64,000 nt of DNA from a virus. Positions 1 to 64,000 of the stretch are shown in pieces. The stretch is taken from IMG/VR virus record IMGVR_UViG_3300047322_001237, positions 214,989 through 278,988 of that record; one strand, written 5' to 3'. The position numbers and the translations under genes were made by a program. Under the pieces are notes generated by a model. The model was not told where the DNA came from. It was given only the letters and a program-made list of their open reading frames with translations, and made no database searches. Position 1 is the stretch's first letter. Every line of letters starts with the position of its first letter.

Positions 1-371
1 AGGATTTCGGCGAGCAGCTCTTCCGGGTGCAGATCCATCGCGCAGTGCTGCAGGATGATGCGCGGATCCTGATACGACTCGATCGCGTGAAGTCCGGTGA
101 GCAGCGTGGTCAGGTGACTGACCCGCGCGTCTTCGCTCGGCTCGACACCCATTGCCTTGAGCAAGGTGACGAGAATCTCCCGTGTCGTGTCGTAGATGTG
201 CTGGACGGTCTGACCTTGATCGGTCCCGTCGTCCGTCATCAGGATCTCAACGAAGTCATCTGAATAGTCCGGCAACTGCAGCGCATCGAGTGCCGCGTGT
301 GCTTCTTCAATTGTTTGGGTGAATTCGGGCGAGGCGGCTCCCGCCAGATAGTCCCGCAGAATGTCAATCAT
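1..371 (-). CDS. Hypothetical phage protein, truncated at window edge
   Basis: An open minus-strand frame starts at an ATG at 369-371 and runs without a stop to base 1, so only the N-terminal ~123 residues are visible. It begins MIDILRDYLAGAASPEF and is acidic and helix-prone, with no motif I recognise. It diverges from the gene at 534; the 160-bp gap holds a perfect 15-bp palindrome that may be an operator. Codon use matches the neighbouring phage genes. Function unknown. Confidence 0.6.
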   Translation of the reverse strand, partial: MIDILRDYLAGAASPEFTQTIEEAHAALDALQLPDYSDDFVEILMTDDGTDQGQTVQHIYDTTREILVTLLKAMGVEPSEDARVSHLTTLLTGLHAIESYQDPRIILQHCAMDLHPEELLAEI

Positions 372-395
372 AGATGGCGAGTCCCGCAATAAGAA

Positions 396-410
396 AATAC
401 CGACGGTATT
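396..410. promoter_or_regulatory. Perfect palindrome in divergent intergenic region
   Basis: AATACCGACGGTATT has 7-bp arms around a central A. It lies between the divergent genes starting at 371 (minus) and 534 (plus), a position suited to a shared operator. No matching motif was noticed elsewhere in the window. Role inferred from position only. Confidence 0.35.
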
Positions 411-533
411 AATGCTGTAGCGAAAACCATCGACGCCAACCCGATCTCTTTTTGATCGAGCCAGGGAATTTGGAAACGGTCAAATAATGGATCGCAGAAA
501 CAGTACAACTAACTTTCTCAGGATGTTTCACTC

Positions 534-1313
534 ATGACCAAGAAGAGCCAAGCGCGCATTCAGCGCGACATCGCAGAAGGCAAGCGCAAGCCGGCCATGC
601 GTTCGGTAAACATGGCAATGAACCAGCCGATCAAGCCGACGCAGAAGGCTGATGGCTCGTTCTCGATGTCCGCAGCAGATCGCATTCTCGCCGAATGCCG
701 GACCGGCGCTAACACCAACAAGGAAGCGAACACCTGCTGGAACGACCTGATCGGCGTCTATCAGCAGATGTCGGGCATGCTGCTTCGTCACACCGACATC
801 TCGTTGGTCTTGAACGACGCCGACCTGATGTCCTTCATCGAAGACAAGGACACGTTCAAGACCAACGTCCGTCAGTTCGCGAGCGACCTGCGCCAGTTGA
901 GCGACGAGCTGCAACAGCTGCGCGCGCTGCACAACGGCAAGACGGGCGGCAGCGATGATCCGGAAGAAGTGCTGCACTCGATCCACATCTTCGAGCAGTA
1001 CAACCTGTGGATGACGAAGCACGACGGCGTGCTCATGCCGACGGTCTACCACATCCTTGAAGCGACGAATCAGGCTGAACTCGCTCGCGGTCGGGCTCGC
1101 GCCGCAGACGGTCAACTCAACGGCGATGCACCGGAACTCGCAGTCGATCCCGCTGTGCTCGACGTGAACCAGATCACCGACGTCACCTTCAACGACGACA
1201 ACGTGGGCCAAGTCGTCGGCGTGCCGGATACGAAGGGACTCGTCGAAGCAGCGGTCGAATCTGGTCTCGCAGCCGAGAAGGCCGGTCGCGAAGGCAACTT
1301 CGAAATCGTCTAA
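534..1313 (+). CDS. Hypothetical phage protein, 259 aa
   Basis: The ATG at 534 follows TCTCAGGATG, a weak Shine-Dalgarno match. The N-terminal ~25 residues are strongly basic, followed by a helical middle (a LxxL-rich heptad-like stretch around residues 120-150) and an acidic C-terminal third. No catalytic motif or membrane segment is visible. It is first in a plus-strand run with the 1341 gene 27 bases downstream, so the two are probably co-transcribed. I do not recognise the family; the basic N-terminus could bind nucleic acid, but that is a guess. Confidence 0.6.
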   Translation: MTKKSQARIQRDIAEGKRKPAMRSVNMAMNQPIKPTQKADGSFSMSAADRILAECRTGANTNKEANTCWNDLIGVYQQMSGMLLRHTDISLVLNDADLMSFIEDKDTFKTNVRQFASDLRQLSDELQQLRALHNGKTGGSDDPEEVLHSIHIFEQYNLWMTKHDGVLMPTVYHILEATNQAELARGRARAADGQLNGDAPELAVDPAVLDVNQITDVTFNDDNVGQVVGVPDTKGLVEAAVESGLAAEKAGREGNFEIV

Positions 1314-1340
1314 GTCTCCATTCAAGAAAGAGAGGTTGTT

Positions 1341-2930
1341 GTGAGTGGTCACAAAGAACATCCGGTGAACGCGTCGTTCACTCAGCATCTGGAAGCGCAG
1401 CAAGGTTCGGACGTCGTTCCGCCGGTCGAGACCCAAAGCGCGCCCGTCCTCGGCATGGACACGATCGAGACCGAATATCAGGAACCGGCAGGCTCGCTCG
1501 CTGAATCGAAACCGGAAGAGCCGGAAATCGCCGGCATCGGTCATTTGCCCGAGTCGACAACCGCCCAGCAGGACGCTGAAGTGTTCTTCCCGCTCGACGG
1601 CGAATGGGACACCAACGGCACGTTCCTGATCGGCCAGGCCGACACGCAAGATCGTGCATCCCGCGCCATTGCCGCCATGCCGAATCTGGATCTGACAGAT
1701 ACGGAAAGCGGTCGCGAGTGGGTGGACTACATGCGTGAAAGCATGGTCAGCGCACCCAACAAGGATCAGTGGCGTGCCACGGTCGATCGTGAAGCCAGCG
1801 AATGGCGTCAGGGCGTGAAGTCCGAGCGCGGCAATATCGCGATGGGTGCGATGTCGTTCAAGAACGTCGGTGGCGAACTTCTCACTGGCGAGAAGGCAGT
1901 GTTGCAAGTCCGTGCGCTATTGGGCCTGGGAAGTACCATCCAGGTTCCGCTGTGGCACTCAGGCTTCCACATCACCGTCAAGGCGCCGTCGGAAATCGCG
2001 CTGCTCGAACTCAACCGTCGCTTGATGGACGAGAAGATCGTCATGGGTCGCACGACCAACGGTCTGGCTTTCGCGAATACGTCGTCTTATCTCAGCGGCG
2101 GGTTGCTCGACTTCGCCATGGAACACGTGTACGACACGTCGCTCCAGGAGAAGGACATGAATCGCATCAAGTCGATGATCGAAACACCCGATTTGCCCTT
2201 GCTGTTCTGGGGTCTCGCCTGCGCCATCTGGCCGCGCGGTTTCCAATACGCTCGTCCGTACCTCGATCCGATCACGAACGAGGAAAAGATGCTGCGCGAG
2301 AAGCTCGCGGTTGGCAAGCTGCTCTGGGTCGACACCAAGGCACTCACGCCGTGGCAGATCGCGCACATGGCCCATCGCGGCAGCGGCACGATGACTGCGG
2401 ACGCGGTTAAGCGCTACAAGACCGAGTTCACGCTCGGTCAGGCGCGTCGCGTCCAGTTGTCGGAGCATATCGCGGTGACGCTCAAGGTGCCGGCGGCCAA
2501 CGACTACGTGCTCTCGGGTTATAAGTGGATCAGCGAGATCACGCGCGTGGTCGATGAAGCGTTCCAATTGCCTCCGGAAGATCAGCGTCGCACCAACTTC
2601 ATCATCCAGCACGGCAAGGCCACCAACATGCGCCAGTACATCCACTGGGTTGCTGAGGTTCATCCGGGTGCCGCCACGATCACGGATCGCGAAACCATCG
2701 AGAAGATCATCGATGACCTGTCGAGCAACGACGAGGTGCGTCGCAAGTACTTCGACGAGGTCAAGAAATACATCGATGATTCGACGATGGCCGTCATCGC
2801 AACGCCGACGGCGAACACGAAGGAAGAGAAGGAGCTGCCGCGCTTCCCGCATCTGTTGCCGATGAATGTCGAGCAGACTTTTTTTACCCTGCTCGAACAG
2901 AAAATCAGCCAGATCTCCCTCCGGAACTAA
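1341..2930 (+). CDS. Hypothetical phage protein, 529 aa in frame 0; probable -1 frameshift near its 3' end
   Basis: Starts at GTG 1341 behind AAGAGAGGTTGTT, a good Shine-Dalgarno. The first ~95 residues are acidic and low-complexity, the rest folded-looking. The zero-frame product ends 16 residues after a run of seven T (2879-2885), on a poor-looking tail ending SQISLRN. In the -1 frame the reading continues open from the same T run into the 119-residue frame that ends at 3358, with no nearby start until ATG 2999. A fused product would be about 672 residues. Either programmed -1 slippage on T TTT TTT or a homopolymer-length error explains this. The family is unrecognised; a virion or early protein is possible. 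Confidence 0.65.
   Translation: MSGHKEHPVNASFTQHLEAQQGSDVVPPVETQSAPVLGMDTIETEYQEPAGSLAESKPEEPEIAGIGHLPESTTAQQDAEVFFPLDGEWDTNGTFLIGQADTQDRASRAIAAMPNLDLTDTESGREWVDYMRESMVSAPNKDQWRATVDREASEWRQGVKSERGNIAMGAMSFKNVGGELLTGEKAVLQVRALLGLGSTIQVPLWHSGFHITVKAPSEIALLELNRRLMDEKIVMGRTTNGLAFANTSSYLSGGLLDFAMEHVYDTSLQEKDMNRIKSMIETPDLPLLFWGLACAIWPRGFQYARPYLDPITNEEKMLREKLAVGKLLWVDTKALTPWQIAHMAHRGSGTMTADAVKRYKTEFTLGQARRVQLSEHIAVTLKVPAANDYVLSGYKWISEITRVVDEAFQLPPEDQRRTNFIIQHGKATNMRQYIHWVAEVHPGAATITDRETIEKIIDDLSSNDEVRRKYFDEVKKYIDDSTMAVIATPTANTKEEKELPRFPHLLPMNVEQTFFTLLEQKISQISLRN
2879..2885 (+). promoter_or_regulatory. Candidate -1 ribosomal slippery heptamer
   Basis: The zero-frame codons ACT TTT TTT ACC contain the heptamer T TTT TTT. 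This matches the X XXY YYZ geometry for -1 slippage: both tRNA-Phe anticodons re-pair exactly. Immediately downstream is a GC-rich stretch (2930-2970) that could form a stimulatory structure, although I could not define one. An artefactual homopolymer length is the alternative. Confidence 0.45.
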
Positions 2931-2998
2931 GACCGCGGCACGTCGCGCAGCCGGACTTTGGCGAGCACGTCAAGGACGAGAATCCACTGAAGGCCGCA

Positions 2999-3358
2999 AT
3001 GGAGCGCGGTCCCGTAGTGCTCAACTCCTCCGACGTGCAGCTGGCGCTGCGCGACTGCTACGAAACCGCGTACCACATCTACGACCATTCGCGATCCGGG
3101 CCGAACGACACGCTCGCGCTGGTCGCAATGCGGGATGCGGAAGATAGTTCGTCGGGTGGTCTTCTGTACGAGCAGATTCGGCGATTCGAAGAGCGGCAAG
3201 TCTACAAGCACTTCGGTCTGAACCTGGTCCAGTTCCTTGAGCTGCCGTCAGACATCGTGCGGTTCGTTCTGGAAATGTCGCTCAAGCGTCAGCAGAACAC
3301 CGCGAAGACGCAGGAAGACGTGGTGGATGAAATCCAGCGTATGGCGGAGGGACAATGA
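2999..3358 (+). CDS. C-terminal extension of the upstream gene (-1 frame) or separate 119-aa protein
   Basis: The ATG at 2999 gives a 119-residue acidic/basic mixed protein, but the same frame is open back past 2879 and upstream codons encode a natural-looking sequence (PDLPPELRPRHVAQPDFGEH) with no Shine-Dalgarno before the ATG. That favours translation as an extension of the 1341 gene. The middle has the pattern YETAYHIYDHSR and an LELPSDIVRFVLEMSL helix. The stop overlaps the ATG of the macro-domain gene (ATGA), so expression is coupled. Function unknown. Confidence 0.55.
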   Translation: MERGPVVLNSSDVQLALRDCYETAYHIYDHSRSGPNDTLALVAMRDAEDSSSGGLLYEQIRRFEERQVYKHFGLNLVQFLELPSDIVRFVLEMSLKRQQNTAKTQEDVVDEIQRMAEGQ

Positions 3359-3801
3359 TCGAGCAGGTTGCAGTGCAAGACATTTTCACTTCTGCCTGTC
3401 AGGCGCTGATTGTGCCGGTGAACGTAGTGGGTACAATGGGCAAGGGTTTGGCGAAAGCCTTCGCTCAGCGGTATCCAGGACTCGAAGCAGCGTATCGAGA
3501 TGCGTGTCGCCGGCGAGTGTTTTCAAACCACGGGCTGTTTGTCTGGGAAGCAGGGGACGGGAAACTGATCGTCTGCTTTCCCACCAAGCGTCACTGGGCT
3601 AACCCATCTCGACTTCCATGGATCGACGAAGGTCTAAAACGACTGGCGCGCGACTTCGAAAAGTATCAGATCCGGTCTATCGCGATGCCGATGATCGGAT
3701 GCGGTGAGGGTGGTCTACGTTGGGATGACGTCTATCCCTTGATCGTGGAATGGCTCGAACCGGTGGAACTGCGAGTGCGAGTATGTCTATCGCCGCGGTG
3801 A
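3355..3801 (+). CDS. Macro-domain protein, DarG/TARG1-like ADP-ribosyl hydrolase candidate
   Basis: A stand-alone 148-residue macro domain. NVVGTMGKG (residues 23-31) is the ADP-ribose-binding loop, FPTKRHWANPS (75-85) is the segment typical of DarG/TARG1-type macro domains, and MIGCGEGGLRW (113-123) is the second phosphate loop. DarG removes ADP-ribose from thymidine in DNA, and related macro domains deacylate or hydrolyse ADP-ribose. No DarT toxin is adjacent and the DarG C-terminal domain is absent. The gene overlaps the preceding stop by 4 bases and is followed by a hairpin terminator. A role reversing host ADP-ribosylation defence is plausible but inferred. Confidence 0.8.
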   Translation: MIEQVAVQDIFTSACQALIVPVNVVGTMGKGLAKAFAQRYPGLEAAYRDACRRRVFSNHGLFVWEAGDGKLIVCFPTKRHWANPSRLPWIDEGLKRLARDFEKYQIRSIAMPMIGCGEGGLRWDDVYPLIVEWLEPVELRVRVCLSPR

Positions 3802-3827
3802 AACCAAAAAAGAAGGAAGGTCATATC

Positions 3828-3847
3828 GGGAGGGCACGAGCCCTCCC
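3828..3847. terminator. Hairpin with TTTATGCCG tail
   Basis: An 8-bp stem GGGAGGGC/GCCCTCCC with loop ACGA is followed by TTTATGCCGTC. It lies between the convergent macro-domain gene and the 56-aa minus-strand gene. It belongs to the recurrent hairpin plus TTATGCCG family found between units across the window. Confidence 0.75.
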
Positions 3848-3870
3848 TTTATGCCGTCTTCTCTTTTTCA

Positions 3871-4041
3871 TTACTTCATTGCCACGACTGCACGCTGCGA
3901 TGCCATGTCGTGACCGACGTGGTCCGCAACCACGAGGCTAAGGCCACCGAGGATGAAGAACATCGTGATCAGGAAGGCGCGCTTCGTCGCACCCTTGTTT
4001 GCTTTGCCCGAGTGGTAGTTGTTGTTTGCAAAGTCGATCAT
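3871..4041 (-). CDS. Small membrane protein, 56 aa
   Basis: An ATG at 4039-4041, preceded on the minus strand by CGGAGCGAATC, opens a 56-residue frame ending TAA at 3871. It begins MIDFANNNYHSGKANKGATK, then a single hydrophobic helix (about residues 23-39, FLITMFFILGGLSLVV), then a polar tail. A possible promoter variant (ACATATGAC) lies ~55 bases upstream. The family is unrecognised; topology suggests a single-pass inner-membrane microprotein. Confidence 0.6.
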   Translation of the reverse strand: MIDFANNNYHSGKANKGATKRAFLITMFFILGGLSLVVADHVGHDMASQRAVVAMK

Positions 4042-4173
4042 GATTCGCTCCGAATAGATTGGTTTTGCAATCTCACCTGTGGATTGCGTTCGGGCGAGTC
4101 ATATGTGTCTGAGAATTTCTGGAATCCTCGATTGACGGCTTGCTACAATTTCTCTTTCCTCAGGAGTTTTGTA

Positions 4174-4500
4174 ATGGCAAGGCAACCTCGCGCGACACTC
4201 GAACAACTACGCGAACGACTGGCGACGGTGCAGGAACAAATCGCCAAGGAAGAGGAGAAGCGGCGCACGACGGCGCTTGAGGAGATTCATTCGCTGATGT
4301 TTCAGCACGGACTCACGCCGACTGACATCGAAGCGAAAGGGAAACGAGGGCCGGCGAAGAAGCAATCGAAAGCTGCTTCAAAGACGACGGTCGCGCCGAA
4401 GTATCAGGATCCGAAGACGGGCGCGACGTGGAGCGGTCGCGGTCGCGAACCGCTGTGGATCAAGGGCAAAAAGCGCGAAAAGTTTTTGATCGCGAAGTAA
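4174..4500 (+). CDS. H-NS family nucleoid-associated protein
   Basis: The 108-residue protein starting at ATG 4174 (Shine-Dalgarno CAGGAG) has the usual H-NS layout: an N-terminal coiled-coil oligomerisation region (residues ~8-45), a basic linker of K/A/T residues, and a C-terminal DNA-binding domain with KYQDPKTGATWSGRGREP, the hallmark of Burkholderia-type H-NS proteins. An extended -10 (TGCTACAAT) precedes it. H-NS homologues silence AT-rich foreign DNA; on plasmids they reduce fitness cost. Carriage on a phage replicon suggests silencing of phage or competitor genes, or stealth maintenance in the host (inference). Confidence 0.9.
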   Translation: MARQPRATLEQLRERLATVQEQIAKEEEKRRTTALEEIHSLMFQHGLTPTDIEAKGKRGPAKKQSKAASKTTVAPKYQDPKTGATWSGRGREPLWIKGKKREKFLIAK

Positions 4501-4523
4501 GCGAGCATCTTAGTGATCGCCCG

Positions 4524-5297
4524 TTACGCTGCGGGGTCCGGTTCGTCGTCAGGCGCCGGATCGTTCTTCTCCGTTTGATCCTTAATGTTCGACCCTTTCC
4601 TGCTTCTTGGTTTTGACTTCGCTTTTGATTCAGGTGCACTAGAGGACCTTTCGGAAGCGCCTGCTGACGTGCTCTCGTTCCGTGGCAGTTTCGGGACGAA
4701 ACCAAGGTAGTCGCCAATCCGCTGGCGGATACTTTCCTCCAAACCGTGGGAGAGCCCACTGGCGATTCCACAAATCACCATCCCCAATGGCACGGAAATG
4801 AGCAAGAGCATCGTGTCCTTGCCAACGATAAAGCCAGCATACGCGCCAATTGCCGAACCGGAGGCACGCACTAAATTTTCTAATGAGATGCTGCTAAGTG
4901 GGGAGCTTTCGAATGGAACAATGCTCTCGTAAGACAAGTAATTCACAAACTCCATGGCATGTCCGTAGTTGACCTCTCGAAGAGATCTAGACTCATGTAT
5001 GACATCCCTTAATGCTTTCCTTGGGTCGAGTCCCTTCAAGGGTTGGTCAGCATTAGGATTTGTGATCTCTTTGAAATAGTCGAAACGCCCAATTAGGGCT
5101 CTTTTTTGCCAGTCGAGGCGGTACCGCTTCAGCTCCACGTTTTCATCCCGAATCGGTCGGACGAAACCCTCAGGAAAGCACCGCTGCGGAACGCTGAACA
5201 AATGCGCAGACAGACCACTTTCTTCGTCGTAGATCGTGGTCTCGTAAAACTGAGGCTTCCGATAAAACTTGGGCGTGCCCGGTTGTTCATCAGTCAT
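4524..5297 (-). CDS. Membrane-anchored hypothetical protein, 257 aa
   Basis: Starts at ATG 5297. An N-terminal soluble part (~residues 1-130) precedes a glycine/alanine-rich hydrophobic hairpin (about 138-182, with GSAIGAYAGFIVG and ISVPLGMVICGIASG), then a basic/acidic disordered tail ending DDEPDPAA. The topology resembles two close transmembrane helices with a long cytosolic tail. It lies in the accessory segment between H-NS and small orphan genes. No enzyme motif is visible. Base composition is less GC-rich than the core phage genes, consistent with later acquisition. Confidence 0.6.
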   Translation of the reverse strand: MTDEQPGTPKFYRKPQFYETTIYDEESGLSAHLFSVPQRCFPEGFVRPIRDENVELKRYRLDWQKRALIGRFDYFKEITNPNADQPLKGLDPRKALRDVIHESRSLREVNYGHAMEFVNYLSYESIVPFESSPLSSISLENLVRASGSAIGAYAGFIVGKDTMLLLISVPLGMVICGIASGLSHGLEESIRQRIGDYLGFVPKLPRNESTSAGASERSSSAPESKAKSKPRSRKGSNIKDQTEKNDPAPDDEPDPAA

Positions 5298-5339
5298 GGC
5301 GACGAATCCCCCTAGGTAATCGACTTCACATAAATGAAA

Positions 5340-5642
5340 TCAACTCTCTCCAAACGATCTCGCGAGCTTTTCCCATCGCCGCTGCAACAGGTCGATCACT
5401 TTTTGGTTACGCTCTCGCCCGACCGTTGCCATCTCGAAATACTCTTCGATCGATGCTTCCACCTTGGCCGGATCGTCCCCAACGATCTGATGCCAGGGGC
5501 CGACGTAGGCCACGATCAGGCTGTCATGGAAGATGCAGCGCCCGATCGCCGCGCCAGCGGACATTACGAAGCCTTCATAATGACACCCCTTGAGAGGCCG
5601 TCCGTCGGCGGGCAGGTTTCGAAAATGCAGTTCCACCTTCAT
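5340..5642 (-). CDS. Hypothetical protein, 100 aa
   Basis: A compact frame starting MKVELHFRNLPADG, with a beta-rich N-terminal half (GFVMSAGAAIGRCIF) and a helical, charged C-terminal half ending RWEKLARSFGES. No known motif. It is upstream of, and in the same orientation as, the membrane protein at 4524-5297, 42 bases away, so the two may be co-transcribed. No strong Shine-Dalgarno was identified. Confidence 0.45.
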   Translation of the reverse strand: MKVELHFRNLPADGRPLKGCHYEGFVMSAGAAIGRCIFHDSLIVAYVGPWHQIVGDDPAKVEASIEEYFEMATVGRERNQKVIDLLQRRWEKLARSFGES

Positions 5643-5830
5643 CGTGCTTTGGGGCTCCGTGTCGAGGGTCGATCCGCCAAGACCTGACTACGGACAGCAA
5701 AATGCGTACATGCGGGGTTGTGCCCCTAACTTTTTACCGGTTTCACGCCGTCGACGCGCCGTCAACTGCGCTCAAATAACCCTCGGCACCTTCGACACTC
5801 GTACAACTCAGAGTCGGTCGTCGCAGGCTC

Positions 5831-6079
5831 CTATTTGCTTAGCGACGAGTTCCGGAACCATCGCGTTTGCGAATCTTGCCGTTGTTTCGAAATTCGTTCG
5901 TCCAAAGCTAGCTGCAGGTCGTCGATGTGCTTTGTGGCGACCGCAAGCGCGGAGGCTGCGGAGCGGTCGGTATTGAAGAGCCGTTTAAGTGTCTCCACAC
6001 GCTGCTCGCGCGGGACGGCCCGCGTGTCGGGGTACAGCACGGCGAGGATGTCGATAAACTGCTCAAGGTGATTTGACAT
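5831..6079 (-). CDS. Small helical hypothetical protein, 82 aa
   Basis: Begins MSNHLEQFIDILAVLYPDTR and looks all-helical and charged. The central part (EQRVETLKRLFNTDRSAASAL) could resemble a small DNA-binding fold, but no HTH can be assigned confidently. It is divergent from the candidate sRNA starting near 6100. The 188 bases between it and the next gene hold nothing recognisable. Confidence 0.45.
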   Translation of the reverse strand: MSNHLEQFIDILAVLYPDTRAVPREQRVETLKRLFNTDRSAASALAVATKHIDDLQLALDERISKQRQDSQTRWFRNSSLSK

Positions 6080-6099
6080 AACTGTTTTTAGCGAACTTT

Positions 6100-6222
6100 T
6101 ACGGATTACTTACATAAACTTGGCACGTGCAATGCTGAAACGACACGGCGTGACCATGTCACGCGTGGTCTCCTCGTATTGGGCCCGTCGCCAGTCCCCA
6201 GCGTGACGGGCATTTTTTTTAA
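6100..6222 (+). ncRNA. Candidate small RNA with intrinsic terminator
   Basis: This gap contains a perfect 7-bp hairpin GCGTGAC-CAT-GTCACGC (6148-6164), then GCCCGTC/GACGGGC (6183-6211) followed by eight T (6213-6220), a textbook plus-strand intrinsic terminator. No plus-strand gene lies upstream to use it, and the flanking genes are on the minus strand. A TTGACA is at 6073-6078 but its -10 partner is poor. An independent short transcript is therefore inferred. The 5' end is a guess. Confidence 0.4.
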
Positions 6223-6234
6223 CGAGCAAGACCG

Positions 6235-6471
6235 CTACACGCGGTAGCCATGGGAGGCTAGCAGTTCCCCGATATTCGCCCCTTCCCACGAGCCGGGCCG
6301 ACTGTGCACCATGGCGGCGTCTTCCGCGAGCATGACGAGCAACGCCTTAGCGTCCAGTGGTCCGTGGGTAGTCGCGCCGTCGCGCTGCTTGTTCACAACG
6401 CTGCATGCTTCGGCGACCATGACCAAGCCGCGGTAGACGTCGTCTCTAAGCTCCATCTCGATCTTGACCAT
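6235..6471 (-). CDS. Hypothetical protein, 78 aa
   Basis: Starts MVKIEMELRDDVYRGLVMVAEA, resembling the start of ribbon-helix-helix or similar small regulators (beta strand, then helix), followed by a helical remainder ending LASHGYRV. The match is too weak to call. It is divergent from the 6531 gene with a 59-base shared upstream region. Function unknown. Confidence 0.45.
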   Translation of the reverse strand: MVKIEMELRDDVYRGLVMVAEACSVVNKQRDGATTHGPLDAKALLVMLAEDAAMVHSRPGSWEGANIGELLASHGYRV

Positions 6472-6530
6472 CGGTGCCTCCGCTGCGGGTATCGGCTTTG
6501 CTGCGGGCAGATTATCAGAGGGAGGTCGTC

Positions 6531-7028
6531 ATGTGCTACGGAAAACCAGAAGAGCTACTTGCTCAGCTTTTGCAAGCGCGGCCATTGAAGCCAAACCAGT
6601 ACGGCCATACCGCGCTGGAAGACTTCGAGCATTTCTGTGCTTACTCGGGGTGCGACCCGAATAACACTTGGGCTAAGCTAGCCTTCGTAACAGCGAGTCT
6701 TCCACCATCAACCCCGAAGGGCCATGCCATGAGCGAAGAACTCGAAAAACAGTGCGCTGACATTAGCATGCTCCTGCGCGATCATCCGCCCGGAACAACG
6801 GCCGACATCGCGGAGTTTTGTATCGTTTATTGGGACGGCGACAGACTCGTCGGTGCGCATCTGTCCGCGGATCACCCGGGCCAACCAGACGAGCCATTTG
6901 ACGTCGACGAGGTGTTGTCAGAGATTCCGGAATGCGTCGACGAATGGCTGAAGGCACCGAAGTACTCCTTCAGGCCGACAATCGTCGAATGGATGAAGGA
7001 CTCGCCGCCGCGTGAATCGGGGGCGTGA
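6531..7028 (+). CDS. Hypothetical protein, 165 aa
   Basis: The ATG at 6531 is chosen because AGAGGGAGGTCGTC precedes it; an upstream alternative start lacks a ribosome site. The protein begins MCYGKPEELLAQLLQAR and its C-terminal half is acidic (PFDVDEVLSEIPECVDEW). No motif recognised. It is followed after 6 bases by the ligase gene, so the two are probably an operon; a DNA-repair connection is suggested only by that context. Confidence 0.5.
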   Translation: MCYGKPEELLAQLLQARPLKPNQYGHTALEDFEHFCAYSGCDPNNTWAKLAFVTASLPPSTPKGHAMSEELEKQCADISMLLRDHPPGTTADIAEFCIVYWDGDRLVGAHLSADHPGQPDEPFDVDEVLSEIPECVDEWLKAPKYSFRPTIVEWMKDSPPRESGA

Positions 7029-7034
7029 GCTTCC

Positions 7035-7676
7035 GTGAGCCTGCCGATAATCGAGCCGGGCGACATGATGCACGGCGTGCGAGTACGCGCGCCCTTCTCT
7101 CGCGATGGCTGGATCTTTGAGATCAAATACGACGGGTATCGCGCCTTTATCCGCAAGCAAGCTGACCGCGTCGAACTTCTATCTCGCCACGGCACGGTCA
7201 TGAATGCAGTCTTTCCGGACATCATCGAGGCCGTTAGCGCGGTGCCCGGAAACTTCATTTGGGACGCCGAGCTCACGGTCGACGAGAGTAACGGACGTTC
7301 TTCGTTCGAGGGCCTTCAACAGCGAGGGCGCTTACGCGTTCCGATGCGTGTCCGTGCAGCCGCGCGCGAGCGCCCTGCCCGTCTCTACGTCTTCGATATC
7401 CTCGCCTCCGAAGATGACGACCTACGACAACTCCCGCTCGACCAACGAAAGGAAATCCTCAGAGACACGTTCGATGACAACTCGGTGCTGATCTACGCAG
7501 GGGGAATCATCGGCGCCGGTGAATGGGTCTTCGAGCAGGCGCAGAAACTCGACCTCGAGGGCGTCATGGCGAAACGCCTCGACTCGCTCTACGTGGCGGG
7601 TCGCTCCCATGCATGGCAGAAGGTCAAGAACCTAGACTACAGCCGCCCTGCTGCTCTCGGTATCGGTCGCCGGTAA
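7035..7676 (+). CDS. ATP-dependent DNA ligase, minimal LigD-type adenylation domain
   Basis: A 213-residue nucleotidyltransferase domain. Motif I is EIKYDGYR with adenylated Lys31; WDAEL is motif III, YVFDIL motif IIIa, EGVMAKR motif IV (~residue 180) and WQKVKN motif V (~199). These match the adenylation domain of LigD/LigC-type bacterial ligases. The C-terminal OB-fold domain usually present is absent, since the frame stops soon after motif V. The start is GTG at 7035. It converges on imuA with 2 bases between stops. A role in nick sealing or end joining of the replicon is possible; activity without an OB domain is uncertain. Confidence 0.8.
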   Translation: MSLPIIEPGDMMHGVRVRAPFSRDGWIFEIKYDGYRAFIRKQADRVELLSRHGTVMNAVFPDIIEAVSAVPGNFIWDAELTVDESNGRSSFEGLQQRGRLRVPMRVRAAARERPARLYVFDILASEDDDLRQLPLDQRKEILRDTFDDNSVLIYAGGIIGAGEWVFEQAQKLDLEGVMAKRLDSLYVAGRSHAWQKVKNLDYSRPAALGIGRR

Positions 7677-7678
7677 CA

Positions 7679-8392
7679 CTACGCGCCGGTCGCCGCGAGG
7701 ATCGATTGCATCGCCGTTGGCGCAAGCGTCCTCGCAGGCTTGCTGGAACGTCCATAGGGACTGAGCAAGATCGGCGACGGCTTCAGTGCTAAATCGAAAG
7801 GCTCGACACCGATGGGACCTTTTCGCTTCACGATGTTGACCGAGACGCCGTCGGCTGCTGGCCGGATGGCGAGTCGCAGCGACGCGGGCGATGTGTCCTG
7901 CTGCACGGCAAGCGGACGGAAAACGAAAAACAGCATCTCCGACGACTGCGAGACCAGTAACAGACGCCGCAGCGATTCGGGACGCATGTGCTGCTGCCAC
8001 AGTAAGACCGCCCCGCATGTATTCGCCTTCAGTATCTGCTCAGTCGACCAGAGCACGTCCGCCGTCTTTTCGACCTCCAGCCGAATCAACTTCTCCGGCG
8101 GAACGCCGATATACGCGAGTCCCTGGACGTTCGGAACATGTGGCGGTTTGATTAATACAACAGGCCGTTTCGCCACCGTGGTCAGCGCCGGCTGCAACAT
8201 GCGCACTTCGCCGATCCCTGGCTGTTGGACTAGCAGTTCGACCAAGGTGCCAATCGGCCACCCCCCGCCAGGCAATTCCGCCGATAGCCGGTCGTAGCCG
8301 GTGTCGACCGTGCGCCCTGCCCTTCTTGCCAACTGGTTACCGCGCCAGAGGGACGGGTGGATTTCTTCAATGTCCTTGGGAAGTGCTGACAT
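7679..8392 (-). CDS. imuA: ImuA-like translesion synthesis-associated protein
   Basis: The ATG at 8392 gives 237 residues. The signature LPGGGWPIGTLVELLVQQPG and the following GEVRMLQPAL match the N-terminus of ImuA, a RecA/SulA-like SOS protein that works with ImuB and DnaE2 in mutagenic translesion synthesis. A perfect LexA box lies 16 bases upstream. The usual partners imuB and dnaE2 are not in the window; downstream is the convergent ligase gene. It is therefore an orphan: either a remnant of a host-derived cassette or a protein that modulates host ImuB/DnaE2 or RecA. Codon use is similar to host genes. Confidence 0.8.
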   Translation of the reverse strand: MSALPKDIEEIHPSLWRGNQLARRAGRTVDTGYDRLSAELPGGGWPIGTLVELLVQQPGIGEVRMLQPALTTVAKRPVVLIKPPHVPNVQGLAYIGVPPEKLIRLEVEKTADVLWSTEQILKANTCGAVLLWQQHMRPESLRRLLLVSQSSEMLFFVFRPLAVQQDTSPASLRLAIRPAADGVSVNIVKRKGPIGVEPFDLALKPSPILLSPYGRSSKPARTLAPTAMQSILAATGA

Positions 8393-8407
8393 CGTCGCGC
8401 CTAAACA

Positions 8408-8423
8408 CTGTATAGATGTACAG
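8408..8423. promoter_or_regulatory. LexA (SOS) box upstream of imuA
   Basis: CTGTATAGATGTACAG is a perfect CTGT-N8-ACAG LexA operator. It overlaps where the imuA promoter should lie, 16 bases before the start codon, and predicts DNA-damage induction by host LexA cleavage. Confidence 0.85.
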
Positions 8424-8613
8424 TATCCTACACCCTTTTTCGCGGCGCATCGTCTACCACTTAGGGAACCGCTTGGAGAGACAGTTAGTTGCGTGGTGAA
8501 AACCACAAAAAACGTATCATTCATTACGTTTTGGCGCCGTGACTGTCTGCCAACCTCGGCCGACTTCCGGATCACGTCAAAGAACGCTTGCCAGCGGCCA
8601 CTTAGTTCTTTTT

Positions 8614-8700
8614 CCGTGAAACATTCCCCGCGAGCTGCCGCCGACGCCTTGATTTAGAACAAGTTGGCGCCTTCGAAAATTTGTCCCGAGTGTTTCACGG
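8614..8700. repeat. Inverted repeat, candidate parS centromere
   Basis: CCGTGAAACA (8614-8623) and its exact complement TGTTTCACGG (8691-8700) are inverted 67 bases apart. TGTTTCACG is identical to the left part of the chromosomal parS consensus TGTTTCACGTGAAACA. Their position upstream of parA-parB suggests ParB binding half-sites. The 8576-8908 region otherwise holds no convincing gene. Confidence 0.45.
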
Positions 8701-8846
8701 GACGTCATTCGAACTTAAGACTACTTCGAGGTTCCACGCCCTCTTCCCCGCCCTGCTTGACCGACAAAAAGTGACAGTACAGCGAAGTATACTTGCTCTG
8801 CCCTTGTTTACAAGCTAGAGTTCGACACAATTCGGTCGTGCGCCGC

Positions 8847-8886
8847 ATTCTTCGGTCGAAGGTGATTTTTCGAAAAACCGAAGAAT
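8847..8886. promoter_or_regulatory. Inverted repeat, candidate parA operator
   Basis: ATTCTTCGGT (8847-8856) is repeated inverted as ACCGAAGAAT (8877-8886), with CGAA/TTCG nested inside; TTCGGTCG also occurs at 8831-8838. The element ends 22 bases before the parA GTG. The ParA has the N-terminal DNA-binding region of P1-type ParA proteins that repress their own promoter, so this is the likely autoregulatory operator. Confidence 0.55.
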
Positions 8887-8908
8887 CCACAACAAAGGGG
8901 AACCTCTC

Positions 8909-10111
8909 GTGAATGCAAGCACTCTGCTCGCCAGCGGCCTGCCGCCGGCGCTTGACTACGCCGCGTCCATGGACACATTGGCTGATGTGTCCGCCCGTGC
9001 CTCGGGTGTTCTAAATCAGATCCGCGATCGGATGCTGGAACCATATCCGCGCAAACGCCCGCCCACGTTCACGAGCGCACAGGTGGCCGGCCTGTGCGGA
9101 CTTGAAAAAATGCGTTTCCAGTATCTGACTACGAAAGGCGATCTCCCCACCGGCACGTCGATTAAAAATGGCAAGAGCAAAGTCTTTACGTTGGAAGAGA
9201 CACTACGGTATATCCGGGCTGTCGGCAATCGCCCGCCGCGACCAGAGAACGCTCCCGGCAAAGTTGTGACGGTGGCCAACTTCAAAGGCGGTGTGGCTAA
9301 GACTACGACGGCCGTCTCGCTCGCTCAGGGACTCACCTTACGCGGTCGTAAGGTTCTCGTTATCGACTGTGATCCCCAAGGCACCGCTACGCAGTTATGC
9401 GGCTTCTCGCCCGAAACGGAAATAGGCGAGGAGATGACGCTCATGCCTTTGATCTACGGCGATGAAACGAGACTGGACTACGCAGTCCAACAAACCTACT
9501 GGCAGGACCTAGACCTGGTCCCGGCGTCTTCCGGTCTCTTTAGCGCTGAGTTTCATATTCCGGGCAAGCTGGCCACCGACCACAAGTTCGAATTCTGGAA
9601 CATCTTGAATCAGGGCCTCGAAGGCCTCAAAGACAAATACGACGCCATCGTCATCGACACTCCGCCATCTCTAAGTTATCTGACGATCAATGCGTTGATG
9701 GCGGCGAACGGACTATTGATGCCCTGCCCGCCCGAGGGGCTCGACTTTGCCAGCTCCACTCAGTTCTGGTTCCTCTTCACCGAAATGTCGAGGCACGTTC
9801 CAGCAATGCGTGAGACGAAAGACTTCGATTTCGTCAATGTCGTGCTCACGAAATCGAAGAGTGACGACCTTTCCGGCGTTGTACGGGGCTGGCTGCAAAA
9901 GGCCTACGGAGATCGAGTCCTTCCGTATGAGATTCCCGACTCCGTCGTCCCGAAGAGCGCATCTGCTCAACTCTCTACCGTCTACGACCTTACCAAGCCC
10001 GAGGGCAGCGTGGCAGCCTACACCCGCTTCAAGGATCCGATGGATCAGTTGGTGAGGCACATCGACTCCCAGTTTGTACAGGCTTGGGCGTCTTCCATGT
10101 TGGAGGTCTAA
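8909..10111 (+). CDS. parA: ParA partition ATPase (type Ia)
   Basis: A 400-residue protein from GTG 8909 (Shine-Dalgarno AAAGGGG). Residues ~50-105 form a helix-turn-helix-like region (SAQVAGLCGLEKMRFQYL, LEETLRYIR) as in large plasmid ParA/SopA proteins that autoregulate. The deviant Walker A KGGVAKTT is at 126-133, VIDCDPQGT at ~151-159 and VIDTPPSLSYL further on. ParA forms nucleoid-bound ATP-dependent patterns that position ParB-parS cargo. The stop TAA overlaps the ATG of parB. The presence of a low-copy plasmid ATPase beside jumbo-phage genes is the main argument for an episomal phase. Confidence 0.93.
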   Translation: MNASTLLASGLPPALDYAASMDTLADVSARASGVLNQIRDRMLEPYPRKRPPTFTSAQVAGLCGLEKMRFQYLTTKGDLPTGTSIKNGKSKVFTLEETLRYIRAVGNRPPRPENAPGKVVTVANFKGGVAKTTTAVSLAQGLTLRGRKVLVIDCDPQGTATQLCGFSPETEIGEEMTLMPLIYGDETRLDYAVQQTYWQDLDLVPASSGLFSAEFHIPGKLATDHKFEFWNILNQGLEGLKDKYDAIVIDTPPSLSYLTINALMAANGLLMPCPPEGLDFASSTQFWFLFTEMSRHVPAMRETKDFDFVNVVLTKSKSDDLSGVVRGWLQKAYGDRVLPYEIPDSVVPKSASAQLSTVYDLTKPEGSVAAYTRFKDPMDQLVRHIDSQFVQAWASSMLEV

Positions 10112-11106
10112 TGCGCGCCGCTCAAAGACTTAGTGAAAAGATTGGTGACATCGACATCCCAGAACCCGGTCAATCGCCGGCGGCCGGTGATCCGTTTCGT
10201 CCAAGGACGGCACCAGGTGGAGCGCTCGCCTTTCAGCATGCAATGCGCGAGAAGCAGGCCGAGCTCGACGCGATGTCCGCACAGCTGGCCGAACTGCAAG
10301 CTCAGAAGCAGACGAACTCGCCCAGCGGCGTCGAGATTCCCCTCGACCAACTGCATGAAGTCGCAGGTCGCAGACGCTACATGCCGCCGGAAAAGTACAA
10401 TGAATTGCGGGAAAACCTGCGGAACAACAAGCTGATTCAGCTGCCCGTCATTCTGCCACGTGCAGAAGGTGGCTTCGAAATACAGTCGGGACATCACCGG
10501 ATCGACGCTTATCGGGAACTCGGGCGTTCGACCATTCGCTGTGTTCTGGGTGACGCGACGGGCGATGAAGCTGACGACGGCGCGTTCTGGGCCAATCTGA
10601 TGCAGTCGGACCTGACTGACTATGAGAAGTACGTTGGACTGACGCGCGTACATTCGAAACATCCGGAATTGGGCCAAGTCGAGCTAGGCGAGCTCGTCGG
10701 CATTAGCACTTCCCACCTCAACGCCCTGCTCTCTTTCGGTCGTTTGCCTGAGCAGGCCCGCGCGATTCTCGATACCAATAAGGCGATCATGGGCGCGAAC
10801 GCGGCCGCGGCTTTTGCGGCTATCGCGGAGGCCGGCAAGGCGGAGCGGGTTGTGGAAGCGGTACGACGTCTCTCCGAGCGGGAGCTAGATCAGGCGCAGG
10901 CGGTGAAGTTTGCAAAAGCCGTTGAGACGCCCAAGGCAACGAAGCCGGCTGCTGAGTCGTACAAGGTGAAGACCGGAAAGAGTACGTGGTGCGATGTGCG
11001 CAAGACGAAAAACATCATGCGCATCGAGTTCCAGTCCGAAGAGGTGGCCAATGCCGTCCAAGAAGCCATCAAGCAAACCCTCGAGGCGCTCGCCGCAAAG
11101 TCCTAA
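10111..11106 (+). CDS. parB: ParB partition DNA-binding protein
   Basis: The ATG at 10111 overlaps parA's TAA by one base, with GGAGG upstream; the protein is 331 residues. Residues ~40-70 are a coiled coil, 75-140 the ParB N-terminal nuclease-like fold with IQSGHHRIDAYRELG (GHHR replaces the common GERR box II), and ~185-215 the helix-turn-helix (GQVELGELVGISTSHLNALLSFGR). The C-terminal ~50 residues are a basic dimerisation region. It binds parS and is moved by ParA. A hairpin at 11181-11213 closes the operon. Confidence 0.93.
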   Translation: MRAAQRLSEKIGDIDIPEPGQSPAAGDPFRPRTAPGGALAFQHAMREKQAELDAMSAQLAELQAQKQTNSPSGVEIPLDQLHEVAGRRRYMPPEKYNELRENLRNNKLIQLPVILPRAEGGFEIQSGHHRIDAYRELGRSTIRCVLGDATGDEADDGAFWANLMQSDLTDYEKYVGLTRVHSKHPELGQVELGELVGISTSHLNALLSFGRLPEQARAILDTNKAIMGANAAAAFAAIAEAGKAERVVEAVRRLSERELDQAQAVKFAKAVETPKATKPAAESYKVKTGKSTWCDVRKTKNIMRIEFQSEEVANAVQEAIKQTLEALAAKS

Positions 11107-11170
11107 ACGCTAAGTGCTTGATTCTTTTGATTTCCTTAGTACGGAAAAAGGAGACGGCAGTGAAATAGCT

Positions 11171-11266
11171 GCTAGAAACACGAAGGCCCCCAGCTGGAAA
11201 CTGAGGGCCTTCGCATAAGTGGGCTTGGCTGGAAACCGTCGCTCACTACACTCCCAAGCTGGAAAC
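11171..11266 (+). repeat. GCTGGAAAC direct repeats, iteron candidates
   Basis: GCTGGAAAC occurs exactly at 11193-11201, 11228-11236 and 11258-11266, with a one-mismatch copy GCTAGAAAC at 11171-11179. All are on the plus strand just upstream of the Rep-like gene. The last copy is inside CCAAG...CTTGG. Spacings (22, 35, 30) are not helically regular, which weakens the iteron reading. The location between parB and rep fits a plasmid origin or rep control region. Confidence 0.4.
11181..11213. terminator. Hairpin after parB
   Basis: CGAAGGCCC (11181-11189) pairs with GGGCCTTCG (11205-11213). There is no T-run, so it may terminate weakly or protect the transcript end. One of the GCTGGAAAC repeats lies in its loop. 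Confidence 0.55.
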
Positions 11267-11357
11267 TTGGAAGGGTACTTCGTCAACCCCGAGTGTAGCG
11301 AATAGCGATCGACAGTCAAGCAAATTCAATCCATTTTTGAGAAATGGACCGCTCGAC

Positions 11358-12446
11358 ATGTCTATCGCGCAACAGCTCGTTGCTGGCGAGGGTGAAACAC
11401 ACCCCGACGATTCAGCAGCCCTCACCGCTTTCCGGTGTGACTCGACAAACCTGCCTTGGGTCATCTTCCGGGCTGCGTTCCGTGCAGCACACATTGAGGA
11501 GATCCCTCCTCGCGCACGTGCGGTTCTTTCCGCCCTCGCCCGCACCGTCGACGCCGCCAAGCCGTTCGCCGCGATCTTCGCTCGTCGTGAACTGCTCACA
11601 GGACGCGCACTGCAATCCATGCGCACCTTCTACCGCAGCCTCGATGACTTGGAGTCCGCCGGTCTAATCGATCGCCGCGCTCAATCCCGCTACGTTGAAG
11701 CCGGTCTCTTCGGTCGTGCCTACATCCACCTCACCGCGCGAGCAGCCGAGCTTCTAGGGCTCGTTGAGTCGATGCAACCGCCCTCACCTGAGCCCGTCGA
11801 ATCTTCGCTTCCGCATCCGTCTGCCAACTTGGCAGACGGTGGAATATATAAGGATCTAAGCCCTTCTGTTTTTCAAAAGAGACAACCGGGGCAAGTGCCT
11901 GAGGATCTCCAGCGTCTGCGGTCCCTGGGTTTTTTTGATTTCTTGATTTTCAAACTCATGCGGGAAGCGCGTGAGCATGGCAAACGTCTCTCGGATGTCG
12001 TGGAAGCAACATGGGACCACCTGAAGCTCGCCAAAGCCCCAATCAACTACCTGCGGAGTCTGCTGCGGGGAACGGTTGATTTCGCTCACCAACTGCGCGC
12101 CAGGATTAACGTCAAAGCCGAGGAGCAGGCTCGGGTGAAGCGCACCTTGGAAGCCGATCAGGTAGCCCGTCAAAGCGCCGGCAAAACGTTCCTAGACGCC
12201 TCGGGGGCACGCAAGTACGTGATCGATGCCGACGGCGAGAACATGGTCGTCTACAACCGTGACGAAGGCATTGGTCGACAAGCCGCGGGTTGGAAAGAAG
12301 GTTTTGCTGCAGCGCTCGCTCGAGGTCAGATCCGTGCGGCGAGCAGCTACGTGCAGCCGGAGCAGGGCAGGGAACGTCCGCCAGTTACAGCACAGGTTCG
12401 GGAACACATCGCGGGACTGCGCAGCCTGCTGGGAGCTCGTCGCTAG
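11358..12446 (+). CDS. Plasmid replication initiator-like protein
   Basis: The ATG at 11358 gives 362 residues; a TTG seven codons earlier is an alternative. Residues ~45-135 look like a winged-helix domain (ARAVLSALARTVDAA, FARRELLTGRALQSMRTFYRSLDDLESAGLI), as in plasmid and phage initiator proteins. The middle is proline/serine-rich, followed by a helical basic C-terminal region. It follows parA-parB and sits beside GCTGGAAAC repeats, the expected place for a rep gene. It is assigned as Rep from fold pattern and context; an unrelated transcriptional regulator is the alternative. Confidence 0.65.
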   Translation: MSIAQQLVAGEGETHPDDSAALTAFRCDSTNLPWVIFRAAFRAAHIEEIPPRARAVLSALARTVDAAKPFAAIFARRELLTGRALQSMRTFYRSLDDLESAGLIDRRAQSRYVEAGLFGRAYIHLTARAAELLGLVESMQPPSPEPVESSLPHPSANLADGGIYKDLSPSVFQKRQPGQVPEDLQRLRSLGFFDFLIFKLMREAREHGKRLSDVVEATWDHLKLAKAPINYLRSLLRGTVDFAHQLRARINVKAEEQARVKRTLEADQVARQSAGKTFLDASGARKYVIDADGENMVVYNRDEGIGRQAAGWKEGFAAALARGQIRAASSYVQPEQGRERPPVTAQVREHIAGLRSLLGARR

Positions 12447-12469
12447 TCAGGACTGCTTAGTTTTTGAGC

Positions 12470-12499
12470 AAAAAAAAAAGACGGGTCCGAAGACCCGTC
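12470..12499 (-). terminator. Intrinsic terminator of the lipoprotein gene
   Basis: On the minus strand GACGGGTC-TTCG-GACCCGTC (12480-12499) is followed by ten U (12470-12479). This is a canonical Rho-independent terminator placed just after the stop at 12505. Confidence 0.9.
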
Positions 12500-12504
12500 A
12501 AAAG

Positions 12505-13263
12505 TCAGTTGGCGAGCTGCCAGCCGTTATCCGTCAACAGCATGTAATACGTTGCCGTGTAACTGTAGCGCACGTCGTCGCTGTATTGACTCGGTTTAAG
12601 GTCAGTTGCCAGCATTGTACTAACCAGATTCGGACTGACATTCGGACATTCGGCGACAATATTTCGAGAAAACACGGATCGGATATTCTGTGCTTCTACC
12701 ACTTTGTCGTGATACGCCGTTGTCGTATCCCATGCCTTCAGCGCAGCGGCCTCAACGTCAGGATGCTGCTTGAGGTACATGTCCGAGTAGACATTGAGGG
12801 GATAGCTCACGGCGGCAGCGAGTCGGTCGTCACCTGGCTGCGACTCGCGAATCTGCGTGTTATAGGCGGCCTGCTGATCCTCAGAGAGGGACGCCCGAAG
12901 CGCATCGACCCCATCTGACACGTCTTTTGCGTATTTCTGCAGCGACGCATCCGCCTCGTCCCGTGCCTCTTTATGCGATTTAAGATACTCATCCAAGTCG
13001 GTCAAGTATCGGACGTTGGCACGTGCGGGTTTCATCACCACTTCGGCAGCCATCTGCATTTCGTAATGTCTGTCGTCGACCTTCACGCCATTGACCTTGT
13101 CGAACTTGGTTATCTTGAAGAGATCACAGTCGGCTATATGGAGATTCTGCTCGACGCCCTTGCGTACATCCGACTCGGACGGGGACTGAGAACAAGCAGC
13201 CAAGGTGGCAACCACTGAGGCGCACAGAGCCAGCCGGCCCACGCCGGTGCGCTGAATAAACAT
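12505..13263 (-). CDS. Predicted lipoprotein, 252 aa
   Basis: The ATG at 13263 is preceded by AAAGGAAAAGAATC. Residues 1-24 are a lipoprotein signal (basic N-region, hydrophobic LALCASVVATLAAC) with lipobox Cys24. The mature part is mixed helical/beta with several YxxS-type repeats and no catalytic motif seen. It would be exported and lipid-anchored, probably to the outer membrane. A promoter-like TATATCAC lies 93 bases upstream and an intrinsic terminator follows. A phage-encoded lipoprotein may alter the host surface, for instance in superinfection exclusion; that is inference. Confidence 0.75.
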   Translation of the reverse strand: MFIQRTGVGRLALCASVVATLAACSQSPSESDVRKGVEQNLHIADCDLFKITKFDKVNGVKVDDRHYEMQMAAEVVMKPARANVRYLTDLDEYLKSHKEARDEADASLQKYAKDVSDGVDALRASLSEDQQAAYNTQIRESQPGDDRLAAAVSYPLNVYSDMYLKQHPDVEAAALKAWDTTTAYHDKVVEAQNIRSVFSRNIVAECPNVSPNLVSTMLATDLKPSQYSDDVRYSYTATYYMLLTDNGWQLAN

Positions 13264-13355
13264 GATTCTTTTCCTTTCTAATTGAAAACGTTTGCCCAGA
13301 CGGGCAGGGGAGACGGGAGTCGGAAGCCGCCGCATCTTAGACGAATATCGGCAGC

Positions 13356-13363
13356 GTGATATA
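13356..13363 (-). promoter_or_regulatory. TATATCAC promoter-like element
   Basis: Minus-strand TATATCACGCTGCCGA lies 93 bases before the lipoprotein start. It is the least conserved downstream of the core among the seven core copies of this element in the window. Confidence 0.5.
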
Positions 13364-13391
13364 ACTCTTTAGGAAAAAGACAAAAGAAAAA

Positions 13392-13413
13392 CGGCCTGGG
13401 AAAACCCAGGCCG
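13392..13413 (-). terminator. Hairpin terminator with TATGCC flank
   Basis: A 9-bp stem CGGCCTGGG/CCCAGGCCG with a 4-base loop is followed on the minus strand by TTTTTCTTTTG, just after the stop of the 13438 gene. The plus-strand side carries CTATGCCC, the tail motif of the recurrent hairpin family. Confidence 0.8.
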
Positions 13414-13437
13414 CTATGCCCTCAAGAGGGAAGGGGA

Positions 13438-13968
13438 TCAGTCGAAGCTATAACGCACGACTTCCTTGAGCGGGAGAATGCCGATCATCTTGCCGGACCC
13501 GCAACCCGCTACCTCGCGAAAGAGGCGCACGTAGTTGGTGTCGATGTCCTCTTCCTCGCACCATGCGAAAAAGGAGATTGGATCGATCAGGCCAACGTTG
13601 CGCTCAGACGTCCGCCATTCGCTCAGATCGCGACGGACACGATGAGCGAGCGTACTGCCGATCGAGATCTTGCGACCGTCGAACGTGGTGAGTTCATCCA
13701 TAGCGTCCAGACTGCCTTCCACAGGAAGCACGCCATTGATCAAGCAGCAAGCCATGAGGCCCGACCAGACTTTTAGCTTTAAGTAGCGAGCGACCAACAG
13801 AATTTGATCGGCTGCAGATTGCACGTTATCAATACGCGCAACTGAAACGGACGGAACGAGTACGACACCTTTTGCGTCCGTCGTTTTTTCTGCAAGGTAT
13901 TCGCGAAGTTCGACGAACGCCCGTTGGTTTGCGGCGAGGCTGTCCTCGCCAAATGAAGAATGGCCCAT
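13438..13968 (-). CDS. Hypothetical phage protein, 176 aa
   Basis: Starts at ATG 13968. The protein is soluble, mixed alpha/beta, with VVLVPSVSVARIDNVQSAADQ early and an acidic WCEEEDIDTNYVRLF segment near residue 140. No family recognised. It lies 12 bases downstream of the 106-aa gene at 13981-14301 and is probably expressed from the same promoter at 14406. The operon ends at the hairpin at 13392. Confidence 0.6.
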   Translation of the reverse strand: MGHSSFGEDSLAANQRAFVELREYLAEKTTDAKGVVLVPSVSVARIDNVQSAADQILLVARYLKLKVWSGLMACCLINGVLPVEGSLDAMDELTTFDGRKISIGSTLAHRVRRDLSEWRTSERNVGLIDPISFFAWCEEEDIDTNYVRLFREVAGCGSGKMIGILPLKEVVRYSFD

Positions 13969-13980
13969 GGTATCTGTACC

Positions 13981-14301
13981 TTATTTGATCTCATCGCCCA
14001 TGCAGGCAACGAGCGATGGATGGATGAATGCGAGCTGTGTCGTGGTGAAAAGAATGTCGCGTTGGTCGTGTTTGCCGCTTTGCGTGGCCGTTGAGATCAA
14101 AGACTCCGAAAGGTCCTCCACGAGCACGAGATCCTTTTCAGACCAGACAAGCTTGTAGACTTCTGTTTGTTCCTTGATGTAATTGGTGAGTACCGACAGA
14201 TACTCGGCCGCAGCTTTGATCTCAGCCGCGCAGGTCGGCGGATCCAGAAGCAGCATATTCAACACGGTGCGCTGTGTAGCGCTGAACCGCTTTTCACGCA
14301 T
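13981..14301 (-). CDS. Hypothetical phage protein, 106 aa
   Basis: Begins MREKRFSATQRTVLNMLLLD; the N-terminal half looks helical and basic, the C-terminal part mixed. The start is preceded by CTGAGAGAGTAAAATC. It is first in a two-gene operon with the 176-aa gene, 105 bases below a TATATCAC element. No function is evident. Confidence 0.6.
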   Translation of the reverse strand: MREKRFSATQRTVLNMLLLDPPTCAAEIKAAAEYLSVLTNYIKEQTEVYKLVWSEKDLVLVEDLSESLISTATQSGKHDQRDILFTTTQLAFIHPSLVACMGDEIK

Positions 14302-14405
14302 GATTTTACTCTCTCAGGTTGAGCCGTTCTCGGGATGCTACTAATGGTCGATGCCACCGACCCCTCAAGCAAGCGGGACTTCAATACTCCGCGTTGCTCA
14401 AGGGC

Positions 14406-14413
14406 GTGATATA
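14406..14413 (-). promoter_or_regulatory. TATATCAC early-promoter-like element
   Basis: Minus-strand AAAGTTTCAGCCTTATATCA followed by CGCCCTTGAGC. Both the upstream AAAGTTTCAG and downstream CCTTGA match the other copies. It sits between a terminator and the 14301 start. Confidence 0.65.
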
Positions 14414-14461
14414 AGGCTGAAACTTTTTAGGATCGGCAAAAAAAAAAACTAAACGGCATAA

Positions 14462-14485
14462 CTGCCAGAGGTTTCCCCCTGGCAG
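14462..14485 (-). terminator. Hairpin with TTATGCCG tail and U-run
   Basis: Minus-strand CTGCCAG/CTGGCAG stem, then TTATGCCGTTTAG and a run of T (14439-14448). It lies 15 bases after the stop of the 14500 gene. It links the TTATGCCG motif to genuine intrinsic terminators. Confidence 0.85.
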
Positions 14486-14499
14486 CGACAACCACGGCG

Positions 14500-14940
14500 C
14501 TACGCCGCTTTCTGCACCAGCTCCGGCGCGCGGTGGGTACCGCGGTTCGGCAGCTTTTCTTCGACCAGGAACGTCTGGATGTCCTGGCATGCTTGATACA
14601 GTTCCGACAACTCGTACTCGTATCCGGTCAGGAATTCGAGTCCGTCTTCGAGGCACTGGTGGTGCTTGAAGAGGTCGGTCGTTTGCTCATAGTCCGTCAA
14701 AAAGACACTGAACACATTGCGATCCGTCTCGCAGATCCAGGCATTGCGGCAGCCGAAATGACGGCCTCCCGGATGCTTCTCGACGAACATCTTTAAACGC
14801 GTGACGCGCATGGTCCGCTCAGTGTGCTGAGTGATATGCGTGTTGCCACGGGGGGACCCCTGATGTTGGAACATCAGATACAGCATTTCAACGATAGCGG
14901 TCCCGACGGGGGTGATGCGATTAACGACAACGCGATTCAT
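14500..14940 (-). CDS. Hypothetical phage protein, 146 aa
   Basis: The ATG at 14940 is preferred (GAGGAATGTCAAGC upstream). The protein has basic residues early, a cysteine/histidine-containing middle (KHPGGRHFGCRNAWIC), and an acidic helical C-terminal part (LEFLTGYEYELSELYQACQD). No family recognised; the two cysteines and histidines could bind metal. It is flanked by the terminator at 14462 and a ~170-base gap before the helicase gene in which no gene is seen. Confidence 0.6.
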   Translation of the reverse strand: MNRVVVNRITPVGTAIVEMLYLMFQHQGSPRGNTHITQHTERTMRVTRLKMFVEKHPGGRHFGCRNAWICETDRNVFSVFLTDYEQTTDLFKHHQCLEDGLEFLTGYEYELSELYQACQDIQTFLVEEKLPNRGTHRAPELVQKAA

Positions 14941-15113
14941 GCTTGACATTCCTCGTTATAATTTTGTTGTTTAGCTGCTGTTCAAGTGAAACTCGTAAGA
15001 AAAGCTACTATCGATCGAGTGCGAGCGACCCGACCCCGTATGGCCTTTATTGTTTTTTTGGTTGTTGCCGGTTTTTGATTCGTTTGCTACCTATCCTTGA
15101 TTAACCTCCTCGC

Positions 15114-16643
15114 TTACATTGCATTGGGGATAACGACTGACGAGTACGCCAGTGCGCGAGTTCTAAGCAATTCCTGATTCTTTTGCTGATACGCCATGTG
15201 CTTCTCGACGTCGGCGCAGTAAAAGGAAATGCATTCAGGCGTCTTTCCCGTCTTCAGCTTTCGAGTCCGGCCAAACATCTGCAGGATCTGCTGCTGACTG
15301 GAGATCGCCACGGACATGATGTTCGTGGTGAGGTTCGGGATGTCGACCGCGGTGCCTGCCGAGATCGGTGTCGTGACGCGGATGTCCGCTTCGATACAGT
15401 TCTCGAACGGGTCCTCTTCCACGTAACGACGCACGTCCAGGTTCGGATACTGCTTCTGCAGGAACTCCGTCACGAGCGTGCAGAATTCGATCGACGCGCA
15501 GAAAATGATCGCCTTCTCAGTCGGCTGATACGTCCTCAGGTACTTCGCCTTAAGCACCTGGTCAATCAGGTTGAGGTAGTTCTTCAGGACAGGCGGGTTC
15601 TTCATCAGGTACTTCTCGAACACATGGTTCGAGTAGTTACCTTGCATGTCCTTGGTGCGGATGGCGTCAGGCCGCGCAATGCGGTAGAACAGGGCGGTCG
15701 CATTGGTGTAGCGGTCGTATGCCGGACCCTTATGGCGGTCAGGGGACGGATACGCGATCTCATACATCCGCTGGATGAACGCATCTTCCTTGTCGAGCGT
15801 TGCGGACAACGACAGCGACTTATGGCAGTGCGTGTAGAGATCCACCAGGAAGTTCAGGTGAAAATCCTGGTGCACTTCGTCGATGAGGCGGAACCCCGAT
15901 CGCAGCGTTTGCATCAACTCCGATGGACGACATGCATAGCCCATCTCAAGCGTCTGGTCGCCGTACTCCTTGTAGAGTTTGAACCAGTTCTGGATCGTCT
16001 TGTTACTGATCAGGACGATCTTGCTCGTAAGCCGACCTTCGAGCGCCATCTCCAGAAGCGCCATCAGATGATCGCTTCCGCGGATGATCATCAGGTCTTC
16101 AATCGCGATGTCGAACACTTCGCGGATTTCGTCACGCCACTTCTCCAGATACATCGGCTTCACGATGATCACCGGAGCAAGGCGCGTCTTCGCCACAGCA
16201 AAGAGCGACGTTACGCCTTTACCTTTACCCGTCTGAAACTCGATCAGCTTCGAGACCGAACCGTCCTCCTTGAGGACGTAGTCGACGCCTTCATCCTGAT
16301 AGTCGTGCAGGTTCCAGCTGTCGAAGATCTTGAAGTCAACTTCTCGAACCGGCGGCAACTCGACCTGCTCGATGTCGACGAGCGAATCCTTCAGGTTGTG
16401 AAACGCGAGGTATTCCTTGAATTTCTTCAGGACGTTGATGTGATAGCGATACTCACCAGTGTCAGCACAATGCGTCGCATAGACCGGAGGCTTCGGAGGC
16501 GGCTTTGTCGAATAAGGACTCGGCTTGGCGCGAAGGGGCTGCACGAACTGCTTGGTGAATCCGAGCACCGCGGGCATGGCGCGCGGCGTCACCTTGCTGA
16601 CGACGAAGTGATGCGAATGAAGACGAATCAGAAGTTCAGCCAT
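15114..16643 (-). CDS. SF2 DNA/RNA helicase (UvsW/DEAD-like)
   Basis: The ATG at 16643 gives 509 residues. Motif I is FQTGKGKGV (136-144), motif II IDEVH with DEVH at 255-258, motif Ia-like VKPMYLEKWRDEI at ~161, and the C-terminal RecA-like domain carries IIFCASIEFC and motif VI QMFGRTRKL (~470). The DEVH box and QxxGRxR place it in superfamily 2. It probably remodels replication forks or recombination intermediates, like T4 UvsW, though an RNA role is possible. It lies immediately downstream of the RNAP beta' C-terminal gene, in the core nuclear/early module. Confidence 0.85.
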   Translation of the reverse strand: MAELLIRLHSHHFVVSKVTPRAMPAVLGFTKQFVQPLRAKPSPYSTKPPPKPPVYATHCADTGEYRYHINVLKKFKEYLAFHNLKDSLVDIEQVELPPVREVDFKIFDSWNLHDYQDEGVDYVLKEDGSVSKLIEFQTGKGKGVTSLFAVAKTRLAPVIIVKPMYLEKWRDEIREVFDIAIEDLMIIRGSDHLMALLEMALEGRLTSKIVLISNKTIQNWFKLYKEYGDQTLEMGYACRPSELMQTLRSGFRLIDEVHQDFHLNFLVDLYTHCHKSLSLSATLDKEDAFIQRMYEIAYPSPDRHKGPAYDRYTNATALFYRIARPDAIRTKDMQGNYSNHVFEKYLMKNPPVLKNYLNLIDQVLKAKYLRTYQPTEKAIIFCASIEFCTLVTEFLQKQYPNLDVRRYVEEDPFENCIEADIRVTTPISAGTAVDIPNLTTNIMSVAISSQQQILQMFGRTRKLKTGKTPECISFYCADVEKHMAYQQKNQELLRTRALAYSSVVIPNAM

Positions 16644-16709
16644 AATGAACCTGCATAGAACGGAGGAAGGGGATTGCGCGGACGGTTGCAATCCCCCGCA
16701 CTACGATGC

Positions 16710-18701
16710 TTATGCGCCGTTACGTTCCAGATGCTCGAAGACCTCGCGCGGACAGAGCGCGACGTCAAACGGGTGATCCATCCGGTTGGTACTGATGAAG
16801 CTGATCGGGTCGGTGATGGCTTCGCGGTGATCCTCGAAAGCCATCGTCGCGGAAAGCGAACGCGACAACATCGAAAGCGACATCACACCGAGACCTTCAT
16901 CGGTCCAAGGCTTCGGCAAGCTGTAGTCGCCGTCCTCCGCCGAAACAATCATCGCTTCGTAGAGAACGACATCAAGCACTGTGAGGTTCACGTCAAGCTT
17001 GCTGTTGACCAGGTCGTACAGTTCGATCAGGGCGTCATCCGGCCTGACGTTCTTGTCCCGGTCTTGCATCATCTTGACGCTCGACTCCAACATCTTCGCG
17101 ATGTCACGCGAATGGTCCGACATGTTGAAGTGCTTGAGGGGAAGCGCCAGAATCGGCAGCGACCAGTCCCAATCCCTCATATCGATGACGTAATTCCCGG
17201 TTTCCGTATCGAGATCCCAGCCGACGCGCCGAATGTGATGCAAGAGCGAATGCGTCATCGAAGCTTTCCGACCGCTCACCGCCGTCAGGATGTCGACGCC
17301 TTCCGCCTTCCCGTATTCGCCGACCAACAGCCCCACGTACTCGAGCTCCGAGAAGCGCGCGATGTTGAGATTGTCGGGATCGTCGATCTCGTTCACGTCG
17401 TTCAAATTCGGTGCAGACTCCGCCGCGATCACCAGCTTCACCGGCAAGTCCTTCAACCGATCCGCCATGAGATACGAGTTGTCGTCCGACCCCACCTTCA
17501 GGTACAGCTTGTCCGCATCCCGCAAGACGATGGCCTCGATCGATGCCGAGCTGTCCAAGTGCTTAACCGACAGCACGGACTGCGACGACTTCTCGGTCAG
17601 CAACATGCAACACATGTGACCGATGTTCGTGAAATCCGGCACCGAGTTGGCGAGTTCGCCGAAGCACGTCGAGCACACGCCGACAGGATCGGGATGTGCG
17701 CATCGCATGACCGAGCGAACCCGAACCGTCTTACCGACCAGATGCTCGTCCCCCTTGCGGAGGATCTTGAGCTTGTTCTCCTTTTCGTCCAGATAGAACT
17801 TGCCGGCGAGACGCCCCAGGTCCTTCTTGCGCATCGGCCACTTCACGTACTTGGTCGTACCGCAATCCCCCTTATGCAGGTTCTGCACGTTCATGGACAT
17901 GAGCTGCAGACGACGCGAGAAGTACTCGGCCTGCTGCAACGGCGCCTTCGAGAAGATCAGCGATTTCGCGGCCGAACGGGATTCGACCAGCGAGTCGCGG
18001 AAGTTCCGATAGCCTTCGGTATAGCTGCGCAGAATCGGCAGCTCGAAGACGTTCGAGTCGATCTCGGTGACGCGACCGCGAGCGGACACGCACTGGAGCA
18101 ACTGATCGAACTTCACCGTACCCGCACGCGCGGCAAGCGCGAGCGGATTCTTCTTCAGATCGACGCCGCCCTTGATCACTGCGCCGACGGCCTGATAGCT
18201 GTCCTCGAGCATCTTGTCCGTGACCTTCTCCAAGGGCACCGAGAACAACGGCTTCTTCGCCTCAATGATCTTCGGATGGTCGAGCATCTCGATGAAGTCA
18301 GTGATGTCGAGCGACACCACGTATTCTTCGAGTCGGTACGAGAGCTCGTTGTACATCTCGTTCGTGATCTCGTACGTGCGCTTGGCCAGTCGGTCGAGCG
18401 TGACTGCCGGATCGCCGTGATAGGCGTCAAACGTATCCCACACCACGCTGGCGAGCAGATCCAGGTGCGTGTTGGAGCCGAGGCGCTTGTCACCCAGCAC
18501 CGAGAGAACGTGATGCTTCTTCAACACCGGCGTCTGGGGAAACTCGCGGTGGAACTGCCAAACGTATGAGCTGTAGATGGTCGAGCGGAAGTCGACCTCC
18601 ATTTCCCCGTCGTCGAACACACAGATGAACGACCCCCAGAGCGAATTCCACAGATCCTCTGTGCTCATTCCGATGAGAGTGCGCGCGCTGATGCGTCTCA
18701 T
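16710..18701 (-). CDS. RNA polymerase beta' subunit, C-terminal part
   Basis: A 663-residue protein. Around residues 335-375 it has VRSVMRCAHPDPVGVCSTCF, then NIGHMCCMLLTEKSSQSVLS, matching the beta' zinc-binding site and the segment that in bacterial beta' reads (N)[21 protein letters not shown]. phiKZ-type phages split beta' into N- and C-terminal genes; the N-terminal partner here is at 31557-33086. Adjacency to the beta gene (18753) matches phiKZ gp74 next to gp71-73, which points to the non-virion RNAP that transcribes middle and late genes. The start ATG at 18701 follows AAGGAAAACAA. Confidence 0.88.
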   Translation of the reverse strand: MRRISARTLIGMSTEDLWNSLWGSFICVFDDGEMEVDFRSTIYSSYVWQFHREFPQTPVLKKHHVLSVLGDKRLGSNTHLDLLASVVWDTFDAYHGDPAVTLDRLAKRTYEITNEMYNELSYRLEEYVVSLDITDFIEMLDHPKIIEAKKPLFSVPLEKVTDKMLEDSYQAVGAVIKGGVDLKKNPLALAARAGTVKFDQLLQCVSARGRVTEIDSNVFELPILRSYTEGYRNFRDSLVESRSAAKSLIFSKAPLQQAEYFSRRLQLMSMNVQNLHKGDCGTTKYVKWPMRKKDLGRLAGKFYLDEKENKLKILRKGDEHLVGKTVRVRSVMRCAHPDPVGVCSTCFGELANSVPDFTNIGHMCCMLLTEKSSQSVLSVKHLDSSASIEAIVLRDADKLYLKVGSDDNSYLMADRLKDLPVKLVIAAESAPNLNDVNEIDDPDNLNIARFSELEYVGLLVGEYGKAEGVDILTAVSGRKASMTHSLLHHIRRVGWDLDTETGNYVIDMRDWDWSLPILALPLKHFNMSDHSRDIAKMLESSVKMMQDRDKNVRPDDALIELYDLVNSKLDVNLTVLDVVLYEAMIVSAEDGDYSLPKPWTDEGLGVMSLSMLSRSLSATMAFEDHREAITDPISFISTNRMDHPFDVALCPREVFEHLERNGA

Positions 18702-18752
18702 TTGTTTTCCTTGTTAAGCGGCCCGGCCGATGAGCTGGCCGGGCGGTCGTCT

Positions 18753-21002
18753 TCAATGAGTGAGTGCTGCTTGCTGTTTTGCCAGGTTGCCGCTACGGCC
18801 TTTCCAAGACGGCGAGTAGGGTCGATAGACGAACTGGACGCCAGCGCACGCGAGGATGTGCTTGACCAACTGCAACGGACGCGAGTTGCCGTACGGGATG
18901 ACCGAACGATCAACGGCGTTGTGGATATTGGTCGGCTCGTCTGCATCGAGAATCGCGTTACAGACCATCTCGTGCGTTTGCGGATTGTTGTTGCGATCCA
19001 TGACCTCGGCCGATGCCCGCGGTCCAACGTACGATGCCAAGATCCGCTTTTCCGCCTCGCCCCATGCACGAATCGACTGTGCACGGTAGGGCAGGGCGTA
19101 CTTGTCGGCGTTGGTCACCTGAGACAGGACACCGTAGTGCTGAACCTTGCCCGACGACACGGCCGTCCAGTCGTCCGCGATCTTTTCCAGCAGGATGATG
19201 TACACGCTGCCAATCCGCACCGGGACCTTGGTCGTCACGCGTCGACCAGAGTTGCCGACGTAAGTCACGGGACCGTACGTCGACGGATAGTTGGCTTCGA
19301 GCATCCGAACGATGTCACTCGACTCGCGCGGGTTGTTCGTCGGCAGATGCAGATAGATGCCGTTGCGAATCACCTGAGCCAGGTGTTCCGCACGCGTCTT
19401 CAGATACGCACCACCTTCAAACCACGAGTGCATGACAGGTGCCACGATTTCGTAGTAACCCATCAGGTAGTTCCACGCGTGATCGAACACCGGCTTGTTG
19501 CTCGCCTCGAGTTCCTGCGCCTTCGCCAATGCCTGACGATCGTTCTCCGCGATGCCGAACCATGCACGAATCTGCTTGGCCACGTCACGCGAATGTGCGT
19601 TGATGTAGATCTCGTACTTGCGGCCGAGATTCATCCGCGACACCGTCGAGTTCGGGTCCATCACGATGTCTGCACGATTGCCATCCGCGTCGACCGGCAT
19701 GTGATCCGCGGGCACGACGTTACAGATCACGCCCTTACCACCGTGCGTGTCGGTCAGCTTGAAGCCGATCGTCGGCGTGACGTCGTACTCGATCGTGAAC
19801 TCGATGCGCCAGTCATCCAGCGGAGCCTTGCGATACAGCTTGTAGATGCGCTCCTTGGATTCCTGGACCACGGACAGGGCTTCGACCACGAGACGATGGA
19901 ACTCCGGCGTCAGACGCAGGGACTCCTTGCGCTCGCGCTCAAGGCGTCGCCATTCGTAAACGATGTCCGAGTAAAACTGACGACGCGCCCGATCGTAACG
20001 ATCAGCCTGAGCATCCATGCCGATCGGCGTCGGCGAGTTGTTCGCCTGCGTATCGTGATGAACACGGATGTCGATCACCCGGCCGCCTGCACCGTCTGCG
20101 TAGATCATCTTGTCAAAAACGTGATCGATCTCCATCAGGTCGTACGTGCCTTGCTCGACGATCGCCAACTCGCGGTCGTAGCTTTTCGGATCCTTGTCGT
20201 GCGGACGCAGTGCCATCAGCACGCCGTCTTCACGAACGAATTCACCGATGTCCGGGAACGCCTTGAAGTTGTCCTCGTCACCGTACAGATTCAGCGGGTA
20301 GGCCTTGGCGCCAAATTCGACGACACGCGTCTCGTACTTCTTGAAGCCGAATTCTTTGAGCACCTCCGCGCTGATCATGATGCCGTCCTCAGAGGTGGCC
20401 GGATGACTCATGTACGCGATGTTGCATTCACGCCCGTACTTGTAGCCGCCCGTATCCGTCACAGAGGGAGAATCCGTGAGGATCGTGTCCGCCTTCAGAT
20501 AGCTGCCCACGCGGATGTCGGAAAGCGAAGGCTTGATCGCGTTCCGGAACCCGAAGTAGCTGTGATACGACGTGTGCGTCGTGATGTTGATGCAGCCGAT
20601 CTCCTTCGTGTGCACGTTCTCGTAAATGAGCACGCTGTGCGGGTTGTCCTGGCGGCGCTTGAGCACCGTGTCCTGTCCGAACGTTTCGCGATAGCGGTCG
20701 ATCACCTTGATCACTTCGCAGTCGACCGGCACCTTCGTCGAGAAGGTGTACTTGCCGAATTCACGTTCCGTGCCGCTCTGGCAGCGGCGCTCGGTCGAGC
20801 CCTTGATCACGAGACATTGACCGACGTGCGACGAAAACATCTGTTTGCGGGCAGCCGAGTTATGGCCGTCCCACGGGTTCAACCCGCAAACGTTCATGAG
20901 CTCCGGGTCCAGCTCATTCGGTTCTTCCAGCAGAACACCCGAGCGACGAATCGCGGATGTCATGGGCTTGATGCTCGCAGTCAGACTGGCGGTGTCCATC
21001 AT
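18753..21002 (-). CDS. RNA polymerase beta subunit, C-terminal catalytic part
   Basis: A 749-residue protein. YMSHPATSEDGIMISAEV (~200-217) matches beta region YNYEDAI. At ~415-465, TDTHGGKGVICNVVPADHMP and DPNSTVSRMNLGRKYE match the conserved beta segment K(D)RHGNKGVIS..P.EDMP...NP..VPSRMN.GQ, including the catalytic lysine region. The N-terminal half of beta is not in this window. The start ATG is at 21002, with an early-type promoter element 79 bases upstream. It is probably translated with the beta' C-terminal gene 51 bases downstream. Confidence 0.92.
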   Translation of the reverse strand: MMDTASLTASIKPMTSAIRRSGVLLEEPNELDPELMNVCGLNPWDGHNSAARKQMFSSHVGQCLVIKGSTERRCQSGTEREFGKYTFSTKVPVDCEVIKVIDRYRETFGQDTVLKRRQDNPHSVLIYENVHTKEIGCINITTHTSYHSYFGFRNAIKPSLSDIRVGSYLKADTILTDSPSVTDTGGYKYGRECNIAYMSHPATSEDGIMISAEVLKEFGFKKYETRVVEFGAKAYPLNLYGDEDNFKAFPDIGEFVREDGVLMALRPHDKDPKSYDRELAIVEQGTYDLMEIDHVFDKMIYADGAGGRVIDIRVHHDTQANNSPTPIGMDAQADRYDRARRQFYSDIVYEWRRLERERKESLRLTPEFHRLVVEALSVVQESKERIYKLYRKAPLDDWRIEFTIEYDVTPTIGFKLTDTHGGKGVICNVVPADHMPVDADGNRADIVMDPNSTVSRMNLGRKYEIYINAHSRDVAKQIRAWFGIAENDRQALAKAQELEASNKPVFDHAWNYLMGYYEIVAPVMHSWFEGGAYLKTRAEHLAQVIRNGIYLHLPTNNPRESSDIVRMLEANYPSTYGPVTYVGNSGRRVTTKVPVRIGSVYIILLEKIADDWTAVSSGKVQHYGVLSQVTNADKYALPYRAQSIRAWGEAEKRILASYVGPRASAEVMDRNNNPQTHEMVCNAILDADEPTNIHNAVDRSVIPYGNSRPLQLVKHILACAGVQFVYRPYSPSWKGRSGNLAKQQAALTH

Positions 21003-21080
21003 GCGTATTCCTTGTGAAGATGCTTGAATTTGTTATCAGTGTTTTCCACTCTGATAAAGCAGCTGCGCCGCTTCAGAGTA

Positions 21081-21088
21081 GTGATATG
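21081..21088 (-). promoter_or_regulatory. CATATCAC early-promoter-like element
   Basis: Minus-strand CATATCACTACTCTGAAG, 79 bases before the RNAP beta start. The downstream CTGAAG matches the copy at 26227. Confidence 0.7.
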
Positions 21089-21121
21089 TAACCGTGATTC
21101 TTTTGAGACGGATTTCTAACA

Positions 21122-21490
21122 ATGGCCTCAACTTCCAGCACATCCAGCAACGCGATTAATGCCCTCATGTTCGATCCGGGACCGACCGTCTTTTACACAG
21201 ACGGCTTTCGCCAGGTGCTCGAAGACCACATGACGTACCTGCGCCAACATCAGTCGACGCAGCTCATGTCCGTGAGTCCTCAGGCTGCCTGGGAAAACGA
21301 TCAGGATCTGTTTGGGTTCTTGCAGGTGGTCAACTTGGCGCCGCAATACCACTGGGTGACCATGCGGATGAACAACTTCTCATCACCAGCGGAATTCGGC
21401 ACAGGCGTCACGCAACTACTTATCCCTTCAAGCGTTGTCCTCGAACAACTGCGTTCCGCCTACATGACCAGTAATGTCTTGACGGCGTAA
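21122..21490 (+). CDS. Small phage protein, possible baseplate/virion component, 122 aa
   Basis: Starts ATG 21122. After a Ser/Thr-rich N-terminus it has FRQVLEDHMTYLRQH, then DLFGFLQVVNLAPQYHW followed by MRMNNFSSPAEF and LLIPSSVVLEQLRSAY. The D-L-(F/Y)-G-(L/F)...HW...N-(x)3-P pattern resembles gp53-like baseplate wedge proteins, but similarity was judged by eye only. It is a lone plus-strand gene, divergent from RNAP beta and closed by the bidirectional hairpin at 21509. Confidence 0.6.
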   Translation: MASTSSTSSNAINALMFDPGPTVFYTDGFRQVLEDHMTYLRQHQSTQLMSVSPQAAWENDQDLFGFLQVVNLAPQYHWVTMRMNNFSSPAEFGTGVTQLLIPSSVVLEQLRSAYMTSNVLTA

Positions 21491-21508
21491 TGCAAAAAAA
21501 GAAAGAGT

Positions 21509-21538
21509 CGGAGAAGAGGGCGTGAGCTCTCTTCTCCG
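21509..21538. terminator. Bidirectional hairpin with TTATGCCG tail
   Basis: A 10-bp stem CGGAGAAGAG/CTCTTCTCCG; right flank GCTTATGCCGC, left flank an A-rich run that gives a U-run on the minus strand. It separates the convergent genes ending at 21490 and 21560. Confidence 0.85.
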
Positions 21539-21559
21539 GCTTATGCCGCTAGGTCTGGT

Positions 21560-23074
21560 TTAGACCAAGCGGCCACCCGCGGGCGGGTAGTAGCCACCTT
21601 GCGGCTGCTGGAACCCTTGCTGCGGATACATCGGTTGCTGCTGCGGATACATCGGCTGGCTCTGCTGATTCGCCCAACGCGATCCTTGCTGCTGCACCGG
21701 CGCTTGTTGCTGTGCCGGATAGCCACCAGTTGCGTAGACAACCGACGGGTTGGTCGCCATCACCGAGTTGAAGTCCAGCCCACGACCCGTGTGCACGAGA
21801 TGCGGCGCTTGTTGCTGCGGCGCCGGTGCGTTCGGGTAGAAACCACCCGTCACCTGCGGCTGCTGGTACACCGGCTGATGATGCTGAACGGGTTGGTGCG
21901 GTTGAACCGGCTGATGAGGACGATGGGTTGCCGACATCCACGCTTGCTGGTGCTGCTGATGCATGGCGCGTTCTGCTTCACGTGCCGCCAGGAAACCGTC
22001 GAGAGGCTGACGATTTGCCGGAGCCGTCGAGACCGGTGCTGCCGCGACAGGTGCCGGAGCTGCCACCGGAGTCGGGGCCGCCAGCACGACCGGAGCCGGT
22101 GCCACGGGCGGCGTCGGTTGCGGATACGACGAGGGCAATGCAGTTGCAGCAGGTTGGGTCGCGACCGGCGGTTCACCGGACGAGCCTTCGTTGCCAGCCT
22201 GCATCGGAACCTTGCGGATTTCCGACAGCATGACGCCGAGGTTGTCGAAGGTGCGTTCCCATTCGCAGTCGATCACGAGATCGGACGCCGGATTCGTCTC
22301 GTCGCCGAGCTGGTTCTCGAACGTGCTGGTCAGATCGTTGAGCGGTGCGATCACGGCAAGCGATGCCTGCATCAATGCATCCAGATTCGGCGCGACGTCG
22401 GAGTCGGAACCGCGGTGATACGACCCCTCCACGTCGATCTGAGGGAACATGAATTCCATCAGCGAGATCAACGTTTCCTTGTCCTTCACGCGGCACTTGA
22501 TGCCGTAGATGTCGTTGCCATCTTTCTTCAGTTCCTGATACAGCGGGAACGTCACGACACCGACGCGCTTGTGGCGTTTTCCGCCGACCGATCCGGTCTT
22601 CTTCAGAAAGATCGTGATGATGCGGCGCGCGGTCTGATCCGATGGCATTGCAGCCAGCACCTTCTTGAACAGATCGTAGGTCTTGTCATCGGCGTTTTTC
22701 ACCTTCGACAGGAACTCAGACTGGTCCGGCGCGAGCTGTGCATGCAGGTCGGTCGAGATCGCGATCGAGATCAGCTGCAGCATCAGTTCGGCTGCGACTA
22801 GGTTGAAGCGCACCATCAGGACCGAGCGGAACTTCTCCAGCACTTCCGATTCGCCGCGCGTGATCGATTCCGCGAGTGGATGGAACAGCACGATCTGGCT
22901 CTTGTCCGGATTCGCGAGATGCTCAGGCGTCGGCAGTGCGAGTCGCTTGCCCTTGATCAGCACCGGCATCGTCTGCTTCATGAGCTTTCCGGAAACCAGG
23001 TTGTCGCTCGTGACGACTAGGTTCGCGGTCTTCATGAGCGACTTATACAGCTCGATCAGATTGGGAGTTGTCAT
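21560..23074 (-). CDS. Conserved jumbo-phage-type protein with proline/glutamine-rich tail, 504 aa
   Basis: Residues 1-~300 are a folded alpha/beta domain (start MTTPNLIELYKSLMKTANLV; basic patch GSVGGKRHKRVGVVTF near 170). Residues ~300-504 are a low-complexity tail rich in P, Q, A and V, with repeated QPQ/HQPV and YPQQQPMYPQQ segments. Disordered PQ-rich tails favour condensates or scaffolding. It lies between the RNAP beta gene and the 502-aa gene, the relative position of phiKZ gp70. Function unknown; nuclear-shell or replication association is inference. Confidence 0.7.
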   Translation of the reverse strand: MTTPNLIELYKSLMKTANLVVTSDNLVSGKLMKQTMPVLIKGKRLALPTPEHLANPDKSQIVLFHPLAESITRGESEVLEKFRSVLMVRFNLVAAELMLQLISIAISTDLHAQLAPDQSEFLSKVKNADDKTYDLFKKVLAAMPSDQTARRIITIFLKKTGSVGGKRHKRVGVVTFPLYQELKKDGNDIYGIKCRVKDKETLISLMEFMFPQIDVEGSYHRGSDSDVAPNLDALMQASLAVIAPLNDLTSTFENQLGDETNPASDLVIDCEWERTFDNLGVMLSEIRKVPMQAGNEGSSGEPPVATQPAATALPSSYPQPTPPVAPAPVVLAAPTPVAAPAPVAAAPVSTAPANRQPLDGFLAAREAERAMHQQHQQAWMSATHRPHQPVQPHQPVQHHQPVYQQPQVTGGFYPNAPAPQQQAPHLVHTGRGLDFNSVMATNPSVVYATGGYPAQQQAPVQQQGSRWANQQSQPMYPQQQPMYPQQGFQQPQGGYYPPAGGRLV

Positions 23075-23110
23075 GTTTTCTTCGGGACTCGCTTCCGAGT
23101 CCGCTCCTTG

Positions 23111-24619
23111 TTAGATGAGACCGAACTGCGGCGTGGCAAGTCCTTCCGGGGTGCCGGGCATGCCCGTGTGGTCGTTCAGGTGATGGAACACCTGCTCGAA
23201 GTCGCGCGAGAGTTGCATGTTCAGGTTCTCGTTGTTCGTGATAACGGGCACCATCAAGGCGTCCGCGAAGCTCGGTGTCACGTACGTGATCAGCGGACCG
23301 CCATCGAGCGAGATCTGCATCCACGTTTCGCCCAAGAGGTCAGCGCGCATTTCGATATAGAAGTCGACCGCGTTCTTGAACGAGATGTCGTTCAGGACCA
23401 TGTGCTCGAGCTTCACGATGAAATGCTGCAAGTACGGACCAAGGTCGTTCGAGCTGAAGCCTTCGGCGTTGGCGATCGCCGTGCTGACCGGCGAAGTGGA
23501 ATCGAGCGACAGACCCGGATGCATCGCACCCGACAGAACCCGGCGGTTCGTCGTCGTGAACGCCAGCTGCGTCAGCGTGAGTTCCATCATCAGAGCCGGA
23601 ACCGACTGGCTGAGAATGGTCGCCACTTGCGTAAGACGATCGGAACCGCCCCAGTCTTGCGACATGCCCGAGCCTGCGCTGTGCACATCGCCCATCGTCG
23701 GTGCCGCGTGATTCGTTTGGCCGAGTGCCGCCACAACCGTGACATGGTCGACGTTCGGATCGAAGCGCTGCAGATCGTGCCATGTGAAGAAGTTCGAGAC
23801 GACGCCGTCGCGGAACTTGGTCATCGCCGAGAAGAACGAGTTGTATCCGATCGGCTGCTCCTGCGCGTAACCGCGCGCCGTTTCCAGCACATCGGTTTCC
23901 TGTTGCACACCGAACGCGTTGTCAACCGTCGCCTTCTTGTAGTTGTCGAGCAGATTCGCTGCGTAATCCGCAGCAAGGTTGTTACCCCGCCGCGATGCAA
24001 CCGGCGTCTGCGACAACACCGTGCGGCAATCGACCACATCGCCGAGGCCCTGCAGATGGCTCAGCTGCATCGTCGAGTACACATCTTCCGGACGCATGCG
24101 GTGAGTCCGGTTCGGCGTGTAAGCGTCGATGAATGCGGGGTCGACGAGCACGTGCGCGTTTTCCGCGACGTTCGTGTAGGCCTGGTTGCCGAATGGCGTG
24201 TGTTCGACCGTGGTTCGAACGGTCACGATCGAGTTCACGAAGAATTCCATCTTCGGGTCGATGTAGTTCGAGTGGAAGATGACGCCGGGATAGTTCGTGT
24301 AGCCCAGGACGATGCTCGTGGACGTGCCACCCGCCATGTATTTGGTTTCCACTTCCATCATGAAGCGCATGCGACGCTCGTTCCAGCCATTCACGATGCC
24401 GGCCGCCTGTTCCGCGGTGGCCGACGGCGCGATCAGCTGATTCGCCACACCTGCCAACAAAGACGGCGTGTACTTCTGCGTGCCGTGCAGCGCATCGGCG
24501 AGATGGTTGAGCGTCGGACCTTGGACGTTCGTTTCGTAGGGACGGCGATACTGCGTGTTGTAGGTGCCAGTTTCCATCAGGAACAGGCGCTTGACCTGCA
24601 TGCGGGCGGCTTGATTCAT
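23111..24619 (-). CDS. Conserved jumbo-phage protein, 502 aa; candidate phage-nucleus import factor (Imp1/PicA position)
   Basis: The ATG at 24619 has a strong AAGGAGCTTCTAAT ribosome site, 3 bases after the upstream gene's stop. The protein begins MNQAARMQVKRLFLMETGTY, is rich in N/T/G and has no transmembrane segment or enzyme motif. Order in this module (chimallin candidate, beta' N-term, ..., 520-aa protein, this gene, 504-aa protein, beta, beta' C-term) parallels phiKZ gp54, gp55, ..., gp68, gp69, gp70, gp71-73, gp74. phiKZ gp69 is reported as the nuclear import factor Imp1 (PicA in relatives). The assignment rests on synteny only; a structural protein is an alternative. Confidence 0.6.
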   Translation of the reverse strand: MNQAARMQVKRLFLMETGTYNTQYRRPYETNVQGPTLNHLADALHGTQKYTPSLLAGVANQLIAPSATAEQAAGIVNGWNERRMRFMMEVETKYMAGGTSTSIVLGYTNYPGVIFHSNYIDPKMEFFVNSIVTVRTTVEHTPFGNQAYTNVAENAHVLVDPAFIDAYTPNRTHRMRPEDVYSTMQLSHLQGLGDVVDCRTVLSQTPVASRRGNNLAADYAANLLDNYKKATVDNAFGVQQETDVLETARGYAQEQPIGYNSFFSAMTKFRDGVVSNFFTWHDLQRFDPNVDHVTVVAALGQTNHAAPTMGDVHSAGSGMSQDWGGSDRLTQVATILSQSVPALMMELTLTQLAFTTTNRRVLSGAMHPGLSLDSTSPVSTAIANAEGFSSNDLGPYLQHFIVKLEHMVLNDISFKNAVDFYIEMRADLLGETWMQISLDGGPLITYVTPSFADALMVPVITNNENLNMQLSRDFEQVFHHLNDHTGMPGTPEGLATPQFGLI

Positions 24620-24621
24620 TA

Positions 24622-26184
24622 TTAGAAGCTCCTTGATGCCAGCGCAATGGAGAGTTGCGCCAGTTTGATTTTGATGTTGCCGGGCACGGCGTAGTAGCGG
24701 TCGTGCTGATTCCCAGTGAGTTGTCCAACCCACTCGGCGGGCAGCGTGAGACGCCAGTCGTGCTCGCTTAACTGCTTAGAAATGAGATCGATCGCAACTT
24801 CGGCCGAGGTCGGGAGTCGCGGAGCTTTCTGCTTACCGGGTTGACGACGGGGATGCTTGTACAGCGCTGAGAGCTGGTCGATCATCGGCGCGGGGATCTT
24901 CGCCTTCGAATCGCTACTCGTCAGGTGCATTACGTCCTCGTTCGATCGTGCGATTGCACTCACGAGGCCGGCGAGCTCGGGATAGCCCTTGTGCCAATAA
25001 ATGGCTTGCGCAGCTGCGATGGCCTGAAGCTTGGAAGAGATCTTCAGGTGATGGATACCACGCGGCTGCAACTGCCGATGACTCTTCAGCGCAAACATCA
25101 CGAGAAGCGTCTGCGGCTTGTAATGGATCTCGTTCTCGAGCGCCTTCACGGTCTCGAAGGACATGTCCAGAAATTCCGAGGGCATGTCCGGCGCGATCTG
25201 CTGCGCAATGTGACGCATGTCGCGCGCGTACATCCGGATAGGCGCGATCTTGCCTTCCGCAACGGGCAGCTTGACCTTGCAGCTTTCGAGCTTGGACTGC
25301 TGGTTCTCGGTGTCCTGGTTCTGACCCTCGACTTTCTTTTCCTTCACGATTCCGCTGAAACCGCTATCGGAACCGCCGCGCGTCTTGTACTTGATGAAGT
25401 TGAAGATGCGGCTCACCAAGTGCGAGTTCGGATCGACACCGCGCACGTCGCCAAAGGCGAGCTTGCGAACAAGCACCTGACCCATGATCAACGCAGGAAA
25501 GTCTTCGACGCTGATGCCCTTGAAAATGTGCGCGCTATTGGCGACGTCCATCTTCTTCGGGTCACTCGGAATCATCGATTCCACGTACGTGCGCAGTCGC
25601 TCCATGTGCACCGATTGCGCCATGCGAGTTTGCGACAGCAGCTGATACGCGTGGAACTCTTTCCAATTGGTGCCGCATTCTTCCTTCACCTGCGCGATGA
25701 ACTCGCCCCAGATCGGGAAAATGACGCGCAATGCGACGGAGATCGCGATGAGCCAACCATAATCTTCGCGCAGATACGTTCCTTCACGCGTGCCCGGCAT
25801 CTCGTGCATGACGAAATGCTCCTTGAGGTCTGCCGGGTAGTAGATGTTCGCGTGAAAGTCGATCCAGTGCTTGATGTCTTCGAGCTCATGCAGCTGGTAA
25901 AGCTTGGCCACCAATTCGTACAGAAAGAGGGTCAGTTGGTTCGTGTCGTAGTACATCCCGAACACGTCCTTGACCTGACGGAAGATCGAGAAAATTTCGT
26001 TCTGCCGCTCCATCGGCAGATGTTTCCAGAACGCGTTGATCTGCTCGAAGATGTCGTATTCGAGGTCCTTAATTATGCCTTTGAACTCGGAGATATTCCA
26101 TTCAATACTCTGCCCCTGATGCGAAAGCGTCACTTCGGTACGACTGTTGTCAACCAGCCCGATTTTGCTGATCTGCAGTTCCAA
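24622..26184 (-). CDS. Candidate fifth (gp68-like) subunit of the non-virion RNA polymerase, 520 aa
   Basis: A TTG at 26184 is preferred as start because CTAAGGAGATCAGTT ends just before it; an in-frame ATG at 26205 places that ribosome site inside the gene. The protein (MELQISKIGLVDNSRTEVTL...) is helical and soluble, with a charged linker around residue 265 (EKKVEGQNQDTENQQ) and a basic C-terminal third. It shows no RNAP signature. Its length and its place between the beta' N-terminal and beta genes match phiKZ gp68, the RNAP subunit without cellular homologues. A promoter element lies about 40 bases upstream. Inference from size and synteny. Confidence 0.6.
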   Translation of the reverse strand: MELQISKIGLVDNSRTEVTLSHQGQSIEWNISEFKGIIKDLEYDIFEQINAFWKHLPMERQNEIFSIFRQVKDVFGMYYDTNQLTLFLYELVAKLYQLHELEDIKHWIDFHANIYYPADLKEHFVMHEMPGTREGTYLREDYGWLIAISVALRVIFPIWGEFIAQVKEECGTNWKEFHAYQLLSQTRMAQSVHMERLRTYVESMIPSDPKKMDVANSAHIFKGISVEDFPALIMGQVLVRKLAFGDVRGVDPNSHLVSRIFNFIKYKTRGGSDSGFSGIVKEKKVEGQNQDTENQQSKLESCKVKLPVAEGKIAPIRMYARDMRHIAQQIAPDMPSEFLDMSFETVKALENEIHYKPQTLLVMFALKSHRQLQPRGIHHLKISSKLQAIAAAQAIYWHKGYPELAGLVSAIARSNEDVMHLTSSDSKAKIPAPMIDQLSALYKHPRRQPGKQKAPRLPTSAEVAIDLISKQLSEHDWRLTLPAEWVGQLTGNQHDRYYAVPGNIKIKLAQLSIALASRSF

Positions 26185-26226
26185 AACTGATCTCCTTAGG
26201 AACATTAACTACGGAACTTCAGGGAG

Positions 26227-26234
26227 GTGATATA
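26227..26234 (-). promoter_or_regulatory. TATATCAC early-promoter-like element
   Basis: Minus-strand TATATCACCTCCCTGAAG. Here the core lies in a perfect palindrome GGTGATATATCACC. It is immediately upstream of the 520-aa gene and closest to the consensus of all copies. Confidence 0.75.
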
Positions 26235-26270
26235 TCACCGAAGCTAGTTTCAATGCGATCTGGGGTCAAA

Positions 26271-26302
26271 GAACCGGTCAAGCCCCACAGCCTGACCGGT
26301 TC
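26271..26302 (-). terminator. Hairpin after the SSB-like gene
   Basis: GAACCGGTCA (26271-26280) pairs with TGACCGGTTC (26293-26302), a 10-bp perfect stem followed by a short TTTGACC. It lies between the SSB-like stop at 26339 and the next promoter. Confidence 0.7.
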
Positions 26303-26338
26303 CTCAACTAACTCAGCATTTCAACTGCCTTAACCTGC

Positions 26339-27067
26339 TTACCAGGGGATGTCGTCCGACACTTCTTCGGTCGAACCGCCGCCACCGCCGCCACCGTAGC
26401 TGTTGCCACGATTGCCGCCGCCGCCACCGTTGTTACGGTTGTAGCCACCACCGCCACCGTTGCGGTTACCGCCGCCGTTGTCCTTCTTCTCCGGCTCGAC
26501 GTACTCGGTCACGAGGAGGTGCGCCAACATGTTTTCCATGAGGCGGACCCAACCACGTGCGAAGAGCGCCGACTGCTCGCCGTTGCTGTACTGCTCGCCG
26601 GTCTTGTGGAAGAGCGTGTGGAAGTCACTCTTACCGAACGGGAACTTGATGCGGGGCCGATCACGTGCGGTTACCGAAACCCACACGACGCCTTCCGCAT
26701 CCTTGCCGAAGTGCAGTTCCGACTGCACGACCGGCGATTCGCTGCGCTTGCCGCCCGGGAAGATGAAGTTCTTGTTCTCGATCTTCACCTTGTCTTCCTG
26801 ACCTGCCGGGCCGTCGATGATCTTCGCCAGCGCGCCGAGGAAAACCATGAACACTTGCGCGTCGAGGTTCGCGGTGATCTTGCCGTACTGCTTCGACTCG
26901 CCCTGATCGTCCGGGTCGTTCGTGTAAACCGTAATGCGGGGATTGTTCGAGAAGAGGTTGACTTGCAGGCTCGAGTACTTGCCCTTAGCCGTGGGGCAGG
27001 GAGTCGACAGATGCAGCTTGCGGTTGTCGAATGCAATCTTCTTTCGTTCTTTGCGGAAGTCGCTCAT
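26339..27067 (-). CDS. Single-stranded DNA-binding protein-like, with Gly/Asn linker and acidic DDIPW tip
   Basis: The ATG at 27067 gives 242 residues. Residues 1-~190 are a beta-rich basic domain not matching the canonical bacterial SSB OB sequence. Residues ~195-235 are a glycine/asparagine-rich linker (GGGGGYNRNNGGGGGNRGN). The last residues are SDDIPW, equivalent to the DDDIPF tip by which bacterial SSBs recruit replication proteins. The architecture strongly suggests the phage's replication SSB, acting inside the phage nucleus. It sits directly upstream of RNAP genes and downstream of nuclease-operon genes. Confidence 0.75.
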   Translation of the reverse strand: MSDFRKERKKIAFDNRKLHLSTPCPTAKGKYSSLQVNLFSNNPRITVYTNDPDDQGESKQYGKITANLDAQVFMVFLGALAKIIDGPAGQEDKVKIENKNFIFPGGKRSESPVVQSELHFGKDAEGVVWVSVTARDRPRIKFPFGKSDFHTLFHKTGEQYSNGEQSALFARGWVRLMENMLAHLLVTEYVEPEKKDNGGGNRNGGGGGYNRNNGGGGGNRGNSYGGGGGGGSTEEVSDDIPW

Positions 27068-27153
27068 TTTCTTTGTAATCCGATGTTCTGTGGGGTGACA
27101 AACGATACCCACGATGAATAAAAAATCCCCAGTCGAATCGTGTTTCCCCGCAC

Positions 27154-28017
27154 CTATTGACTGGTTACGATGCTCTTCAAGATTTCCCGCGTGAAGGGAT
27201 CCTGGATGAATTCGAGTCCCAAGCGCACCTTGTCGGTGGTGGTAACGCTCGTCCAGTGAAAACGGTTGGCGATCTCGATAACCTCCTTTCGAACTTTGAT
27301 CGGCATCGGGACGAACGTCTCGTTATCGCCGAAGACCTGCATGAGGTCCTCGCGAAACGGCAGCATGACCAGGTCACGCCCGTTGGCGTACTTCGTGTAC
27401 CAGAGCGCTTTGTCCTTGAGTCGTCCCGTGTGCGATTCCAGCAGCGTGACGCTGCGAAAGTATTTGGCCGAGAGCAGGTCGTACGCGACGTGCGTCAACA
27501 ACAGAATCTTCGGCGTGACTTCCTGAGGCGGGTTGAGCAGGCGATCGAAAGTCAAGATCGGCAGAGGCCGCGTCTTGTTTTCAGCCAGCATGAGCGCGAG
27601 CGTCTTCTTCAGAATGGCCGTGTACTCCATCTGCTTAGGCGTGTTGTCCTTGCGCAGGGTGGCATAGCGATAGCGCGTGACGAGATTCGTCATGTTGTTC
27701 ACGTAGAACACGACCTTGCAGCGACCGCTGCTGCTCTCGGCGACGATCTGGCTGATCTGCTCCATCTCGTCGTCGAGGTTTGCTGCGATCTCTTCCGGTA
27801 CCACGCTTCCAGCCGTGACCTTGTCCAGCGCACCAAGAAAGTTGCGGAACAAGGTCTTCACGTTGACCCACAGCTCCTCGTACTTCAGGATGGGCGGAGA
27901 GTCGACGGGGATTTCCGGGTGAATTCCGTTGGCGCTCTCGATCGCCAGCGACGTGGCGACGGAGAGGGGGTACTGACCCACGGCACGCTCGGCAATGCCA
28001 GCATTCATCAGCTGCAT
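27154..28017 (-). CDS. Conserved jumbo-phage-type hypothetical protein, 287 aa
   Basis: The ATG at 28017 (MQLMNAGIAERAVGQY) lies 4 bases past the stop of the nuclease gene, so the two are coupled. The protein is mixed alpha/beta with VVFYVNNMTNLVTRYRYATL in the middle and a C-terminal RLGLEFIQDPFTREILKSI. No catalytic motif seen. Its place between an SbcD-like nuclease and an SSB-like gene suggests DNA metabolism. An 86-bp gap to the SSB gene carries GGGGATTTTTTATTC, an AT-rich block of the kind that precedes several minus genes here. Confidence 0.6.
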   Translation of the reverse strand: MQLMNAGIAERAVGQYPLSVATSLAIESANGIHPEIPVDSPPILKYEELWVNVKTLFRNFLGALDKVTAGSVVPEEIAANLDDEMEQISQIVAESSSGRCKVVFYVNNMTNLVTRYRYATLRKDNTPKQMEYTAILKKTLALMLAENKTRPLPILTFDRLLNPPQEVTPKILLLTHVAYDLLSAKYFRSVTLLESHTGRLKDKALWYTKYANGRDLVMLPFREDLMQVFGDNETFVPMPIKVRKEVIEIANRFHWTSVTTTDKVRLGLEFIQDPFTREILKSIVTSQ

Positions 28018-28021
28018 TACA

Positions 28022-29140
28022 TCACCTCACTTCGTTGATTTTCTGTTGTGCAATGGCGATCATGTCCGCCGAGACACCCATGGCCTGCAGGCGCTCGGAG
28101 AGCAGTTCGACAATGTTTTCGCGTGTGATCGTGATAGGCACGAACTCCACCGTTCCTTCTTCCAGCGCGGGCGCCTCCACTTCATCCGCGTCCTTCGGGT
28201 TCTTGCTCCAGACGAACTGGGGATAGATCCGCATCAACGCATCCATATCTGCAAACAGCGGATGGTCGTAGTTCGCCTCCAGGCGGACCGCCGAGTTATC
28301 GGGCAAATGCTTCACACGACGCTCGATCTCAAGCAGCGAGTCCTCGACCGACATGTGCATGCAGTACACCGTGATGAACTTGCGCGCGCCCGTGTTCTCG
28401 ACGAAAACGACATCGCGATCGCCGTTCGGACGAAACGTTGCGCGGAAGTGACCCTTCGGTTCTTCTTCGCCGTGGCCGAGACGATCGAAGGAGCCTTGGG
28501 CGTAGATCCACTTGTAGGTCGACTGGATATGAACGTGTCCGATGAAAACGCCCATGCGCGTGATCCGGAGATACGCTTCCGAGTCATGCTTCTGTGCTTT
28601 CACGTGGGGCGGGAGCTGATACTCGAATTGCCCGTGCATGAACATCAGATCTACCTGTTCGAGTCCTTTCGCTCGGAGCAGGTCGTAGATTTGGCTAAGA
28701 GTTTGGTCTGTTGTCGGCGCACTCTCATCGGGTACGAACCCAACCCAGATGTCCAGGGAGGGTTCGTACTCGACGGAAATGTCTTTAACATATTTGAGAT
28801 TAGCGCCAATGCCTGCGATCTCATTGATAGAGACGAACCGCTCCGACTGTCGCCAATCGTGACTCGGCGTCCCCTCGAGGACGTAGAGCACGATGTCGTG
28901 CTTTTTGCACAGGCGCAGCAGGTGAGCGATCCAGAAATCGATCTCTACCAAATCTTCGTCATTCAACGACAACAACGTATCGAACACGTCGCCCACGAGG
29001 CAGATCATGTCGAGTTCGGCCGTCTCCGCGTTATCCGGGAAGGCGGCCTTCAGGTTCTTGATGATGTCACGCGTCGGTGTGCGCTTTGCACCCAGATGGA
29101 TGTCGCTCACCGTCGCGATCTTGAGGTCAGAAGTCCTCAT
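28022..29140 (-). CDS. Mre11/SbcD-like metallophosphoesterase nuclease
   Basis: A 372-residue calcineurin-like phosphoesterase. VSDIHLG (residues 11-17) gives metal ligands Asp13 and His15, VGDVFD (49-54) gives Asp51, LEGTPSHD (88-95) replaces the usual GNHD, MHGQF is near 175 and GHVHIQ near 205. This order matches SbcD/Mre11 and T4 gp47 nucleases, which process DNA ends with an SbcC/gp46 ATPase. No SbcC partner is in the window. The ATG at 29140 overlaps the end of the preceding gene. Probably acts in recombination-dependent replication. Confidence 0.85.
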   Translation of the reverse strand: MRTSDLKIATVSDIHLGAKRTPTRDIIKNLKAAFPDNAETAELDMICLVGDVFDTLLSLNDEDLVEIDFWIAHLLRLCKKHDIVLYVLEGTPSHDWRQSERFVSINEIAGIGANLKYVKDISVEYEPSLDIWVGFVPDESAPTTDQTLSQIYDLLRAKGLEQVDLMFMHGQFEYQLPPHVKAQKHDSEAYLRITRMGVFIGHVHIQSTYKWIYAQGSFDRLGHGEEEPKGHFRATFRPNGDRDVVFVENTGARKFITVYCMHMSVEDSLLEIERRVKHLPDNSAVRLEANYDHPLFADMDALMRIYPQFVWSKNPKDADEVEAPALEEGTVEFVPITITRENIVELLSERLQAMGVSADMIAIAQQKINEVR

Positions 29141-29756
29141 ACTCGGGCTCGTCTCCCTGTGTCGATGCCGGTCCCGTCGCTTGCGCGGGAGCAGCGGCCG
29201 CTGCTTGTTCCGCCGCGAAAAGAGGAGGGCGACCGTACCGCGTCAGGATCTCGTTCCACACCACAGCATGTTTGTGGAGCTTGTCGCTCGTGTTCATGAT
29301 CGACGCGCGCTGACCCAAAACGTTGCGCAAATAATTCACACCCGCCATTGGGTGCAGATGCGAGTACTGATCCGCCAGCTTCACGACATCCTGAATCGGC
29401 GTTTGCCGCCGGTCCGCTGGATCGCGGACCGGGTTCACCCCCTGGTAGTCAAACAGGGGAGGTACCCGGAACAGCACTTTGTCGGTGCCCGGTTCGAACA
29501 CGTCGACGGATTTGTACGGTGTGCCGGCAATCGAGATCCAGTCAGCAACCGTGACCTTGTGCGGAAGTTCCTCGTCGCCGGCGAGGAGGGGCAGGAAGAC
29601 TTTCGAGAAGATGTCTTCCGGCAGACGCGCAACATCTTGCGATGCGATGACGTTGAGGCTGGCCGCGATCGTGTTGATGAAGTTCGCCTGGCCCTCGTCA
29701 CGACCGTACGTCGCGCGAGCGCGCGCTGCCTGAAACTTGTTCGCGGGCTGGTTCAT
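29127..29756 (-). CDS. Conserved hypothetical phage protein, 209 aa
   Basis: The ATG at 29756 (MNQPANKFQAARARATYG) begins a soluble protein with an alanine-rich C-terminal tail (AAEQAAAAAPAQATG) ending EPEYEDF. The middle has HPMAGVNYLRNVLGQR. The stop overlaps the start of the nuclease gene by 14 bases, indicating translational coupling. No motif recognised. Confidence 0.6.
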   Translation of the reverse strand: MNQPANKFQAARARATYGRDEGQANFINTIAASLNVIASQDVARLPEDIFSKVFLPLLAGDEELPHKVTVADWISIAGTPYKSVDVFEPGTDKVLFRVPPLFDYQGVNPVRDPADRRQTPIQDVVKLADQYSHLHPMAGVNYLRNVLGQRASIMNTSDKLHKHAVVWNEILTRYGRPPLFAAEQAAAAAPAQATGPASTQGDEPEYEDF

Positions 29757-29767
29757 GCGCGGACTCC

Positions 29768-30370
29768 TTAGTCAGCTGCGGGCGTCGGACCGTCAGAGAT
29801 ACCGGCCGCTTTGGGTTGCGACTTGGCGTAGCCGTTAGGATCTTCGAAAGCCTCGACGACGTTCGGCCTGAGAACGGTGAAGTACAGGAACTGCATGTTG
29901 CGCAACTGCAGCGCATGAGCTTGTCGCTTGAGCTCGGCTGCGATGGCAGGCGACGGCGTCTGCGGGATGTTCTCGTACGCGAAGCGGCCGCGTTCCTGAT
30001 AACAGAAGAGCTTGAAGTCGACGACAGCAACATCGTCGGGCTGCTGACCCATCATGGCGTCGTCGCCGTTCTCGAAGATCGGCGTGTAGACGATCACGAA
30101 GCAGTTATCTACCGCAATCGGGAACACCGTCTGAACGATGATCGAGCCGTCCTGCATCAGGTGCGGCTTGGTCAGCACTTCACTGGGTTTCAGTGCATGC
30201 GGCAGCTTGCGAAAGTCGAGGTACTCGTGTTGTTCGAAGTGGACGACGTCGAGGATCGACTTGTTGATTCGGCGGAACAGGCTTTCGAGCCATGCCGGTG
30301 CTTGGTTCGGGGTGGGCACCTCTTCGAACGCGGGACCCGGGGACGTGATGGGTTTGATGTCGGAGATCAT
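29768..30370 (-). CDS. Conserved hypothetical phage protein, 200 aa
   Basis: Begins MISDIKPITSPGPAFEEV. A folded middle (HEYLDFRKLPHALKPSE, FVIVYTPIFENGDDAM) is rich in beta strands; the C-terminus is polar. Its ATG overlaps the preceding stop (ATGA at 30367-30370). It is part of the 30.8-27.1 kb minus-strand run. Function unknown. Confidence 0.6.
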   Translation of the reverse strand: MISDIKPITSPGPAFEEVPTPNQAPAWLESLFRRINKSILDVVHFEQHEYLDFRKLPHALKPSEVLTKPHLMQDGSIIVQTVFPIAVDNCFVIVYTPIFENGDDAMMGQQPDDVAVVDFKLFCYQERGRFAYENIPQTPSPAIAAELKRQAHALQLRNMQFLYFTVLRPNVVEAFEDPNGYAKSQPKAAGISDGPTPAAD

Positions 30371-30801
30371 GATGCTTGTTGGATGACGTTGGCTGCTACC
30401 GACTGTCCGGTGTTGTTCAAATTTACGGCTTTGATGAACTTGGAATTACTTGCCTGGATGAGTCCCGAATACGGGTACGTCACGCCGTCCTCAGTGACCT
30501 GCGCGTAAACCATCAAAGTCACGAGGCTCGTACCGTCGCTGTTGTCGCTTGCCACCTGAACGGTCGCGGCGTCGTAATAGCGATTGAGGTACGTTTCCAT
30601 CGCGACCTGAATGGCCTGACAGGTTCCCGGGATGTCACCAGCGTTCTGCTCAATCACTTTCTGAATGCTGGTGATGTTCCCTGGGTACGTGTACGTCTGG
30701 TTGCTCATCGACTCGTAGATGTGCGCCATCAACAAGTCGGCTTTCTGCTGCGGCGAAACAACCCAACCTGCAGTAGAAAGAGACGGCACGGGAGTTGGCA
30801 T
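30367..30801 (-). CDS. Hypothetical phage protein, 144 aa
   Basis: Begins MPTPVPSLSTAGWVVSPQQK, then a helix (LLMAHIYESMSNQTY) and a beta-rich C-terminal half with T/N/V-rich strands, a composition common in phage structural or tail-associated proteins. The upstream ATTTTATG (30829-30836, minus strand) resembles the TATG-containing late promoters of phiKZ. It heads the 30.8-27.1 kb operon. Role unknown. Confidence 0.6.
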   Translation of the reverse strand: MPTPVPSLSTAGWVVSPQQKADLLMAHIYESMSNQTYTYPGNITSIQKVIEQNAGDIPGTCQAIQVAMETYLNRYYDAATVQVASDNSDGTSLVTLMVYAQVTEDGVTYPYSGLIQASNSKFIKAVNLNNTGQSVAANVIQQAS

Positions 30802-30922
30802 GATTGGGGCTCACAGTATCAAAGGAAGACATAAAATCTGCCCATCGATACCGTCGACCAAGCAAAAAATAAAGGAGTACGAAGGCACGCCCGGAAGACT
30901 TTCATCTCCCGGACTTACCTTC

Positions 30923-31543
30923 TTACAGCCTTTCGTTCCACTTCGAAGTCGGATCGTCCTGACCAATCTCGACATACGCGCGGATCACGTCGTGAGTGTT
31001 GAGGATGTCTGCCTTCTCCTCGAACTCCAGCTCGCGATCGCCTTCGTGAATCTCGTCAAGATAGTGATGAACGACCCAGCCACCGTCTTCCGTATCCTCC
31101 ACCACGCCGTGATGAATCCTGCGCCAATCGTAATGCTCCACACCACGACGACCCGGCTCGACGTCGAAGTACGTCTGCGAGTAACCATCGCATCGCTGCT
31201 GGTGATAGAGCGTACGCACATCTTCCTGCGCCATAATCCAGCGCTGCATCGTGAGCGGGGCATGCTGCAACCGACCCAGATCCCAGATGCTCTGGATCCT
31301 GTCGCTCATGAACAAGCTATCGAACTTACGCGTCGCTGCTCGCGCAATCCGCATTGCTTCCGAACTGTTGAAGCTGTCGTACAGATGCTTCGCCGAGTTG
31401 AAGAACGCCTGACCGAACTCCGTCAACGCTCCGCTGAACTGCTGCACCTGGTTCTCCAGAAACGCGAGGGTGCCCGGATGCTTCTGGGCGCCATACACGA
31501 GACTGTTGAACGTCTGGGTATTACCCTGAACGATCATTACCAT
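30923..31543 (-). CDS. Hypothetical phage protein, 206 aa
   Basis: The start may be 31543 or the second ATG at 31537, which sits better behind GAGGTGAGAA. Residues are helical and aromatic-rich (AFFNSAKHLYDSF, RRIHHGVVEDTEDGGWVVHHY), with a C-terminal acidic stretch. It follows the RNAP beta' N-terminal gene by 13 bases, so the two are co-transcribed. No motif recognised. Confidence 0.6.
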   Translation of the reverse strand: MVMIVQGNTQTFNSLVYGAQKHPGTLAFLENQVQQFSGALTEFGQAFFNSAKHLYDSFNSSEAMRIARAATRKFDSLFMSDRIQSIWDLGRLQHAPLTMQRWIMAQEDVRTLYHQQRCDGYSQTYFDVEPGRRGVEHYDWRRIHHGVVEDTEDGGWVVHHYLDEIHEGDRELEFEEKADILNTHDVIRAYVEIGQDDPTSKWNERL

Positions 31544-31556
31544 TTCTCACCTCGCG

Positions 31557-33086
31557 TTAATGAATAGCCGGAACCGGTTCCGCAGCCGGCGGCGCTTCGG
31601 GAATCGCTGCCATGCGACGCAGAACTTCCGGATCGGCTTGTTCCGGTTCGTCCCAGTGAATCCAGTTGCTGATCGTCGCGATCACGGTCTTGGGCATCGA
31701 CAGATTGCGCGACACGGTACGCGGTGCGTTCATGTCGAACACGCTCTGATGCGGTGCCAGTCGATACAGCTCTTCGGCCGTCACGAAGTCGAGCGACAAC
31801 GTTGCGTTGAGCTGGTCGCCGTCGAAGTCCGCGTTGAAGCCGACCACCGACAGAATGCTCATCGAGATCGTCGGGATCGCCGGTTCGCTCTTCACCTTCG
31901 TGATGAACATGGCCTGCGCCGATGAACGCGCCAGCGACGGATTGCGTTGCAGCACGATCGGGACGCCCTTGTACGGGGAACGCTCGATGAAGTCGTGGAA
32001 CATCTGGTCGAGCATCGGACAGTACTTCGCCGCGTGGTCGAGCAGGTACGCATCCGCTTCCGACGGCGTCATGCCTTGACGCATCATGCGGTTCTTCAGA
32101 TGCAACTCGAACACGGCAATGCCGATGCCCCACGGGATGTGAACTTCGTCGTAGTCGTGGCGATCCGTGAGCGAACTGATCACCGCACGGAAGCTGAAAT
32201 GTGCCCGCGTACCATAGACGTGCTTGCGGAAGATGCCTTCCTTCTTCGCCAGCACCGTGCGCATCGTCTCGTCGTAATACTGCGACGTCTGGATGATCAT
32301 CTTGATCGTGCGGTTCTCTTTCACTCGTTCGGAGTGGACGGAGAGCGGCGCGTCAATGCCGACCATCATCAGAATCGCGTCCACAGCAACAGGAGCGGTC
32401 GCGTCCGTGTACGAGCCGTGATTCGTGTCTTCCAACACGAGCAGTGAACGGTTCGGCAGCGGCAGGTATTTCGAGAAGACGCAATCGCGCTGTTCTTGCA
32501 GCAGCTGCTTGAGCGGAGCGAGCTTCTTCTTGCTGTAGAACTTCAGATTGAACATGAAGTCCATGATCTGATCGAAGTTCTCGACGAAGTTGTTGTAGCC
32601 GCGCGGGATGTTCGCCTTGCGGATGTAGTCCATCACAGGCGGCTCTTTCACGGTCGCCTTGTAATTGACGTCGACGATCCAGCGCATCACGTCGAAGTTG
32701 CTCTTCTCGAAGCGCTCCGCGATCATCGTCCAGACCGTCGGATTGATCAGGGCCGTGACACCCTTCGGTGCGCGCAGCCAAATCAGCGGTTCGAGATCGC
32801 GCTGATGCGGTGCCGTCACTTCGGTGTGGCAGTCCGGGCATTCCACGGCCTTGATGTACTTCCCGTCACCGAGCTTATCGACGCCGACCGTGTTGCCGCA
32901 GTCACACGAGGGGATGTTCGAGAGCAGATCCGAGTTGATCAGATCGTACTTCGTGAAAATCAGGTTGTAGATGTGTTCTTTTTCCTCTTCGGAAGTATCC
33001 GAGAGGTCGTTGATGATGATCGGTTCCTTGGACGAGAAGTGATTGAACACTTCGTCTTGGTTCACGAGTTGGAGGAATACGCCCAC
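31557..33086 (-). CDS. RNA polymerase beta' subunit, N-terminal catalytic part
   Basis: A 509-residue protein from GTG 33086 (AAGGAGAACACG upstream). The beta' zinc ribbon is visible as CDCG...CPDCHTEV (Cys61, 63, 83, 86). NADFDGDQLN (~414-423) is the universal active-site NADFDGD motif holding the three catalytic aspartates. VLQRNPSLARSS precedes it as in RAPTLHR. The gene ends soon after the motif, so the rest of beta' is encoded at 16710-18701. phiKZ gp55 is the equivalent non-virion RNAP subunit and neighbours the shell gene gp54, as here. Confidence 0.95.
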   Translation of the reverse strand: MGVFLQLVNQDEVFNHFSSKEPIIINDLSDTSEEEKEHIYNLIFTKYDLINSDLLSNIPSCDCGNTVGVDKLGDGKYIKAVECPDCHTEVTAPHQRDLEPLIWLRAPKGVTALINPTVWTMIAERFEKSNFDVMRWIVDVNYKATVKEPPVMDYIRKANIPRGYNNFVENFDQIMDFMFNLKFYSKKKLAPLKQLLQEQRDCVFSKYLPLPNRSLLVLEDTNHGSYTDATAPVAVDAILMMVGIDAPLSVHSERVKENRTIKMIIQTSQYYDETMRTVLAKKEGIFRKHVYGTRAHFSFRAVISSLTDRHDYDEVHIPWGIGIAVFELHLKNRMMRQGMTPSEADAYLLDHAAKYCPMLDQMFHDFIERSPYKGVPIVLQRNPSLARSSAQAMFITKVKSEPAIPTISMSILSVVGFNADFDGDQLNATLSLDFVTAEELYRLAPHQSVFDMNAPRTVSRNLSMPKTVIATISNWIHWDEPEQADPEVLRRMAAIPEAPPAAEPVPAIH

Positions 33087-33193
33087 CGTGTTCTCCTTGC
33101 TTGGTGCAACTGCTTGATTGGGGATCGTGTTGCTACGTTGCTGCTTACGATTGCTGGGGGAAATAAAATTCGCCTTGCAATCTATTCACGGTA

Positions 33194-33201
33194 GTGATAT
33201 A
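33194..33201 (-). promoter_or_regulatory. TATATCAC early-promoter-like element
   Basis: Minus-strand CGAAACTTGGCGATATATCA followed by CTACCGTGAA, 108 bases before the beta' N-terminal start and just below the 44-aa gene. Confidence 0.7.
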
Positions 33202-33250
33202 TCGCCAAGTTTCGTTTCAACCGTCTGGAAACCGGCGTCATCTGCGATGC

Positions 33251-33385
33251 TTAAGGCTGCACCGACTTCTCCTCCTCAGGCGTCTCATCGAGGAGCGCGA
33301 CGTTCGAGGAGGTGCCGCGAAGGAGCCAAGCAATCGTGATTGCCAACACCAACCAACCTGCACCAAACAACATCCAAGCGTTCAT
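33251..33385 (-). CDS. Small membrane protein, 44 aa
   Basis: The ATG at 33383-33385 opens a 44-codon frame to TAA at 33251. It starts MNAWMLFGAGWLVLAITIAW, a single N-terminal transmembrane helix, then LLRGTS and an acidic tail DETPEEEKSVQP. The AGAAACAAG upstream is a weak ribosome site. It lies between the chimallin candidate and RNAP beta'. Unrecognised; support is coding-like composition and clear topology. Confidence 0.5.
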   Translation of the reverse strand: MNAWMLFGAGWLVLAITIAWLLRGTSSNVALLDETPEEEKSVQP

Positions 33386-33430
33386 CTTGTTTCTCTTATT
33401 GCTCGCGGTGGTCTATCCGCGTTGCATGAA

Positions 33431-33481
33431 CCAAAAAAAAAATACGGCATAAAGAGAGGGGAGAGGGCTTTCGCCCCCTCC
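33431..33481 (-). terminator. Hairpin with TTTATGCCG and U-run
   Basis: Minus-strand GGAGGGGGC-GAAA-GCCCTCTCC hairpin, then TCTTTATGCCGTATTTTTTTTTT. It lies 44 bases after the stop of the 655-aa gene, a strong terminator suited to a highly expressed gene. Confidence 0.88.
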
Positions 33482-33524
33482 GCTCAAACTGCACCTCGCA
33501 TGAGCGAGGCGCAGGCACTACTGC

Positions 33525-35492
33525 TTACTGGTTGGACCAGCGGCTGAAGCCAGCGCGGGCGCCGTACTGCTGTTGTTGCGGGTGCGCGAAGCCGCGGTTG
33601 AACACCGAGCCGTTCATCGAGCCCGTATCCAGACCAGCCGACACTGCGTACGGGTTCACCGCGCGCTCGTACTGGTTCAGATCCGTCATCGGGGCGATGG
33701 TGCGCACCGACAGACCCGTGTCCTTGCATGCGTTCAGCAGCGCGACGATGAACGCCGGCTCGAAAGTCACGCGGCGTGCGAAGCCGGTGAACTCGACGTT
33801 GTTCTTGCCGAGGATGCCTTCGATGATGTGCTTGCGCTTCGCCAGACGAACTTGCAGGTCCAGGTTCGTGCGTGCGAACGTATCCGACCATTCGCGTGCA
33901 ACTTCCGGATCGCGATCGCCGACCATGTTGAGCACGGCCAGGTAGTCGATCTCGCGGAGGTCGCGCTTCACGCCGTGACGGTCGACGTACCAACCCAGGT
34001 GGATGCGGTTGAATTCGTCGGACGCCACGCGGCCGCCGGCCTGGAAGTAACGGCTGAAGTTGCCGTGCGTGAGCACGTTCGCCGCGCGGATGATGATTTC
34101 ATTCGCTTTCTGCCAGTTGTTGCCGCTCAGCTCAGCAGCTGCTGCGAAGATGCCGTTGAACCAGGTCTGCGGACCGCACTCGGGCACGTCCAGCGAGAGG
34201 ATGAGCTTCGGCGTGATGACCGAGCCAACCAGACGCAGGAGGTGGTCGCTCGTCTGACCTTGACCGCGCTGGAACGCATCCGACTTCGTGTCGACGCGCG
34301 AGCCGAAGCCGTTCGGGTTCTTCTCGAAGTTCGCTTCGATGCCGATGGCGCCGATGTCCTTCCAGTCGATTTCCGCGCTGTTGCTCATCGGTGCCGGACG
34401 GAATGCCTCGACCCATGCGTGGTTGTCGGCCAGCGTGAACGCCGTCACGAGCGCCAGCAGCTGCGCCGGAATCGTGAGCAGCTTGACCGACTCGAGATCG
34501 GTCATCACGAAACGCGGACGGTAGCGCTTGAACTCGTCCGGCGACGACGGCTGAGCCGTCTGCTGGACCCACGGGTCGAAGCGTTGCGTCTGCTGTTCGG
34601 TCGGCGCCCACACGAGGTCCATGTAGCCGCTGATGCGCGAGATCTGCGACACACGCTGGGTCACGCCTTGCTGGCCCGGGATTTCCTGCCCGCCTGCGCG
34701 GAAGTCGATGACGATGTCCGAACGGATCGGTGCGCCGACCATGTCACGCGACTGGCCGTTGCCGAACGTCGGCTGAACGGTCAGCGAGTTCTCTTGCTCG
34801 ACGGTGCCCAGGTCCAGGTCCTGGAAGCCGCCCGGCTGACGCACTTCGAGTTCGGTCTGGCACGCCGTTGCAGCGTTCGCTGCCAGCTCGTGAACCAGCG
34901 TCACGTCGTCGACGTTGAAGTCACGCGGCACCACGCATGCGTCCACCGGCCAAATCGGCATGCCCGGGAACGTGCGCGACACGGCGGCGAGCACTTCGTC
35001 CGACAGCGTCTTGTTGTTGACGTCGCCGGTCACGCGCAGGATTTCCGTGTTCGTGTTGTTGATCATCTGGTACGCGACCTGCAGCGGCTCGCTCGAGCCT
35101 TCCAGAATCAGGGTGTGACATGCCACGCCCGTTTCCTTGTTCATCAGGTCACGCATCGCGACGACGATCACCGACTTCACGAGCGACTGCGTGTTGTTGT
35201 AGTCGATCGGGATGAGCGTGACTTCGTAGCTCTTGTCGACGCCGGCGAACACTTCGGTCAGTGCCTTCTCGAGTTTCGTGATGACTTCGCTCTGCGGATT
35301 GCGACCCATGGCGGCACGCGAGAGGCTGCCCAGGTCGGACAGGCGGGTGCGTTGCGTCGGGCGCTGCGCTGCGCTCGGGGCGGCTTGCTGCTGGGCTTGC
35401 GCCGACTGCTCCATCTGACGGCTGAATGCAGCGCCCATCGAGGTTTCTGCTGCTGCGCCTTGCTTGCTGCCGTTGGTGTTGTTCACTGCCAT
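33525..35492 (-). CDS. chmA: Chimallin (phage nucleus shell protein) candidate, 655 aa
   Basis: The ATG at 35492 is preceded by AAAGGAAACTACC. Residues 1-~65 are a disordered, Q/A-rich N-terminal segment. Residues ~65-610 are a long mixed alpha/beta body (RDLREIDYLAVLNMVGDRDP near 520). The tail from ~615 is flexible and G/Q/R-rich. Length and ordered-body-with-flexible-ends match ChmA (201phi2-1 gp105, ~630 aa), whose terminal segments link the lattice. It directly precedes the beta' N-terminal gene, as phiKZ gp54 precedes gp55. It has its own early-type promoter and a strong terminator. Not confirmed by alignment. Confidence 0.65.
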   Translation of the reverse strand: MAVNNTNGSKQGAAAETSMGAAFSRQMEQSAQAQQQAAPSAAQRPTQRTRLSDLGSLSRAAMGRNPQSEVITKLEKALTEVFAGVDKSYEVTLIPIDYNNTQSLVKSVIVVAMRDLMNKETGVACHTLILEGSSEPLQVAYQMINNTNTEILRVTGDVNNKTLSDEVLAAVSRTFPGMPIWPVDACVVPRDFNVDDVTLVHELAANAATACQTELEVRQPGGFQDLDLGTVEQENSLTVQPTFGNGQSRDMVGAPIRSDIVIDFRAGGQEIPGQQGVTQRVSQISRISGYMDLVWAPTEQQTQRFDPWVQQTAQPSSPDEFKRYRPRFVMTDLESVKLLTIPAQLLALVTAFTLADNHAWVEAFRPAPMSNSAEIDWKDIGAIGIEANFEKNPNGFGSRVDTKSDAFQRGQGQTSDHLLRLVGSVITPKLILSLDVPECGPQTWFNGIFAAAAELSGNNWQKANEIIIRAANVLTHGNFSRYFQAGGRVASDEFNRIHLGWYVDRHGVKRDLREIDYLAVLNMVGDRDPEVAREWSDTFARTNLDLQVRLAKRKHIIEGILGKNNVEFTGFARRVTFEPAFIVALLNACKDTGLSVRTIAPMTDLNQYERAVNPYAVSAGLDTGSMNGSVFNRGFAHPQQQQYGARAGFSRWSNQ

Positions 35493-35567
35493 GGTAGTTT
35501 CCTTTTCTTTTCTAAATCAGGTTAATGATCGCGCGAACACTAATCTTTTCTGTCTAGTGTCAGGGTG

Positions 35568-35575
35568 GTGATATG
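35568..35575 (-). promoter_or_regulatory. CATATCAC early-promoter-like element
   Basis: Minus-strand AATAGTTTCAGGCACATATC followed by ACCACCCTGACA, 76 bases before the chimallin-candidate start. The upstream AGTTTCAGGC matches the copies at 14406 and 33194. Confidence 0.72.
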
Positions 35576-36394
35576 TGCCTGAAACTATTTAGAATCAGCG
35601 TCGCCGAAGTCTTCTTGCGGACGTGTCTAAGCACTCCTCAACGAGGAGAAAAACTGTCAACGGGGATTACGGGGTTGCCGGAACGGCGGATGTCTCTCGA
35701 CAGGCCGTCGGGTCAGATTGGTTAGATCTTCTCCTACAACATATACCGAATGCCGTAAATTTTTACTGCTGTTGGGTCTTCAGTCTCGATTAACGTAGCG
35801 CGTGTGCGTGGTCGGTATGTTCGCGGTAAGTCGGTTGGTATTTTTGCAGTTGGGCAGTGCGCAGGGGGCGTTCGAATTTCTTTAGATGTGCAGCGAAAGC
35901 AGGGTCGACAGTTCAGCAGATAAGTAGTTGTAACATGGCGGTCAAAGTTACCTACGGGTTAACGCGTAGTGCACCGTGAACGAGCACGCACTTTACTCCT
36001 TATCTGAGACAAACTGTGTCACGAAATCAAAATATTTTATTGCTATCTTTGGCTCTAAAGAATCATAATGAAAGGTAGCTTTCGAATGTGACCCTTAGCC
36101 CGGCTGAGCATTCGTAAAACAAGGGGATCATCTGCTCGCGAAGCTTTCAGCCCATGTTTCAAGGGGGTTGCGTTGTTGCGCTGCTTGCACACTCTTAAAC
36201 GATCGTTGACAAAACTGCGATTTGTCCTACTTTTGAGTAGGTGTAATGCACGACTAAGAATCGGCGGTGCACGGATATAGTGCAGTGATTATTACGATTT
36301 CCCTACGTGCGCGCGATCGGAATCGCCGCGAAAAACTTGAGCGCCAAATGGTCGCTGTCAACAAGAAAAGTTACACGTAGCGGTAAAAGGTACC
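35576..36394. other. Gene-free region of about 820 bp
   Basis: No frame with coding character was found on either strand. Composition is more AT-rich than the genes around it, with AAAATATTTTATTGCTA near 36035. A TTGACA (36206-36211), 16 bases, then TACTTT gives a possible host-type plus-strand promoter; below it lie repeated TGCAC/GTGCA words. It could hold an origin, a non-coding RNA or regulatory sites. Confidence 0.5.
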
Positions 36395-36682
36395 TTATCG
36401 GACACAGCAATTGATCGTGACGAACGTCCCGCTTTGAGCTATCTTGACGCCGCCTCGGGCTATCGCCTCAGCCCATTCCCGGTCTGTCATATTTGCGAAT
36501 AGCCCATATCGAATGTTCCGAATCAGTTCACCGTAAAACACCGGATGGGAGTATCGGTCGGATTGTTTTGGCCTGTCCGCATAATCGGCGCGATTATCCG
36601 AGATTCTGCTTATCGGCCTGCGCCGACTAACCGAATCGTTAATCCCGACTCGCCTCTCCCGTATCAAATTTCGTTTCGCCAC
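36395..36682 (-). CDS. Hypothetical protein, 95 aa
   Basis: A GTG at 36682 is taken as start: it overlaps the TAG of the upstream gene (ATAGTG) and GGTGGGAG lies 8 bases before it. The protein (VAKRNLIRERRVGINDSVSR...) is basic, with a C-terminal half reading NIRYGLFANMTDREWAEAIAR. It is last in a five-gene overlapping cluster. Unrecognised. Confidence 0.5.
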   Translation of the reverse strand: MAKRNLIRERRVGINDSVSRRRPISRISDNRADYADRPKQSDRYSHPVFYGELIRNIRYGLFANMTDREWAEAIARGGVKIAQSGTFVTINCCVR

Positions 36683-37059
36683 TATCGATGCTCCCACCAT
36701 TTTCGACCGCGGGCATTCTGGGACGCCTTCGCAGCTTCCCGTTTTTTGCGTGCGATTTTGTTCCTCTTTTTCGGATCTTGTTCGTCTAGGACTTCTGCGG
36801 GAACGGGCACGTTGTAGGTGTGATTCCAGAGGGCCACCTGGTCGAACGTAATGCGTCCCGTCATCTGCATACCTGCGGGGTTCATGCTGAACGCCGCCAC
36901 GCCAGTTCCGGTAGCCAATGCAGGAGGCAGATGATCATGCATGCGCTGACGCATTTCAGCCATGCTCATTTCTATCGGCACCCAGATGGGTGGCTGCTCT
37001 ATAGCGCGCAAAGTCTTCCAGACAAAGTCGTCCTTGTGCGGTGCGAGGATCACGATCAT
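36682..37059 (-). CDS. Hypothetical protein, 125 aa, C-terminal GRKWWEHR
   Basis: The ATG at 37059 overlaps the TGA of the upstream gene; a GTG at 37077 is the alternative. It begins MIVILAPHKDDFVWKTLRAI and has a beta-rich middle (GVAAFSMNPAGMQMTGRITF) and a basic tail (KKRNKIARKKREAAKASQNA) ending GRKWWEHR. The codons for WWE supply the Shine-Dalgarno for the next gene. Function unknown. Confidence 0.55.
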   Translation of the reverse strand: MIVILAPHKDDFVWKTLRAIEQPPIWVPIEMSMAEMRQRMHDHLPPALATGTGVAAFSMNPAGMQMTGRITFDQVALWNHTYNVPVPAEVLDEQDPKKRNKIARKKREAAKASQNARGRKWWEHR

Positions 37060-37286
37060 TTTCGTCGGTTCCACCACTGACCTCTCTTGTTCGATGTATC
37101 CCGTTGGCCGCGTCGCTCGGCGCGGTTGCTAAAGTTCGGTGGAGGAAGCAGCTGGCCGAAGCCGTCCCGGCCGTTCATGTCAATAAAGGTCTCATCCAAC
37201 CCGTATAACGTCGTCGCGCTGTTGTTCGCTGCGGCCGTGAGCAGGGTCAACGATCGTAGAGTTTGTAGATTCCGGTTGCGTCGCAT
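37056..37286 (-). CDS. Hypothetical protein, 76 aa, C-terminal GQWWNRRK
   Basis: From ATG 37286, overlapping the end of the upstream gene by 95 bases. It has a polar N-terminal half and a basic tail NRAERRGQRDTSNKRGQWWNRRK-like in composition (Arg-rich with two tryptophans). The large overlap makes it less certain than its neighbours, but the terminal TGGTGG and the ATGA junction follow the cluster's pattern. Confidence 0.45.
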   Translation of the reverse strand: MRRNRNLQTLRSLTLLTAAANNSATTLYGLDETFIDMNGRDGFGQLLPPPNFSNRAERRGQRDTSNKRGQWWNRRK

Positions 37287-37668
37287 ACTCGTCTCGTATT
37301 CCGCTGAAGTGTTCGTTGAAGAAGGGCACTGTGAAATGCGCTACCGTGAGGCGGTCGATGAACCACTCGCGCTCCGGTTCCTCTTCCTTCGCTGCTTTCT
37401 TCGCGAATAGGGAGAACGTCTCCGCCTCCACGTCGATTTCCAGATCGATGTAGTAGCGGCGACGGGCCCACCAATAGAAGCCGATCTTTCCGGTATTACT
37501 GATCATCGGACCTGGCAGCGGGAACCCTTCTGGAATTGTTCGCAGGAACTCGCAAGCAAGCAAGACAGCACGTGTAGAAGGCGGCTTGCTATCCACCGTT
37601 CCGGCCCAACCCGGTTTCAAGAAGTTGTAGCTCAGCACTTCGCGCATGAGCTCATCGAGCGTCTTCAT
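37192..37668 (-). CDS. Hypothetical protein, 158 aa
   Basis: The ATG at 37668 overlaps the TGA of the upstream gene (ATGA). MKTLDELMREVLSYNFLKPG, then STRAVLLACEFLRTIPEGFPLPGP and GKIGFYWWARRRYYIDLEID resemble a widespread small family with a GW(D)G...P.PS..A...FL..LP...G.I...W...L.LEI pattern and no known function. Recognised from pattern only. C-terminus disordered. Confidence 0.6.
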   Translation of the reverse strand: MKTLDELMREVLSYNFLKPGWAGTVDSKPPSTRAVLLACEFLRTIPEGFPLPGPMISNTGKIGFYWWARRRYYIDLEIDVEAETFSLFAKKAAKEEEPEREWFIDRLTVAHFTVPFFNEHFSGIRDEYATQPESTNSTIVDPAHGRSEQQRDDVIRVG

Positions 37669-37955
37669 CGCCTGCGATCCCATTTCGATTGTTCCCACCA
37701 ACGGCGACCGGCGGCATTGTGTGTCTTCTTGTTTCCGAGGGCGCGGGCGCGGGCGCGGAGTTCATCCGGCGTCTCCGGTTCTGCACATTCGAGGAGATCG
37801 AGGTAGCTGTCGCGACTCATAGGGGCGAGATCGCCAAAGGTCATCTGCTGGATGACCTCGGCGCCTGACAGACGAACGGTCACCTTCTGACCGCGGCGCA
37901 GCTCGGGCTGCATCGCTCGGGGTGGATAGATCTTGTTCACGGATTGCGTTCTCAA
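37665..37955 (-). CDS. Hypothetical protein, ~96 aa, C-terminal GRRWWEQSKWDRRR
   Basis: The start is uncertain: TTG 37955 (GAAGG upstream), GTG six codons in, or the ATG at codon 15. A beta-rich middle (QKVTVRLSGAEVIQQMTFGD) is followed by an acidic helix and a basic tail with the double tryptophan. It diverges from the 37994 plus-strand gene and heads the five-gene minus cluster. Confidence 0.5.
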   Translation of the reverse strand: MRTQSVNKIYPPRAMQPELRRGQKVTVRLSGAEVIQQMTFGDLAPMSRDSYLDLLECAEPETPDELRARARALGNKKTHNAAGRRWWEQSKWDRRR

Positions 37956-37993
37956 TTTTATGAACCTTCAAATTTCCAACTGGATGCGGCGCT

Positions 37994-39121
37994 ATGCACA
38001 CGCTTTTCAATCTGGTGCCTCGGGCGCTCCAAGGCATCCAAGTTCCGCCCTTATGGCCGTATGTTCGGGAAGGCCTCACGCGCAACATCGCGCAGGTGAT
38101 CGGCTACTACCGGAACGCGCCGATGGCCGTGAAGGGCAATCACATCCTGGTGAAGCTCATCCAAACGGTGAACGTGCCGCTGTCGCACAATCTCGAGCGC
38201 TACTACGCGAACGTCGATGCCGTTTCATTAAATCGGGCGACGGCGTTAAAAATGACTTCGTCCATCAATCCGGGACGACTGTTCGACGGTGACTTCTACG
38301 GACCTGGGCACGACGAGATCGTGATCGCGCACACCGAGCCGTTCGACTTCGATCGAGCCGACCGGGACTGGAAGAATGTGACGCCGGTGCGTGTGCTTCG
38401 GCACCCGAGAAGCGATCTCTATCTGAACTTGCCGAACGGCCATATGACTGGCACCGAGACGGGGATCGTCGTCATTGCGATCAACATCCCGATGCTCATG
38501 GTTCAGTACCGGGCGTTCCGGCGCGAGCAGGACCAGATCACGGGCGGACTGGACAGCGAGAAGTCCACGATGATGTTCGTGCACATGTACCTTCTGCCGA
38601 ACATGCTCTTCAGTCACATCGACCAAGCCCTGTTTAATCGGGTTCGCAAGCTGCGTTCAGGCGAAGAGATCGGACAATCGATCAAACGCCATCCCTTTGC
38701 GCTCATCGACTACACAGCCAAGGTGGACAGCTGCTACGACATCGTTCTCGATAACCTGACGAAGACAGGCAAGAACTTCGTGGGTGTGCTCCAGAGCGTG
38801 CCGGCTGTCGTGAAGGAGAACATGGAGCTGGCGATGCACGTCCCGGAAATGGCACCGACTCGACAAGTGATGTGGGGTCTCGCGATCTCGCGACTTCCCG
38901 CACTGGACTTCGTGCTGACGATGGCGAAGGACACGCCAGAGACTCGCAATCAGGCGGACCTCAACCTGGTCAACCGGACGTTCCTCGGATGGTCTCAAGA
39001 ACGGCTGTTTGAGGGCGTCATGGATCCGCTGGTCCAGCAAGACGTCATAGAGGAGCTAAATGGAATCCTCGCGAAGGCGAACCCTTCGAGGACTCCATCC
39101 AGCTCAGCGGCGTCGATGTGA
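37994..39121 (+). CDS. Conserved phage protein, possible virion component, 375 aa
   Basis: ATG 37994 (MHTLFNLVPRALQGIQVPPL). A folded, soluble protein; TGIVVIAINIPMLMVQYRAF and STMMFVHMYLLPNMLFSHI are buried-strand/helix-like segments and the last ~20 residues are Ser/Ala-rich. ATTTTATGAACC upstream (37956-37967) resembles a TATG late-type promoter. It is isolated on the plus strand and converges with minus genes ending at 39104. No enzyme motif; structural role inferred. Confidence 0.6.
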   Translation: MHTLFNLVPRALQGIQVPPLWPYVREGLTRNIAQVIGYYRNAPMAVKGNHILVKLIQTVNVPLSHNLERYYANVDAVSLNRATALKMTSSINPGRLFDGDFYGPGHDEIVIAHTEPFDFDRADRDWKNVTPVRVLRHPRSDLYLNLPNGHMTGTETGIVVIAINIPMLMVQYRAFRREQDQITGGLDSEKSTMMFVHMYLLPNMLFSHIDQALFNRVRKLRSGEEIGQSIKRHPFALIDYTAKVDSCYDIVLDNLTKTGKNFVGVLQSVPAVVKENMELAMHVPEMAPTRQVMWGLAISRLPALDFVLTMAKDTPETRNQADLNLVNRTFLGWSQERLFEGVMDPLVQQDVIEELNGILAKANPSRTPSSSAASM

Positions 39122-39301
39122 CGAACGCTTCTTTGAGTTGCGGCAGAACAAGTGCAGCACACAGGTGACACACCACGCGATCTGTCCGACGGTCATGCCA
39201 TCGTCTGCGCTGAAGCCGAGTCGACGACCCAGCTCCATGCCGGCGACGCTGGCCACGACGAAAGAGCCGAAGAAGATGAGTGTTGCCTTATCCTCCCGCA
39301 T
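39104..39301 (-). CDS. Small membrane protein, 65 aa
   Basis: ATG 39301 gives MREDKATLIFFGSFVVASVA, a first transmembrane helix, then a polar loop and a second hydrophobic stretch (QIAWCVTCVLHLFC) and a basic tail. Its start lies inside the end of the CxxC gene (39288) and its end overlaps the convergent 37994 gene by 18 bases. Two-pass topology inferred. Confidence 0.5.
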   Translation of the reverse strand: MREDKATLIFFGSFVVASVAGMELGRRLGFSADDGMTVGQIAWCVTCVLHLFCRNSKKRSSHRRR

Positions 39302-39719
39302 GCTCGCTCTCTGGCGTGCAGGTCGCGCAATCCGGGTCTGCGGCGTATCCGCAGGAGCCGCATTCCTCCGGCTGCTGTGATTTCCACAGATTGTTCAGGA
39401 AGTTCCGGTCGGCTTGCCGTTTGGCGATAGCTTCCGCCAGCGAGGGTGCATCGACCAGTTGCTTGTAGAGCTCGCGGCCTGCATATGTGGCCACGTTCCC
39501 TGCTTCCTTCTGATTGACGATCACCCTTGCAGCGAAACCGCGCGACACCAGTTCATCGCGAGCCGCCTTGCTCGGAATGTCACCGTCGTCGACGGGGCCC
39601 CGTTCGATCAATGCGATGATGGTTTCGGCCCAACCACCACGAAGGACATCCGTTTCGAAAGGGCGATCTTCCCAAGGGGCGCGCTCGCGCATCGAGTACG
39701 CAGTCTTGATCTTGCTCAT
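39288..39719 (-). CDS. Hypothetical protein with C-terminal zinc-ribbon cysteines, 143 aa
   Basis: The ATG at 39719 (AGAAGGAAGCATC upstream) overlaps the stop of the previous gene. The N-terminal part is charged and helical. The C-terminal ~25 residues hold CGSCGYAADPDCATC, four cysteines in two CxxC-like pairs able to bind zinc. Function unknown. Confidence 0.6.
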   Translation of the reverse strand: MSKIKTAYSMRERAPWEDRPFETDVLRGGWAETIIALIERGPVDDGDIPSKAARDELVSRGFAARVIVNQKEAGNVATYAGRELYKQLVDAPSLAEAIAKRQADRNFLNNLWKSQQPEECGSCGYAADPDCATCTPESEHAGG

Positions 39720-39904
39720 GATGCTTCCTTCTTGATCTTGTCCATACGGGTCTGCAACTCTTCCCGCGGCACGTAGACGAGGAGTTGTTGCCATGCTTCA
39801 GTCCGCACGGCTTTCGTTTCGAGCGGGTGGTTACCCATGAACTCCACGAGATGACTCATATCGGTTTCGATTGCATGGGTCATGATCGGGCTTGGTCGCT
39901 TCAT
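39716..39904 (-). CDS. Hypothetical protein, 62 aa
   Basis: Starts at ATG 39904 or an internal ATG seven codons later; ends ELQTRMDKIKKEAS. Short, charged and helical, in an ATGA overlap with the 39288 gene. Support is gene packing and composition. Confidence 0.5.
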   Translation of the reverse strand: MKRPSPIMTHAIETDMSHLVEFMGNHPLETKAVRTEAWQQLLVYVPREELQTRMDKIKKEAS

Positions 39905-39961
39905 TGCTTGCTTACTCCTAGAGCCTGTCCTACGGGGCGGGCTTTATGACGTGTCGTTGGT

Positions 39962-40096
39962 CTACCTGCGCCTACGCGCTAAGCGCATCTGTTCCTTCTG
40001 CTGACATCGCACACAAACAGGTTGCGTCTTCGGCGTGATCTTGGGGCAGCGGAGGCATTTCATCTGCCAGTCACTGAAGAATCCGAAGAAGCTCAT
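39962..40096 (-). CDS. Zinc-ribbon microprotein, 44 aa
   Basis: The ATG at 40094-40096 overlaps the TGA of the upstream gene. The frame ends TAG at 39962. After MSFFGFFSDWQMK it has CLRC and CVRC pairs separated by 12 residues, a plausible zinc ribbon, then an Arg-rich tail (RLARRRR). The size, the Cys pairs and the ATGA overlap support a real gene. Probably binds nucleic acid or a protein partner (inference). Confidence 0.6.
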   Translation of the reverse strand: MSFFGFFSDWQMKCLRCPKITPKTQPVCVRCQQKEQMRLARRRR

Positions 40097-40287
40097 GGCT
40101 GCTCCTGGTCGACGCCGGTTGCGGCAGCAGTCGCACGGGACAGCAGCTCGCGCAAATCCGAATTGTCGATTCGGGAATCCGACTCATTTTCCGAGCCGGG
40201 TTTCGATACACGACTCCAGTCCCAGCGCGATGCAAACAAGGCCAGCAGCGCAATCCAAATCAATACGGCCCAAAGCCATGTAGGCAT
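40093..40287 (-). CDS. Small membrane protein, 64 aa
   Basis: ATG 40287 behind GAGGTGAGAC. MPTWLWAVLIWIALLALFAS forms one transmembrane helix, followed by a polar Ser/Asp-rich cytosolic tail. First gene of the small-gene run 40.3-39.1 kb, 68 bases below the DNA polymerase stop. Unrecognised. Confidence 0.6.
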   Translation of the reverse strand: MPTWLWAVLIWIALLALFASRWDWSRVSKPGSENESDSRIDNSDLRELLSRATAAATGVDQEQP

Positions 40288-40302
40288 GTCTCACCTCTGA
40301 CC

Positions 40303-40330
40303 AAAAAAAGAAAGCCCACACGAGGCGGGC
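40303..40330 (-). terminator. Intrinsic terminator after DNA polymerase
   Basis: Minus-strand GCCCGCCTCGTGTGGGC hairpin (40314-40330) followed by TTTCTTTTTTT, 25 bases after the polymerase stop at 40355. Confidence 0.82.
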
Positions 40331-40354
40331 AGTGTTGTCGATCGAGACGCTCCT

Positions 40355-42523
40355 TTAGGCGGCTTCCGGCTGTTTCACTGGTGCAGCCATGTGGTCACTG
40401 ACCAGGCGCGTCATCTGTTTGTTTTGCATATAGATCCCGAGCGATTCAAGTATGATGTAAAACACAGTCACGGTATCCGTGATGAGCTTACGGATCGCGA
40501 TCTCGCTTTTGATCTCCTTCGGGATGCCCTTCGACTGGATGATCTGCTCAGGCACGTGGAAGGTGCTGATCGCCTTCTTTCCGCTCTTGGCCAGCCAGTT
40601 CTCCAGCTTCGCCGCCAAATCACGGTCTTCCATCTTGGCGAGCCACGCCTTGATCTTCACCGGGGACTTGAGGTCCACGGAGATCTTCACCGAGTTGTAC
40701 GGCGGCTCCTGCACTTCGCCGTACTTCGTGCCGAACGTTGCATTCCAGAAGGTGTAGTGCGCAAAATTGCTTTGCTCGGGAGGGAGCGTGTACGAAGCCG
40801 CAGGTTTAATCTGACCCATGCGGAAGTATTCGTAGCTCGAACGCTCCATAATCGAGTCACGGATGTCGTGCTCCAAACCCGCGATCTCGCCCATGATGTC
40901 CTTCAGCTTCACGGGCTCTTCGCGCATCACTGTGTCCATGATCCGGATCATCATCTCTTTCGCCTTCTTCATCACCGCAGGCGGTGCGTTTGACGACTTC
41001 AAGTGCACGCCCTTGATCTCCGGCTCCTGTGCCTTGTAGAGGTTGCCTTCCTGACAACCGATCGAGGCGTAGTAGTGCTTGGCCACCTGCGTGGGAACGA
41101 ACACGTCGAACTTGTACTCGTTCTTCATCGCCACCTGGAAGATGCGGCTTTCCTCGATGCCGAAGTTGGCGGACATACGCGCGAGCACGTGCGTGATGGT
41201 CTGCGCAGCCAAAAAGATCATCGTGGCGGCCACACCCGACGAGCGGTCGTCGTAACCGAGGCGGCCGTCGTTGTACCAGACCACCCAGTCCTGGACTGTA
41301 AAGATGGTCGAGTCTGTATCTCCCATCAACGCCGAGCGGCGGATGCTGTCCGGGAAGTGCGCGAGGGAGGCCGGGACGTTCTTCGTCACCCAGAACGCCT
41401 TGATCAGGTTCTTGTACTCGGTGATGACCTGACCGATGTGCGCAACAGTCGATGCGAGGATGCCGTACGCGTCGGAACCGACCACGTCCTTCACCTTCTT
41501 GCCCTTCATCTCTTTCGGACAGAGTTGCGAGGCGAGGGCGATGTGATCCTCGTGCGCGTTCTTGATGATACTGTCCGGATCCGGATGTACCTCACCGACG
41601 CGGGACGACAGCTCATGCACAAACCGGTAGACGATCTCCCGGTTGAACTTCATCAGGTGGTACAGATCGCCCGTGTAGACGAATGCGCTGCGCTGGATGT
41701 CGGTGAGCTTGCTGACATACTGCTCGATCAGGCGATGCGCTGCTTCGTCACGGAAGTAGAGCTGGGTGGAGTAACGAATGCACTCCATCGTCTCTTCGAC
41801 GCTCGGATGACGAATCCCGAACTCGTTCATCGCCAGCTGGATCGACTCGTAGTCCGTGTTGGTGACGATCGAGACGATGTTGTTCTTGACGATGTCCGGC
41901 GACCAGTAATGACGGTTGCCGTTCAGAAACTTCTCGTTGTTGGCAGAGCCATAGCCCGCCGTCGACCGGCAGTTCGAGGTCAGGGTCGAGTGTGCAGTCT
42001 TGTTGAACAGTGGCGTCGACGCACTGACGTGAGCACCCGAACACGCGTTGTTCGAGAGCTTCATGTTCGTCTGCTCATTGTCTTTCAGAATCTCGAGGAT
42101 CTTGTTGCCGTCCATGCGAGCCTGGAACATGGCCTTCTTCGCCACGCCGCGACGCTTCACGTTCGCGTCAATGAACCCTGCCAGCAACGACTTCTTCACC
42201 GTCGGGTGATAGTAGGTCGTGAGGGTCGGAGCAATGAGCTGATGCTCTTTGATCGACTCCGAAAGGTAAGCGCCGAGCGTGCCTTCCACCTGCTCGCGAT
42301 CGCCGTGCTCGTTGCGACGCAGGAACATCACCGCCGGATCCTTGAACGCGAACTTGCCGTCCGGGCGCAAGTTGTTTTTCACGAACGCCAAACACTGCTC
42401 GCGCGGTGCACCGGTCATTGTGGAGAGGTACTCGACGCTCTGATCGATGTAATGCTTGAAGACATCCAGATCGCGCCTGTACTCGTTGGCGGGCAGGACG
42501 AAGGGATTGTCGAACGTGGACAT
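40355..42523 (-). CDS. Family B DNA polymerase, polymerase-domain fragment (phiKZ type), 722 aa
   Basis: Motif C GDTDSTIF (~398-405) is the family B YxDTDS motif. Around 155-200, KLSNNACSGAH...STAGYG is motif B-like (KxxxNxxYG). I see no motif A (DxxSLYPS) before it and no 3'-5' exonuclease motifs, so the N-terminal part must be encoded elsewhere, consistent with the divergent and split polymerases of phiKZ-type phages. The C-terminal ~250 residues are the thumb-like region. The start ATG 42523 follows AAAGGAACAGTC. It replicates DNA in the phage nucleus. Confidence 0.85.
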   Translation of the reverse strand: MSTFDNPFVLPANEYRRDLDVFKHYIDQSVEYLSTMTGAPREQCLAFVKNNLRPDGKFAFKDPAVMFLRRNEHGDREQVEGTLGAYLSESIKEHQLIAPTLTTYYHPTVKKSLLAGFIDANVKRRGVAKKAMFQARMDGNKILEILKDNEQTNMKLSNNACSGAHVSASTPLFNKTAHSTLTSNCRSTAGYGSANNEKFLNGNRHYWSPDIVKNNIVSIVTNTDYESIQLAMNEFGIRHPSVEETMECIRYSTQLYFRDEAAHRLIEQYVSKLTDIQRSAFVYTGDLYHLMKFNREIVYRFVHELSSRVGEVHPDPDSIIKNAHEDHIALASQLCPKEMKGKKVKDVVGSDAYGILASTVAHIGQVITEYKNLIKAFWVTKNVPASLAHFPDSIRRSALMGDTDSTIFTVQDWVVWYNDGRLGYDDRSSGVAATMIFLAAQTITHVLARMSANFGIEESRIFQVAMKNEYKFDVFVPTQVAKHYYASIGCQEGNLYKAQEPEIKGVHLKSSNAPPAVMKKAKEMMIRIMDTVMREEPVKLKDIMGEIAGLEHDIRDSIMERSSYEYFRMGQIKPAASYTLPPEQSNFAHYTFWNATFGTKYGEVQEPPYNSVKISVDLKSPVKIKAWLAKMEDRDLAAKLENWLAKSGKKAISTFHVPEQIIQSKGIPKEIKSEIAIRKLITDTVTVFYIILESLGIYMQNKQMTRLVSDHMAAPVKQPEAA

Positions 42524-42679
42524 GACTGTTCCTTTGTTTCTCGTACACGATTCGGACGGGGAATAAAAAAACGATCGGACGTGACAATTGCGGCTTGAGA
42601 CGCCGCGCGAATTAAAAGCTTGCTTCGGTTTAAAACCGTCCTAACCTACTAATTGGAAAAAGATCGAAAGGAACAAGAA

Positions 42680-43090
42680 ATGAGCAAGAAAGCCATATGT
42701 ATCAGCGTGCTCGCGCTATTTTGCGCAGTGCCGACGGCCACAACTGCTCAAGTCCCCGGCATGGGTGGAATCCCGATGGTAGGGGGGCAATCAACAGGCG
42801 CCTTGGGCGGTATCCTGCAAGAGGAGAAGGAAAAGATATGTACCCTGGAGGGGATTCCGAGAGTTGATTCGGGTGACGGCTATGCACCTGTCGACAGGGA
42901 AGACCGCGCTCTCTTATACGCGCGCTGTGAGGTGACGAAGGAGATCGTGCCCGGGAGGCCGTTGAGCGGCCGAAGCTGCTGCGAACATCTAACCAAGGCC
43001 GACTCTCACGCTTTCAACGTTTGCAAGGACGGACCGATAGGCGGCGCTGCGAAGATCTGGTTGAAGAAGACGGTGAAGTGCAAAGGCTAG
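42680..43090 (+). CDS. Predicted secreted protein, 136 aa
   Basis: ATG 42680 behind AAAGGAACAAGAA. Residues 1-~23 are a Sec signal peptide (MSKKAICISVLALFCAVPTA). The mature part has a glycine-rich start and several cysteines (CTLEG, RCEV, CCEHL, NVCKDG, VKC), suggesting a disulfide-bonded periplasmic protein. Isolated on the plus strand between minus-strand phage units; hairpins lie on its downstream side. Looks like a moron gene that alters the infected or carrying cell. Confidence 0.65.
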   Translation: MSKKAICISVLALFCAVPTATTAQVPGMGGIPMVGGQSTGALGGILQEEKEKICTLEGIPRVDSGDGYAPVDREDRALLYARCEVTKEIVPGRPLSGRSCCEHLTKADSHAFNVCKDGPIGGAAKIWLKKTVKCKG

Positions 43091-43106
43091 ACGGCAAAAA
43101 AAAAAA

Positions 43107-43132
43107 GGGAAGAGACCCGAAGGCCTCTTCCC
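43107..43132. terminator. Hairpin after the secreted-protein gene
   Basis: GGGAAGAG/CTCTTCCC stem with an A-run on its left (43096-43106), preceded by ACGGC. The A-run orients it as a minus-strand terminator; it may also end the plus-strand gene. The region 43133-43452 has no convincing gene. Confidence 0.65.
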
Positions 43133-43431
43133 AGAGCAAAGCCGAAGATGACGAGCTCAGGTGTGTCTCTGGATGCGGCCGCCGCTTCCTCCAAGGAAGT
43201 AAAGTCAGCGACGGCCGCGAGCCACACCGGCTGCGAATCGTCTTCGTTGACACCCCTCCGATCCCCATCAGAGTTCCCGCTATCGGCCAAGGCCACTCAG
43301 CAGGCAAACCGGACACTGTCATGCCCTTTTTACCACCCGCATGCTCGCGCATTAGGAACGTCAATTACACGAGTTGAACTGGCGCATCACTTCCAGTCAG
43401 ATCATGGAGCGATCTGGTAAATTTCTACAAA

Positions 43432-43474
43432 AAAAGAAATATAGGAAATAAAGCCTCTCCCCGAAGGGAGAGGC
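43432..43474 (-). terminator. Hairpin terminator of the 47.4-43.6 kb operon
   Basis: GCCTCTCCC (43453-43461) pairs with GGGAGAGGC (43466-43474). On the minus strand it is followed by TTTATTTCC and a U-rich run. It lies ~110 bases past the last gene's stop at 43588. Confidence 0.8.
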
Positions 43475-43587
43475 CAATACCAAGCACAACACCAACAAAG
43501 GTCCTGCGTTCCTCGTACAACCCCCGTACCGCTTTGTTCTTCCCGTCTTGCGACGGCGCGTTTTCGCGCTCTGTCACAATATAGCGA

Positions 43588-44004
43588 TCAAGAACCGGGC
43601 ATTGCCGAGACAGTCACGGAGATGTTGGGGAACCCGTTGCTGATGAGCGCGTTCTGAACGGCCGGAATGTCGCTGGCCGTGACGCCAGTGATAACGGCGG
43701 TGATCGTCTGCGAGGTCCAGACCTTGATCGTGCTTTCGTTGATCCACGGCATCCCGAGCGCCGTGATCGCACCCGACTGCGTGCGCACCTTGATGTAGTT
43801 GTACTGACTCGCATCGTTGGGCGTGCCCTGCGGCTTCAGGTACGGATACATCTTGATGTGGTTGCCCACCGTGTCGATGATGCCGTTGGCGGTGGACTGG
43901 TCCATGATGGCCAGAACCGTCACATACTCGAAGCTGTTGCCGAGGATGGCTGCAGGGTAGACGTCAAAGCTGATGACTTGACCGATCTGATAGTTGTACG
44001 ACAT
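43588..44004 (-). CDS. Probable virion/structural protein, 138 aa
   Basis: ATG 44004 behind GGTGAGAG. Beta-rich sequence (MSYNYQIGQVISFDVYPAAI; STIKVWTSQTITAVITGVTA) with high T/N/V/I content and a small C-terminal alpha/beta domain. Composition suits a tail or head accessory protein. It is the last gene of a long minus-strand operon. No specific family recognised. Confidence 0.55.
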   Translation of the reverse strand: MSYNYQIGQVISFDVYPAAILGNSFEYVTVLAIMDQSTANGIIDTVGNHIKMYPYLKPQGTPNDASQYNYIKVRTQSGAITALGMPWINESTIKVWTSQTITAVITGVTASDIPAVQNALISNGFPNISVTVSAMPGS

Positions 44005-44026
44005 GGACTCTCACCGGAAGGAATCG

Positions 44027-44434
44027 CTAATAGGGAAAGTGAAAGAGGACGATGTCGTTGCCGAGAAAGCGGTCGAACGCGTAGTTGACGTTGACGTACG
44101 TGTCCTTGTTCAGGAATACGCCAGCCTGCGTCAACCGGCCAAACAACTCACAAGCGAACGTTTGAGTGGCGCTCGTCACCTTCTCATACACCGCCTGATA
44201 ATCGTCCCCTCTCAACTCTGGGATCTCTATACGATGAATTTGCGGGAGTTCTGCCAGCTGGCTCTCGTCTCCCGCCCAGTCCATGAAGACGTCGGTGCAC
44301 TGCCGGACGAGCTCTTCGAATCCGAATGGCGTGATGCTGAGACCGGTCAGGTCTTGTCGGTACTGCGCGACGAGGTCAGCGACCGGAATAACGATCCGGC
44401 TTGAGAATTTCACTTCTCGATCATGCTCCGGCAC
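44027..44434 (-). CDS. Hypothetical phage protein, 135 aa (small-protein cluster)
   Basis: A GTG at 44434 with AAGGAGG seven bases upstream is chosen as start. Mixed alpha/beta; ends FLGNDIVLFHFPY, a C-terminal aromatic strand also seen in other members of this cluster (LLVFIRFLTPREY, YDLLVTRPY). Possibly a set of divergent paralogues, perhaps virion or baseplate pieces. Function unknown. Confidence 0.6.
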   Translation of the reverse strand: MPEHDREVKFSSRIVIPVADLVAQYRQDLTGLSITPFGFEELVRQCTDVFMDWAGDESQLAELPQIHRIEIPELRGDDYQAVYEKVTSATQTFACELFGRLTQAGVFLNKDTYVNVNYAFDRFLGNDIVLFHFPY

Positions 44435-44449
44435 GCTGGGCCTCCTTGG

Positions 44450-44980
44450 TTAGCGACGACCCCTCCGGTGAACCTGGCTGCGTTCCCAGAGGTCTTCGTC
44501 GGTCAGATAGTCGATGGGGATCTTCGTCGTGAGCTTGGGCACCATCAGGCGATGCATCAGCATGTCGTTGCCGACCAGCTCGACGAACTGATAGTGGAGG
44601 TAGCCACCGCGATAAAGGCGCAGTGCCCGCAGCTGCTCCAGCAGATCTTCGCCGAACTTGTACATCTCGTTGGAATGCCGCGTCACCGTATCGATGCGCT
44701 CCTGGCGTTCTTCTTCCGGATCGAAACGCCCCAGACGAACGTGAGGTCCGGTCTTGGGCAACGGCATGTGCATCAAGTCGTCGACGAGCTCCGCGCACAT
44801 GAGGCTCAGCTGATCCTGCGCTTCCTTCTCGAATGCGAGACAGTCGAGGACGCGACCGATGAACTCGTCGGTGTCTTCCTTGAGATGGGGCAGCCGCCTG
44901 AAGAGCGGGCCCAACAGCATGCGTGTCTCCAGAATCACGCTGTCCGGCTCATGGCGCGGTCTGAGAAATGAATAGCCCAT
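44450..44980 (-). CDS. Hypothetical phage protein, 176 aa
   Basis: ATG 44980 (MGYSFLRPRHEPDSVILETR). Helical and charged; DDLMHMPLPKTGPHVRLGRF and HSNEMYKFGEDLLEQLRAL in the middle, basic C-terminus (VHRRGRR). 15 bases separate it from the downstream GTG gene. No motif recognised. Confidence 0.6.
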   Translation of the reverse strand: MGYSFLRPRHEPDSVILETRMLLGPLFRRLPHLKEDTDEFIGRVLDCLAFEKEAQDQLSLMCAELVDDLMHMPLPKTGPHVRLGRFDPEEERQERIDTVTRHSNEMYKFGEDLLEQLRALRLYRGGYLHYQFVELVGNDMLMHRLMVPKLTTKIPIDYLTDEDLWERSQVHRRGRR

Positions 44981-44999
44981 ATTTTCTTCGTGTATGAAA

Positions 45000-45413
45000 T
45001 CAGCCCGCCCTTCGCTGGCGAGCAAGAAAGACCAACAGACCGTCCGATCTGAACTCAGAAAAGGCGTACGGGAAGAAACCGTCACTCTCGTACGCTCGCA
45101 TACGAAACAGGTAATCGACCGCCGCTTGGCCGGCGCTAATGATCTTAAGTGCCAGATCGTCGCGCTCCATCTGCGTCATGTCGTTGTGACCGTACAGCAT
45201 GTCACTGAAGGCCATGCGGTCAGCTACACCATACAGTTCCTGCTTCCAAGTATTTTCCTGATAGGTGCCGATCGCGTTAAAGATCTGCGAGTACAGCCAG
45301 TCGATGTCAACTGTCGGCATAGAAGGATTCGCCACCCAAGCCCGGAGAATCCGAAGCTCAGGGGGCGAATCCAGAACAAGCGTCTGCGGTTTCCGAGTCG
45401 CTCGGAAGTACAT
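45000..45413 (-). CDS. Hypothetical phage protein, 137 aa (small-protein cluster)
   Basis: ATG 45413 (MYFRATRKPQTLVLDSP) starts 2 bases past the stop of the upstream gene. Helical middle (DWLYSQIFNAIGTYQEN) and C-terminal strand DGLLVFLARQRRAG. Shares the DxLLVF terminal pattern with the 45416 gene. Function unknown. Confidence 0.6.
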   Translation of the reverse strand: MYFRATRKPQTLVLDSPPELRILRAWVANPSMPTVDIDWLYSQIFNAIGTYQENTWKQELYGVADRMAFSDMLYGHNDMTQMERDDLALKIISAGQAAVDYLFRMRAYESDGFFPYAFSEFRSDGLLVFLARQRRAG

Positions 45414-45415
45414 GA

Positions 45416-45886
45416 TCAATACTCCCTTGGGGTCAGAAAGCGAATGAAGACGAGCAGATCGGAGCCGACCCAACGTGGGCGCATCTGGTCTCCGCAGCTG
45501 TCCTGCGCGATCTCAAAGAGTTTCGTGCGCAAGTGCTGCTGAAGCAGCTTATCGGCTGCCTGCTCCATTTCTTCAGCGACAAATCGAATCACGCCGAGAT
45601 TGGACAGAGCGCGATCCTGATTCAGAATGTCCCGTAGACTTTGTTCCCCGTACAGATCGTGGTGACGATCGACCGCGTACTCGAAGTCTTCCATCACCTT
45701 TGCCGCGAGACCGCGAGCGTAGCGATGACCGTGGTGGTAGTTCGTCGTGTACGGACTGTTGAAGGAGCGGGTGAGGACAGCTTCGCGGACCAGGTCCTTC
45801 AGGCCGGAATCGTAGAACTCAAAGAACGGCGCGTACTCTTGGAAATCCCGGATCAGCGAGCGCGTATCAAGGACTATTGGTTTCAT
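45416..45886 (-). CDS. Hypothetical phage protein, 156 aa (small-protein cluster)
   Basis: ATG 45886. MKPIVLDTRSLIRDFQEYAP begins a helical protein with YHHGHRYARGLAAKVMEDFE in the middle and ends GSDLLVFIRFLTPREY. Part of the tightly packed operon from 47.4 to 43.6 kb. No family recognised. Confidence 0.6.
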   Translation of the reverse strand: MKPIVLDTRSLIRDFQEYAPFFEFYDSGLKDLVREAVLTRSFNSPYTTNYHHGHRYARGLAAKVMEDFEYAVDRHHDLYGEQSLRDILNQDRALSNLGVIRFVAEEMEQAADKLLQQHLRTKLFEIAQDSCGDQMRPRWVGSDLLVFIRFLTPREY

Positions 45887-45908
45887 GGATTATACCCCTC
45901 GCCACCGC

Positions 45909-46361
45909 CTAGTACGGGCGGGTGACTAGCAAGTCGTATTCGGTCATCGCGAACGAGAAGCCTTCACGATTCTGGAAGGAGACTTCCGGCATGGTCTGGC
46001 CGACCGTCTCGACGAAAGCAGAGAAGGCCTCCTCTGCGAACTCGTGAGCGGTGCGTTCATCGATCCCCAATTTCTTCAGTTCACTCTCGCTTCGGGCGAG
46101 ATGTCCCATGTTCCTTACATCGCCTTCATGCTCGCCAAAGACTTCTTGAACGAGCACGTCGAAGAAAGGGCAGGCGTTGATGTCCATCGCACGAATCGGT
46201 TCGGCAAGGACGCCGTACTGCACGCGTTGGTGTTGAGCAAAGTAATCGCGAATCCTCAAGCGCAGCAGGCTCACCACGTGGCTCATGCCAATCCACGTAT
46301 GGCGTTTGGGCTGCCGCACCAGATGCGAGAGCGGCTGCCCGAGCACTGGCACTTTAGTCAT
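45909..46361 (-). CDS. Hypothetical phage protein, 150 aa (small-protein cluster)
   Basis: ATG 46361 behind AAAAGGATGTGCGT; a GTG two codons earlier is an alternative. Helical body (LLRLRIRDYFAQHQRVQYGV, HEFAEEAFSAFVETVGQ) and C-terminal EYDLLVTRPY. The upstream gene's stop overlaps its start. Function unknown. Confidence 0.6.
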   Translation of the reverse strand: MTKVPVLGQPLSHLVRQPKRHTWIGMSHVVSLLRLRIRDYFAQHQRVQYGVLAEPIRAMDINACPFFDVLVQEVFGEHEGDVRNMGHLARSESELKKLGIDERTAHEFAEEAFSAFVETVGQTMPEVSFQNREGFSFAMTEYDLLVTRPY

Positions 46362-46986
46362 ACGCACATCCTTTTATCCGATGCCAGTCGACGATGCGGA
46401 AGTCGACGCTCTTCTCGACCATTAAACTTAAGCCGTCACGACGCAGAAAGTGAATGACCCAGCGGTTGACACCAGCGAAGTCACGCACCTGTCCGCGCAT
46501 CGGACTCACCATGCCGAGGATCTGGTTGGCGATTTCGACGTCCGTGCTGTAGTCGGGGTGGATCAGGCTGGCGACATGCGCGAAGTCATCCGACGATCGA
46601 AGGCTGCGATTGCGCTGGTCCCCGTAGATTGAGAGGGTTTCGGCCAGGAGGCGCTCGATGATCGCCATGCCCCGGGTAGGCAGGGTCGGTTCGTAAGAGA
46701 GCATCGGAATCTGGCTGGGGGTCACGACGACGTTTCCGTCCAAGTCTCTGACCTCGGTGCCGCGCTGAATGTCGACGATGTCACGGACGACAAAGTTACC
46801 GGTATCGCCGCGTTCGTTTCTGCCTTGCTGGTAGTAGACGCCGTCGGGTCGCATGACGGGATCAAACTTCCCCTTCGCATAGATACCCGGGGTGGGCTTC
46901 ACCAGGTAGTCGCCGACGACCGCTTCAATCATCGAAGCGACGGGGAACGGGTCCAGCCTGAGTGTTTGAATAATCGGGTAGTTCAT
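46354..46986 (-). CDS. Hypothetical phage protein, 210 aa (small-protein cluster)
   Basis: ATG 46986 in an ATGA overlap with the upstream stop. Begins MNYPIIQTLRLDPFPVASMI; the middle is beta-rich (GVYYQQGRNERGDTGNFVVR, VRDLDGNVVVTPSQIPML). The largest member of the operon. Composition suggests a structural or assembly protein; not recognised. Confidence 0.6.
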   Translation of the reverse strand: MNYPIIQTLRLDPFPVASMIEAVVGDYLVKPTPGIYAKGKFDPVMRPDGVYYQQGRNERGDTGNFVVRDIVDIQRGTEVRDLDGNVVVTPSQIPMLSYEPTLPTRGMAIIERLLAETLSIYGDQRNRSLRSSDDFAHVASLIHPDYSTDVEIANQILGMVSPMRGQVRDFAGVNRWVIHFLRRDGLSLMVEKSVDFRIVDWHRIKGCAYD

Positions 46987-47363
46987 GGCCAAGTGAAGAG
47001 GAGGGCGGTGTCGATGTAATAGCCGATGTACAGATCAGAGCCGCGCAGTTGCACGCTCAAAGTCTGGTCGTCGTAAATCAACGGCACCTTTATTAGCTGT
47101 CGGACTAACAGGGATATGGGGTAAGGCAAGACGTTCGCGAGCTGATCGTGAAGCGCGCTGTAGACCGAACGCTCGCGGCTGTGTCCTTGCACGGACAGTC
47201 CATAGCAGTTTTCGATCTGATGCGCGATGGTCCACTCCACCGTATCTTCGACCGACGCGCCTGCGAGGCAGACGTTGTCTAGTTCGAATATTTCCAGCAA
47301 CGGCGGGACGATGGCCGCGACGAACTCGCGAACATCCTGAATGAGGGTGGCTTGTCGAAACAC
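46983..47363 (-). CDS. Hypothetical phage protein, 126 aa (first gene of operon)
   Basis: A GTG at 47363 is chosen because AGGAGCCAGAA precedes it and a TATATCTC element lies ~35 bases further upstream; the open frame extends to 47456 but would place the promoter inside the gene. The protein (VFRQATLIQDVREFVAAIVP...) has DLYIGYYIDTALLFTWP at its end. Leader of the operon running down to 43588. Confidence 0.55.
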   Translation of the reverse strand: MFRQATLIQDVREFVAAIVPPLLEIFELDNVCLAGASVEDTVEWTIAHQIENCYGLSVQGHSRERSVYSALHDQLANVLPYPISLLVRQLIKVPLIYDDQTLSVQLRGSDLYIGYYIDTALLFTWP

Positions 47364-47396
47364 TTCTGGCTCCTGGTCTCTACACGATTTGACGTG

Positions 47397-47404
47397 GAGA
47401 TATA
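47397..47404 (-). promoter_or_regulatory. TATATCTC promoter-like element (variant)
   Basis: Minus-strand GTTTATATCTCCACGTCAAA, one base off the TATATCAC core, 34 bases before the GTG at 47363. The downstream part is less conserved than in the other copies. Confidence 0.45.
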
Positions 47405-47552
47405 AACTTCCCAGCGCGAGCGCGTCCTGGGCGTTTCTGAGCCGTTCTAGAGGCATTCCGAAACCTAAGACCCGGCATGATACACGTTTGCACTGTGCTC
47501 CTCGGGTTACAGAAGGGGTGCGAAAGTAGGGGCACAGTTCAGGCCCGACGAA

Positions 47553-47619
47553 TTGACGGCATAAAAGGAAATAAGGGCCAACTCCCTCCTCGCGTAATGC
47601 GATCCTGGGGAGCTGGCCC
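47553..47619 (-). terminator. Long hairpin with TTATGCC tail
   Basis: GGGCCAACTCCC and GGGAGCTGGCCC (outer ends 47575 and 47619) form a stem with one or two mismatches. On the minus strand it is followed by TTATTTCCTTTTATGCCGTC, combining both tail types seen elsewhere. It would stop minus-strand transcription from the gene-free region to its right. Confidence 0.7.
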
Positions 47620-47623
47620 GTTG

Positions 47624-48332
47624 CTCTGCTGTAACCCGGCTGAGCAGTTCGGGGCAGACGCTCTATGCTTCTATCCCGCTGAGCAGTTGGGATGCCATCA
47701 CGACGACGTGCAGACAGTGAATCAGCAATTAGGCCAGCACTAGCCCGCGCGCTGCCTTGGTGACGCGAGTCGATGCTCGTGTCAGGCCCGCGCGGCCGCG
47801 TAGGTGGACGCTATATGTTCCAGACTGAATGCGGAATGTCTTACCACTCACTAGAGGGTCACTTGGATGGATGGCTTCAGTCAATCGGACTGGTAATGGA
47901 AGCGTGAGCTAAACCTATTTCTTCATGATGCCCTCGCAAATGTAATCGCAGATTTTGATCGGAATCCAGTCTCGGAATGGTCCCCGCGCGCGGCGTGCGC
48001 CAACACGCGCGTAGCGAGTAAGGAGACTGGGGCAAACGCATGGGTCGAAATCAGGTAATGAGCGCCTTGTCCAAACCACCACCCCTGGCAGCCTGAAGAA
48101 GTCAACCGCTAGATTGATCGAAACCTAAACTACTACAGCCTAAGTTTGTTGCACTGAATTCGTCCCATGCGACTACCGGCGCCAAGGTAGCGTGGGCATG
48201 ATGTCCAAACGCGGGCCTCACATTGTGTTAGCTCACCATCACGCCCAACGGGCAGCGGCGCGTCATTGCGCGCCAACGCCCTAATGCCGCAGCGCGGGTG
48301 CCAATACCCGCAAGCGGCGCGCGCCGGTTGAA
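47624..48332. other. Gene-free region of about 700 bp
   Basis: No convincing coding frame. It holds a near-repeat GCTGAGCAGTT at ~47639-47649 and ~47681-47691, and GC-rich potential hairpins around 48250-48320 (GCGGCGCGTCATTGCGCGCC). No tRNA-like cloverleaf was found by eye. Possibly an RNA gene or recombination relic. Confidence 0.4.
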
Positions 48333-48587
48333 TCAGATCGTGACCGTGGCGTTGGTCGCGACGTAGTCGACGATGTTCTGGATGGTCTTGAAGGCCTCCG
48401 CTTCCTCGTCGAGGATCTCGATACAGAATTCGTCTTCGATGGCCATTACCATCTCGACTTCATCGAGGGAGTCAGCGCCGAGGACTTCGACAATCGTGTC
48501 TTCGTTCTTGATGTCCTTGACCGGCACCTGAAGCTGAGCCGACACGATGGCTTTGACACGTTCTTCAATCTGCTGTTTATCGCTCAT
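48333..48587 (-). CDS. acpP: Acyl carrier protein
   Basis: An 84-residue protein from ATG 48587 (GGAGCAAGC upstream). The four-helix acyl carrier pattern is clear, with [20 protein letters not shown] around Ser40 (in DSL), the 4'-phosphopantetheine attachment site, and an acidic helix II. Differences from housekeeping AcpP (C in EDEFCI, an extended C-terminus) suggest divergence. Housekeeping AcpP carries fatty acyl chains; a phage copy could redirect lipid synthesis, acylate a protein or bind host acyltransferases or SpoT. It stands alone between gene-free stretches with no fatty-acid gene nearby. Confidence 0.93.
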
Positions 48588-49225
48588 GCTTGCTCCGTAG
48601 ATGTGGTGAACGACTGAGGATTTTCACCTCCGGCCCTTTTCCAGACTGCTGCTATGCCCAAACCGGTGAGGCGTGCTCGTCTAGCCCGGTACCGCGCGTA
48701 CCGGCTCGTGGTCGTTCGTAACTGTTGATGTTGGTTTGGAATACGCTCAAAACGAACGCATTCCAAACCCGCCGTACTCGGCGTGTTGGGATCGCCCCGT
48801 CCTCCGCGTTAGCGGATCCTGCGGGAACGACCGGTTGGTTCTCACTGAACCTCGATCGATGCGACAGTGCCTTGGACCTCATTCGGAACGCGCACCCCTT
48901 GATCACAGGGGAATGGGCGAACTCAAGTCTCGTGTCAGCTCACTTCGCGATGACCAGCTTCCTTATAAAGAAGCTCTTTGTTGTTCGATGTCAGGTGAGA
49001 AATCTGGCAGGCGGACTCGTCATGTCCCTGGGCAATCCCGCCAGAGCGTGGGGTCCATACGACCTCCTTTTGATCGCGGTATCCGGCTCTTTAGGGCGTG
49101 CAGTTAGCTTGGGGACGAACGCGCGCATGTGCACGTCATGCGCCGTCTTTGACGAGTATCCGAGATTGCGAAGGATCCAATGCGCAGGCGTGAACCAGAG
49201 CACGCGAACCAGATCCCGCCACCAG
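48588..49225. other. Region without a convincing gene
   Basis: Frames exist on both strands but lack ribosome sites and coding-like composition. It contains a long inverted repeat at 48732-48769. Sequence character differs from phage genes and may be host-derived. Confidence 0.4.
48732..48769. repeat. Near-perfect inverted repeat
   Basis: GGTTTGGAATACG and CGCATTCCAAACC form a 13-bp stem with one mismatch around CTCAAAACGAA. There is no T-run, so it is unlike a terminator. It resembles a dispersed palindromic (REP-like) element or a recombination site. Confidence 0.5.
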
Positions 49226-50224
49226 TTACAACACCAGGCCGGTATCGGTAGCCTGATCAGCACTGCTGGAGATGCCTCCCTTGCGCAGACGGGCAGCCGT
49301 CTGCTCGTTCATGTCGTCCAGCACTCGGTGCAGGTCGGCGGCGACGTCGGCGAATACGCCGTCCGACGTCACGAAGTGACACGGCGCCTCGAGGTCGAGT
49401 TGGTCGGAAGCACCGTCGAGGTAGCCGACGTATTGCACTTCCGGACGCAGCGACAGGTTCGGATCGACACCAGTGGTCGTAAGCGTCGCGATGCTGATGA
49501 GGTTGCCGATCTTGCCGAGATTCGTCGCGTTCAGATCTTCGATGAGCGTAAGTGCGGTGAGCATCGGCTTGTAGGATGTGACCTTCTGGTAATGCAGCCA
49601 GTGGTACAGATCCTTCGAGTCGAGCTCACGGTTGCGACGCGAGAACAGCAGGCAGAGGGCCGCGACGATATGCTGAATGCGCTTATCGACGACCGAGCGC
49701 GTCATTTCCGCGCTGTTCTGCAGGTACGTCACGACTACCGGCTCCTGACGCACCGACGCGATCTGATCGTACGACTTGAGCGTGTTCAGCGTGTTTTCGG
49801 TGTACTTCTTCGTGCTGTCGTCGCCGACGCAGATGACGACGGTCGGATAGTCCTTTGCGAGGAGTTCCGAGACGATCGACGGCGCGATCACAGAACCGGA
49901 ACCGCCACCGCCCGACGACAGGACGATGTTCAGGTCGACCGGCTTGAAGGTCTGCAGGATGTCGCGCACGCGCTCGCTGATGGCGCCGTGATTTTCGCGG
50001 CGCACTTGACCCGAGCCGTCGAGGCCGTCAATCAGATAGACGCTTTCCGCCTTGATGTCCGAATGAAGGTTCGACTTCGACGTGTCGATGTACACGACGT
50101 CCAGTTGCGCGAACGTTTCATCGCTGCTTTTCGCGACGTCCTCGACCTTGTGGCCCATGTTAATGCCAGCGCCGCCGCACGCGTAGAGTCGCACGCGACC
50201 GCGTTCACGTTCATGCGTAGTCAT
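49226..50224 (-). CDS. phuZ: PhuZ-like phage tubulin
   Basis: The ATG at 50224 (AAGGAACACGAAAC) gives 332 residues. RLYACGGAGINMG (12-24) is the first nucleotide-binding loop and SSGGGGSGS (103-111) is the tubulin/FtsZ G-box. The length (~315-340) fits PhuZ, which forms the spindle that centres the phage nucleus and carries capsids. The C-terminal ~60 residues would hold helix 11 and the tail needed for filament contacts. It lies in a likely operon behind a zinc microprotein and the promoter element at 50509. TubZ, a plasmid-partition tubulin, is the alternative given the ParABS genes. Confidence 0.85.
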   Translation of the reverse strand: MTTHERERGRVRLYACGGAGINMGHKVEDVAKSSDETFAQLDVVYIDTSKSNLHSDIKAESVYLIDGLDGSGQVRRENHGAISERVRDILQTFKPVDLNIVLSSGGGGSGSVIAPSIVSELLAKDYPTVVICVGDDSTKKYTENTLNTLKSYDQIASVRQEPVVVTYLQNSAEMTRSVVDKRIQHIVAALCLLFSRRNRELDSKDLYHWLHYQKVTSYKPMLTALTLIEDLNATNLGKIGNLISIATLTTTGVDPNLSLRPEVQYVGYLDGASDQLDLEAPCHFVTSDGVFADVAADLHRVLDDMNEQTAARLRKGGISSSADQATDTGLVL

Positions 50225-50297
50225 GTTTCGTGTTCCTTGGGGTTGTGACTTGTGGTTGGTCATAACAAGTCTGAGGGGGATAAAAAATATCCGAGCG

Positions 50298-50456
50298 TCA
50301 GGGCGAGGGAACGTCGCGCGGTCCACATTCCGGACAAACGCAATTCTGCTTCGGAAGATCCGTTGTCTCGCACCGATCGATCAGTTCATGCCGATCGCTA
50401 CTTACTTCGGGTGGCGTGGTGACATCCACGAGAGCCTCACCGGTATATTGCGCCAT
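50298..50456 (-). CDS. Small zinc-knuckle protein, 52 aa
   Basis: The ATG at 50454-50456 has AAGGAGAAGCACG upstream, a strong ribosome site. The frame ends TGA at 50298. It begins MAQYTGEALVDVTTPPEVSS and ends with CVCPECGPRDVPSP, three clustered cysteines plus an earlier one (DRCETT). It is first in the operon under the 50509 promoter, 73 bases before phuZ. Function unknown. Confidence 0.7.
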   Translation of the reverse strand: MAQYTGEALVDVTTPPEVSSDRHELIDRCETTDLPKQNCVCPECGPRDVPSP

Positions 50457-50508
50457 CGTGCTTCTCCTTGAAGGAAATCATTTGATTAGTACGGCGTACC
50501 TCAAGTAG

Positions 50509-50516
50509 GTGATATA
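50509..50516 (-). promoter_or_regulatory. TATATCAC early-promoter-like element
   Basis: Minus-strand TTACGGCGATATATCACCTA followed by CTTGAGG, 53 bases before the 52-aa gene that leads into phuZ. Confidence 0.72.
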
Positions 50517-50553
50517 TCGCCGTAAATTCCTAAGATCCCTTCACGGAGCCTGC

Positions 50554-51357
50554 ATGAATCCCATTACCAAGGCCCTCGCAGACATCAAGTTCCGCATTCC
50601 GCCCGAGATCCTGCACACCGTTTTCGTTCAGCGCGTCGAGCGTTGGCGCGATACACCGAAGAGCATCGACGACCAGATCATGAATTTGGTCATGCGTCCT
50701 CGCGTTTTGATCGATTGCAACCTGGTGGGCGGCACCGAGATCTGGATTTGTCTAGATGGCTTGTGCGAGAGCGGTGGCAGCATCTACGAATCGGTCTATC
50801 GCATCCCGAAGAAGATGACCAACGGCCGGACGATCATGTCCGTGCTCAACGTCTCCTTCGCCGATCCGTCGCGTGTGTCGGCAGCTGGCATTGCAGCGAA
50901 CGGCCAGAACAACATGATGTTGCAGGCAGGACAGGCCGTGATGGATGCGATGGGGATGATTCCCCAGACGTCGACCGCTCGGCTAGAACTGATCGGCGAG
51001 AACGTGGTGCTGGTGCGAGATGTGATGACGATGCCCGCCAATGCGTACCTGCGCTGCACCGTGGCGAACGACGAGAATCTGAACAACATCCAATTGCGCA
51101 GCTATCTCGCCTTCGTGAAGCTCGTCGAGTATGCAGTCAAGTCCTACATCTACAACACCTACATCGTGCAGTTGGATATGGGTGAGCTGCGCGGCGGGCA
51201 AACGCTCGGAAAGATCAAGGAGATCGTCGAGAGTTACGCGGACGCGGAAGAATTGTACGAAACGTACTTGCGCGAGAAATGGAGAAAGGTTGCTTTCATG
51301 AACGACCAAGAGTCGTTTAACAGGTACCTTAGACTCATGATCGGCGGGAATCGATAA
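50554..51357 (+). CDS. Probable conserved jumbo-phage structural protein, 267 aa
   Basis: ATG 50554 behind CACGGAGCCTGC. The body is mixed alpha/beta; the C-terminal third is a long helix pair (VKSYIYNTYIVQLDMGELRG, SYADAEELYETYLREKWRKV) ending LRLMIGGNR. The pattern is reminiscent of conserved phiKZ-type virion proteins but not assigned. A lone plus gene closed by the bidirectional hairpin at 51367. Confidence 0.6.
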   Translation: MNPITKALADIKFRIPPEILHTVFVQRVERWRDTPKSIDDQIMNLVMRPRVLIDCNLVGGTEIWICLDGLCESGGSIYESVYRIPKKMTNGRTIMSVLNVSFADPSRVSAAGIAANGQNNMMLQAGQAVMDAMGMIPQTSTARLELIGENVVLVRDVMTMPANAYLRCTVANDENLNNIQLRSYLAFVKLVEYAVKSYIYNTYIVQLDMGELRGGQTLGKIKEIVESYADAEELYETYLREKWRKVAFMNDQESFNRYLRLMIGGNR

Positions 51358-51366
51358 CAGCATAGA

Positions 51367-51387
51367 GGCCCGGGGATTCCCCGGGCC
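51367..51387. terminator. Bidirectional hairpin with TTATGACG tail
   Basis: A GGCCCGGGG/CCCCGGGCC stem (9 bp) with GCATAGAG on the left and CCTTATGACGC on the right. It sits between convergent stops at 51357 and 51406. Confidence 0.85.
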
Positions 51388-51405
51388 CTTATGACGCTTG
51401 GTCAG

Positions 51406-52053
51406 TTACGCAGCGGCTTCGCTCGTTGCGCGCACCGAACGGTTGAAGTCGTCGGGCAGCAAGAACGTGAAGACAGCGGCGCTGCGAGGGCACGCCTCGC
51501 TAGCAGTGGGTTCAACGAACAGATCGATCGTACCCAAGTCGCCGAACGTCCACGTGACCATGATCGAGTGCGAGTGGGCGAGCAGGGTGCGGCGAAGTTC
51601 GTAGAAGAGAGTAGCGAACTGAAGCGTCCGCTTTTCCCCGCCCTGGCCGTTGCCCAGCTGGTACTCGCCTTCGAAGACCGTGCTGCTGACCAGGTTGAGA
51701 GCCGACTCCAGTTCCTTGATCGCTTGAGACACGCTCTCGTAATAGCTGTGATCGTCGATACCTTGAGTCGACATATGCAGGGTCGCGAACGGCATTGCTT
51801 GATCGCCCAGCAGCGCGACGTGCTCGTTGACATCGGGCAGCAGGCCGCCTTTCTCGTTCGGCAGCACGTGCACACCGTAGGTCGCCGAGAAGCCCGGGTG
51901 CGACGACAGAATGCGCAGCGTCTCACGCCATTCGGCGAGGAACTTCTGCTCGGCTGTGTCGCCCATGTGCTGGTAGGCGATCGACTTCAGGAACGGACGA
52001 TCTTCCAGCGGGAAGGTGTAGCCGTGGAACAGTAGGCTATGTGCGTTTTTCAT
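51406..52053 (-). CDS. Hypothetical phage protein, 215 aa
   Basis: ATG 52053, 10 bases past the H1-like gene. MKNAHSLLFHGYTFPLEDRP..., a mixed fold with GVHVLPNEKGGLLPDVNEHV, TLHMSTQGIDDHSYYESVSQ and a C-terminal VFTFLLPDDFNRSVRATSEA. Probably coupled to the upstream gene. No family recognised. Confidence 0.6.
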   Translation of the reverse strand: MKNAHSLLFHGYTFPLEDRPFLKSIAYQHMGDTAEQKFLAEWRETLRILSSHPGFSATYGVHVLPNEKGGLLPDVNEHVALLGDQAMPFATLHMSTQGIDDHSYYESVSQAIKELESALNLVSSTVFEGEYQLGNGQGGEKRTLQFATLFYELRRTLLAHSHSIMVTWTFGDLGTIDLFVEPTASEACPRSAAVFTFLLPDDFNRSVRATSEAAA

Positions 52054-52063
52054 GTTCGTTCGC

Positions 52064-52696
52064 TTACTTGCTTGCCGTCGGGACCAGCTCGAGCGTGAGC
52101 GTGAAGCCCAGTGCGTCGACGAGTTGATAGAGGCGGTCAACCGTCAGTGCCTGACGCCCGGTCTCGATCTCGCTGATGGTCGACGGCGCCAGGGACGTCT
52201 TCGCAGCCAGTTGCGATTGCGTGAGGCGCGCCGTGACACGCAGTTCGCGCAGCGTGCGGCCGACGTCCTTGCAGCTCATCGAAATTTCACGGACCGCCGA
52301 CTTCACGACCTTCTTCTTTGCGAATGCATCCTTCGCGACCTTGCGACGCTTCACGTTCGCGCCGGCGACACCGCGCTTTGCAACCGCGTCAGCGATCTTG
52401 GCCGGCGTGTTCGCTTCCGGCACGGCTGGTGCGGCCGCGGCGGCGGTGGTTGCCGGCTTTGCGACGAGATCCTTGAACGCGGCGTTCGCATCGGCCGTCT
52501 TCTGGGAGAGCGACTGCTTCGCGGCGGGCTTCTTGGCTGTGACTGTCTTCGCGACCGGCTGCTTCACGGCGACGCTGGCTTTCGCCGGCTTCGCGACGGT
52601 CTTCTTCACAGGTGCCGTCACCGGAGCCGGTGCGGTCTTGACTGCTGCCGGTGCCTTCGCGACAACTGCGGTCTTCGTGGTTTTCTTCGTGGCCAT
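52064..52696 (-). CDS. Histone H1-like tail fused to an XRE-family HTH domain, 210 aa
   Basis: ATG 52696. Residues 1-~140 are lysine/alanine/proline/threonine-rich (MATKKTTKTAVVAKAPAAV, KKPAAKQSLSQKTADANAAF, VKRRKVAKDAFAKKKVV), like bacterial histone H1-like proteins. Residues ~145-205 are a typical XRE/Cro helix-turn-helix (LRELRVTARLTQSQLAAKTS, SEIETGRQALTVDRLYQLVD). The combination suggests a DNA-compacting tail with sequence-specific targeting. It might act on the phage genome or on host promoters; the HTH resembles HipB-type regulators. Middle of a three-gene run. Confidence 0.85.
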   Translation of the reverse strand: MATKKTTKTAVVAKAPAAVKTAPAPVTAPVKKTVAKPAKASVAVKQPVAKTVTAKKPAAKQSLSQKTADANAAFKDLVAKPATTAAAAAPAVPEANTPAKIADAVAKRGVAGANVKRRKVAKDAFAKKKVVKSAVREISMSCKDVGRTLRELRVTARLTQSQLAAKTSLAPSTISEIETGRQALTVDRLYQLVDALGFTLTLELVPTASK

Positions 52697-52733
52697 GTTC
52701 GTATTGTCTTTGGTTGAGGGTGTTGCTTCGGGG

Positions 52734-53645
52734 TTAGAAATGTGCTTCGGAATCTTTCGGATCGCTCGCTTGCCTGGGGCCGAGTTTGAGCGCACGGATG
52801 CCTGCAGCAAGCTTCGCCGCTTGCGCGATCGCGCCGCGGAAGACTGCCTTTTCGATGAACTCGTGTGGCAGGCAATGCGCGCTCTCTGCTTCGCTCTGCT
52901 CGACTGCCTGATCGCAGAGGAGGGCAGCGGCTTCGACTGCGTTATCGATCATCAGCGCGTTCTCAGCGTTGCTGTCCTGCGGCTGCTTCAGGACCGCGGA
53001 GAGGCTTTGGTGCACATGACCGAGTGCCTTGTTGTAGCCGCGTTCGTAGTCGCCGTAGATCTTCGAACACTCCTTCGGGAGCGCGGCCAGGAGAGTCTGG
53101 CGAGTGGCACGGATCGGATTGGCGTCGAGCGCCTTCGCGACGCGCTCGAGTCGGTTGGCAACGTTGTTGCGATTGTGATCGTCGCGGCCGTCCTGCTTCG
53201 TGTAGCCGAGCAGATCGATGAATGTGCTCAGGTCGATCTTGCCGAACATCGTGAGCTTGAGCAGGCCCGCCTCCCAGAAGACGGGTGACGCGTGCAGCTT
53301 GAAGCTCGGAATCGGCAGCTTGCCGTCAGCACGAACAGATTCGGGAACGTCGATGACATCATTCGACTCGTACATGGCGACCGTGCCGATGACCGTGCCG
53401 AGCATGATGGCGCGCTTGCCGTTCTTGAACGACCCGGTGGCGTAGGTGCCCGGGTCCAGGATGGGATCCCTTTCCGAGGGTTCGAGCTTCAGGCGATCGT
53501 TCTCGTCGAGCTCGAGTGGTGCAATCTTTTTGAGGTCGATCTCTTTGAACTTCTTGTCGAAGTATTCGAGATACGGCTCGATCTGGTCGCGCAGCTGCTG
53601 AGGCAGGTCAGCGAGAGCCGCCTTGGGTTTTGCGTATGGGATCAT
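52734..53645 (-). CDS. Hypothetical phage protein, 303 aa
   Basis: An ATG at 53645 (MIPYAKPKAALADLPQQLRD) is chosen; upstream codons are unlike protein. Residues ~80-130 are beta-rich (RAIMLGTVIGTVAMYESNDV), the rest helical, with an alanine-rich C-terminus. First gene of the run with the H1-like/XRE and 215-aa genes. The 53.8 kb hairpin region lies upstream. Function unknown. Confidence 0.6.
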   Translation of the reverse strand: MIPYAKPKAALADLPQQLRDQIEPYLEYFDKKFKEIDLKKIAPLELDENDRLKLEPSERDPILDPGTYATGSFKNGKRAIMLGTVIGTVAMYESNDVIDVPESVRADGKLPIPSFKLHASPVFWEAGLLKLTMFGKIDLSTFIDLLGYTKQDGRDDHNRNNVANRLERVAKALDANPIRATRQTLLAALPKECSKIYGDYERGYNKALGHVHQSLSAVLKQPQDSNAENALMIDNAVEAAALLCDQAVEQSEAESAHCLPHEFIEKAVFRGAIAQAAKLAAGIRALKLGPRQASDPKDSEAHF

Positions 53646-53790
53646 GAGGGTAGGGTGGGTGATGACACATACCCTACGGTCCCCCAGTATTTCTTCTCCG
53701 CAGACGGGCATAAGGACCAGTCCGCGGCCGGTCGAATTTTCGGTCCCCCCTCCCCCCAGAAAAAGCGGGGGTTTTTCCTGCAATAGATAG

Positions 53791-53818
53791 AGGAGAGGGG
53801 ACCTTCGTCCCCTCTCCT
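53791..53818. terminator. Perfect 12-bp hairpin
   Basis: AGGAGAGGGGAC (53791-53802), loop CTTC, GTCCCCTCTCCT (53807-53818). No adjacent T-run and no gene ends directly beside it; the 53645 gene starts to its left. It may end readthrough from the right or be an RNA-processing site. Confidence 0.6.
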
Positions 53819-54164
53819 AGGATCGACGGCCCCCCTCCCCCAAAACCTATCTATTCTTTATAAATTGAAGGTCACTTTTTCTTGGTGTTGTTGTGTGTGA
53901 CTTTCGATGCAAAGGATGCGGATAGAACGGTATTTTTTTATTCAGTTGGTGGTATGTATTTAAGACGGTCCTCTCTGGGACCGTCAATTAGCGAGAGATG
54001 ACCAACTTTAGTTTTTTTAGATTTTTGCATCGAAAGAAGGCATAGACAGACAACACGAACAACAACAAGAACAGAATCAACGAAAAGGGCAAAGACTTAA
54101 AAGCAAAACCTCTAAAGGGGCGGCCGGGGCGCGGCGGCGGGATTGGCGATGCGCCAGCAAGACC
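53819..54164. other. Gene-free AT-rich region with second hairpin
   Basis: Contains GGTATTTTTTTATTCAG (53930s) and a GACGGTCC/GGACCGTC hairpin (53964-53985), then low-complexity A-rich sequence (54010-54110). No coding frame seen. The hairpins suggest unit boundaries around the secreted-protein gene. Confidence 0.45.
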
Positions 54165-54806
54165 TCATAACGCAGATGCAGCTTTGTTCACCGCTTTAGC
54201 CGGCTTTGCTGCAATTCGAGCGTCATACACGCCTTTCAGTGGCAACCAGGTGTTTGTGACCGAAAACTTCATGAAACTGGGGTGGGTGGCGACGATGTGT
54301 GTGTTCTTTTCTCCTGGCCAGATCCATCCCTCATTTGTTTCTTCGGCCCATTTACCGTACTTTGCTACCAGCGCTTTGAATAGTTCGCTCTCGTATGCAT
54401 AGCCAGTCAGGATATAAACGTCCATGACCTTGTCATCAAGCAACTCGATGTGTGCCTCGTAGGGAACGCCTAAGTCCGGCGGGTAGTTCATAACGGCGTT
54501 AGTTCGGCCAAGGTCAGTATCAGGAGACTTCTGAAGGGCGTAGCATTTATTACCGGGCTTCGTAGATTTGCAGTCCGGTAGCTGACCCACGAGCGGTTGT
54601 CCCAACTTTACGCCAAGGAACGTGTCGTGGTCTTTGGGAGGCTGTACCGCAATATCGTTTCCGCCTTGCTGTGGGGCTAACTTTAACCACGGTTCTATCT
54701 TTGATAAATCCGGACGCTCCGACTGCGCGAAGCAGAGTGTTGTGCCGGTCATGGCAAGGACCCCTACGATTCTCCACACGGCGTTCGCAATTTTCTGCTG
54801 CGACAT
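54165..54806 (-). CDS. Predicted secreted protein, 213 aa
   Basis: ATG 54806, GAGGTATCTC upstream. Residues 1-~27 are a Sec signal peptide (hydrophobic IVGVLAMTGTTLCFAQ). The mature protein has two cysteines (CKSTKPGNKC) and alpha/beta character with TGYAYESELFKALVAKYGKW and IWPGEKNTHIVATHPSF. It looks like a host-type periplasmic protein rather than a phage core gene. It lies between hairpin-rich gaps, as expected of a moron. Confidence 0.65.
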   Translation of the reverse strand: MSQQKIANAVWRIVGVLAMTGTTLCFAQSERPDLSKIEPWLKLAPQQGGNDIAVQPPKDHDTFLGVKLGQPLVGQLPDCKSTKPGNKCYALQKSPDTDLGRTNAVMNYPPDLGVPYEAHIELLDDKVMDVYILTGYAYESELFKALVAKYGKWAEETNEGWIWPGEKNTHIVATHPSFMKFSVTNTWLPLKGVYDARIAAKPAKAVNKAASAL

Positions 54807-54990
54807 TGAGATACCTCCTCTGATATCCGAGGCCGGTGAGTGTTGCCGAACCTCCAGTCTAGTTCAAATTTTCTGAGCGGATATTTGCGGAAACGAACGT
54901 ACGATCGTTTCGTTCGAATTGACGGTGCATGCCTAATCGTGTGTTTGAGTGCAGTCGGTCTGCGCTCGCCCGAATATCCCCGGAGGAACT

Positions 54991-55779
54991 ATGTCCCTGC
55001 TCAAAGCTGCGCTGGAAGGCGAACTCGTCGGCCAGCAAGAGAATCCTGCGCCCCAGGCGTCGGAGAAAGAGATGCTGGAACTGAAAGGTCCGCTCTCGGA
55101 AGTCTTTTCACAAGCGCTTCAAAAGGCCTACGCCCGTCCCACGTCCAGCGACGCACCGGAAAGCGGAGTCGCAACCGAGTCGCAGGCGAATGACGCACTG
55201 GCAATCGCACAGCTCGTCAACGACATGGAAATGGCGAACGCAGCGACCCCGTCCGATGGCAACTCGACGACGGTGTACGGCGTGGCAGCCAACGATGTGA
55301 AGCCGGAAGACATCGTGGAAGTCAGCCAGGATCTGGCAGAGAGCGCCGACAACTTCGCGATCGTCATGGACGCGACCCAACCCTCCGTGAACGGCAGCGA
55401 CAGCAGCGCACCGAGCGAGCGTGTCGAGTATTTCGCCAAGGCACTGGAAGCACTCGCCGAAGCCTACGGCGTCAAGGTGTTCCCGAGCCTGGAAGCGTTC
55501 GCTGCTGATTGGGTCGCCAAGAAGCAGATCGCGACCGAAGCGAAGAAAGAACCCAGCGCTGAAGAACGCGCAGAGCAGAAAAAGTTCAACGCACTGTCGT
55601 TCAAGATCAGTGACCACGCTGTCGCGATTGCGAAGCGGATCGACAAGGCCTTGAAGGCTGGCTACAAGGTGCGCTTCGGCAGGGGACCTAAGGAGAGCGT
55701 CTGCGTGTACGTCTCCGGAAAGAATCCGGCCGGTGGCCCGGCCGTCGAGAATATGGCCGGCACCGAATACAACGACTAA
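54991..55779 (+). CDS. Acidic hypothetical phage protein, 262 aa
   Basis: ATG 54991 directly behind GGAGGAACT. The N-terminal ~140 residues are acidic, polar and probably disordered. The C-terminal part (~140-262) has AKALEALAEAYGVKVFPS, a coiled EAKKEPSAEERAEQKKF stretch and a basic end. The 8-bp gap to the PWWLW microprotein suggests one transcript. Function unknown; could be a packaging or head-associated protein. Confidence 0.65.
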   Translation: MSLLKAALEGELVGQQENPAPQASEKEMLELKGPLSEVFSQALQKAYARPTSSDAPESGVATESQANDALAIAQLVNDMEMANAATPSDGNSTTVYGVAANDVKPEDIVEVSQDLAESADNFAIVMDATQPSVNGSDSSAPSERVEYFAKALEALAEAYGVKVFPSLEAFAADWVAKKQIATEAKKEPSAEERAEQKKFNALSFKISDHAVAIAKRIDKALKAGYKVRFGRGPKESVCVYVSGKNPAGGPAVENMAGTEYND

Positions 55780-55787
55780 CGGAGTGC

Positions 55788-55880
55788 ATGATGGTCTTCC
55801 CACTCCAGTTCTTCATGTTGCAGCAGGTCATGGTCCGCTCGCAGATTGAGTTGATGATGACGCCGTGGTGGCTCTGGTAA
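55788..55880 (+). CDS. Microprotein, 30 aa, ending PWWLW
   Basis: ATG 55788 (or the next codon, also ATG) behind ACGGAGTGC. The frame MMVFPLQFFMLQQVMVRSQI... ends MMTPWWLW then TAA. Very hydrophobic and methionine-rich with three C-terminal tryptophans. Good ribosome site, tight spacing after the 262-aa gene and a terminator hairpin 12 bases after its stop support a real gene. Confidence 0.5.
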   Translation: MMVFPLQFFMLQQVMVRSQIELMMTPWWLW

Positions 55881-55892
55881 TCGCGTCAGAAG

Positions 55893-55916
55893 GCGTGGCG
55901 GGGATACCCGCCGCGC
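55893..55916 (+). terminator. Hairpin with TTTATGCCG tail
   Basis: GCGTGGCGGG and CCCGCCGCGC form a 10-bp stem (one G-T pair), followed by TTTATGCCGTC. Ends the 54991-55880 unit. Confidence 0.82.
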
Positions 55917-55982
55917 TTTATGCCGTCGCCAATCTTGTGATCCGGACGCTTTATGTCCGAGCAAATACTTGAGGAAGCGACA

Positions 55983-57212
55983 ATGTCTGGGACCATTCAA
56001 GGCGTCTTCGCCGAGGCCTGCCGGAGCCTGGTGTTCGATGCCGCATTCGCGAAGAAGCTGGCGATCTACCGCACGTCGTTCACGCACAAAAACGAGGACC
56101 ACATCAAGTTCTTCGGCGGCAATCTGCTGGGCGTCGAGGTGGTGCGATTCACCGATGCGGACCGCGATCAGTGGTTCGATGAAATTTTGAAGACGGACCA
56201 GAATAGTCTGACCGAAAGCCTCCTGGCCTTGCCGACGGTGAACCCGACGTTCAACGTCTCGAGCGACACCATGAACTTATCGTGCGCGTGGCTGATGCAT
56301 GCGCTGTTCGCCTCGCCCAAGCTGAACCCCCAACAGAAGCACGATGCGATGATGGACGTCGGCCTTGTGCTCCAGTACAAGTTCCTCACCTCGCGTCTCT
56401 ACCGTCACTTCCGTTATCCGGCTGACCGTGCAACAGCAGAGGCGACGTATGCCGCGCTTTCTGGCAAATACGCGATCAAACAGCTCGGGAGCTGGAACCG
56501 CGTGCTCGAGCAGCGCACCGAGGATCTGATCTCGCCCGAAGGCCTGCACTTCAAGGCGATCTCCAAGATGGACAACGATCTGGAGGTGATCTACCTGCTG
56601 AACGACACGCAGGGCCGTATCCGGGACATGTTGAAAAATATCTACGACGTGTTCCTGCAGATCCACCATCAGGGCATCAAGATCCAGTCCACGTCCTCGC
56701 TCATGGAGTACGACGGCGAAGTGTTCCTGAAGGACCGGAGCAAGAACCTGTTGGCGTACACTCGCTATCTGCACTCGCTCATCACGGACAAGGCGTCCTT
56801 CATGCGCGAAGAGCTGATGGGGGTCATCGAGAAGTTGATGCACACGACGCCGCCGCGGCTGTTCCGTGAAACGCTCACGTGGCTCTCGGACAACTACCGC
56901 CAGTCGGGCGCCGGCAAGATCGAGGAACTGCTTAACGAGGTCCTGATCCACAGCTTCGACTACCTCGCCGAAGAGCGCACCATGGTGCGCAACCATGTGG
57001 ATCTGCCAACCTTGCTCGCGCGACTGAAGGGCGTTTACACGTCCTCGCGCAGTATCGATCCCGCGCTGTTCTCCCTTCGTGAGAAAGCGGAGTGGTGCGT
57101 GAAGCAGGCGACGGGCAATCGCAATGACAGCGTCATCGCATCCGTCCGGACGTCGGTCCTGTTGTACTTGGTCGTTCGAACGATGACCATGCAGCACTAC
57201 ACGAACAAGTAG
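55983..57212 (+). CDS. Conserved jumbo-phage-type protein, probable structural, 409 aa
   Basis: ATG 55983 chosen over one ten codons upstream because GAGGAAGCGACA precedes it. A long helical, soluble protein (RNLLAYTRYLHSLITDKASF; RTMVRNHVDLPTLLARLKGV) without catalytic motif, ending VVRTMTMQHYTNK. In the virion-assembly half of the window. Not assigned to a specific phiKZ gene. Confidence 0.6.
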   Translation: MSGTIQGVFAEACRSLVFDAAFAKKLAIYRTSFTHKNEDHIKFFGGNLLGVEVVRFTDADRDQWFDEILKTDQNSLTESLLALPTVNPTFNVSSDTMNLSCAWLMHALFASPKLNPQQKHDAMMDVGLVLQYKFLTSRLYRHFRYPADRATAEATYAALSGKYAIKQLGSWNRVLEQRTEDLISPEGLHFKAISKMDNDLEVIYLLNDTQGRIRDMLKNIYDVFLQIHHQGIKIQSTSSLMEYDGEVFLKDRSKNLLAYTRYLHSLITDKASFMREELMGVIEKLMHTTPPRLFRETLTWLSDNYRQSGAGKIEELLNEVLIHSFDYLAEERTMVRNHVDLPTLLARLKGVYTSSRSIDPALFSLREKAEWCVKQATGNRNDSVIASVRTSVLLYLVVRTMTMQHYTNK

Positions 57213-57246
57213 GTGCTGTTTTCTTTGTCTTCTCAGGATCGCCCTT

Positions 57247-57681
57247 ATGGCACTGCTAGTTGATTTCTGGGAATGGGGCCGGGCAATGGTGCAACGGGGA
57301 ATTGTACGATTGCAGGGTCCGAGCTGGGTGCAAGAGTCGACGAAGGGGGAGGTGAGCAGCCTCTCCATTCACACGGTGCACGGGTACGATCTCAGCATCT
57401 GCGTTGAGGCGACGTACTACGAACGCACGTATGAGCGCTTGTACATGCCGTCGCGTCTCATGGCGAGCTACCACGTCTATACGCTGGTGCCGCCGGAGGC
57501 ACCGGAGCGCCTGAGACTTATTGCTGGAACGTTCACTGCAGATCTGCCGCGGCAGTACGTGTGGGCAGACGAGATGATGCAGAAGCAAGGGGCCATAGAA
57601 GCCTACCTCGATCTGCTCATCAACCGACTCGATCGGCGCGGGACACCGCGCTGCACGAGCGGACTCATCTTAGACCGATAA
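57247..57681 (+). CDS. Hypothetical phage protein, 144 aa
   Basis: ATG 57247, CTCAGGATCGCCCTT upstream. Beta-rich N-terminal half (GIVRLQGPSWVQESTKGEVS, YDLSICVEATYYERTYERLY) and a helical C-terminus. Follows the 409-aa gene by 34 bases and is closed by the hairpin at 57692. No family recognised. Confidence 0.6.
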   Translation: MALLVDFWEWGRAMVQRGIVRLQGPSWVQESTKGEVSSLSIHTVHGYDLSICVEATYYERTYERLYMPSRLMASYHVYTLVPPEAPERLRLIAGTFTADLPRQYVWADEMMQKQGAIEAYLDLLINRLDRRGTPRCTSGLILDR

Positions 57682-57691
57682 CGTCATAGAG

Positions 57692-57714
57692 GCCAGAGCG
57701 GAATCCGCTCTGGC
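57692..57714. terminator. Bidirectional hairpin, left copy flanking the moron
   Basis: GCCAGAGCGG/CCGCTCTGGC with TCTTATGCCG on the right and GTCATAGAG on the left. Nearly identical to the hairpin at 58836. Confidence 0.85.
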
Positions 57715-57725
57715 TCTTATGCCGT

Positions 57726-58754
57726 TCAGAGGCCGGACACCTTTCCCAAGAAGACACCTAATGCGAGGGTCCCGAAGCGATCGATGAAGGCGGCTGCCTT
57801 ATCGCTCTTAGATTTCGCAAGATACCCTTTCCACAGGAAGACGATCAAGACGACGAGAAGGAAGACGTAGAACCCTATAACCATCGGCACCCACACCGAA
57901 AGAGGCAAGTTTAGTGGCAGGGTAGAAGTTGATTTAATCGGGTTTGATGTTTGTGCGAAGGCTACCGAAATGGGACTCAGAGGGCTTCGGGAAATCGTAC
58001 TTACCAGTAAGAACAATGTGGTAAGGCATCCGACCAGCCCCGCTGCGAAACCGTCGATACCTCTGACAGCAATCGCTTCGCGGAAGCTGAGTAAGGAATA
58101 GTTGGCTTCGACAATTTCTTGCACGTTCGCACGCTTGGCCACTGAACGACGGTATCGATCAACACTCGTCGGAACTCGGTCCGTATGAGGAGCTTCCTCA
58201 GAAATCTCCCGCCTCAGTTCGTTCTGCTGTTGCGCATTTATGGCGCGCGTTTGAACAGCGCGAAACCCAACATAGTACGGATCTCGAGTTAGAGCGCGCG
58301 TCGACTTGCGGATGGCGTCGCCGGCATCGACGGGCAGCTGCGGCACCAGCTTAGACCAAAACGATTCGATTGCTTTAGCCAGCGAGATGTCTTCTGGATA
58401 ACCGGGAGTCATTGTCCTGTCAACAAATTCTTGGATCAAATTCTCCAACAACCCTCGTGGCGCGTAGGCAGAGCCATATCGCATCAGTTCGAGAAGGCGC
58501 GCAGGAAGGTGTAATGCCAGTATGCACTCGAAGGCGAGTCTTAACGATTGACGATCCAGATCCGTACGATTTTCCTCGAGAACCATGTCGACGGCCTGCC
58601 GTACCGGTATAGATTCCAGTACCTTGAGAGATGGAGGGAAGTCGTGAGGATAGAAGAACTCCAACGCGCGTAATACGCTGACTCGGAGGCGTTCTTCTCG
58701 ACTCAGAAGTAACCAATCCGCACTTAGTTTCGCTTCCGGATCAACTTCGACCAT
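57726..58754 (-). CDS. Membrane protein moron, 342 aa
   Basis: ATG 58754. Residues 1-~225 are soluble and helical. Two transmembrane helices follow (GFAAGLVGCLTTLFLLVSTI near 235-255; WVPMVIGFYVFLLVVLIVFL near 287-307), with a loop between them and a short C-terminal helix (RFGTLALGVFLGKVSGL). No enzyme motif. It lies between two near-identical hairpins, is less GC-rich than neighbouring phage genes and separates the terminase from a plus-strand unit, so it looks inserted. Possibly a host-interaction or exclusion protein. Confidence 0.7.
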   Translation of the reverse strand: MVEVDPEAKLSADWLLLSREERLRVSVLRALEFFYPHDFPPSLKVLESIPVRQAVDMVLEENRTDLDRQSLRLAFECILALHLPARLLELMRYGSAYAPRGLLENLIQEFVDRTMTPGYPEDISLAKAIESFWSKLVPQLPVDAGDAIRKSTRALTRDPYYVGFRAVQTRAINAQQQNELRREISEEAPHTDRVPTSVDRYRRSVAKRANVQEIVEANYSLLSFREAIAVRGIDGFAAGLVGCLTTLFLLVSTISRSPLSPISVAFAQTSNPIKSTSTLPLNLPLSVWVPMVIGFYVFLLVVLIVFLWKGYLAKSKSDKAAAFIDRFGTLALGVFLGKVSGL

Positions 58755-58835
58755 TTGGAGCCTCGCGCGCTATTACTTTGGGGGGACTTAGAACGGACGA
58801 ACGTTTTTCGATTATAGGCGGCAGAACGTCACAGT

Positions 58836-58863
58836 GGCCAGAGCGGAATACCCCGCTCTGGCC
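58836..58863. terminator. Bidirectional hairpin, right copy flanking the moron
   Basis: GGCCAGAGCGG/CCGCTCTGGCC, then CTTATGCCCTTATGCCG (the tail motif twice). Serves the terminase gene ending at 58873. Confidence 0.85.
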
Positions 58864-58872
58864 CTTATGCCC

Positions 58873-61119
58873 TTATGCCGCCCTGAGGAAGCGGCGCTCG
58901 TATGCATTCATCGACATCGTCGGTGGACTGTCGCTGAAATGCCCGTGCAGGTTGTTGTAGTGCATCGGCATGTTCCGCCTGTTCGAGACACCGTCACGCA
59001 TGCGCTCGCGCTTCTTCTCCCGTGCGTTGTTGAGGAGCGTATCCAAACTGAAGATCTCACCCTGTTCCAACACGAGCTTGCGATCCAGCATGCGCAGTTG
59101 ATGTTCGAGGCGTTGCGAAATCCACTCGTTCGACTCCTTCGACAGCTGCTCGTAGAGGATCTCGATCTGCTCGCGGACCTGCTGCTGTTCCTGACGCGTT
59201 TGACGATCGATGATCTGCTCTTCCGTCGCCCCGCCCAACGCTGCGCCGATACGACGCTGGTCAATGCCGTAGAACGACAGCATCTTGCCTTTCGTCAGCA
59301 GCCAGTTGCTCAGCAGCCAGCCGATGACCATGTCGTCGTGTCCTCCCGCCGGGTGGTCGATACGACCGTTCTTCGATACCAGCGAGGTGATCTGATCGAT
59401 AAGCGTCTTGTCGTAGACGGCATGACAGCCGCGCTTGGCTGCGAGCTGGAGCGATTCGGAGTAGAGCAAGGTGCGCGACGTTGCGCCCATGCCGCCCGAG
59501 GTCGTGAAGCCAAACATCTTCTTGTAACGCACGTAGATGTCTGCCGGACGACGGCCCATCGGAACCTGGATCTCCTTGAAGCGATCCGGCATCTCGTCAT
59601 AATCCTGAACGACCTTATTGAACAGGCGCTCGAACGGATCGACTCCCATGGTCGGCAGCATCAGCAACAGATAGTCGAGCACCGTCGCGCCTGTGCTTCG
59701 ACGCTCGATGTTCGCCGTGAAGTTCGGGAAGCGGACAAACCAGGTGCAGAGCCATTCGCAGAAGGTGATGATGTTCGTCTCATTGAACGTCCCGGCCGCC
59801 ACCGTTTCCAGTGTCTCGATGTCTTCGAGATAGAGCGAGATGTCGTCGCCACCCGACGCCTCGGACGTATCCATGCCCATCACGAAACGGCCTTCGGCCA
59901 TGCGCTGCTCGATCTCCTCTTCCTCGATGTACCAGCGCGTGACGTAACCTTGCGGACTGATCTCCGTGTGCTTCACATCCTGCACGCTAGCGGTGATCTG
60001 CTTGAGGATCGCCGTCGGCAGCGGGTTGGTCAGCGAGCCGGCTGTCCACATGTTGAAGTAGTCTCGGTTTGCGTCGTCGCCGCTAGCCGTCGATGCTTCC
60101 AGCTTTTCGCGCAGCCACGCATCCGTTTTACCGAGCTGGCGATGGTTGAGGGTGATGTTCACGCGGTAGACGCCACCGCCTTCGCCGCGCGATGCTTTAC
60201 GAACCATGGATTCCAGCTCTTCCTGGTCCCGTGCATCAAAGAACTTTTCCGTCCACACAGCCGCTGCTTGCAGCAGTCCGTAGATGAACGATCCGTCCTT
60301 GTCGTCGATCTTGCCGGCCGTCGTCGTGAAGATCGTGCCGTAGTCGCCACCGTTCGCCTTCACCTTATCCACTGCCGCACCGGTTGCAGCAAGCGCCGAA
60401 CCGACCGCGATCTTGACGTTGGGCTGGAAGGGCGACTCGTCGATGTGCATGATCGGCGAGGTCAGACCGCGGCCGAGCTTGTACGCACCTTTCTCAGACG
60501 CCTGCGGCACGTGCGTCTTGTAGATGTTACCCATCGAGTTGATGGTGATGGCTTCGGTGTTGTTCGTGTCGACCTTCGGGTTTCGCTGGATTAGGTATGG
60601 CGGCAGCTCATCGATACACTTCTTCAGACGGTCGATGTTGGTCTTGCGAAGGATTTCGTCCTTCGTCAACAAGTTGATTTCCGTGTTCTGGCAGCGGAAG
60701 TTCATCAGCAGCGTCATCAACAAGTCGGTCGAGAGCGACTTACCCGTCTGACGAATCTGAATCAGGAACGTCATGACGTGGTTGAAGAAACACCAGAACA
60801 GCGCCACGTTGCCGCGGTTTGCTTCGAAAGGCGTCGAGCCACCGCCACCGATCGGCGGGACCCGCGCGATTTCGCGCATGAAATACCAGCAGTTGTTCTT
60901 GATCTCGACTGCGATGGCAGCCATTTCCTCGATGGTCAGATCAGGAGCGAATGGATCAACGCCCTGGAGCGCCGGGTTCAGGAGCGCGAGGCAAAAGGCG
61001 TTGTTTTTGATGCCCATCTTCCGATAGACAGAGGCCAGTCGGACGTAGCTTTGATTGCTGGTTCTTGTATCGATGATGGCGTTTGGATATTTGAGCCAGT
61101 CTTGTTCGAAGAGAATCAT
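58873..61119 (-). CDS. Large terminase subunit
   Basis: ATG 61119 (GAGAAAGAAA upstream), 748 residues. ATPase: Walker A RQTGKS (123-128), Walker B IMHIDE (223-228) and coupling motif TTTAG (~258). Nuclease: GMDTSEASGGDD (~430) and GGHDDMVIG (~590) supply acidic metal ligands of the RNase H-like fold. The C-terminal ~150 residues are a long Q/E-rich coiled coil. Length matches phiKZ gp25-type terminases. It packages the genome into procapsids docked on the phage nucleus. Adjacent virion genes follow upstream on the same strand. Confidence 0.93.
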   Translation of the reverse strand: MILFEQDWLKYPNAIIDTRTSNQSYVRLASVYRKMGIKNNAFCLALLNPALQGVDPFAPDLTIEEMAAIAVEIKNNCWYFMREIARVPPIGGGGSTPFEANRGNVALFWCFFNHVMTFLIQIRQTGKSLSTDLLMTLLMNFRCQNTEINLLTKDEILRKTNIDRLKKCIDELPPYLIQRNPKVDTNNTEAITINSMGNIYKTHVPQASEKGAYKLGRGLTSPIMHIDESPFQPNVKIAVGSALAATGAAVDKVKANGGDYGTIFTTTAGKIDDKDGSFIYGLLQAAAVWTEKFFDARDQEELESMVRKASRGEGGGVYRVNITLNHRQLGKTDAWLREKLEASTASGDDANRDYFNMWTAGSLTNPLPTAILKQITASVQDVKHTEISPQGYVTRWYIEEEEIEQRMAEGRFVMGMDTSEASGGDDISLYLEDIETLETVAAGTFNETNIITFCEWLCTWFVRFPNFTANIERRSTGATVLDYLLLMLPTMGVDPFERLFNKVVQDYDEMPDRFKEIQVPMGRRPADIYVRYKKMFGFTTSGGMGATSRTLLYSESLQLAAKRGCHAVYDKTLIDQITSLVSKNGRIDHPAGGHDDMVIGWLLSNWLLTKGKMLSFYGIDQRRIGAALGGATEEQIIDRQTRQEQQQVREQIEILYEQLSKESNEWISQRLEHQLRMLDRKLVLEQGEIFSLDTLLNNAREKKRERMRDGVSNRRNMPMHYNNLHGHFSDSPPTMSMNAYERRFLRAA

Positions 61120-61196
61120 TTTCTTTCTCGATGAACGACAACATGCCGTCCATCCCGCCCTCCCTTGTTTGGAAGGCGGGACAGACGACAGGTTGA

Positions 61197-62888
61197 TCAG
61201 TTCTGTTGTATTACGGGGATACCCGCGATGGAGAGTTGAAGGTCGTTTGCGCTGGTGCGCAGGAAGAACGTTACGAACAACGTGCTGTGGTTGGCGATCG
61301 GCACTGTGGACGTCTGAGACGAGTTCCACTGCGAGAGCAGACAGATGATCGGCGAGCTGCCGTCCGGCATCTGAATCGCGAAGTGCGTCGGCACCGGCAG
61401 GCTCGCTTCCTGGGCGAGATCGGTGAGCGGCAGGGTGTTGTAGTAGAACGCCTGCAACCAGTCCGCCTGCGATGCGTAGCCGCTCGTCAGGTTGATGGTG
61501 TAGTTGTTCGCTGCCAACATCGTGGTCGCTGCGAAGTTGCCCGGACCGAACGGCGGCTGCTGGCCCGGCTCGAACTGGACTTCCCACGGCGAGGTCTGCG
61601 TGCCCGGTGCGAGCAGCGTGATGGACACGGTCGAGGTGAACAGGTAGTTCGTGAAGCCCGCGTCGACCTTGTTCAACTGGACCTGACCTTCGATGTTCTG
61701 CTGGATGCCGTAGCCCAGCGGCTGGAAGGCAGGCGAGGCCGGCGAGAACGTAACCAGACTCGTGACATCCCACCAGCTGCTGCGATCGAGTTCGTACAGA
61801 TACCACTGCAGGCGGTAGCCGCTCACCGCGTCGATCCAGACCGGGAACGCGAAGAGCTTGAGCGTGTAGTCGCCGTCTTCGTTGATCGTGACCGCGCTGT
61901 ACTTGGACGTGATGAACTTGGAGTTGTTGACCGAGTTCGCGCCGTACACCGCCTCGTCCGAGGACAGGTTGTACTTGAGCACGAGGTCGAACTTCTCGCC
62001 CACCACCGTCGAGACGAAGCTGTCGAAGCCGAAGATTTGGAACTTGGTCCCGTCCACCGGCAGCGTCGCCGACGAGCCGTCGCTGTACTGCACCACGCCC
62101 ATCAGGTTCAGACCCGAGAGCAGGACGTTCACTGGGAACTGGATGAGCGTCGGATCGGACGTCGCCAAGAACGGGGAAAGCAGCTGGATGCCCGTCACGT
62201 ACTTCACGCCCGTGTCCGCCAGGCGGATGAACGAGGTGTTCTCGATCAGGAGTTGACGCTTCGAGACGACCATGCCGGAGCTCGAATACGCTACCGCAGT
62301 CACCGGGGTGCCGTCGGCAACCTGCACATTCGTGTAGCAGACGGGCACGGTCATCACCGAACCGGTCGAGCCGTCCGGGAAGGTTACGGTCTTGGGCGTC
62401 GTCGGGATCGCTTGATTGAGCAACTTGCCCGACTGATCGTAAAGCGCCGAGATGCAGTTGTTGTTGTCCGAGAAGTCCGAGCCCGTGAAGATCTTCACTG
62501 ACGCGGCTTCATCGCCCGGGAACCACAGACGTGCATCCACCGCCAGCGAATACGGAATCACGCTCGTGTCCAGATAGACGCGATAGGTATCAGCCTGGGT
62601 GCCCGGTCCGACACCCTGGAGCAGGTCGCCAGAGGTCATCACGGCATTGGGCGCCGTGGTGAGCGCCACCAGCGTCGGGATGTAGGTCACCGGATCGACG
62701 ATCGCCACGCGATACCAGTCGTTGGTCGTGTAGTCGCAGACGTAGTCATTGACCTTCGGGATATACATGTTGCTGCCGGACTGGCCCTGATAGACGGACT
62801 GAAGCGCCCAGATCTGCCACAGCCCATTCGGGTTGTAGATCGGGACGCCTCCGTCGGTGCCGGTCGGCAGGTTGACTGCGTCAGCCAT
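61197..62888 (-). CDS. Virion structural protein candidate, 563 aa
   Basis: ATG 62888 with GGAGTCGTCA upstream (an in-frame ATG at 62900 is less well placed). Beta-rich throughout with T/V/S/N-rich strands and repeated Ig-like character (GLWQIWALQSVYQGQSGSNM, YRVYLDTSVIPYSLAVDARL, LSIAGIPVIQQN at the end). Such composition is typical of tail or decoration proteins. Placed just upstream of terminase, as virion genes are in phiKZ. Confidence 0.65.
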   Translation of the reverse strand: MADAVNLPTGTDGGVPIYNPNGLWQIWALQSVYQGQSGSNMYIPKVNDYVCDYTTNDWYRVAIVDPVTYIPTLVALTTAPNAVMTSGDLLQGVGPGTQADTYRVYLDTSVIPYSLAVDARLWFPGDEAASVKIFTGSDFSDNNNCISALYDQSGKLLNQAIPTTPKTVTFPDGSTGSVMTVPVCYTNVQVADGTPVTAVAYSSSGMVVSKRQLLIENTSFIRLADTGVKYVTGIQLLSPFLATSDPTLIQFPVNVLLSGLNLMGVVQYSDGSSATLPVDGTKFQIFGFDSFVSTVVGEKFDLVLKYNLSSDEAVYGANSVNNSKFITSKYSAVTINEDGDYTLKLFAFPVWIDAVSGYRLQWYLYELDRSSWWDVTSLVTFSPASPAFQPLGYGIQQNIEGQVQLNKVDAGFTNYLFTSTVSITLLAPGTQTSPWEVQFEPGQQPPFGPGNFAATTMLAANNYTINLTSGYASQADWLQAFYYNTLPLTDLAQEASLPVPTHFAIQMPDGSSPIICLLSQWNSSQTSTVPIANHSTLFVTFFLRTSANDLQLSIAGIPVIQQN

Positions 62889-62912
62889 TGACGACTCCAA
62901 AGAGGGAAAGAA

Positions 62913-64000
62913 TTAGCTGCTGCTGATCGCGCTGGCGCTGTTGATGCTGGCGATCGAGACGAAGTTGTTTAGCTGCACCAGACCGTTCAGGTAGATGCGG
63001 ATGACGTGATTCAGGAAGTTGTAGGCGTACAGGTCGAGCGAGATCGTGACCGTCAGGTTGTGCGGACGGATCGTGACGAAGTTCGAATCGGGTTGGTTCG
63101 CCGGTTGCGTCGGGTCGTACGCCAGCAAGTACTCGTACGGTGCGCAGACTTGCTTCACATACGCGTCGTTGTAGAACTGCTTCAACGGCGTTTCGTCGAT
63201 GATGCCGAGAAGAAGGTCGTAGATGATCTTGCAGCAGAACGGACTGAAAATCGGATACAGCGCCGTGATCGTGTCCGGCCCACTCGCCTTGGGGAGCGGA
63301 TAGTACAAGGTCATGTAATCTTCCACGGCCTTGTCGATAGCAACCGCCTTGTCCAAATACTCGTACGTGTCTTCGTTGGTCACGCCAAGCATCGGCACCA
63401 CCACCTTCTCGATTTGGTACGGCAGGCCGTTGATGGTTTGCGGTCCCAGCACATCCGCCGAGTTCTCTGCGAACTTAAGCGCGGTCTTCGGAAAGACACC
63501 ACCGCCCATGACGATCCGGGTTACGTCGTCGTCCCGGATGTTGTAGCGGTTGTTGTTCGAGAGTAGACCGTACTGCACCCAGCCCGTTTCGCGGTAGCTG
63601 CGTTGCGTCAGGTCGCTGTTGCAGAATCCGCTCCATCGGATCGTGATCTGCTGCTGCTTGTCCTGAGGGAAGTCAAGCGCCGTAAGGTTGTTGATCATGA
63701 TCGTCGGAAACTGCATGACGTAGTCGAGATCCTGAATCATCGACCGGCCATTCACGAACACGTCGAGCTGTCCCATCGGAATCTGCATTGCGAAGAGCTG
63801 CAACACGTAGTTCCGGATACCTTCCTGCTGGATCTGGATCGGCAGGTAGCCTTCCTGCGGCTGGATGTACAGGGTGTAGGCGAGCATCACCTTATTGCTT
63901 CGCACGCACGTGTAGACCTTCGTCGGGTCCGTCGACCAAGTGAGCAGCGTCCCCACGACCGAGTACTGACTGCTGTCGGTCACGTCTTCCCAGGCATAGG
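62913..64000 (-). CDS. Virion structural protein candidate, truncated at window edge
   Basis: The frame stays open to base 64000 (upstream codons read YAWEDVTDSSQYSV), so the true start lies outside; at least 362 residues are visible. Beta-rich, with aromatic and Q/N-rich strands (YTLYIQPQEGYLPIQIQQEG, LDVFVNGRSMIQDLDYVMQF) and a C-terminal VTISLDLYAYNFLNHVIRIY. Co-directional with the 563-aa gene 24 bases away. Probably a tail or head component. Confidence 0.65.
   Translation of the reverse strand, partial: YAWEDVTDSSQYSVVGTLLTWSTDPTKVYTCVRSNKVMLAYTLYIQPQEGYLPIQIQQEGIRNYVLQLFAMQIPMGQLDVFVNGRSMIQDLDYVMQFPTIMINNLTALDFPQDKQQQITIRWSGFCNSDLTQRSYRETGWVQYGLLSNNNRYNIRDDDVTRIVMGGGVFPKTALKFAENSADVLGPQTINGLPYQIEKVVVPMLGVTNEDTYEYLDKAVAIDKAVEDYMTLYYPLPKASGPDTITALYPIFSPFCCKIIYDLLLGIIDETPLKQFYNDAYVKQVCAPYEYLLAYDPTQPANQPDSNFVTIRPHNLTVTISLDLYAYNFLNHVIRIYLNGLVQLNNFVSIASINSASAISSS

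Follow-up and report, generated by a model that had tools for sequence, protein, structure and literature searches.

Nucleus-forming phages are regarded as lytic and are candidates for therapy. The nearest isolated phage that we found to the one described here is Burkholderia glumae phage FLC9 (LC667451, 321,833 bp), a member of the Chimalliviridae, and phages of this group are not recorded as phage-plasmids in the papers searched. A 2021 survey of 224 jumbo phages treated them as lytic or pseudolysogenic and did not mention ParB (PMC7824862). Whether nucleus-forming phages can persist is a question raised anew by a 2025 report on bacterial assembly-associated lytic phages (BAPS), in which whole nucleus-phage genomes occur unintegrated in bacterial assemblies; a carrier-like state was proposed with no mechanism, and partition and replicon genes are unmentioned (PMC12768965). 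Plasmid replication and partition genes within a phage genome are known from the phage-plasmids P1, N15 and phiKO2, which are much smaller temperate phages, and the gene order parA-parB-rep is found in Burkholderiaceae ParAB-"Replication protein O" plasmids, including those of Caballeronia sp. M1242, C. grimmiae (p3) and P. phytofirmans (pOLGA2).

The window, that is, the whole 64-kb stretch of DNA analysed here, is the last part (214,989-278,988) of a 278,988-bp IMG/VR virus contig, on which a gene model yielded 277 genes. Like FLC9 and other Chimalliviridae, this phage encodes chimallin, PhuZ, split multisubunit RNA polymerases (RNAPs) and phiKZ capsid and tail proteins, and its divergent DNA polymerase is 58% identical to that of FLC9. 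Unlike FLC9, it carries a ParA-ParB-Rep module: ParA of this type was not found in FLC9, FLC6, LucasX, SNUABM_54, PhiPA3 or ten outgroup contigs. Its ParA and Rep are 41-67% and 53-72% identical to those of the Burkholderiaceae plasmids, whereas the replicon here lies inside a ~280-kb virulent-type phage genome. In contrast to P1, N15 and phiKO2, the module resides in a nucleus-forming jumbo phage, the replicon is of another kind (ParA ~32% identical to N15/phiKO2 ParA) and no repressor system was recognised. In contrast to BAPS, it encodes a candidate persistence mechanism. Taken together, the sequence data suggest a clade of nucleus-forming jumbo phages that probably persist as low-copy, partitioned episomes. 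A literature search, which covered journal papers available without subscription, turned up no previous description of a plasmid replicon in nucleus-forming phages, and priority is therefore not certain.

Phage gene set and closure of the contig

The initial annotation had named split RNAP genes, a PhuZ-like tubulin, a chimallin candidate, a phiKZ-class terminase and a family B polymerase in the window, and profile or sequence searches confirmed every one of them. They are listed here with the HTH protein and the terminal repeat:

16710-18701 and 18753-21002, minus strand: two split RNAP subunit genes (phrog_3015 2e-188, phrog_3295 1e-228)
31557-33086, minus strand: third RNAP subunit (phrog_2987 3e-145)
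33525-35492, minus strand: chimallin, the nuclear shell protein (phrog_4795 6e-100; PDB chimallin 1e-37)
40355-42523, minus strand: divergent family B DNA polymerase, phiKZ-type (phrog_2927, PF20286)
49226-50224, minus strand: PhuZ tubulin (phrog_4733 2e-92; PDB PHIKZ039 3e-27)
52064-52696, minus strand: 210-aa protein with a C-terminal Cro/CI-type helix-turn-helix (HTH), a weak candidate switch regulator (HTH_31 1e-12, HTH_3 8e-12)
58873-61119, minus strand: large terminase (profile or sequence search)
63874-64000, plus strand: the contig's terminal 127 bases, identical to its first 127 bases

Outside the window, the same contig encodes the phiKZ capsid protein, tail sheath and tube, vertex proteins and more RNAP subunits, so that the virion and packaging gene set is complete. 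Gene characters of Chimalliviridae are present, namely chimallin, virion and non-virion multisubunit RNAPs as split genes, and the phiKZ-type capsid, tail and divergent DNA polymerase (PF25620, phrog_3242, PF20286). By gene content, the contig belongs to a jumbo phage of the nucleus-forming (phiKZ-like) type. No integrase was seen when most of its genes were screened against Pfam. No convincing conserved repressor was recognised either, the one Cro/CI-like HTH protein being without a homolog in the phages of Paraburkholderia sp. BCC1886 and P. adhaesiva.

Short-read assemblers leave identical ends on closed molecules, and the contig is self-closing via its identical 127-bp ends, which agrees with the circularity that had been proposed as a check. 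Circularity as proof of an episome was rejected, because permuted linear virion DNA is expected to close in the same way; closure does not discriminate between the two.

The ParA-ParB-Rep replicon and its site

The initial annotation had also described a complete partition module with a Rep-like gene, and profile and sequence searches identified ParA, ParB and Rep, encoded consecutively on the plus strand at 8.9-12.4 kb. The replicon and its surroundings are as follows:

534-4041, no strand assigned: left phage flank, comprising g217, g218 (phrog_4585), g219 (phrog_12109), a macro-domain protein and g220 (phage families; order kept in outgroups)
4042-13437 (approximate limits), no strand assigned: insert, missing from outgroup nucleus phages
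4174-4500, plus strand: H-NS-like protein (PF00816 4e-13, phrog_10171 2e-26)
7035-7676, plus strand: ATP-dependent (LigD-type) DNA ligase domain (PF01068 3e-30)
7812-8297, plus strand: ImuA-like gene (65-68% DNA identity to Paraburkholderia/Caballeronia plasmid imuA)
8847-8856 and 8877-8886, no strand assigned: arms of an inverted repeat 5' of parA, candidate ParA operator (sequence repeat)
8909-10111, plus strand: parA, Walker-type ATPase with a KGGVAKTT motif and an N-terminal extension (PF13614 2e-37)
10111-11106, plus strand: parB, with GRRR and SGHHR motifs and an HTH (phrog_4715 (ParB) 1e-14; ParB/Noc structures 1e-19 by profile)
11181-11270, plus strand: three hairpins between parB and rep, candidate centromere or replication-control element (shuffle test)
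11313-11360, plus strand: conserved rep leader box AGTCAAGC...AATGGACCGCTCGACATG, also present in Caballeronia plasmids
11358-12446, plus strand: rep, plasmid "Replication protein O" family initiator, 362 aa (alignment with plasmid homologues)
13438-16643, minus strand: right phage flank, comprising g230, g231, g232 and helicase g233 (phage families; order kept in outgroups)

ParA matches TIGR03453 at 3e-63, which is under the family's curated cut-off, and is 66-67% identical to ParAs of Caballeronia megaplasmids. The start of parB overlaps the stop of parA, and the start of rep is better assigned to the ATG at 11358, giving 362 aa. Homologues of Rep were found in 100 PLSDB plasmids, all from Burkholderiales (best identity 66-67%), and in none of 50,697 phage records. 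A search of PDB structures returned no match for Rep at E<=0.001, and its predicted model is poor (pLDDT 66).

The same inverted repeat upstream of parA occurs in three phage relatives (L016, L017 and L022) and in the Caballeronia plasmid L014; a Caballeronia megaplasmid has this repeat together with the rep leader and the same gene order. The hairpins have an identical 7-nt loop, CTGGAAA, and stems that differ yet stay paired (core GCTGGAAAC at 11193, 11228 and 11258); none of 2000 shuffles matched this triplet. A search of the replicon against Rfam returned no family. Thus, of the parS-like repeats and operator proposed initially, the repeats are real, though no more than candidate parS sites, and the inverted repeat is conserved. 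We do not assign the repeats to parS because their loop tracks neither the type of ParB nor that of Rep: it accompanies ParBs that are 32-60% identical, and it differs in the soil contig L024 although the Rep there is 81% identical.

With parA-parB-rep in order, homologous proteins and the leader elements, the module reads as a complete replicon of the Burkholderiaceae plasmid type. Values of dN/dS are 0.055/1.28 for ParA, 0.097/1.92 for ParB and 0.119/0.87 for Rep. These ratios, far below 1, indicate purifying selection on the three genes, which are intact, and the phage combines intact, conserved plasmid replication and partition genes with its virion genes, as a phage-plasmid does.

Relatives were found by searching isolate-genome contigs and IMG/VR contigs with the RNAP neighbour gene. 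Isolate relatives come from Caballeronia arationis LMG 29324, Paraburkholderia sp. BCC1886 and P. adhaesiva ZD32-2. The module occupies the same site, next to the helicase and RNAP genes, in five related contigs (L016, L017, L021, L022 and L024) and is therefore not absent from close relatives, as it might have been in a joined contig. Two of these five, full-length at 284-286 kb, come from assemblies of Paraburkholderia isolates. The BCC1886 contig (286,074 bp, with a 125-bp identical end overlap) is collinear over its whole length, with 197 of the 277 genes in common and a different closure point; the P. adhaesiva ZD32-2 contig (284,264 bp) is collinear with 143 of the 277 genes in common. 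The search of Burkholderiaceae genomes for syntenic elements, suggested at the outset, thus yielded unintegrated ~285-kb contigs in isolate assemblies. In C. arationis, the phage contigs end to the left and to the right of the module; contig C145 was considered as its continuation and rejected, as it has no exact overlap and carries a second g230 copy.

Five outgroup phages have nothing of the module at the corresponding site. In L026, the neighbours g218-g219-macro-g220 and g230-g231-g232-g233 are kept with ~1.2 kb between g220 and g230, and in L023, L029, L131 and L132 the macro gene adjoins g233 and the module is absent. L026 nests among the carriers, with poor support, and the phage can therefore live without the module. 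As claimed initially, the module in the window has phage genes to its left and right, and this holds in each relative; together with the shared site in five related contigs, this excludes an assembly chimera.

The insert contains the H-NS gene, unknown genes, the ligase domain, the ImuA-like gene, parA, parB, rep and a lipoprotein-like gene. The ligase-domain gene, which has similar genes on Paraburkholderia plasmids, and the ImuA-like gene, for which an NCBIfam search gave no hit, sit just 5' of the replicon and are both plasmid-like. The H-NS, ImuA and lipoprotein genes had been annotated as morons fitting a persistent lifestyle; the genes are present (the latter two as ImuA-like and lipoprotein-like), and a lysogeny-related role for H-NS and the lipoprotein is speculation.

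Exchange of parAB alleles

The window and L024 share RNAPs that are 95% identical, whereas their ParAs are only 43% identical. Conversely, the window and P. adhaesiva have ParAs that are 90% identical and RNAPs that are only 64% identical. The RNAP tree groups the window with L024 and C. arationis; the ParA tree groups the window with P. adhaesiva (100/100) and BCC1886 with a C. arationis replicon (100/100). The two trees conflict at full support, which indicates that phage lineages have exchanged ParAB alleles, an outcome that incompatibility between plasmids would favour. The swap is evident from L024 versus the window, and also from P. adhaesiva versus IMG2852743531, a pair in which ParA is much closer than RNAP at silent sites. 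We do not claim a recent transfer of ParA between the window and P. adhaesiva, since four-fold sites are near saturation (0.47 versus 0.42 in RNAP).

Probable episomal maintenance and alternative explanations

Full-length unintegrated contigs in isolates and a conserved plasmid replicon together favor an episomal phase. We propose that the lineage of this phage acquired a replicon from a Burkholderiaceae plasmid, which settled between two phage genes. During vegetative growth, the phage would rely on the polymerases, chimallin shell and PhuZ that it encodes. During a second, quiescent phase, Rep would replicate the circular ~280-kb genome, starting at an origin close to parB-rep, while ParA-ParB, bound to a centromere in the vicinity, would maintain it at low copy, so that the phage would exist as a phage-plasmid. 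We infer episomal maintenance itself, as well as origin activity, segregation, quiescence and re-entry into the lytic cycle. The persistent phase suggested initially thus has partial support: the contig is self-closing, two isolates yielded unintegrated contigs of ~285 kb, of which one has identical ends, and the replicon is genuine and under purifying selection. The lack of a convincing conserved repressor, the module-free L026 and the low host frequency count against an episome. Chimallin was found in 2 of 148 Paraburkholderia and 1 of 58 Caballeronia species genomes and in 0 of 368 other genomes of the class, small numbers that are ascertainment-biased. Host enrichment (3/206 versus 0/368) was not retained as evidence, since it is weak and the route to the discovery of the clade biases it.

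If true, these viruses may also live quietly in soil bacteria as plasmids, which raises the question of how control over a second, plasmid-like state is exerted by a phage whose DNA is concealed within a shell of protein. The replicon has testable genes and occurs in isolates obtainable from collections, making the question of persistence directly testable.

An unlikely alternative is that the phage is strictly lytic or in a carrier state, that the replicon gives no inherited episome and that the contigs from isolates stem from cultures that were persistently infected when sequenced. Many bacterial assemblies do include unintegrated contigs of lytic Chimalliviridae (PMC12768965), a par-less nucleus phage was deposited as a 222-kb circular plasmid of Enterobacter ludwigii (CP134650), and isolated relatives such as FLC9, which lack ParA, are described as biocontrol phages. 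Since par-less nucleus phages are also found in bacterial assemblies, occurrence in isolates needs no par and proves nothing alone. However, this explanation does not account for a complete replicon at one site under purifying selection in one clade, nor for par alleles that are swapped like plasmid incompatibility alleles. It is less likely still that the module aids lytic infection, with Rep and ParB/parS displacing or excluding related resident plasmids, or ParA-ParB positioning the phage genome beside PhuZ. Such a role would suit the high ParAB diversity and the hosts' several plasmids, whose Rep and partition genes are closely related, but exclusion alone needs less than a complete Rep and leader in the ordinary plasmid order (parA-parB-rep, as in L014, L110, L114 and L115). 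Recent neutral capture, or an artefact joining a plasmid fragment to a phage contig, is very improbable: codon-usage scores do drop over 3.9-14 kb, as they would in acquired DNA, but neutral capture would predict decayed genes instead of purifying selection, the outgroup site is empty, and the artefact version is already refuted, since assemblies made independently of one another, in separate projects and from different strains, have the module at this one site, flanked left and right by phage genes.

Returning to the partitioned episome, we lean towards a broader version of it, in which the captured replicon gives the whole Burkholderiaceae clade a genuinely episomal (lysogen-like) phase and the clade takes part in a plasmid compatibility network through incompatibility-driven parAB swapping. 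These hosts also harbour many circulating plasmids related to the replicon, and selection through partition incompatibility would therefore promote swaps of parAB cassettes between phages and plasmids. The C. arationis genome carries at least four replicons whose Reps are 84-91% identical, with ParAs at most 72% and ParBs at most 47% identical. Near-identical Rep with all-different ParAB in one genome would be the expected outcome of partition-based incompatibility. At least one of these replicons (C323) has no other phage genes.

Hairpins between parB and rep

The intergenic region between parB and rep holds a structured element:
11181-11270, three hairpins with one common 7-nt loop.

Hairpin triplets also lie between parB and rep in the related phage contigs with the module at the same site (L016, L017, L021 and L022), in two plasmids with the parA-parB-rep order (L114 and L115) and in Caballeronia arationis contigs. 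Within each replicon, one 7-nt loop is common to the three hairpins: CTGGAAA in many replicons, CGGCTAA in pOLGA2 and CGCCAA in Caballeronia megaplasmids. The stems vary in sequence with pairing kept, and the loop sequence tracks neither Rep type nor ParB type. The hairpins look like a strand-specific element, serving either replication control or as a centromere.

Other carriers of the replicon

In the C. arationis LMG 29324 contig C145, a complete par-rep module is followed at 9071-10824 by a phage-type gene, g230 (the first phage gene on the right flank of the module insertion site), and a second, degenerate Rep-like stretch. This segment is a trace of phage-plasmid exchange.

The same ParA-ParB-Rep replicon (Rep, 60%) is carried by a 153,706-bp viral contig, IMGVR_UViG_3300046463_000548, which has no nucleus-phage DNA polymerase and no phage genes in common within 10 kb. 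It may represent a large phage-plasmid of a different type, or else a plasmid.

Further genes of the phage

3355-3801 (+), DarG-like macro-domain protein, adjoining the module insertion site and kept in outgroup nucleus phages
48333-48587 (-), small acyl-carrier-type protein with a phosphopantetheine site, kept in the BCC1886 relative
52064-52696 (-), nucleus-phage protein carrying a Cro/CI-type HTH at its C-terminus, with no homolog found in the phages of BCC1886 and Paraburkholderia adhaesiva

Outside the window, genes g140-g159 (contig 130-165 kb) form a cluster encoding large, mutually related proteins with internal repeats. Because three S74 endosialidase-chaperone domains occur in the same region, these proteins are probably diversified tail fibres.
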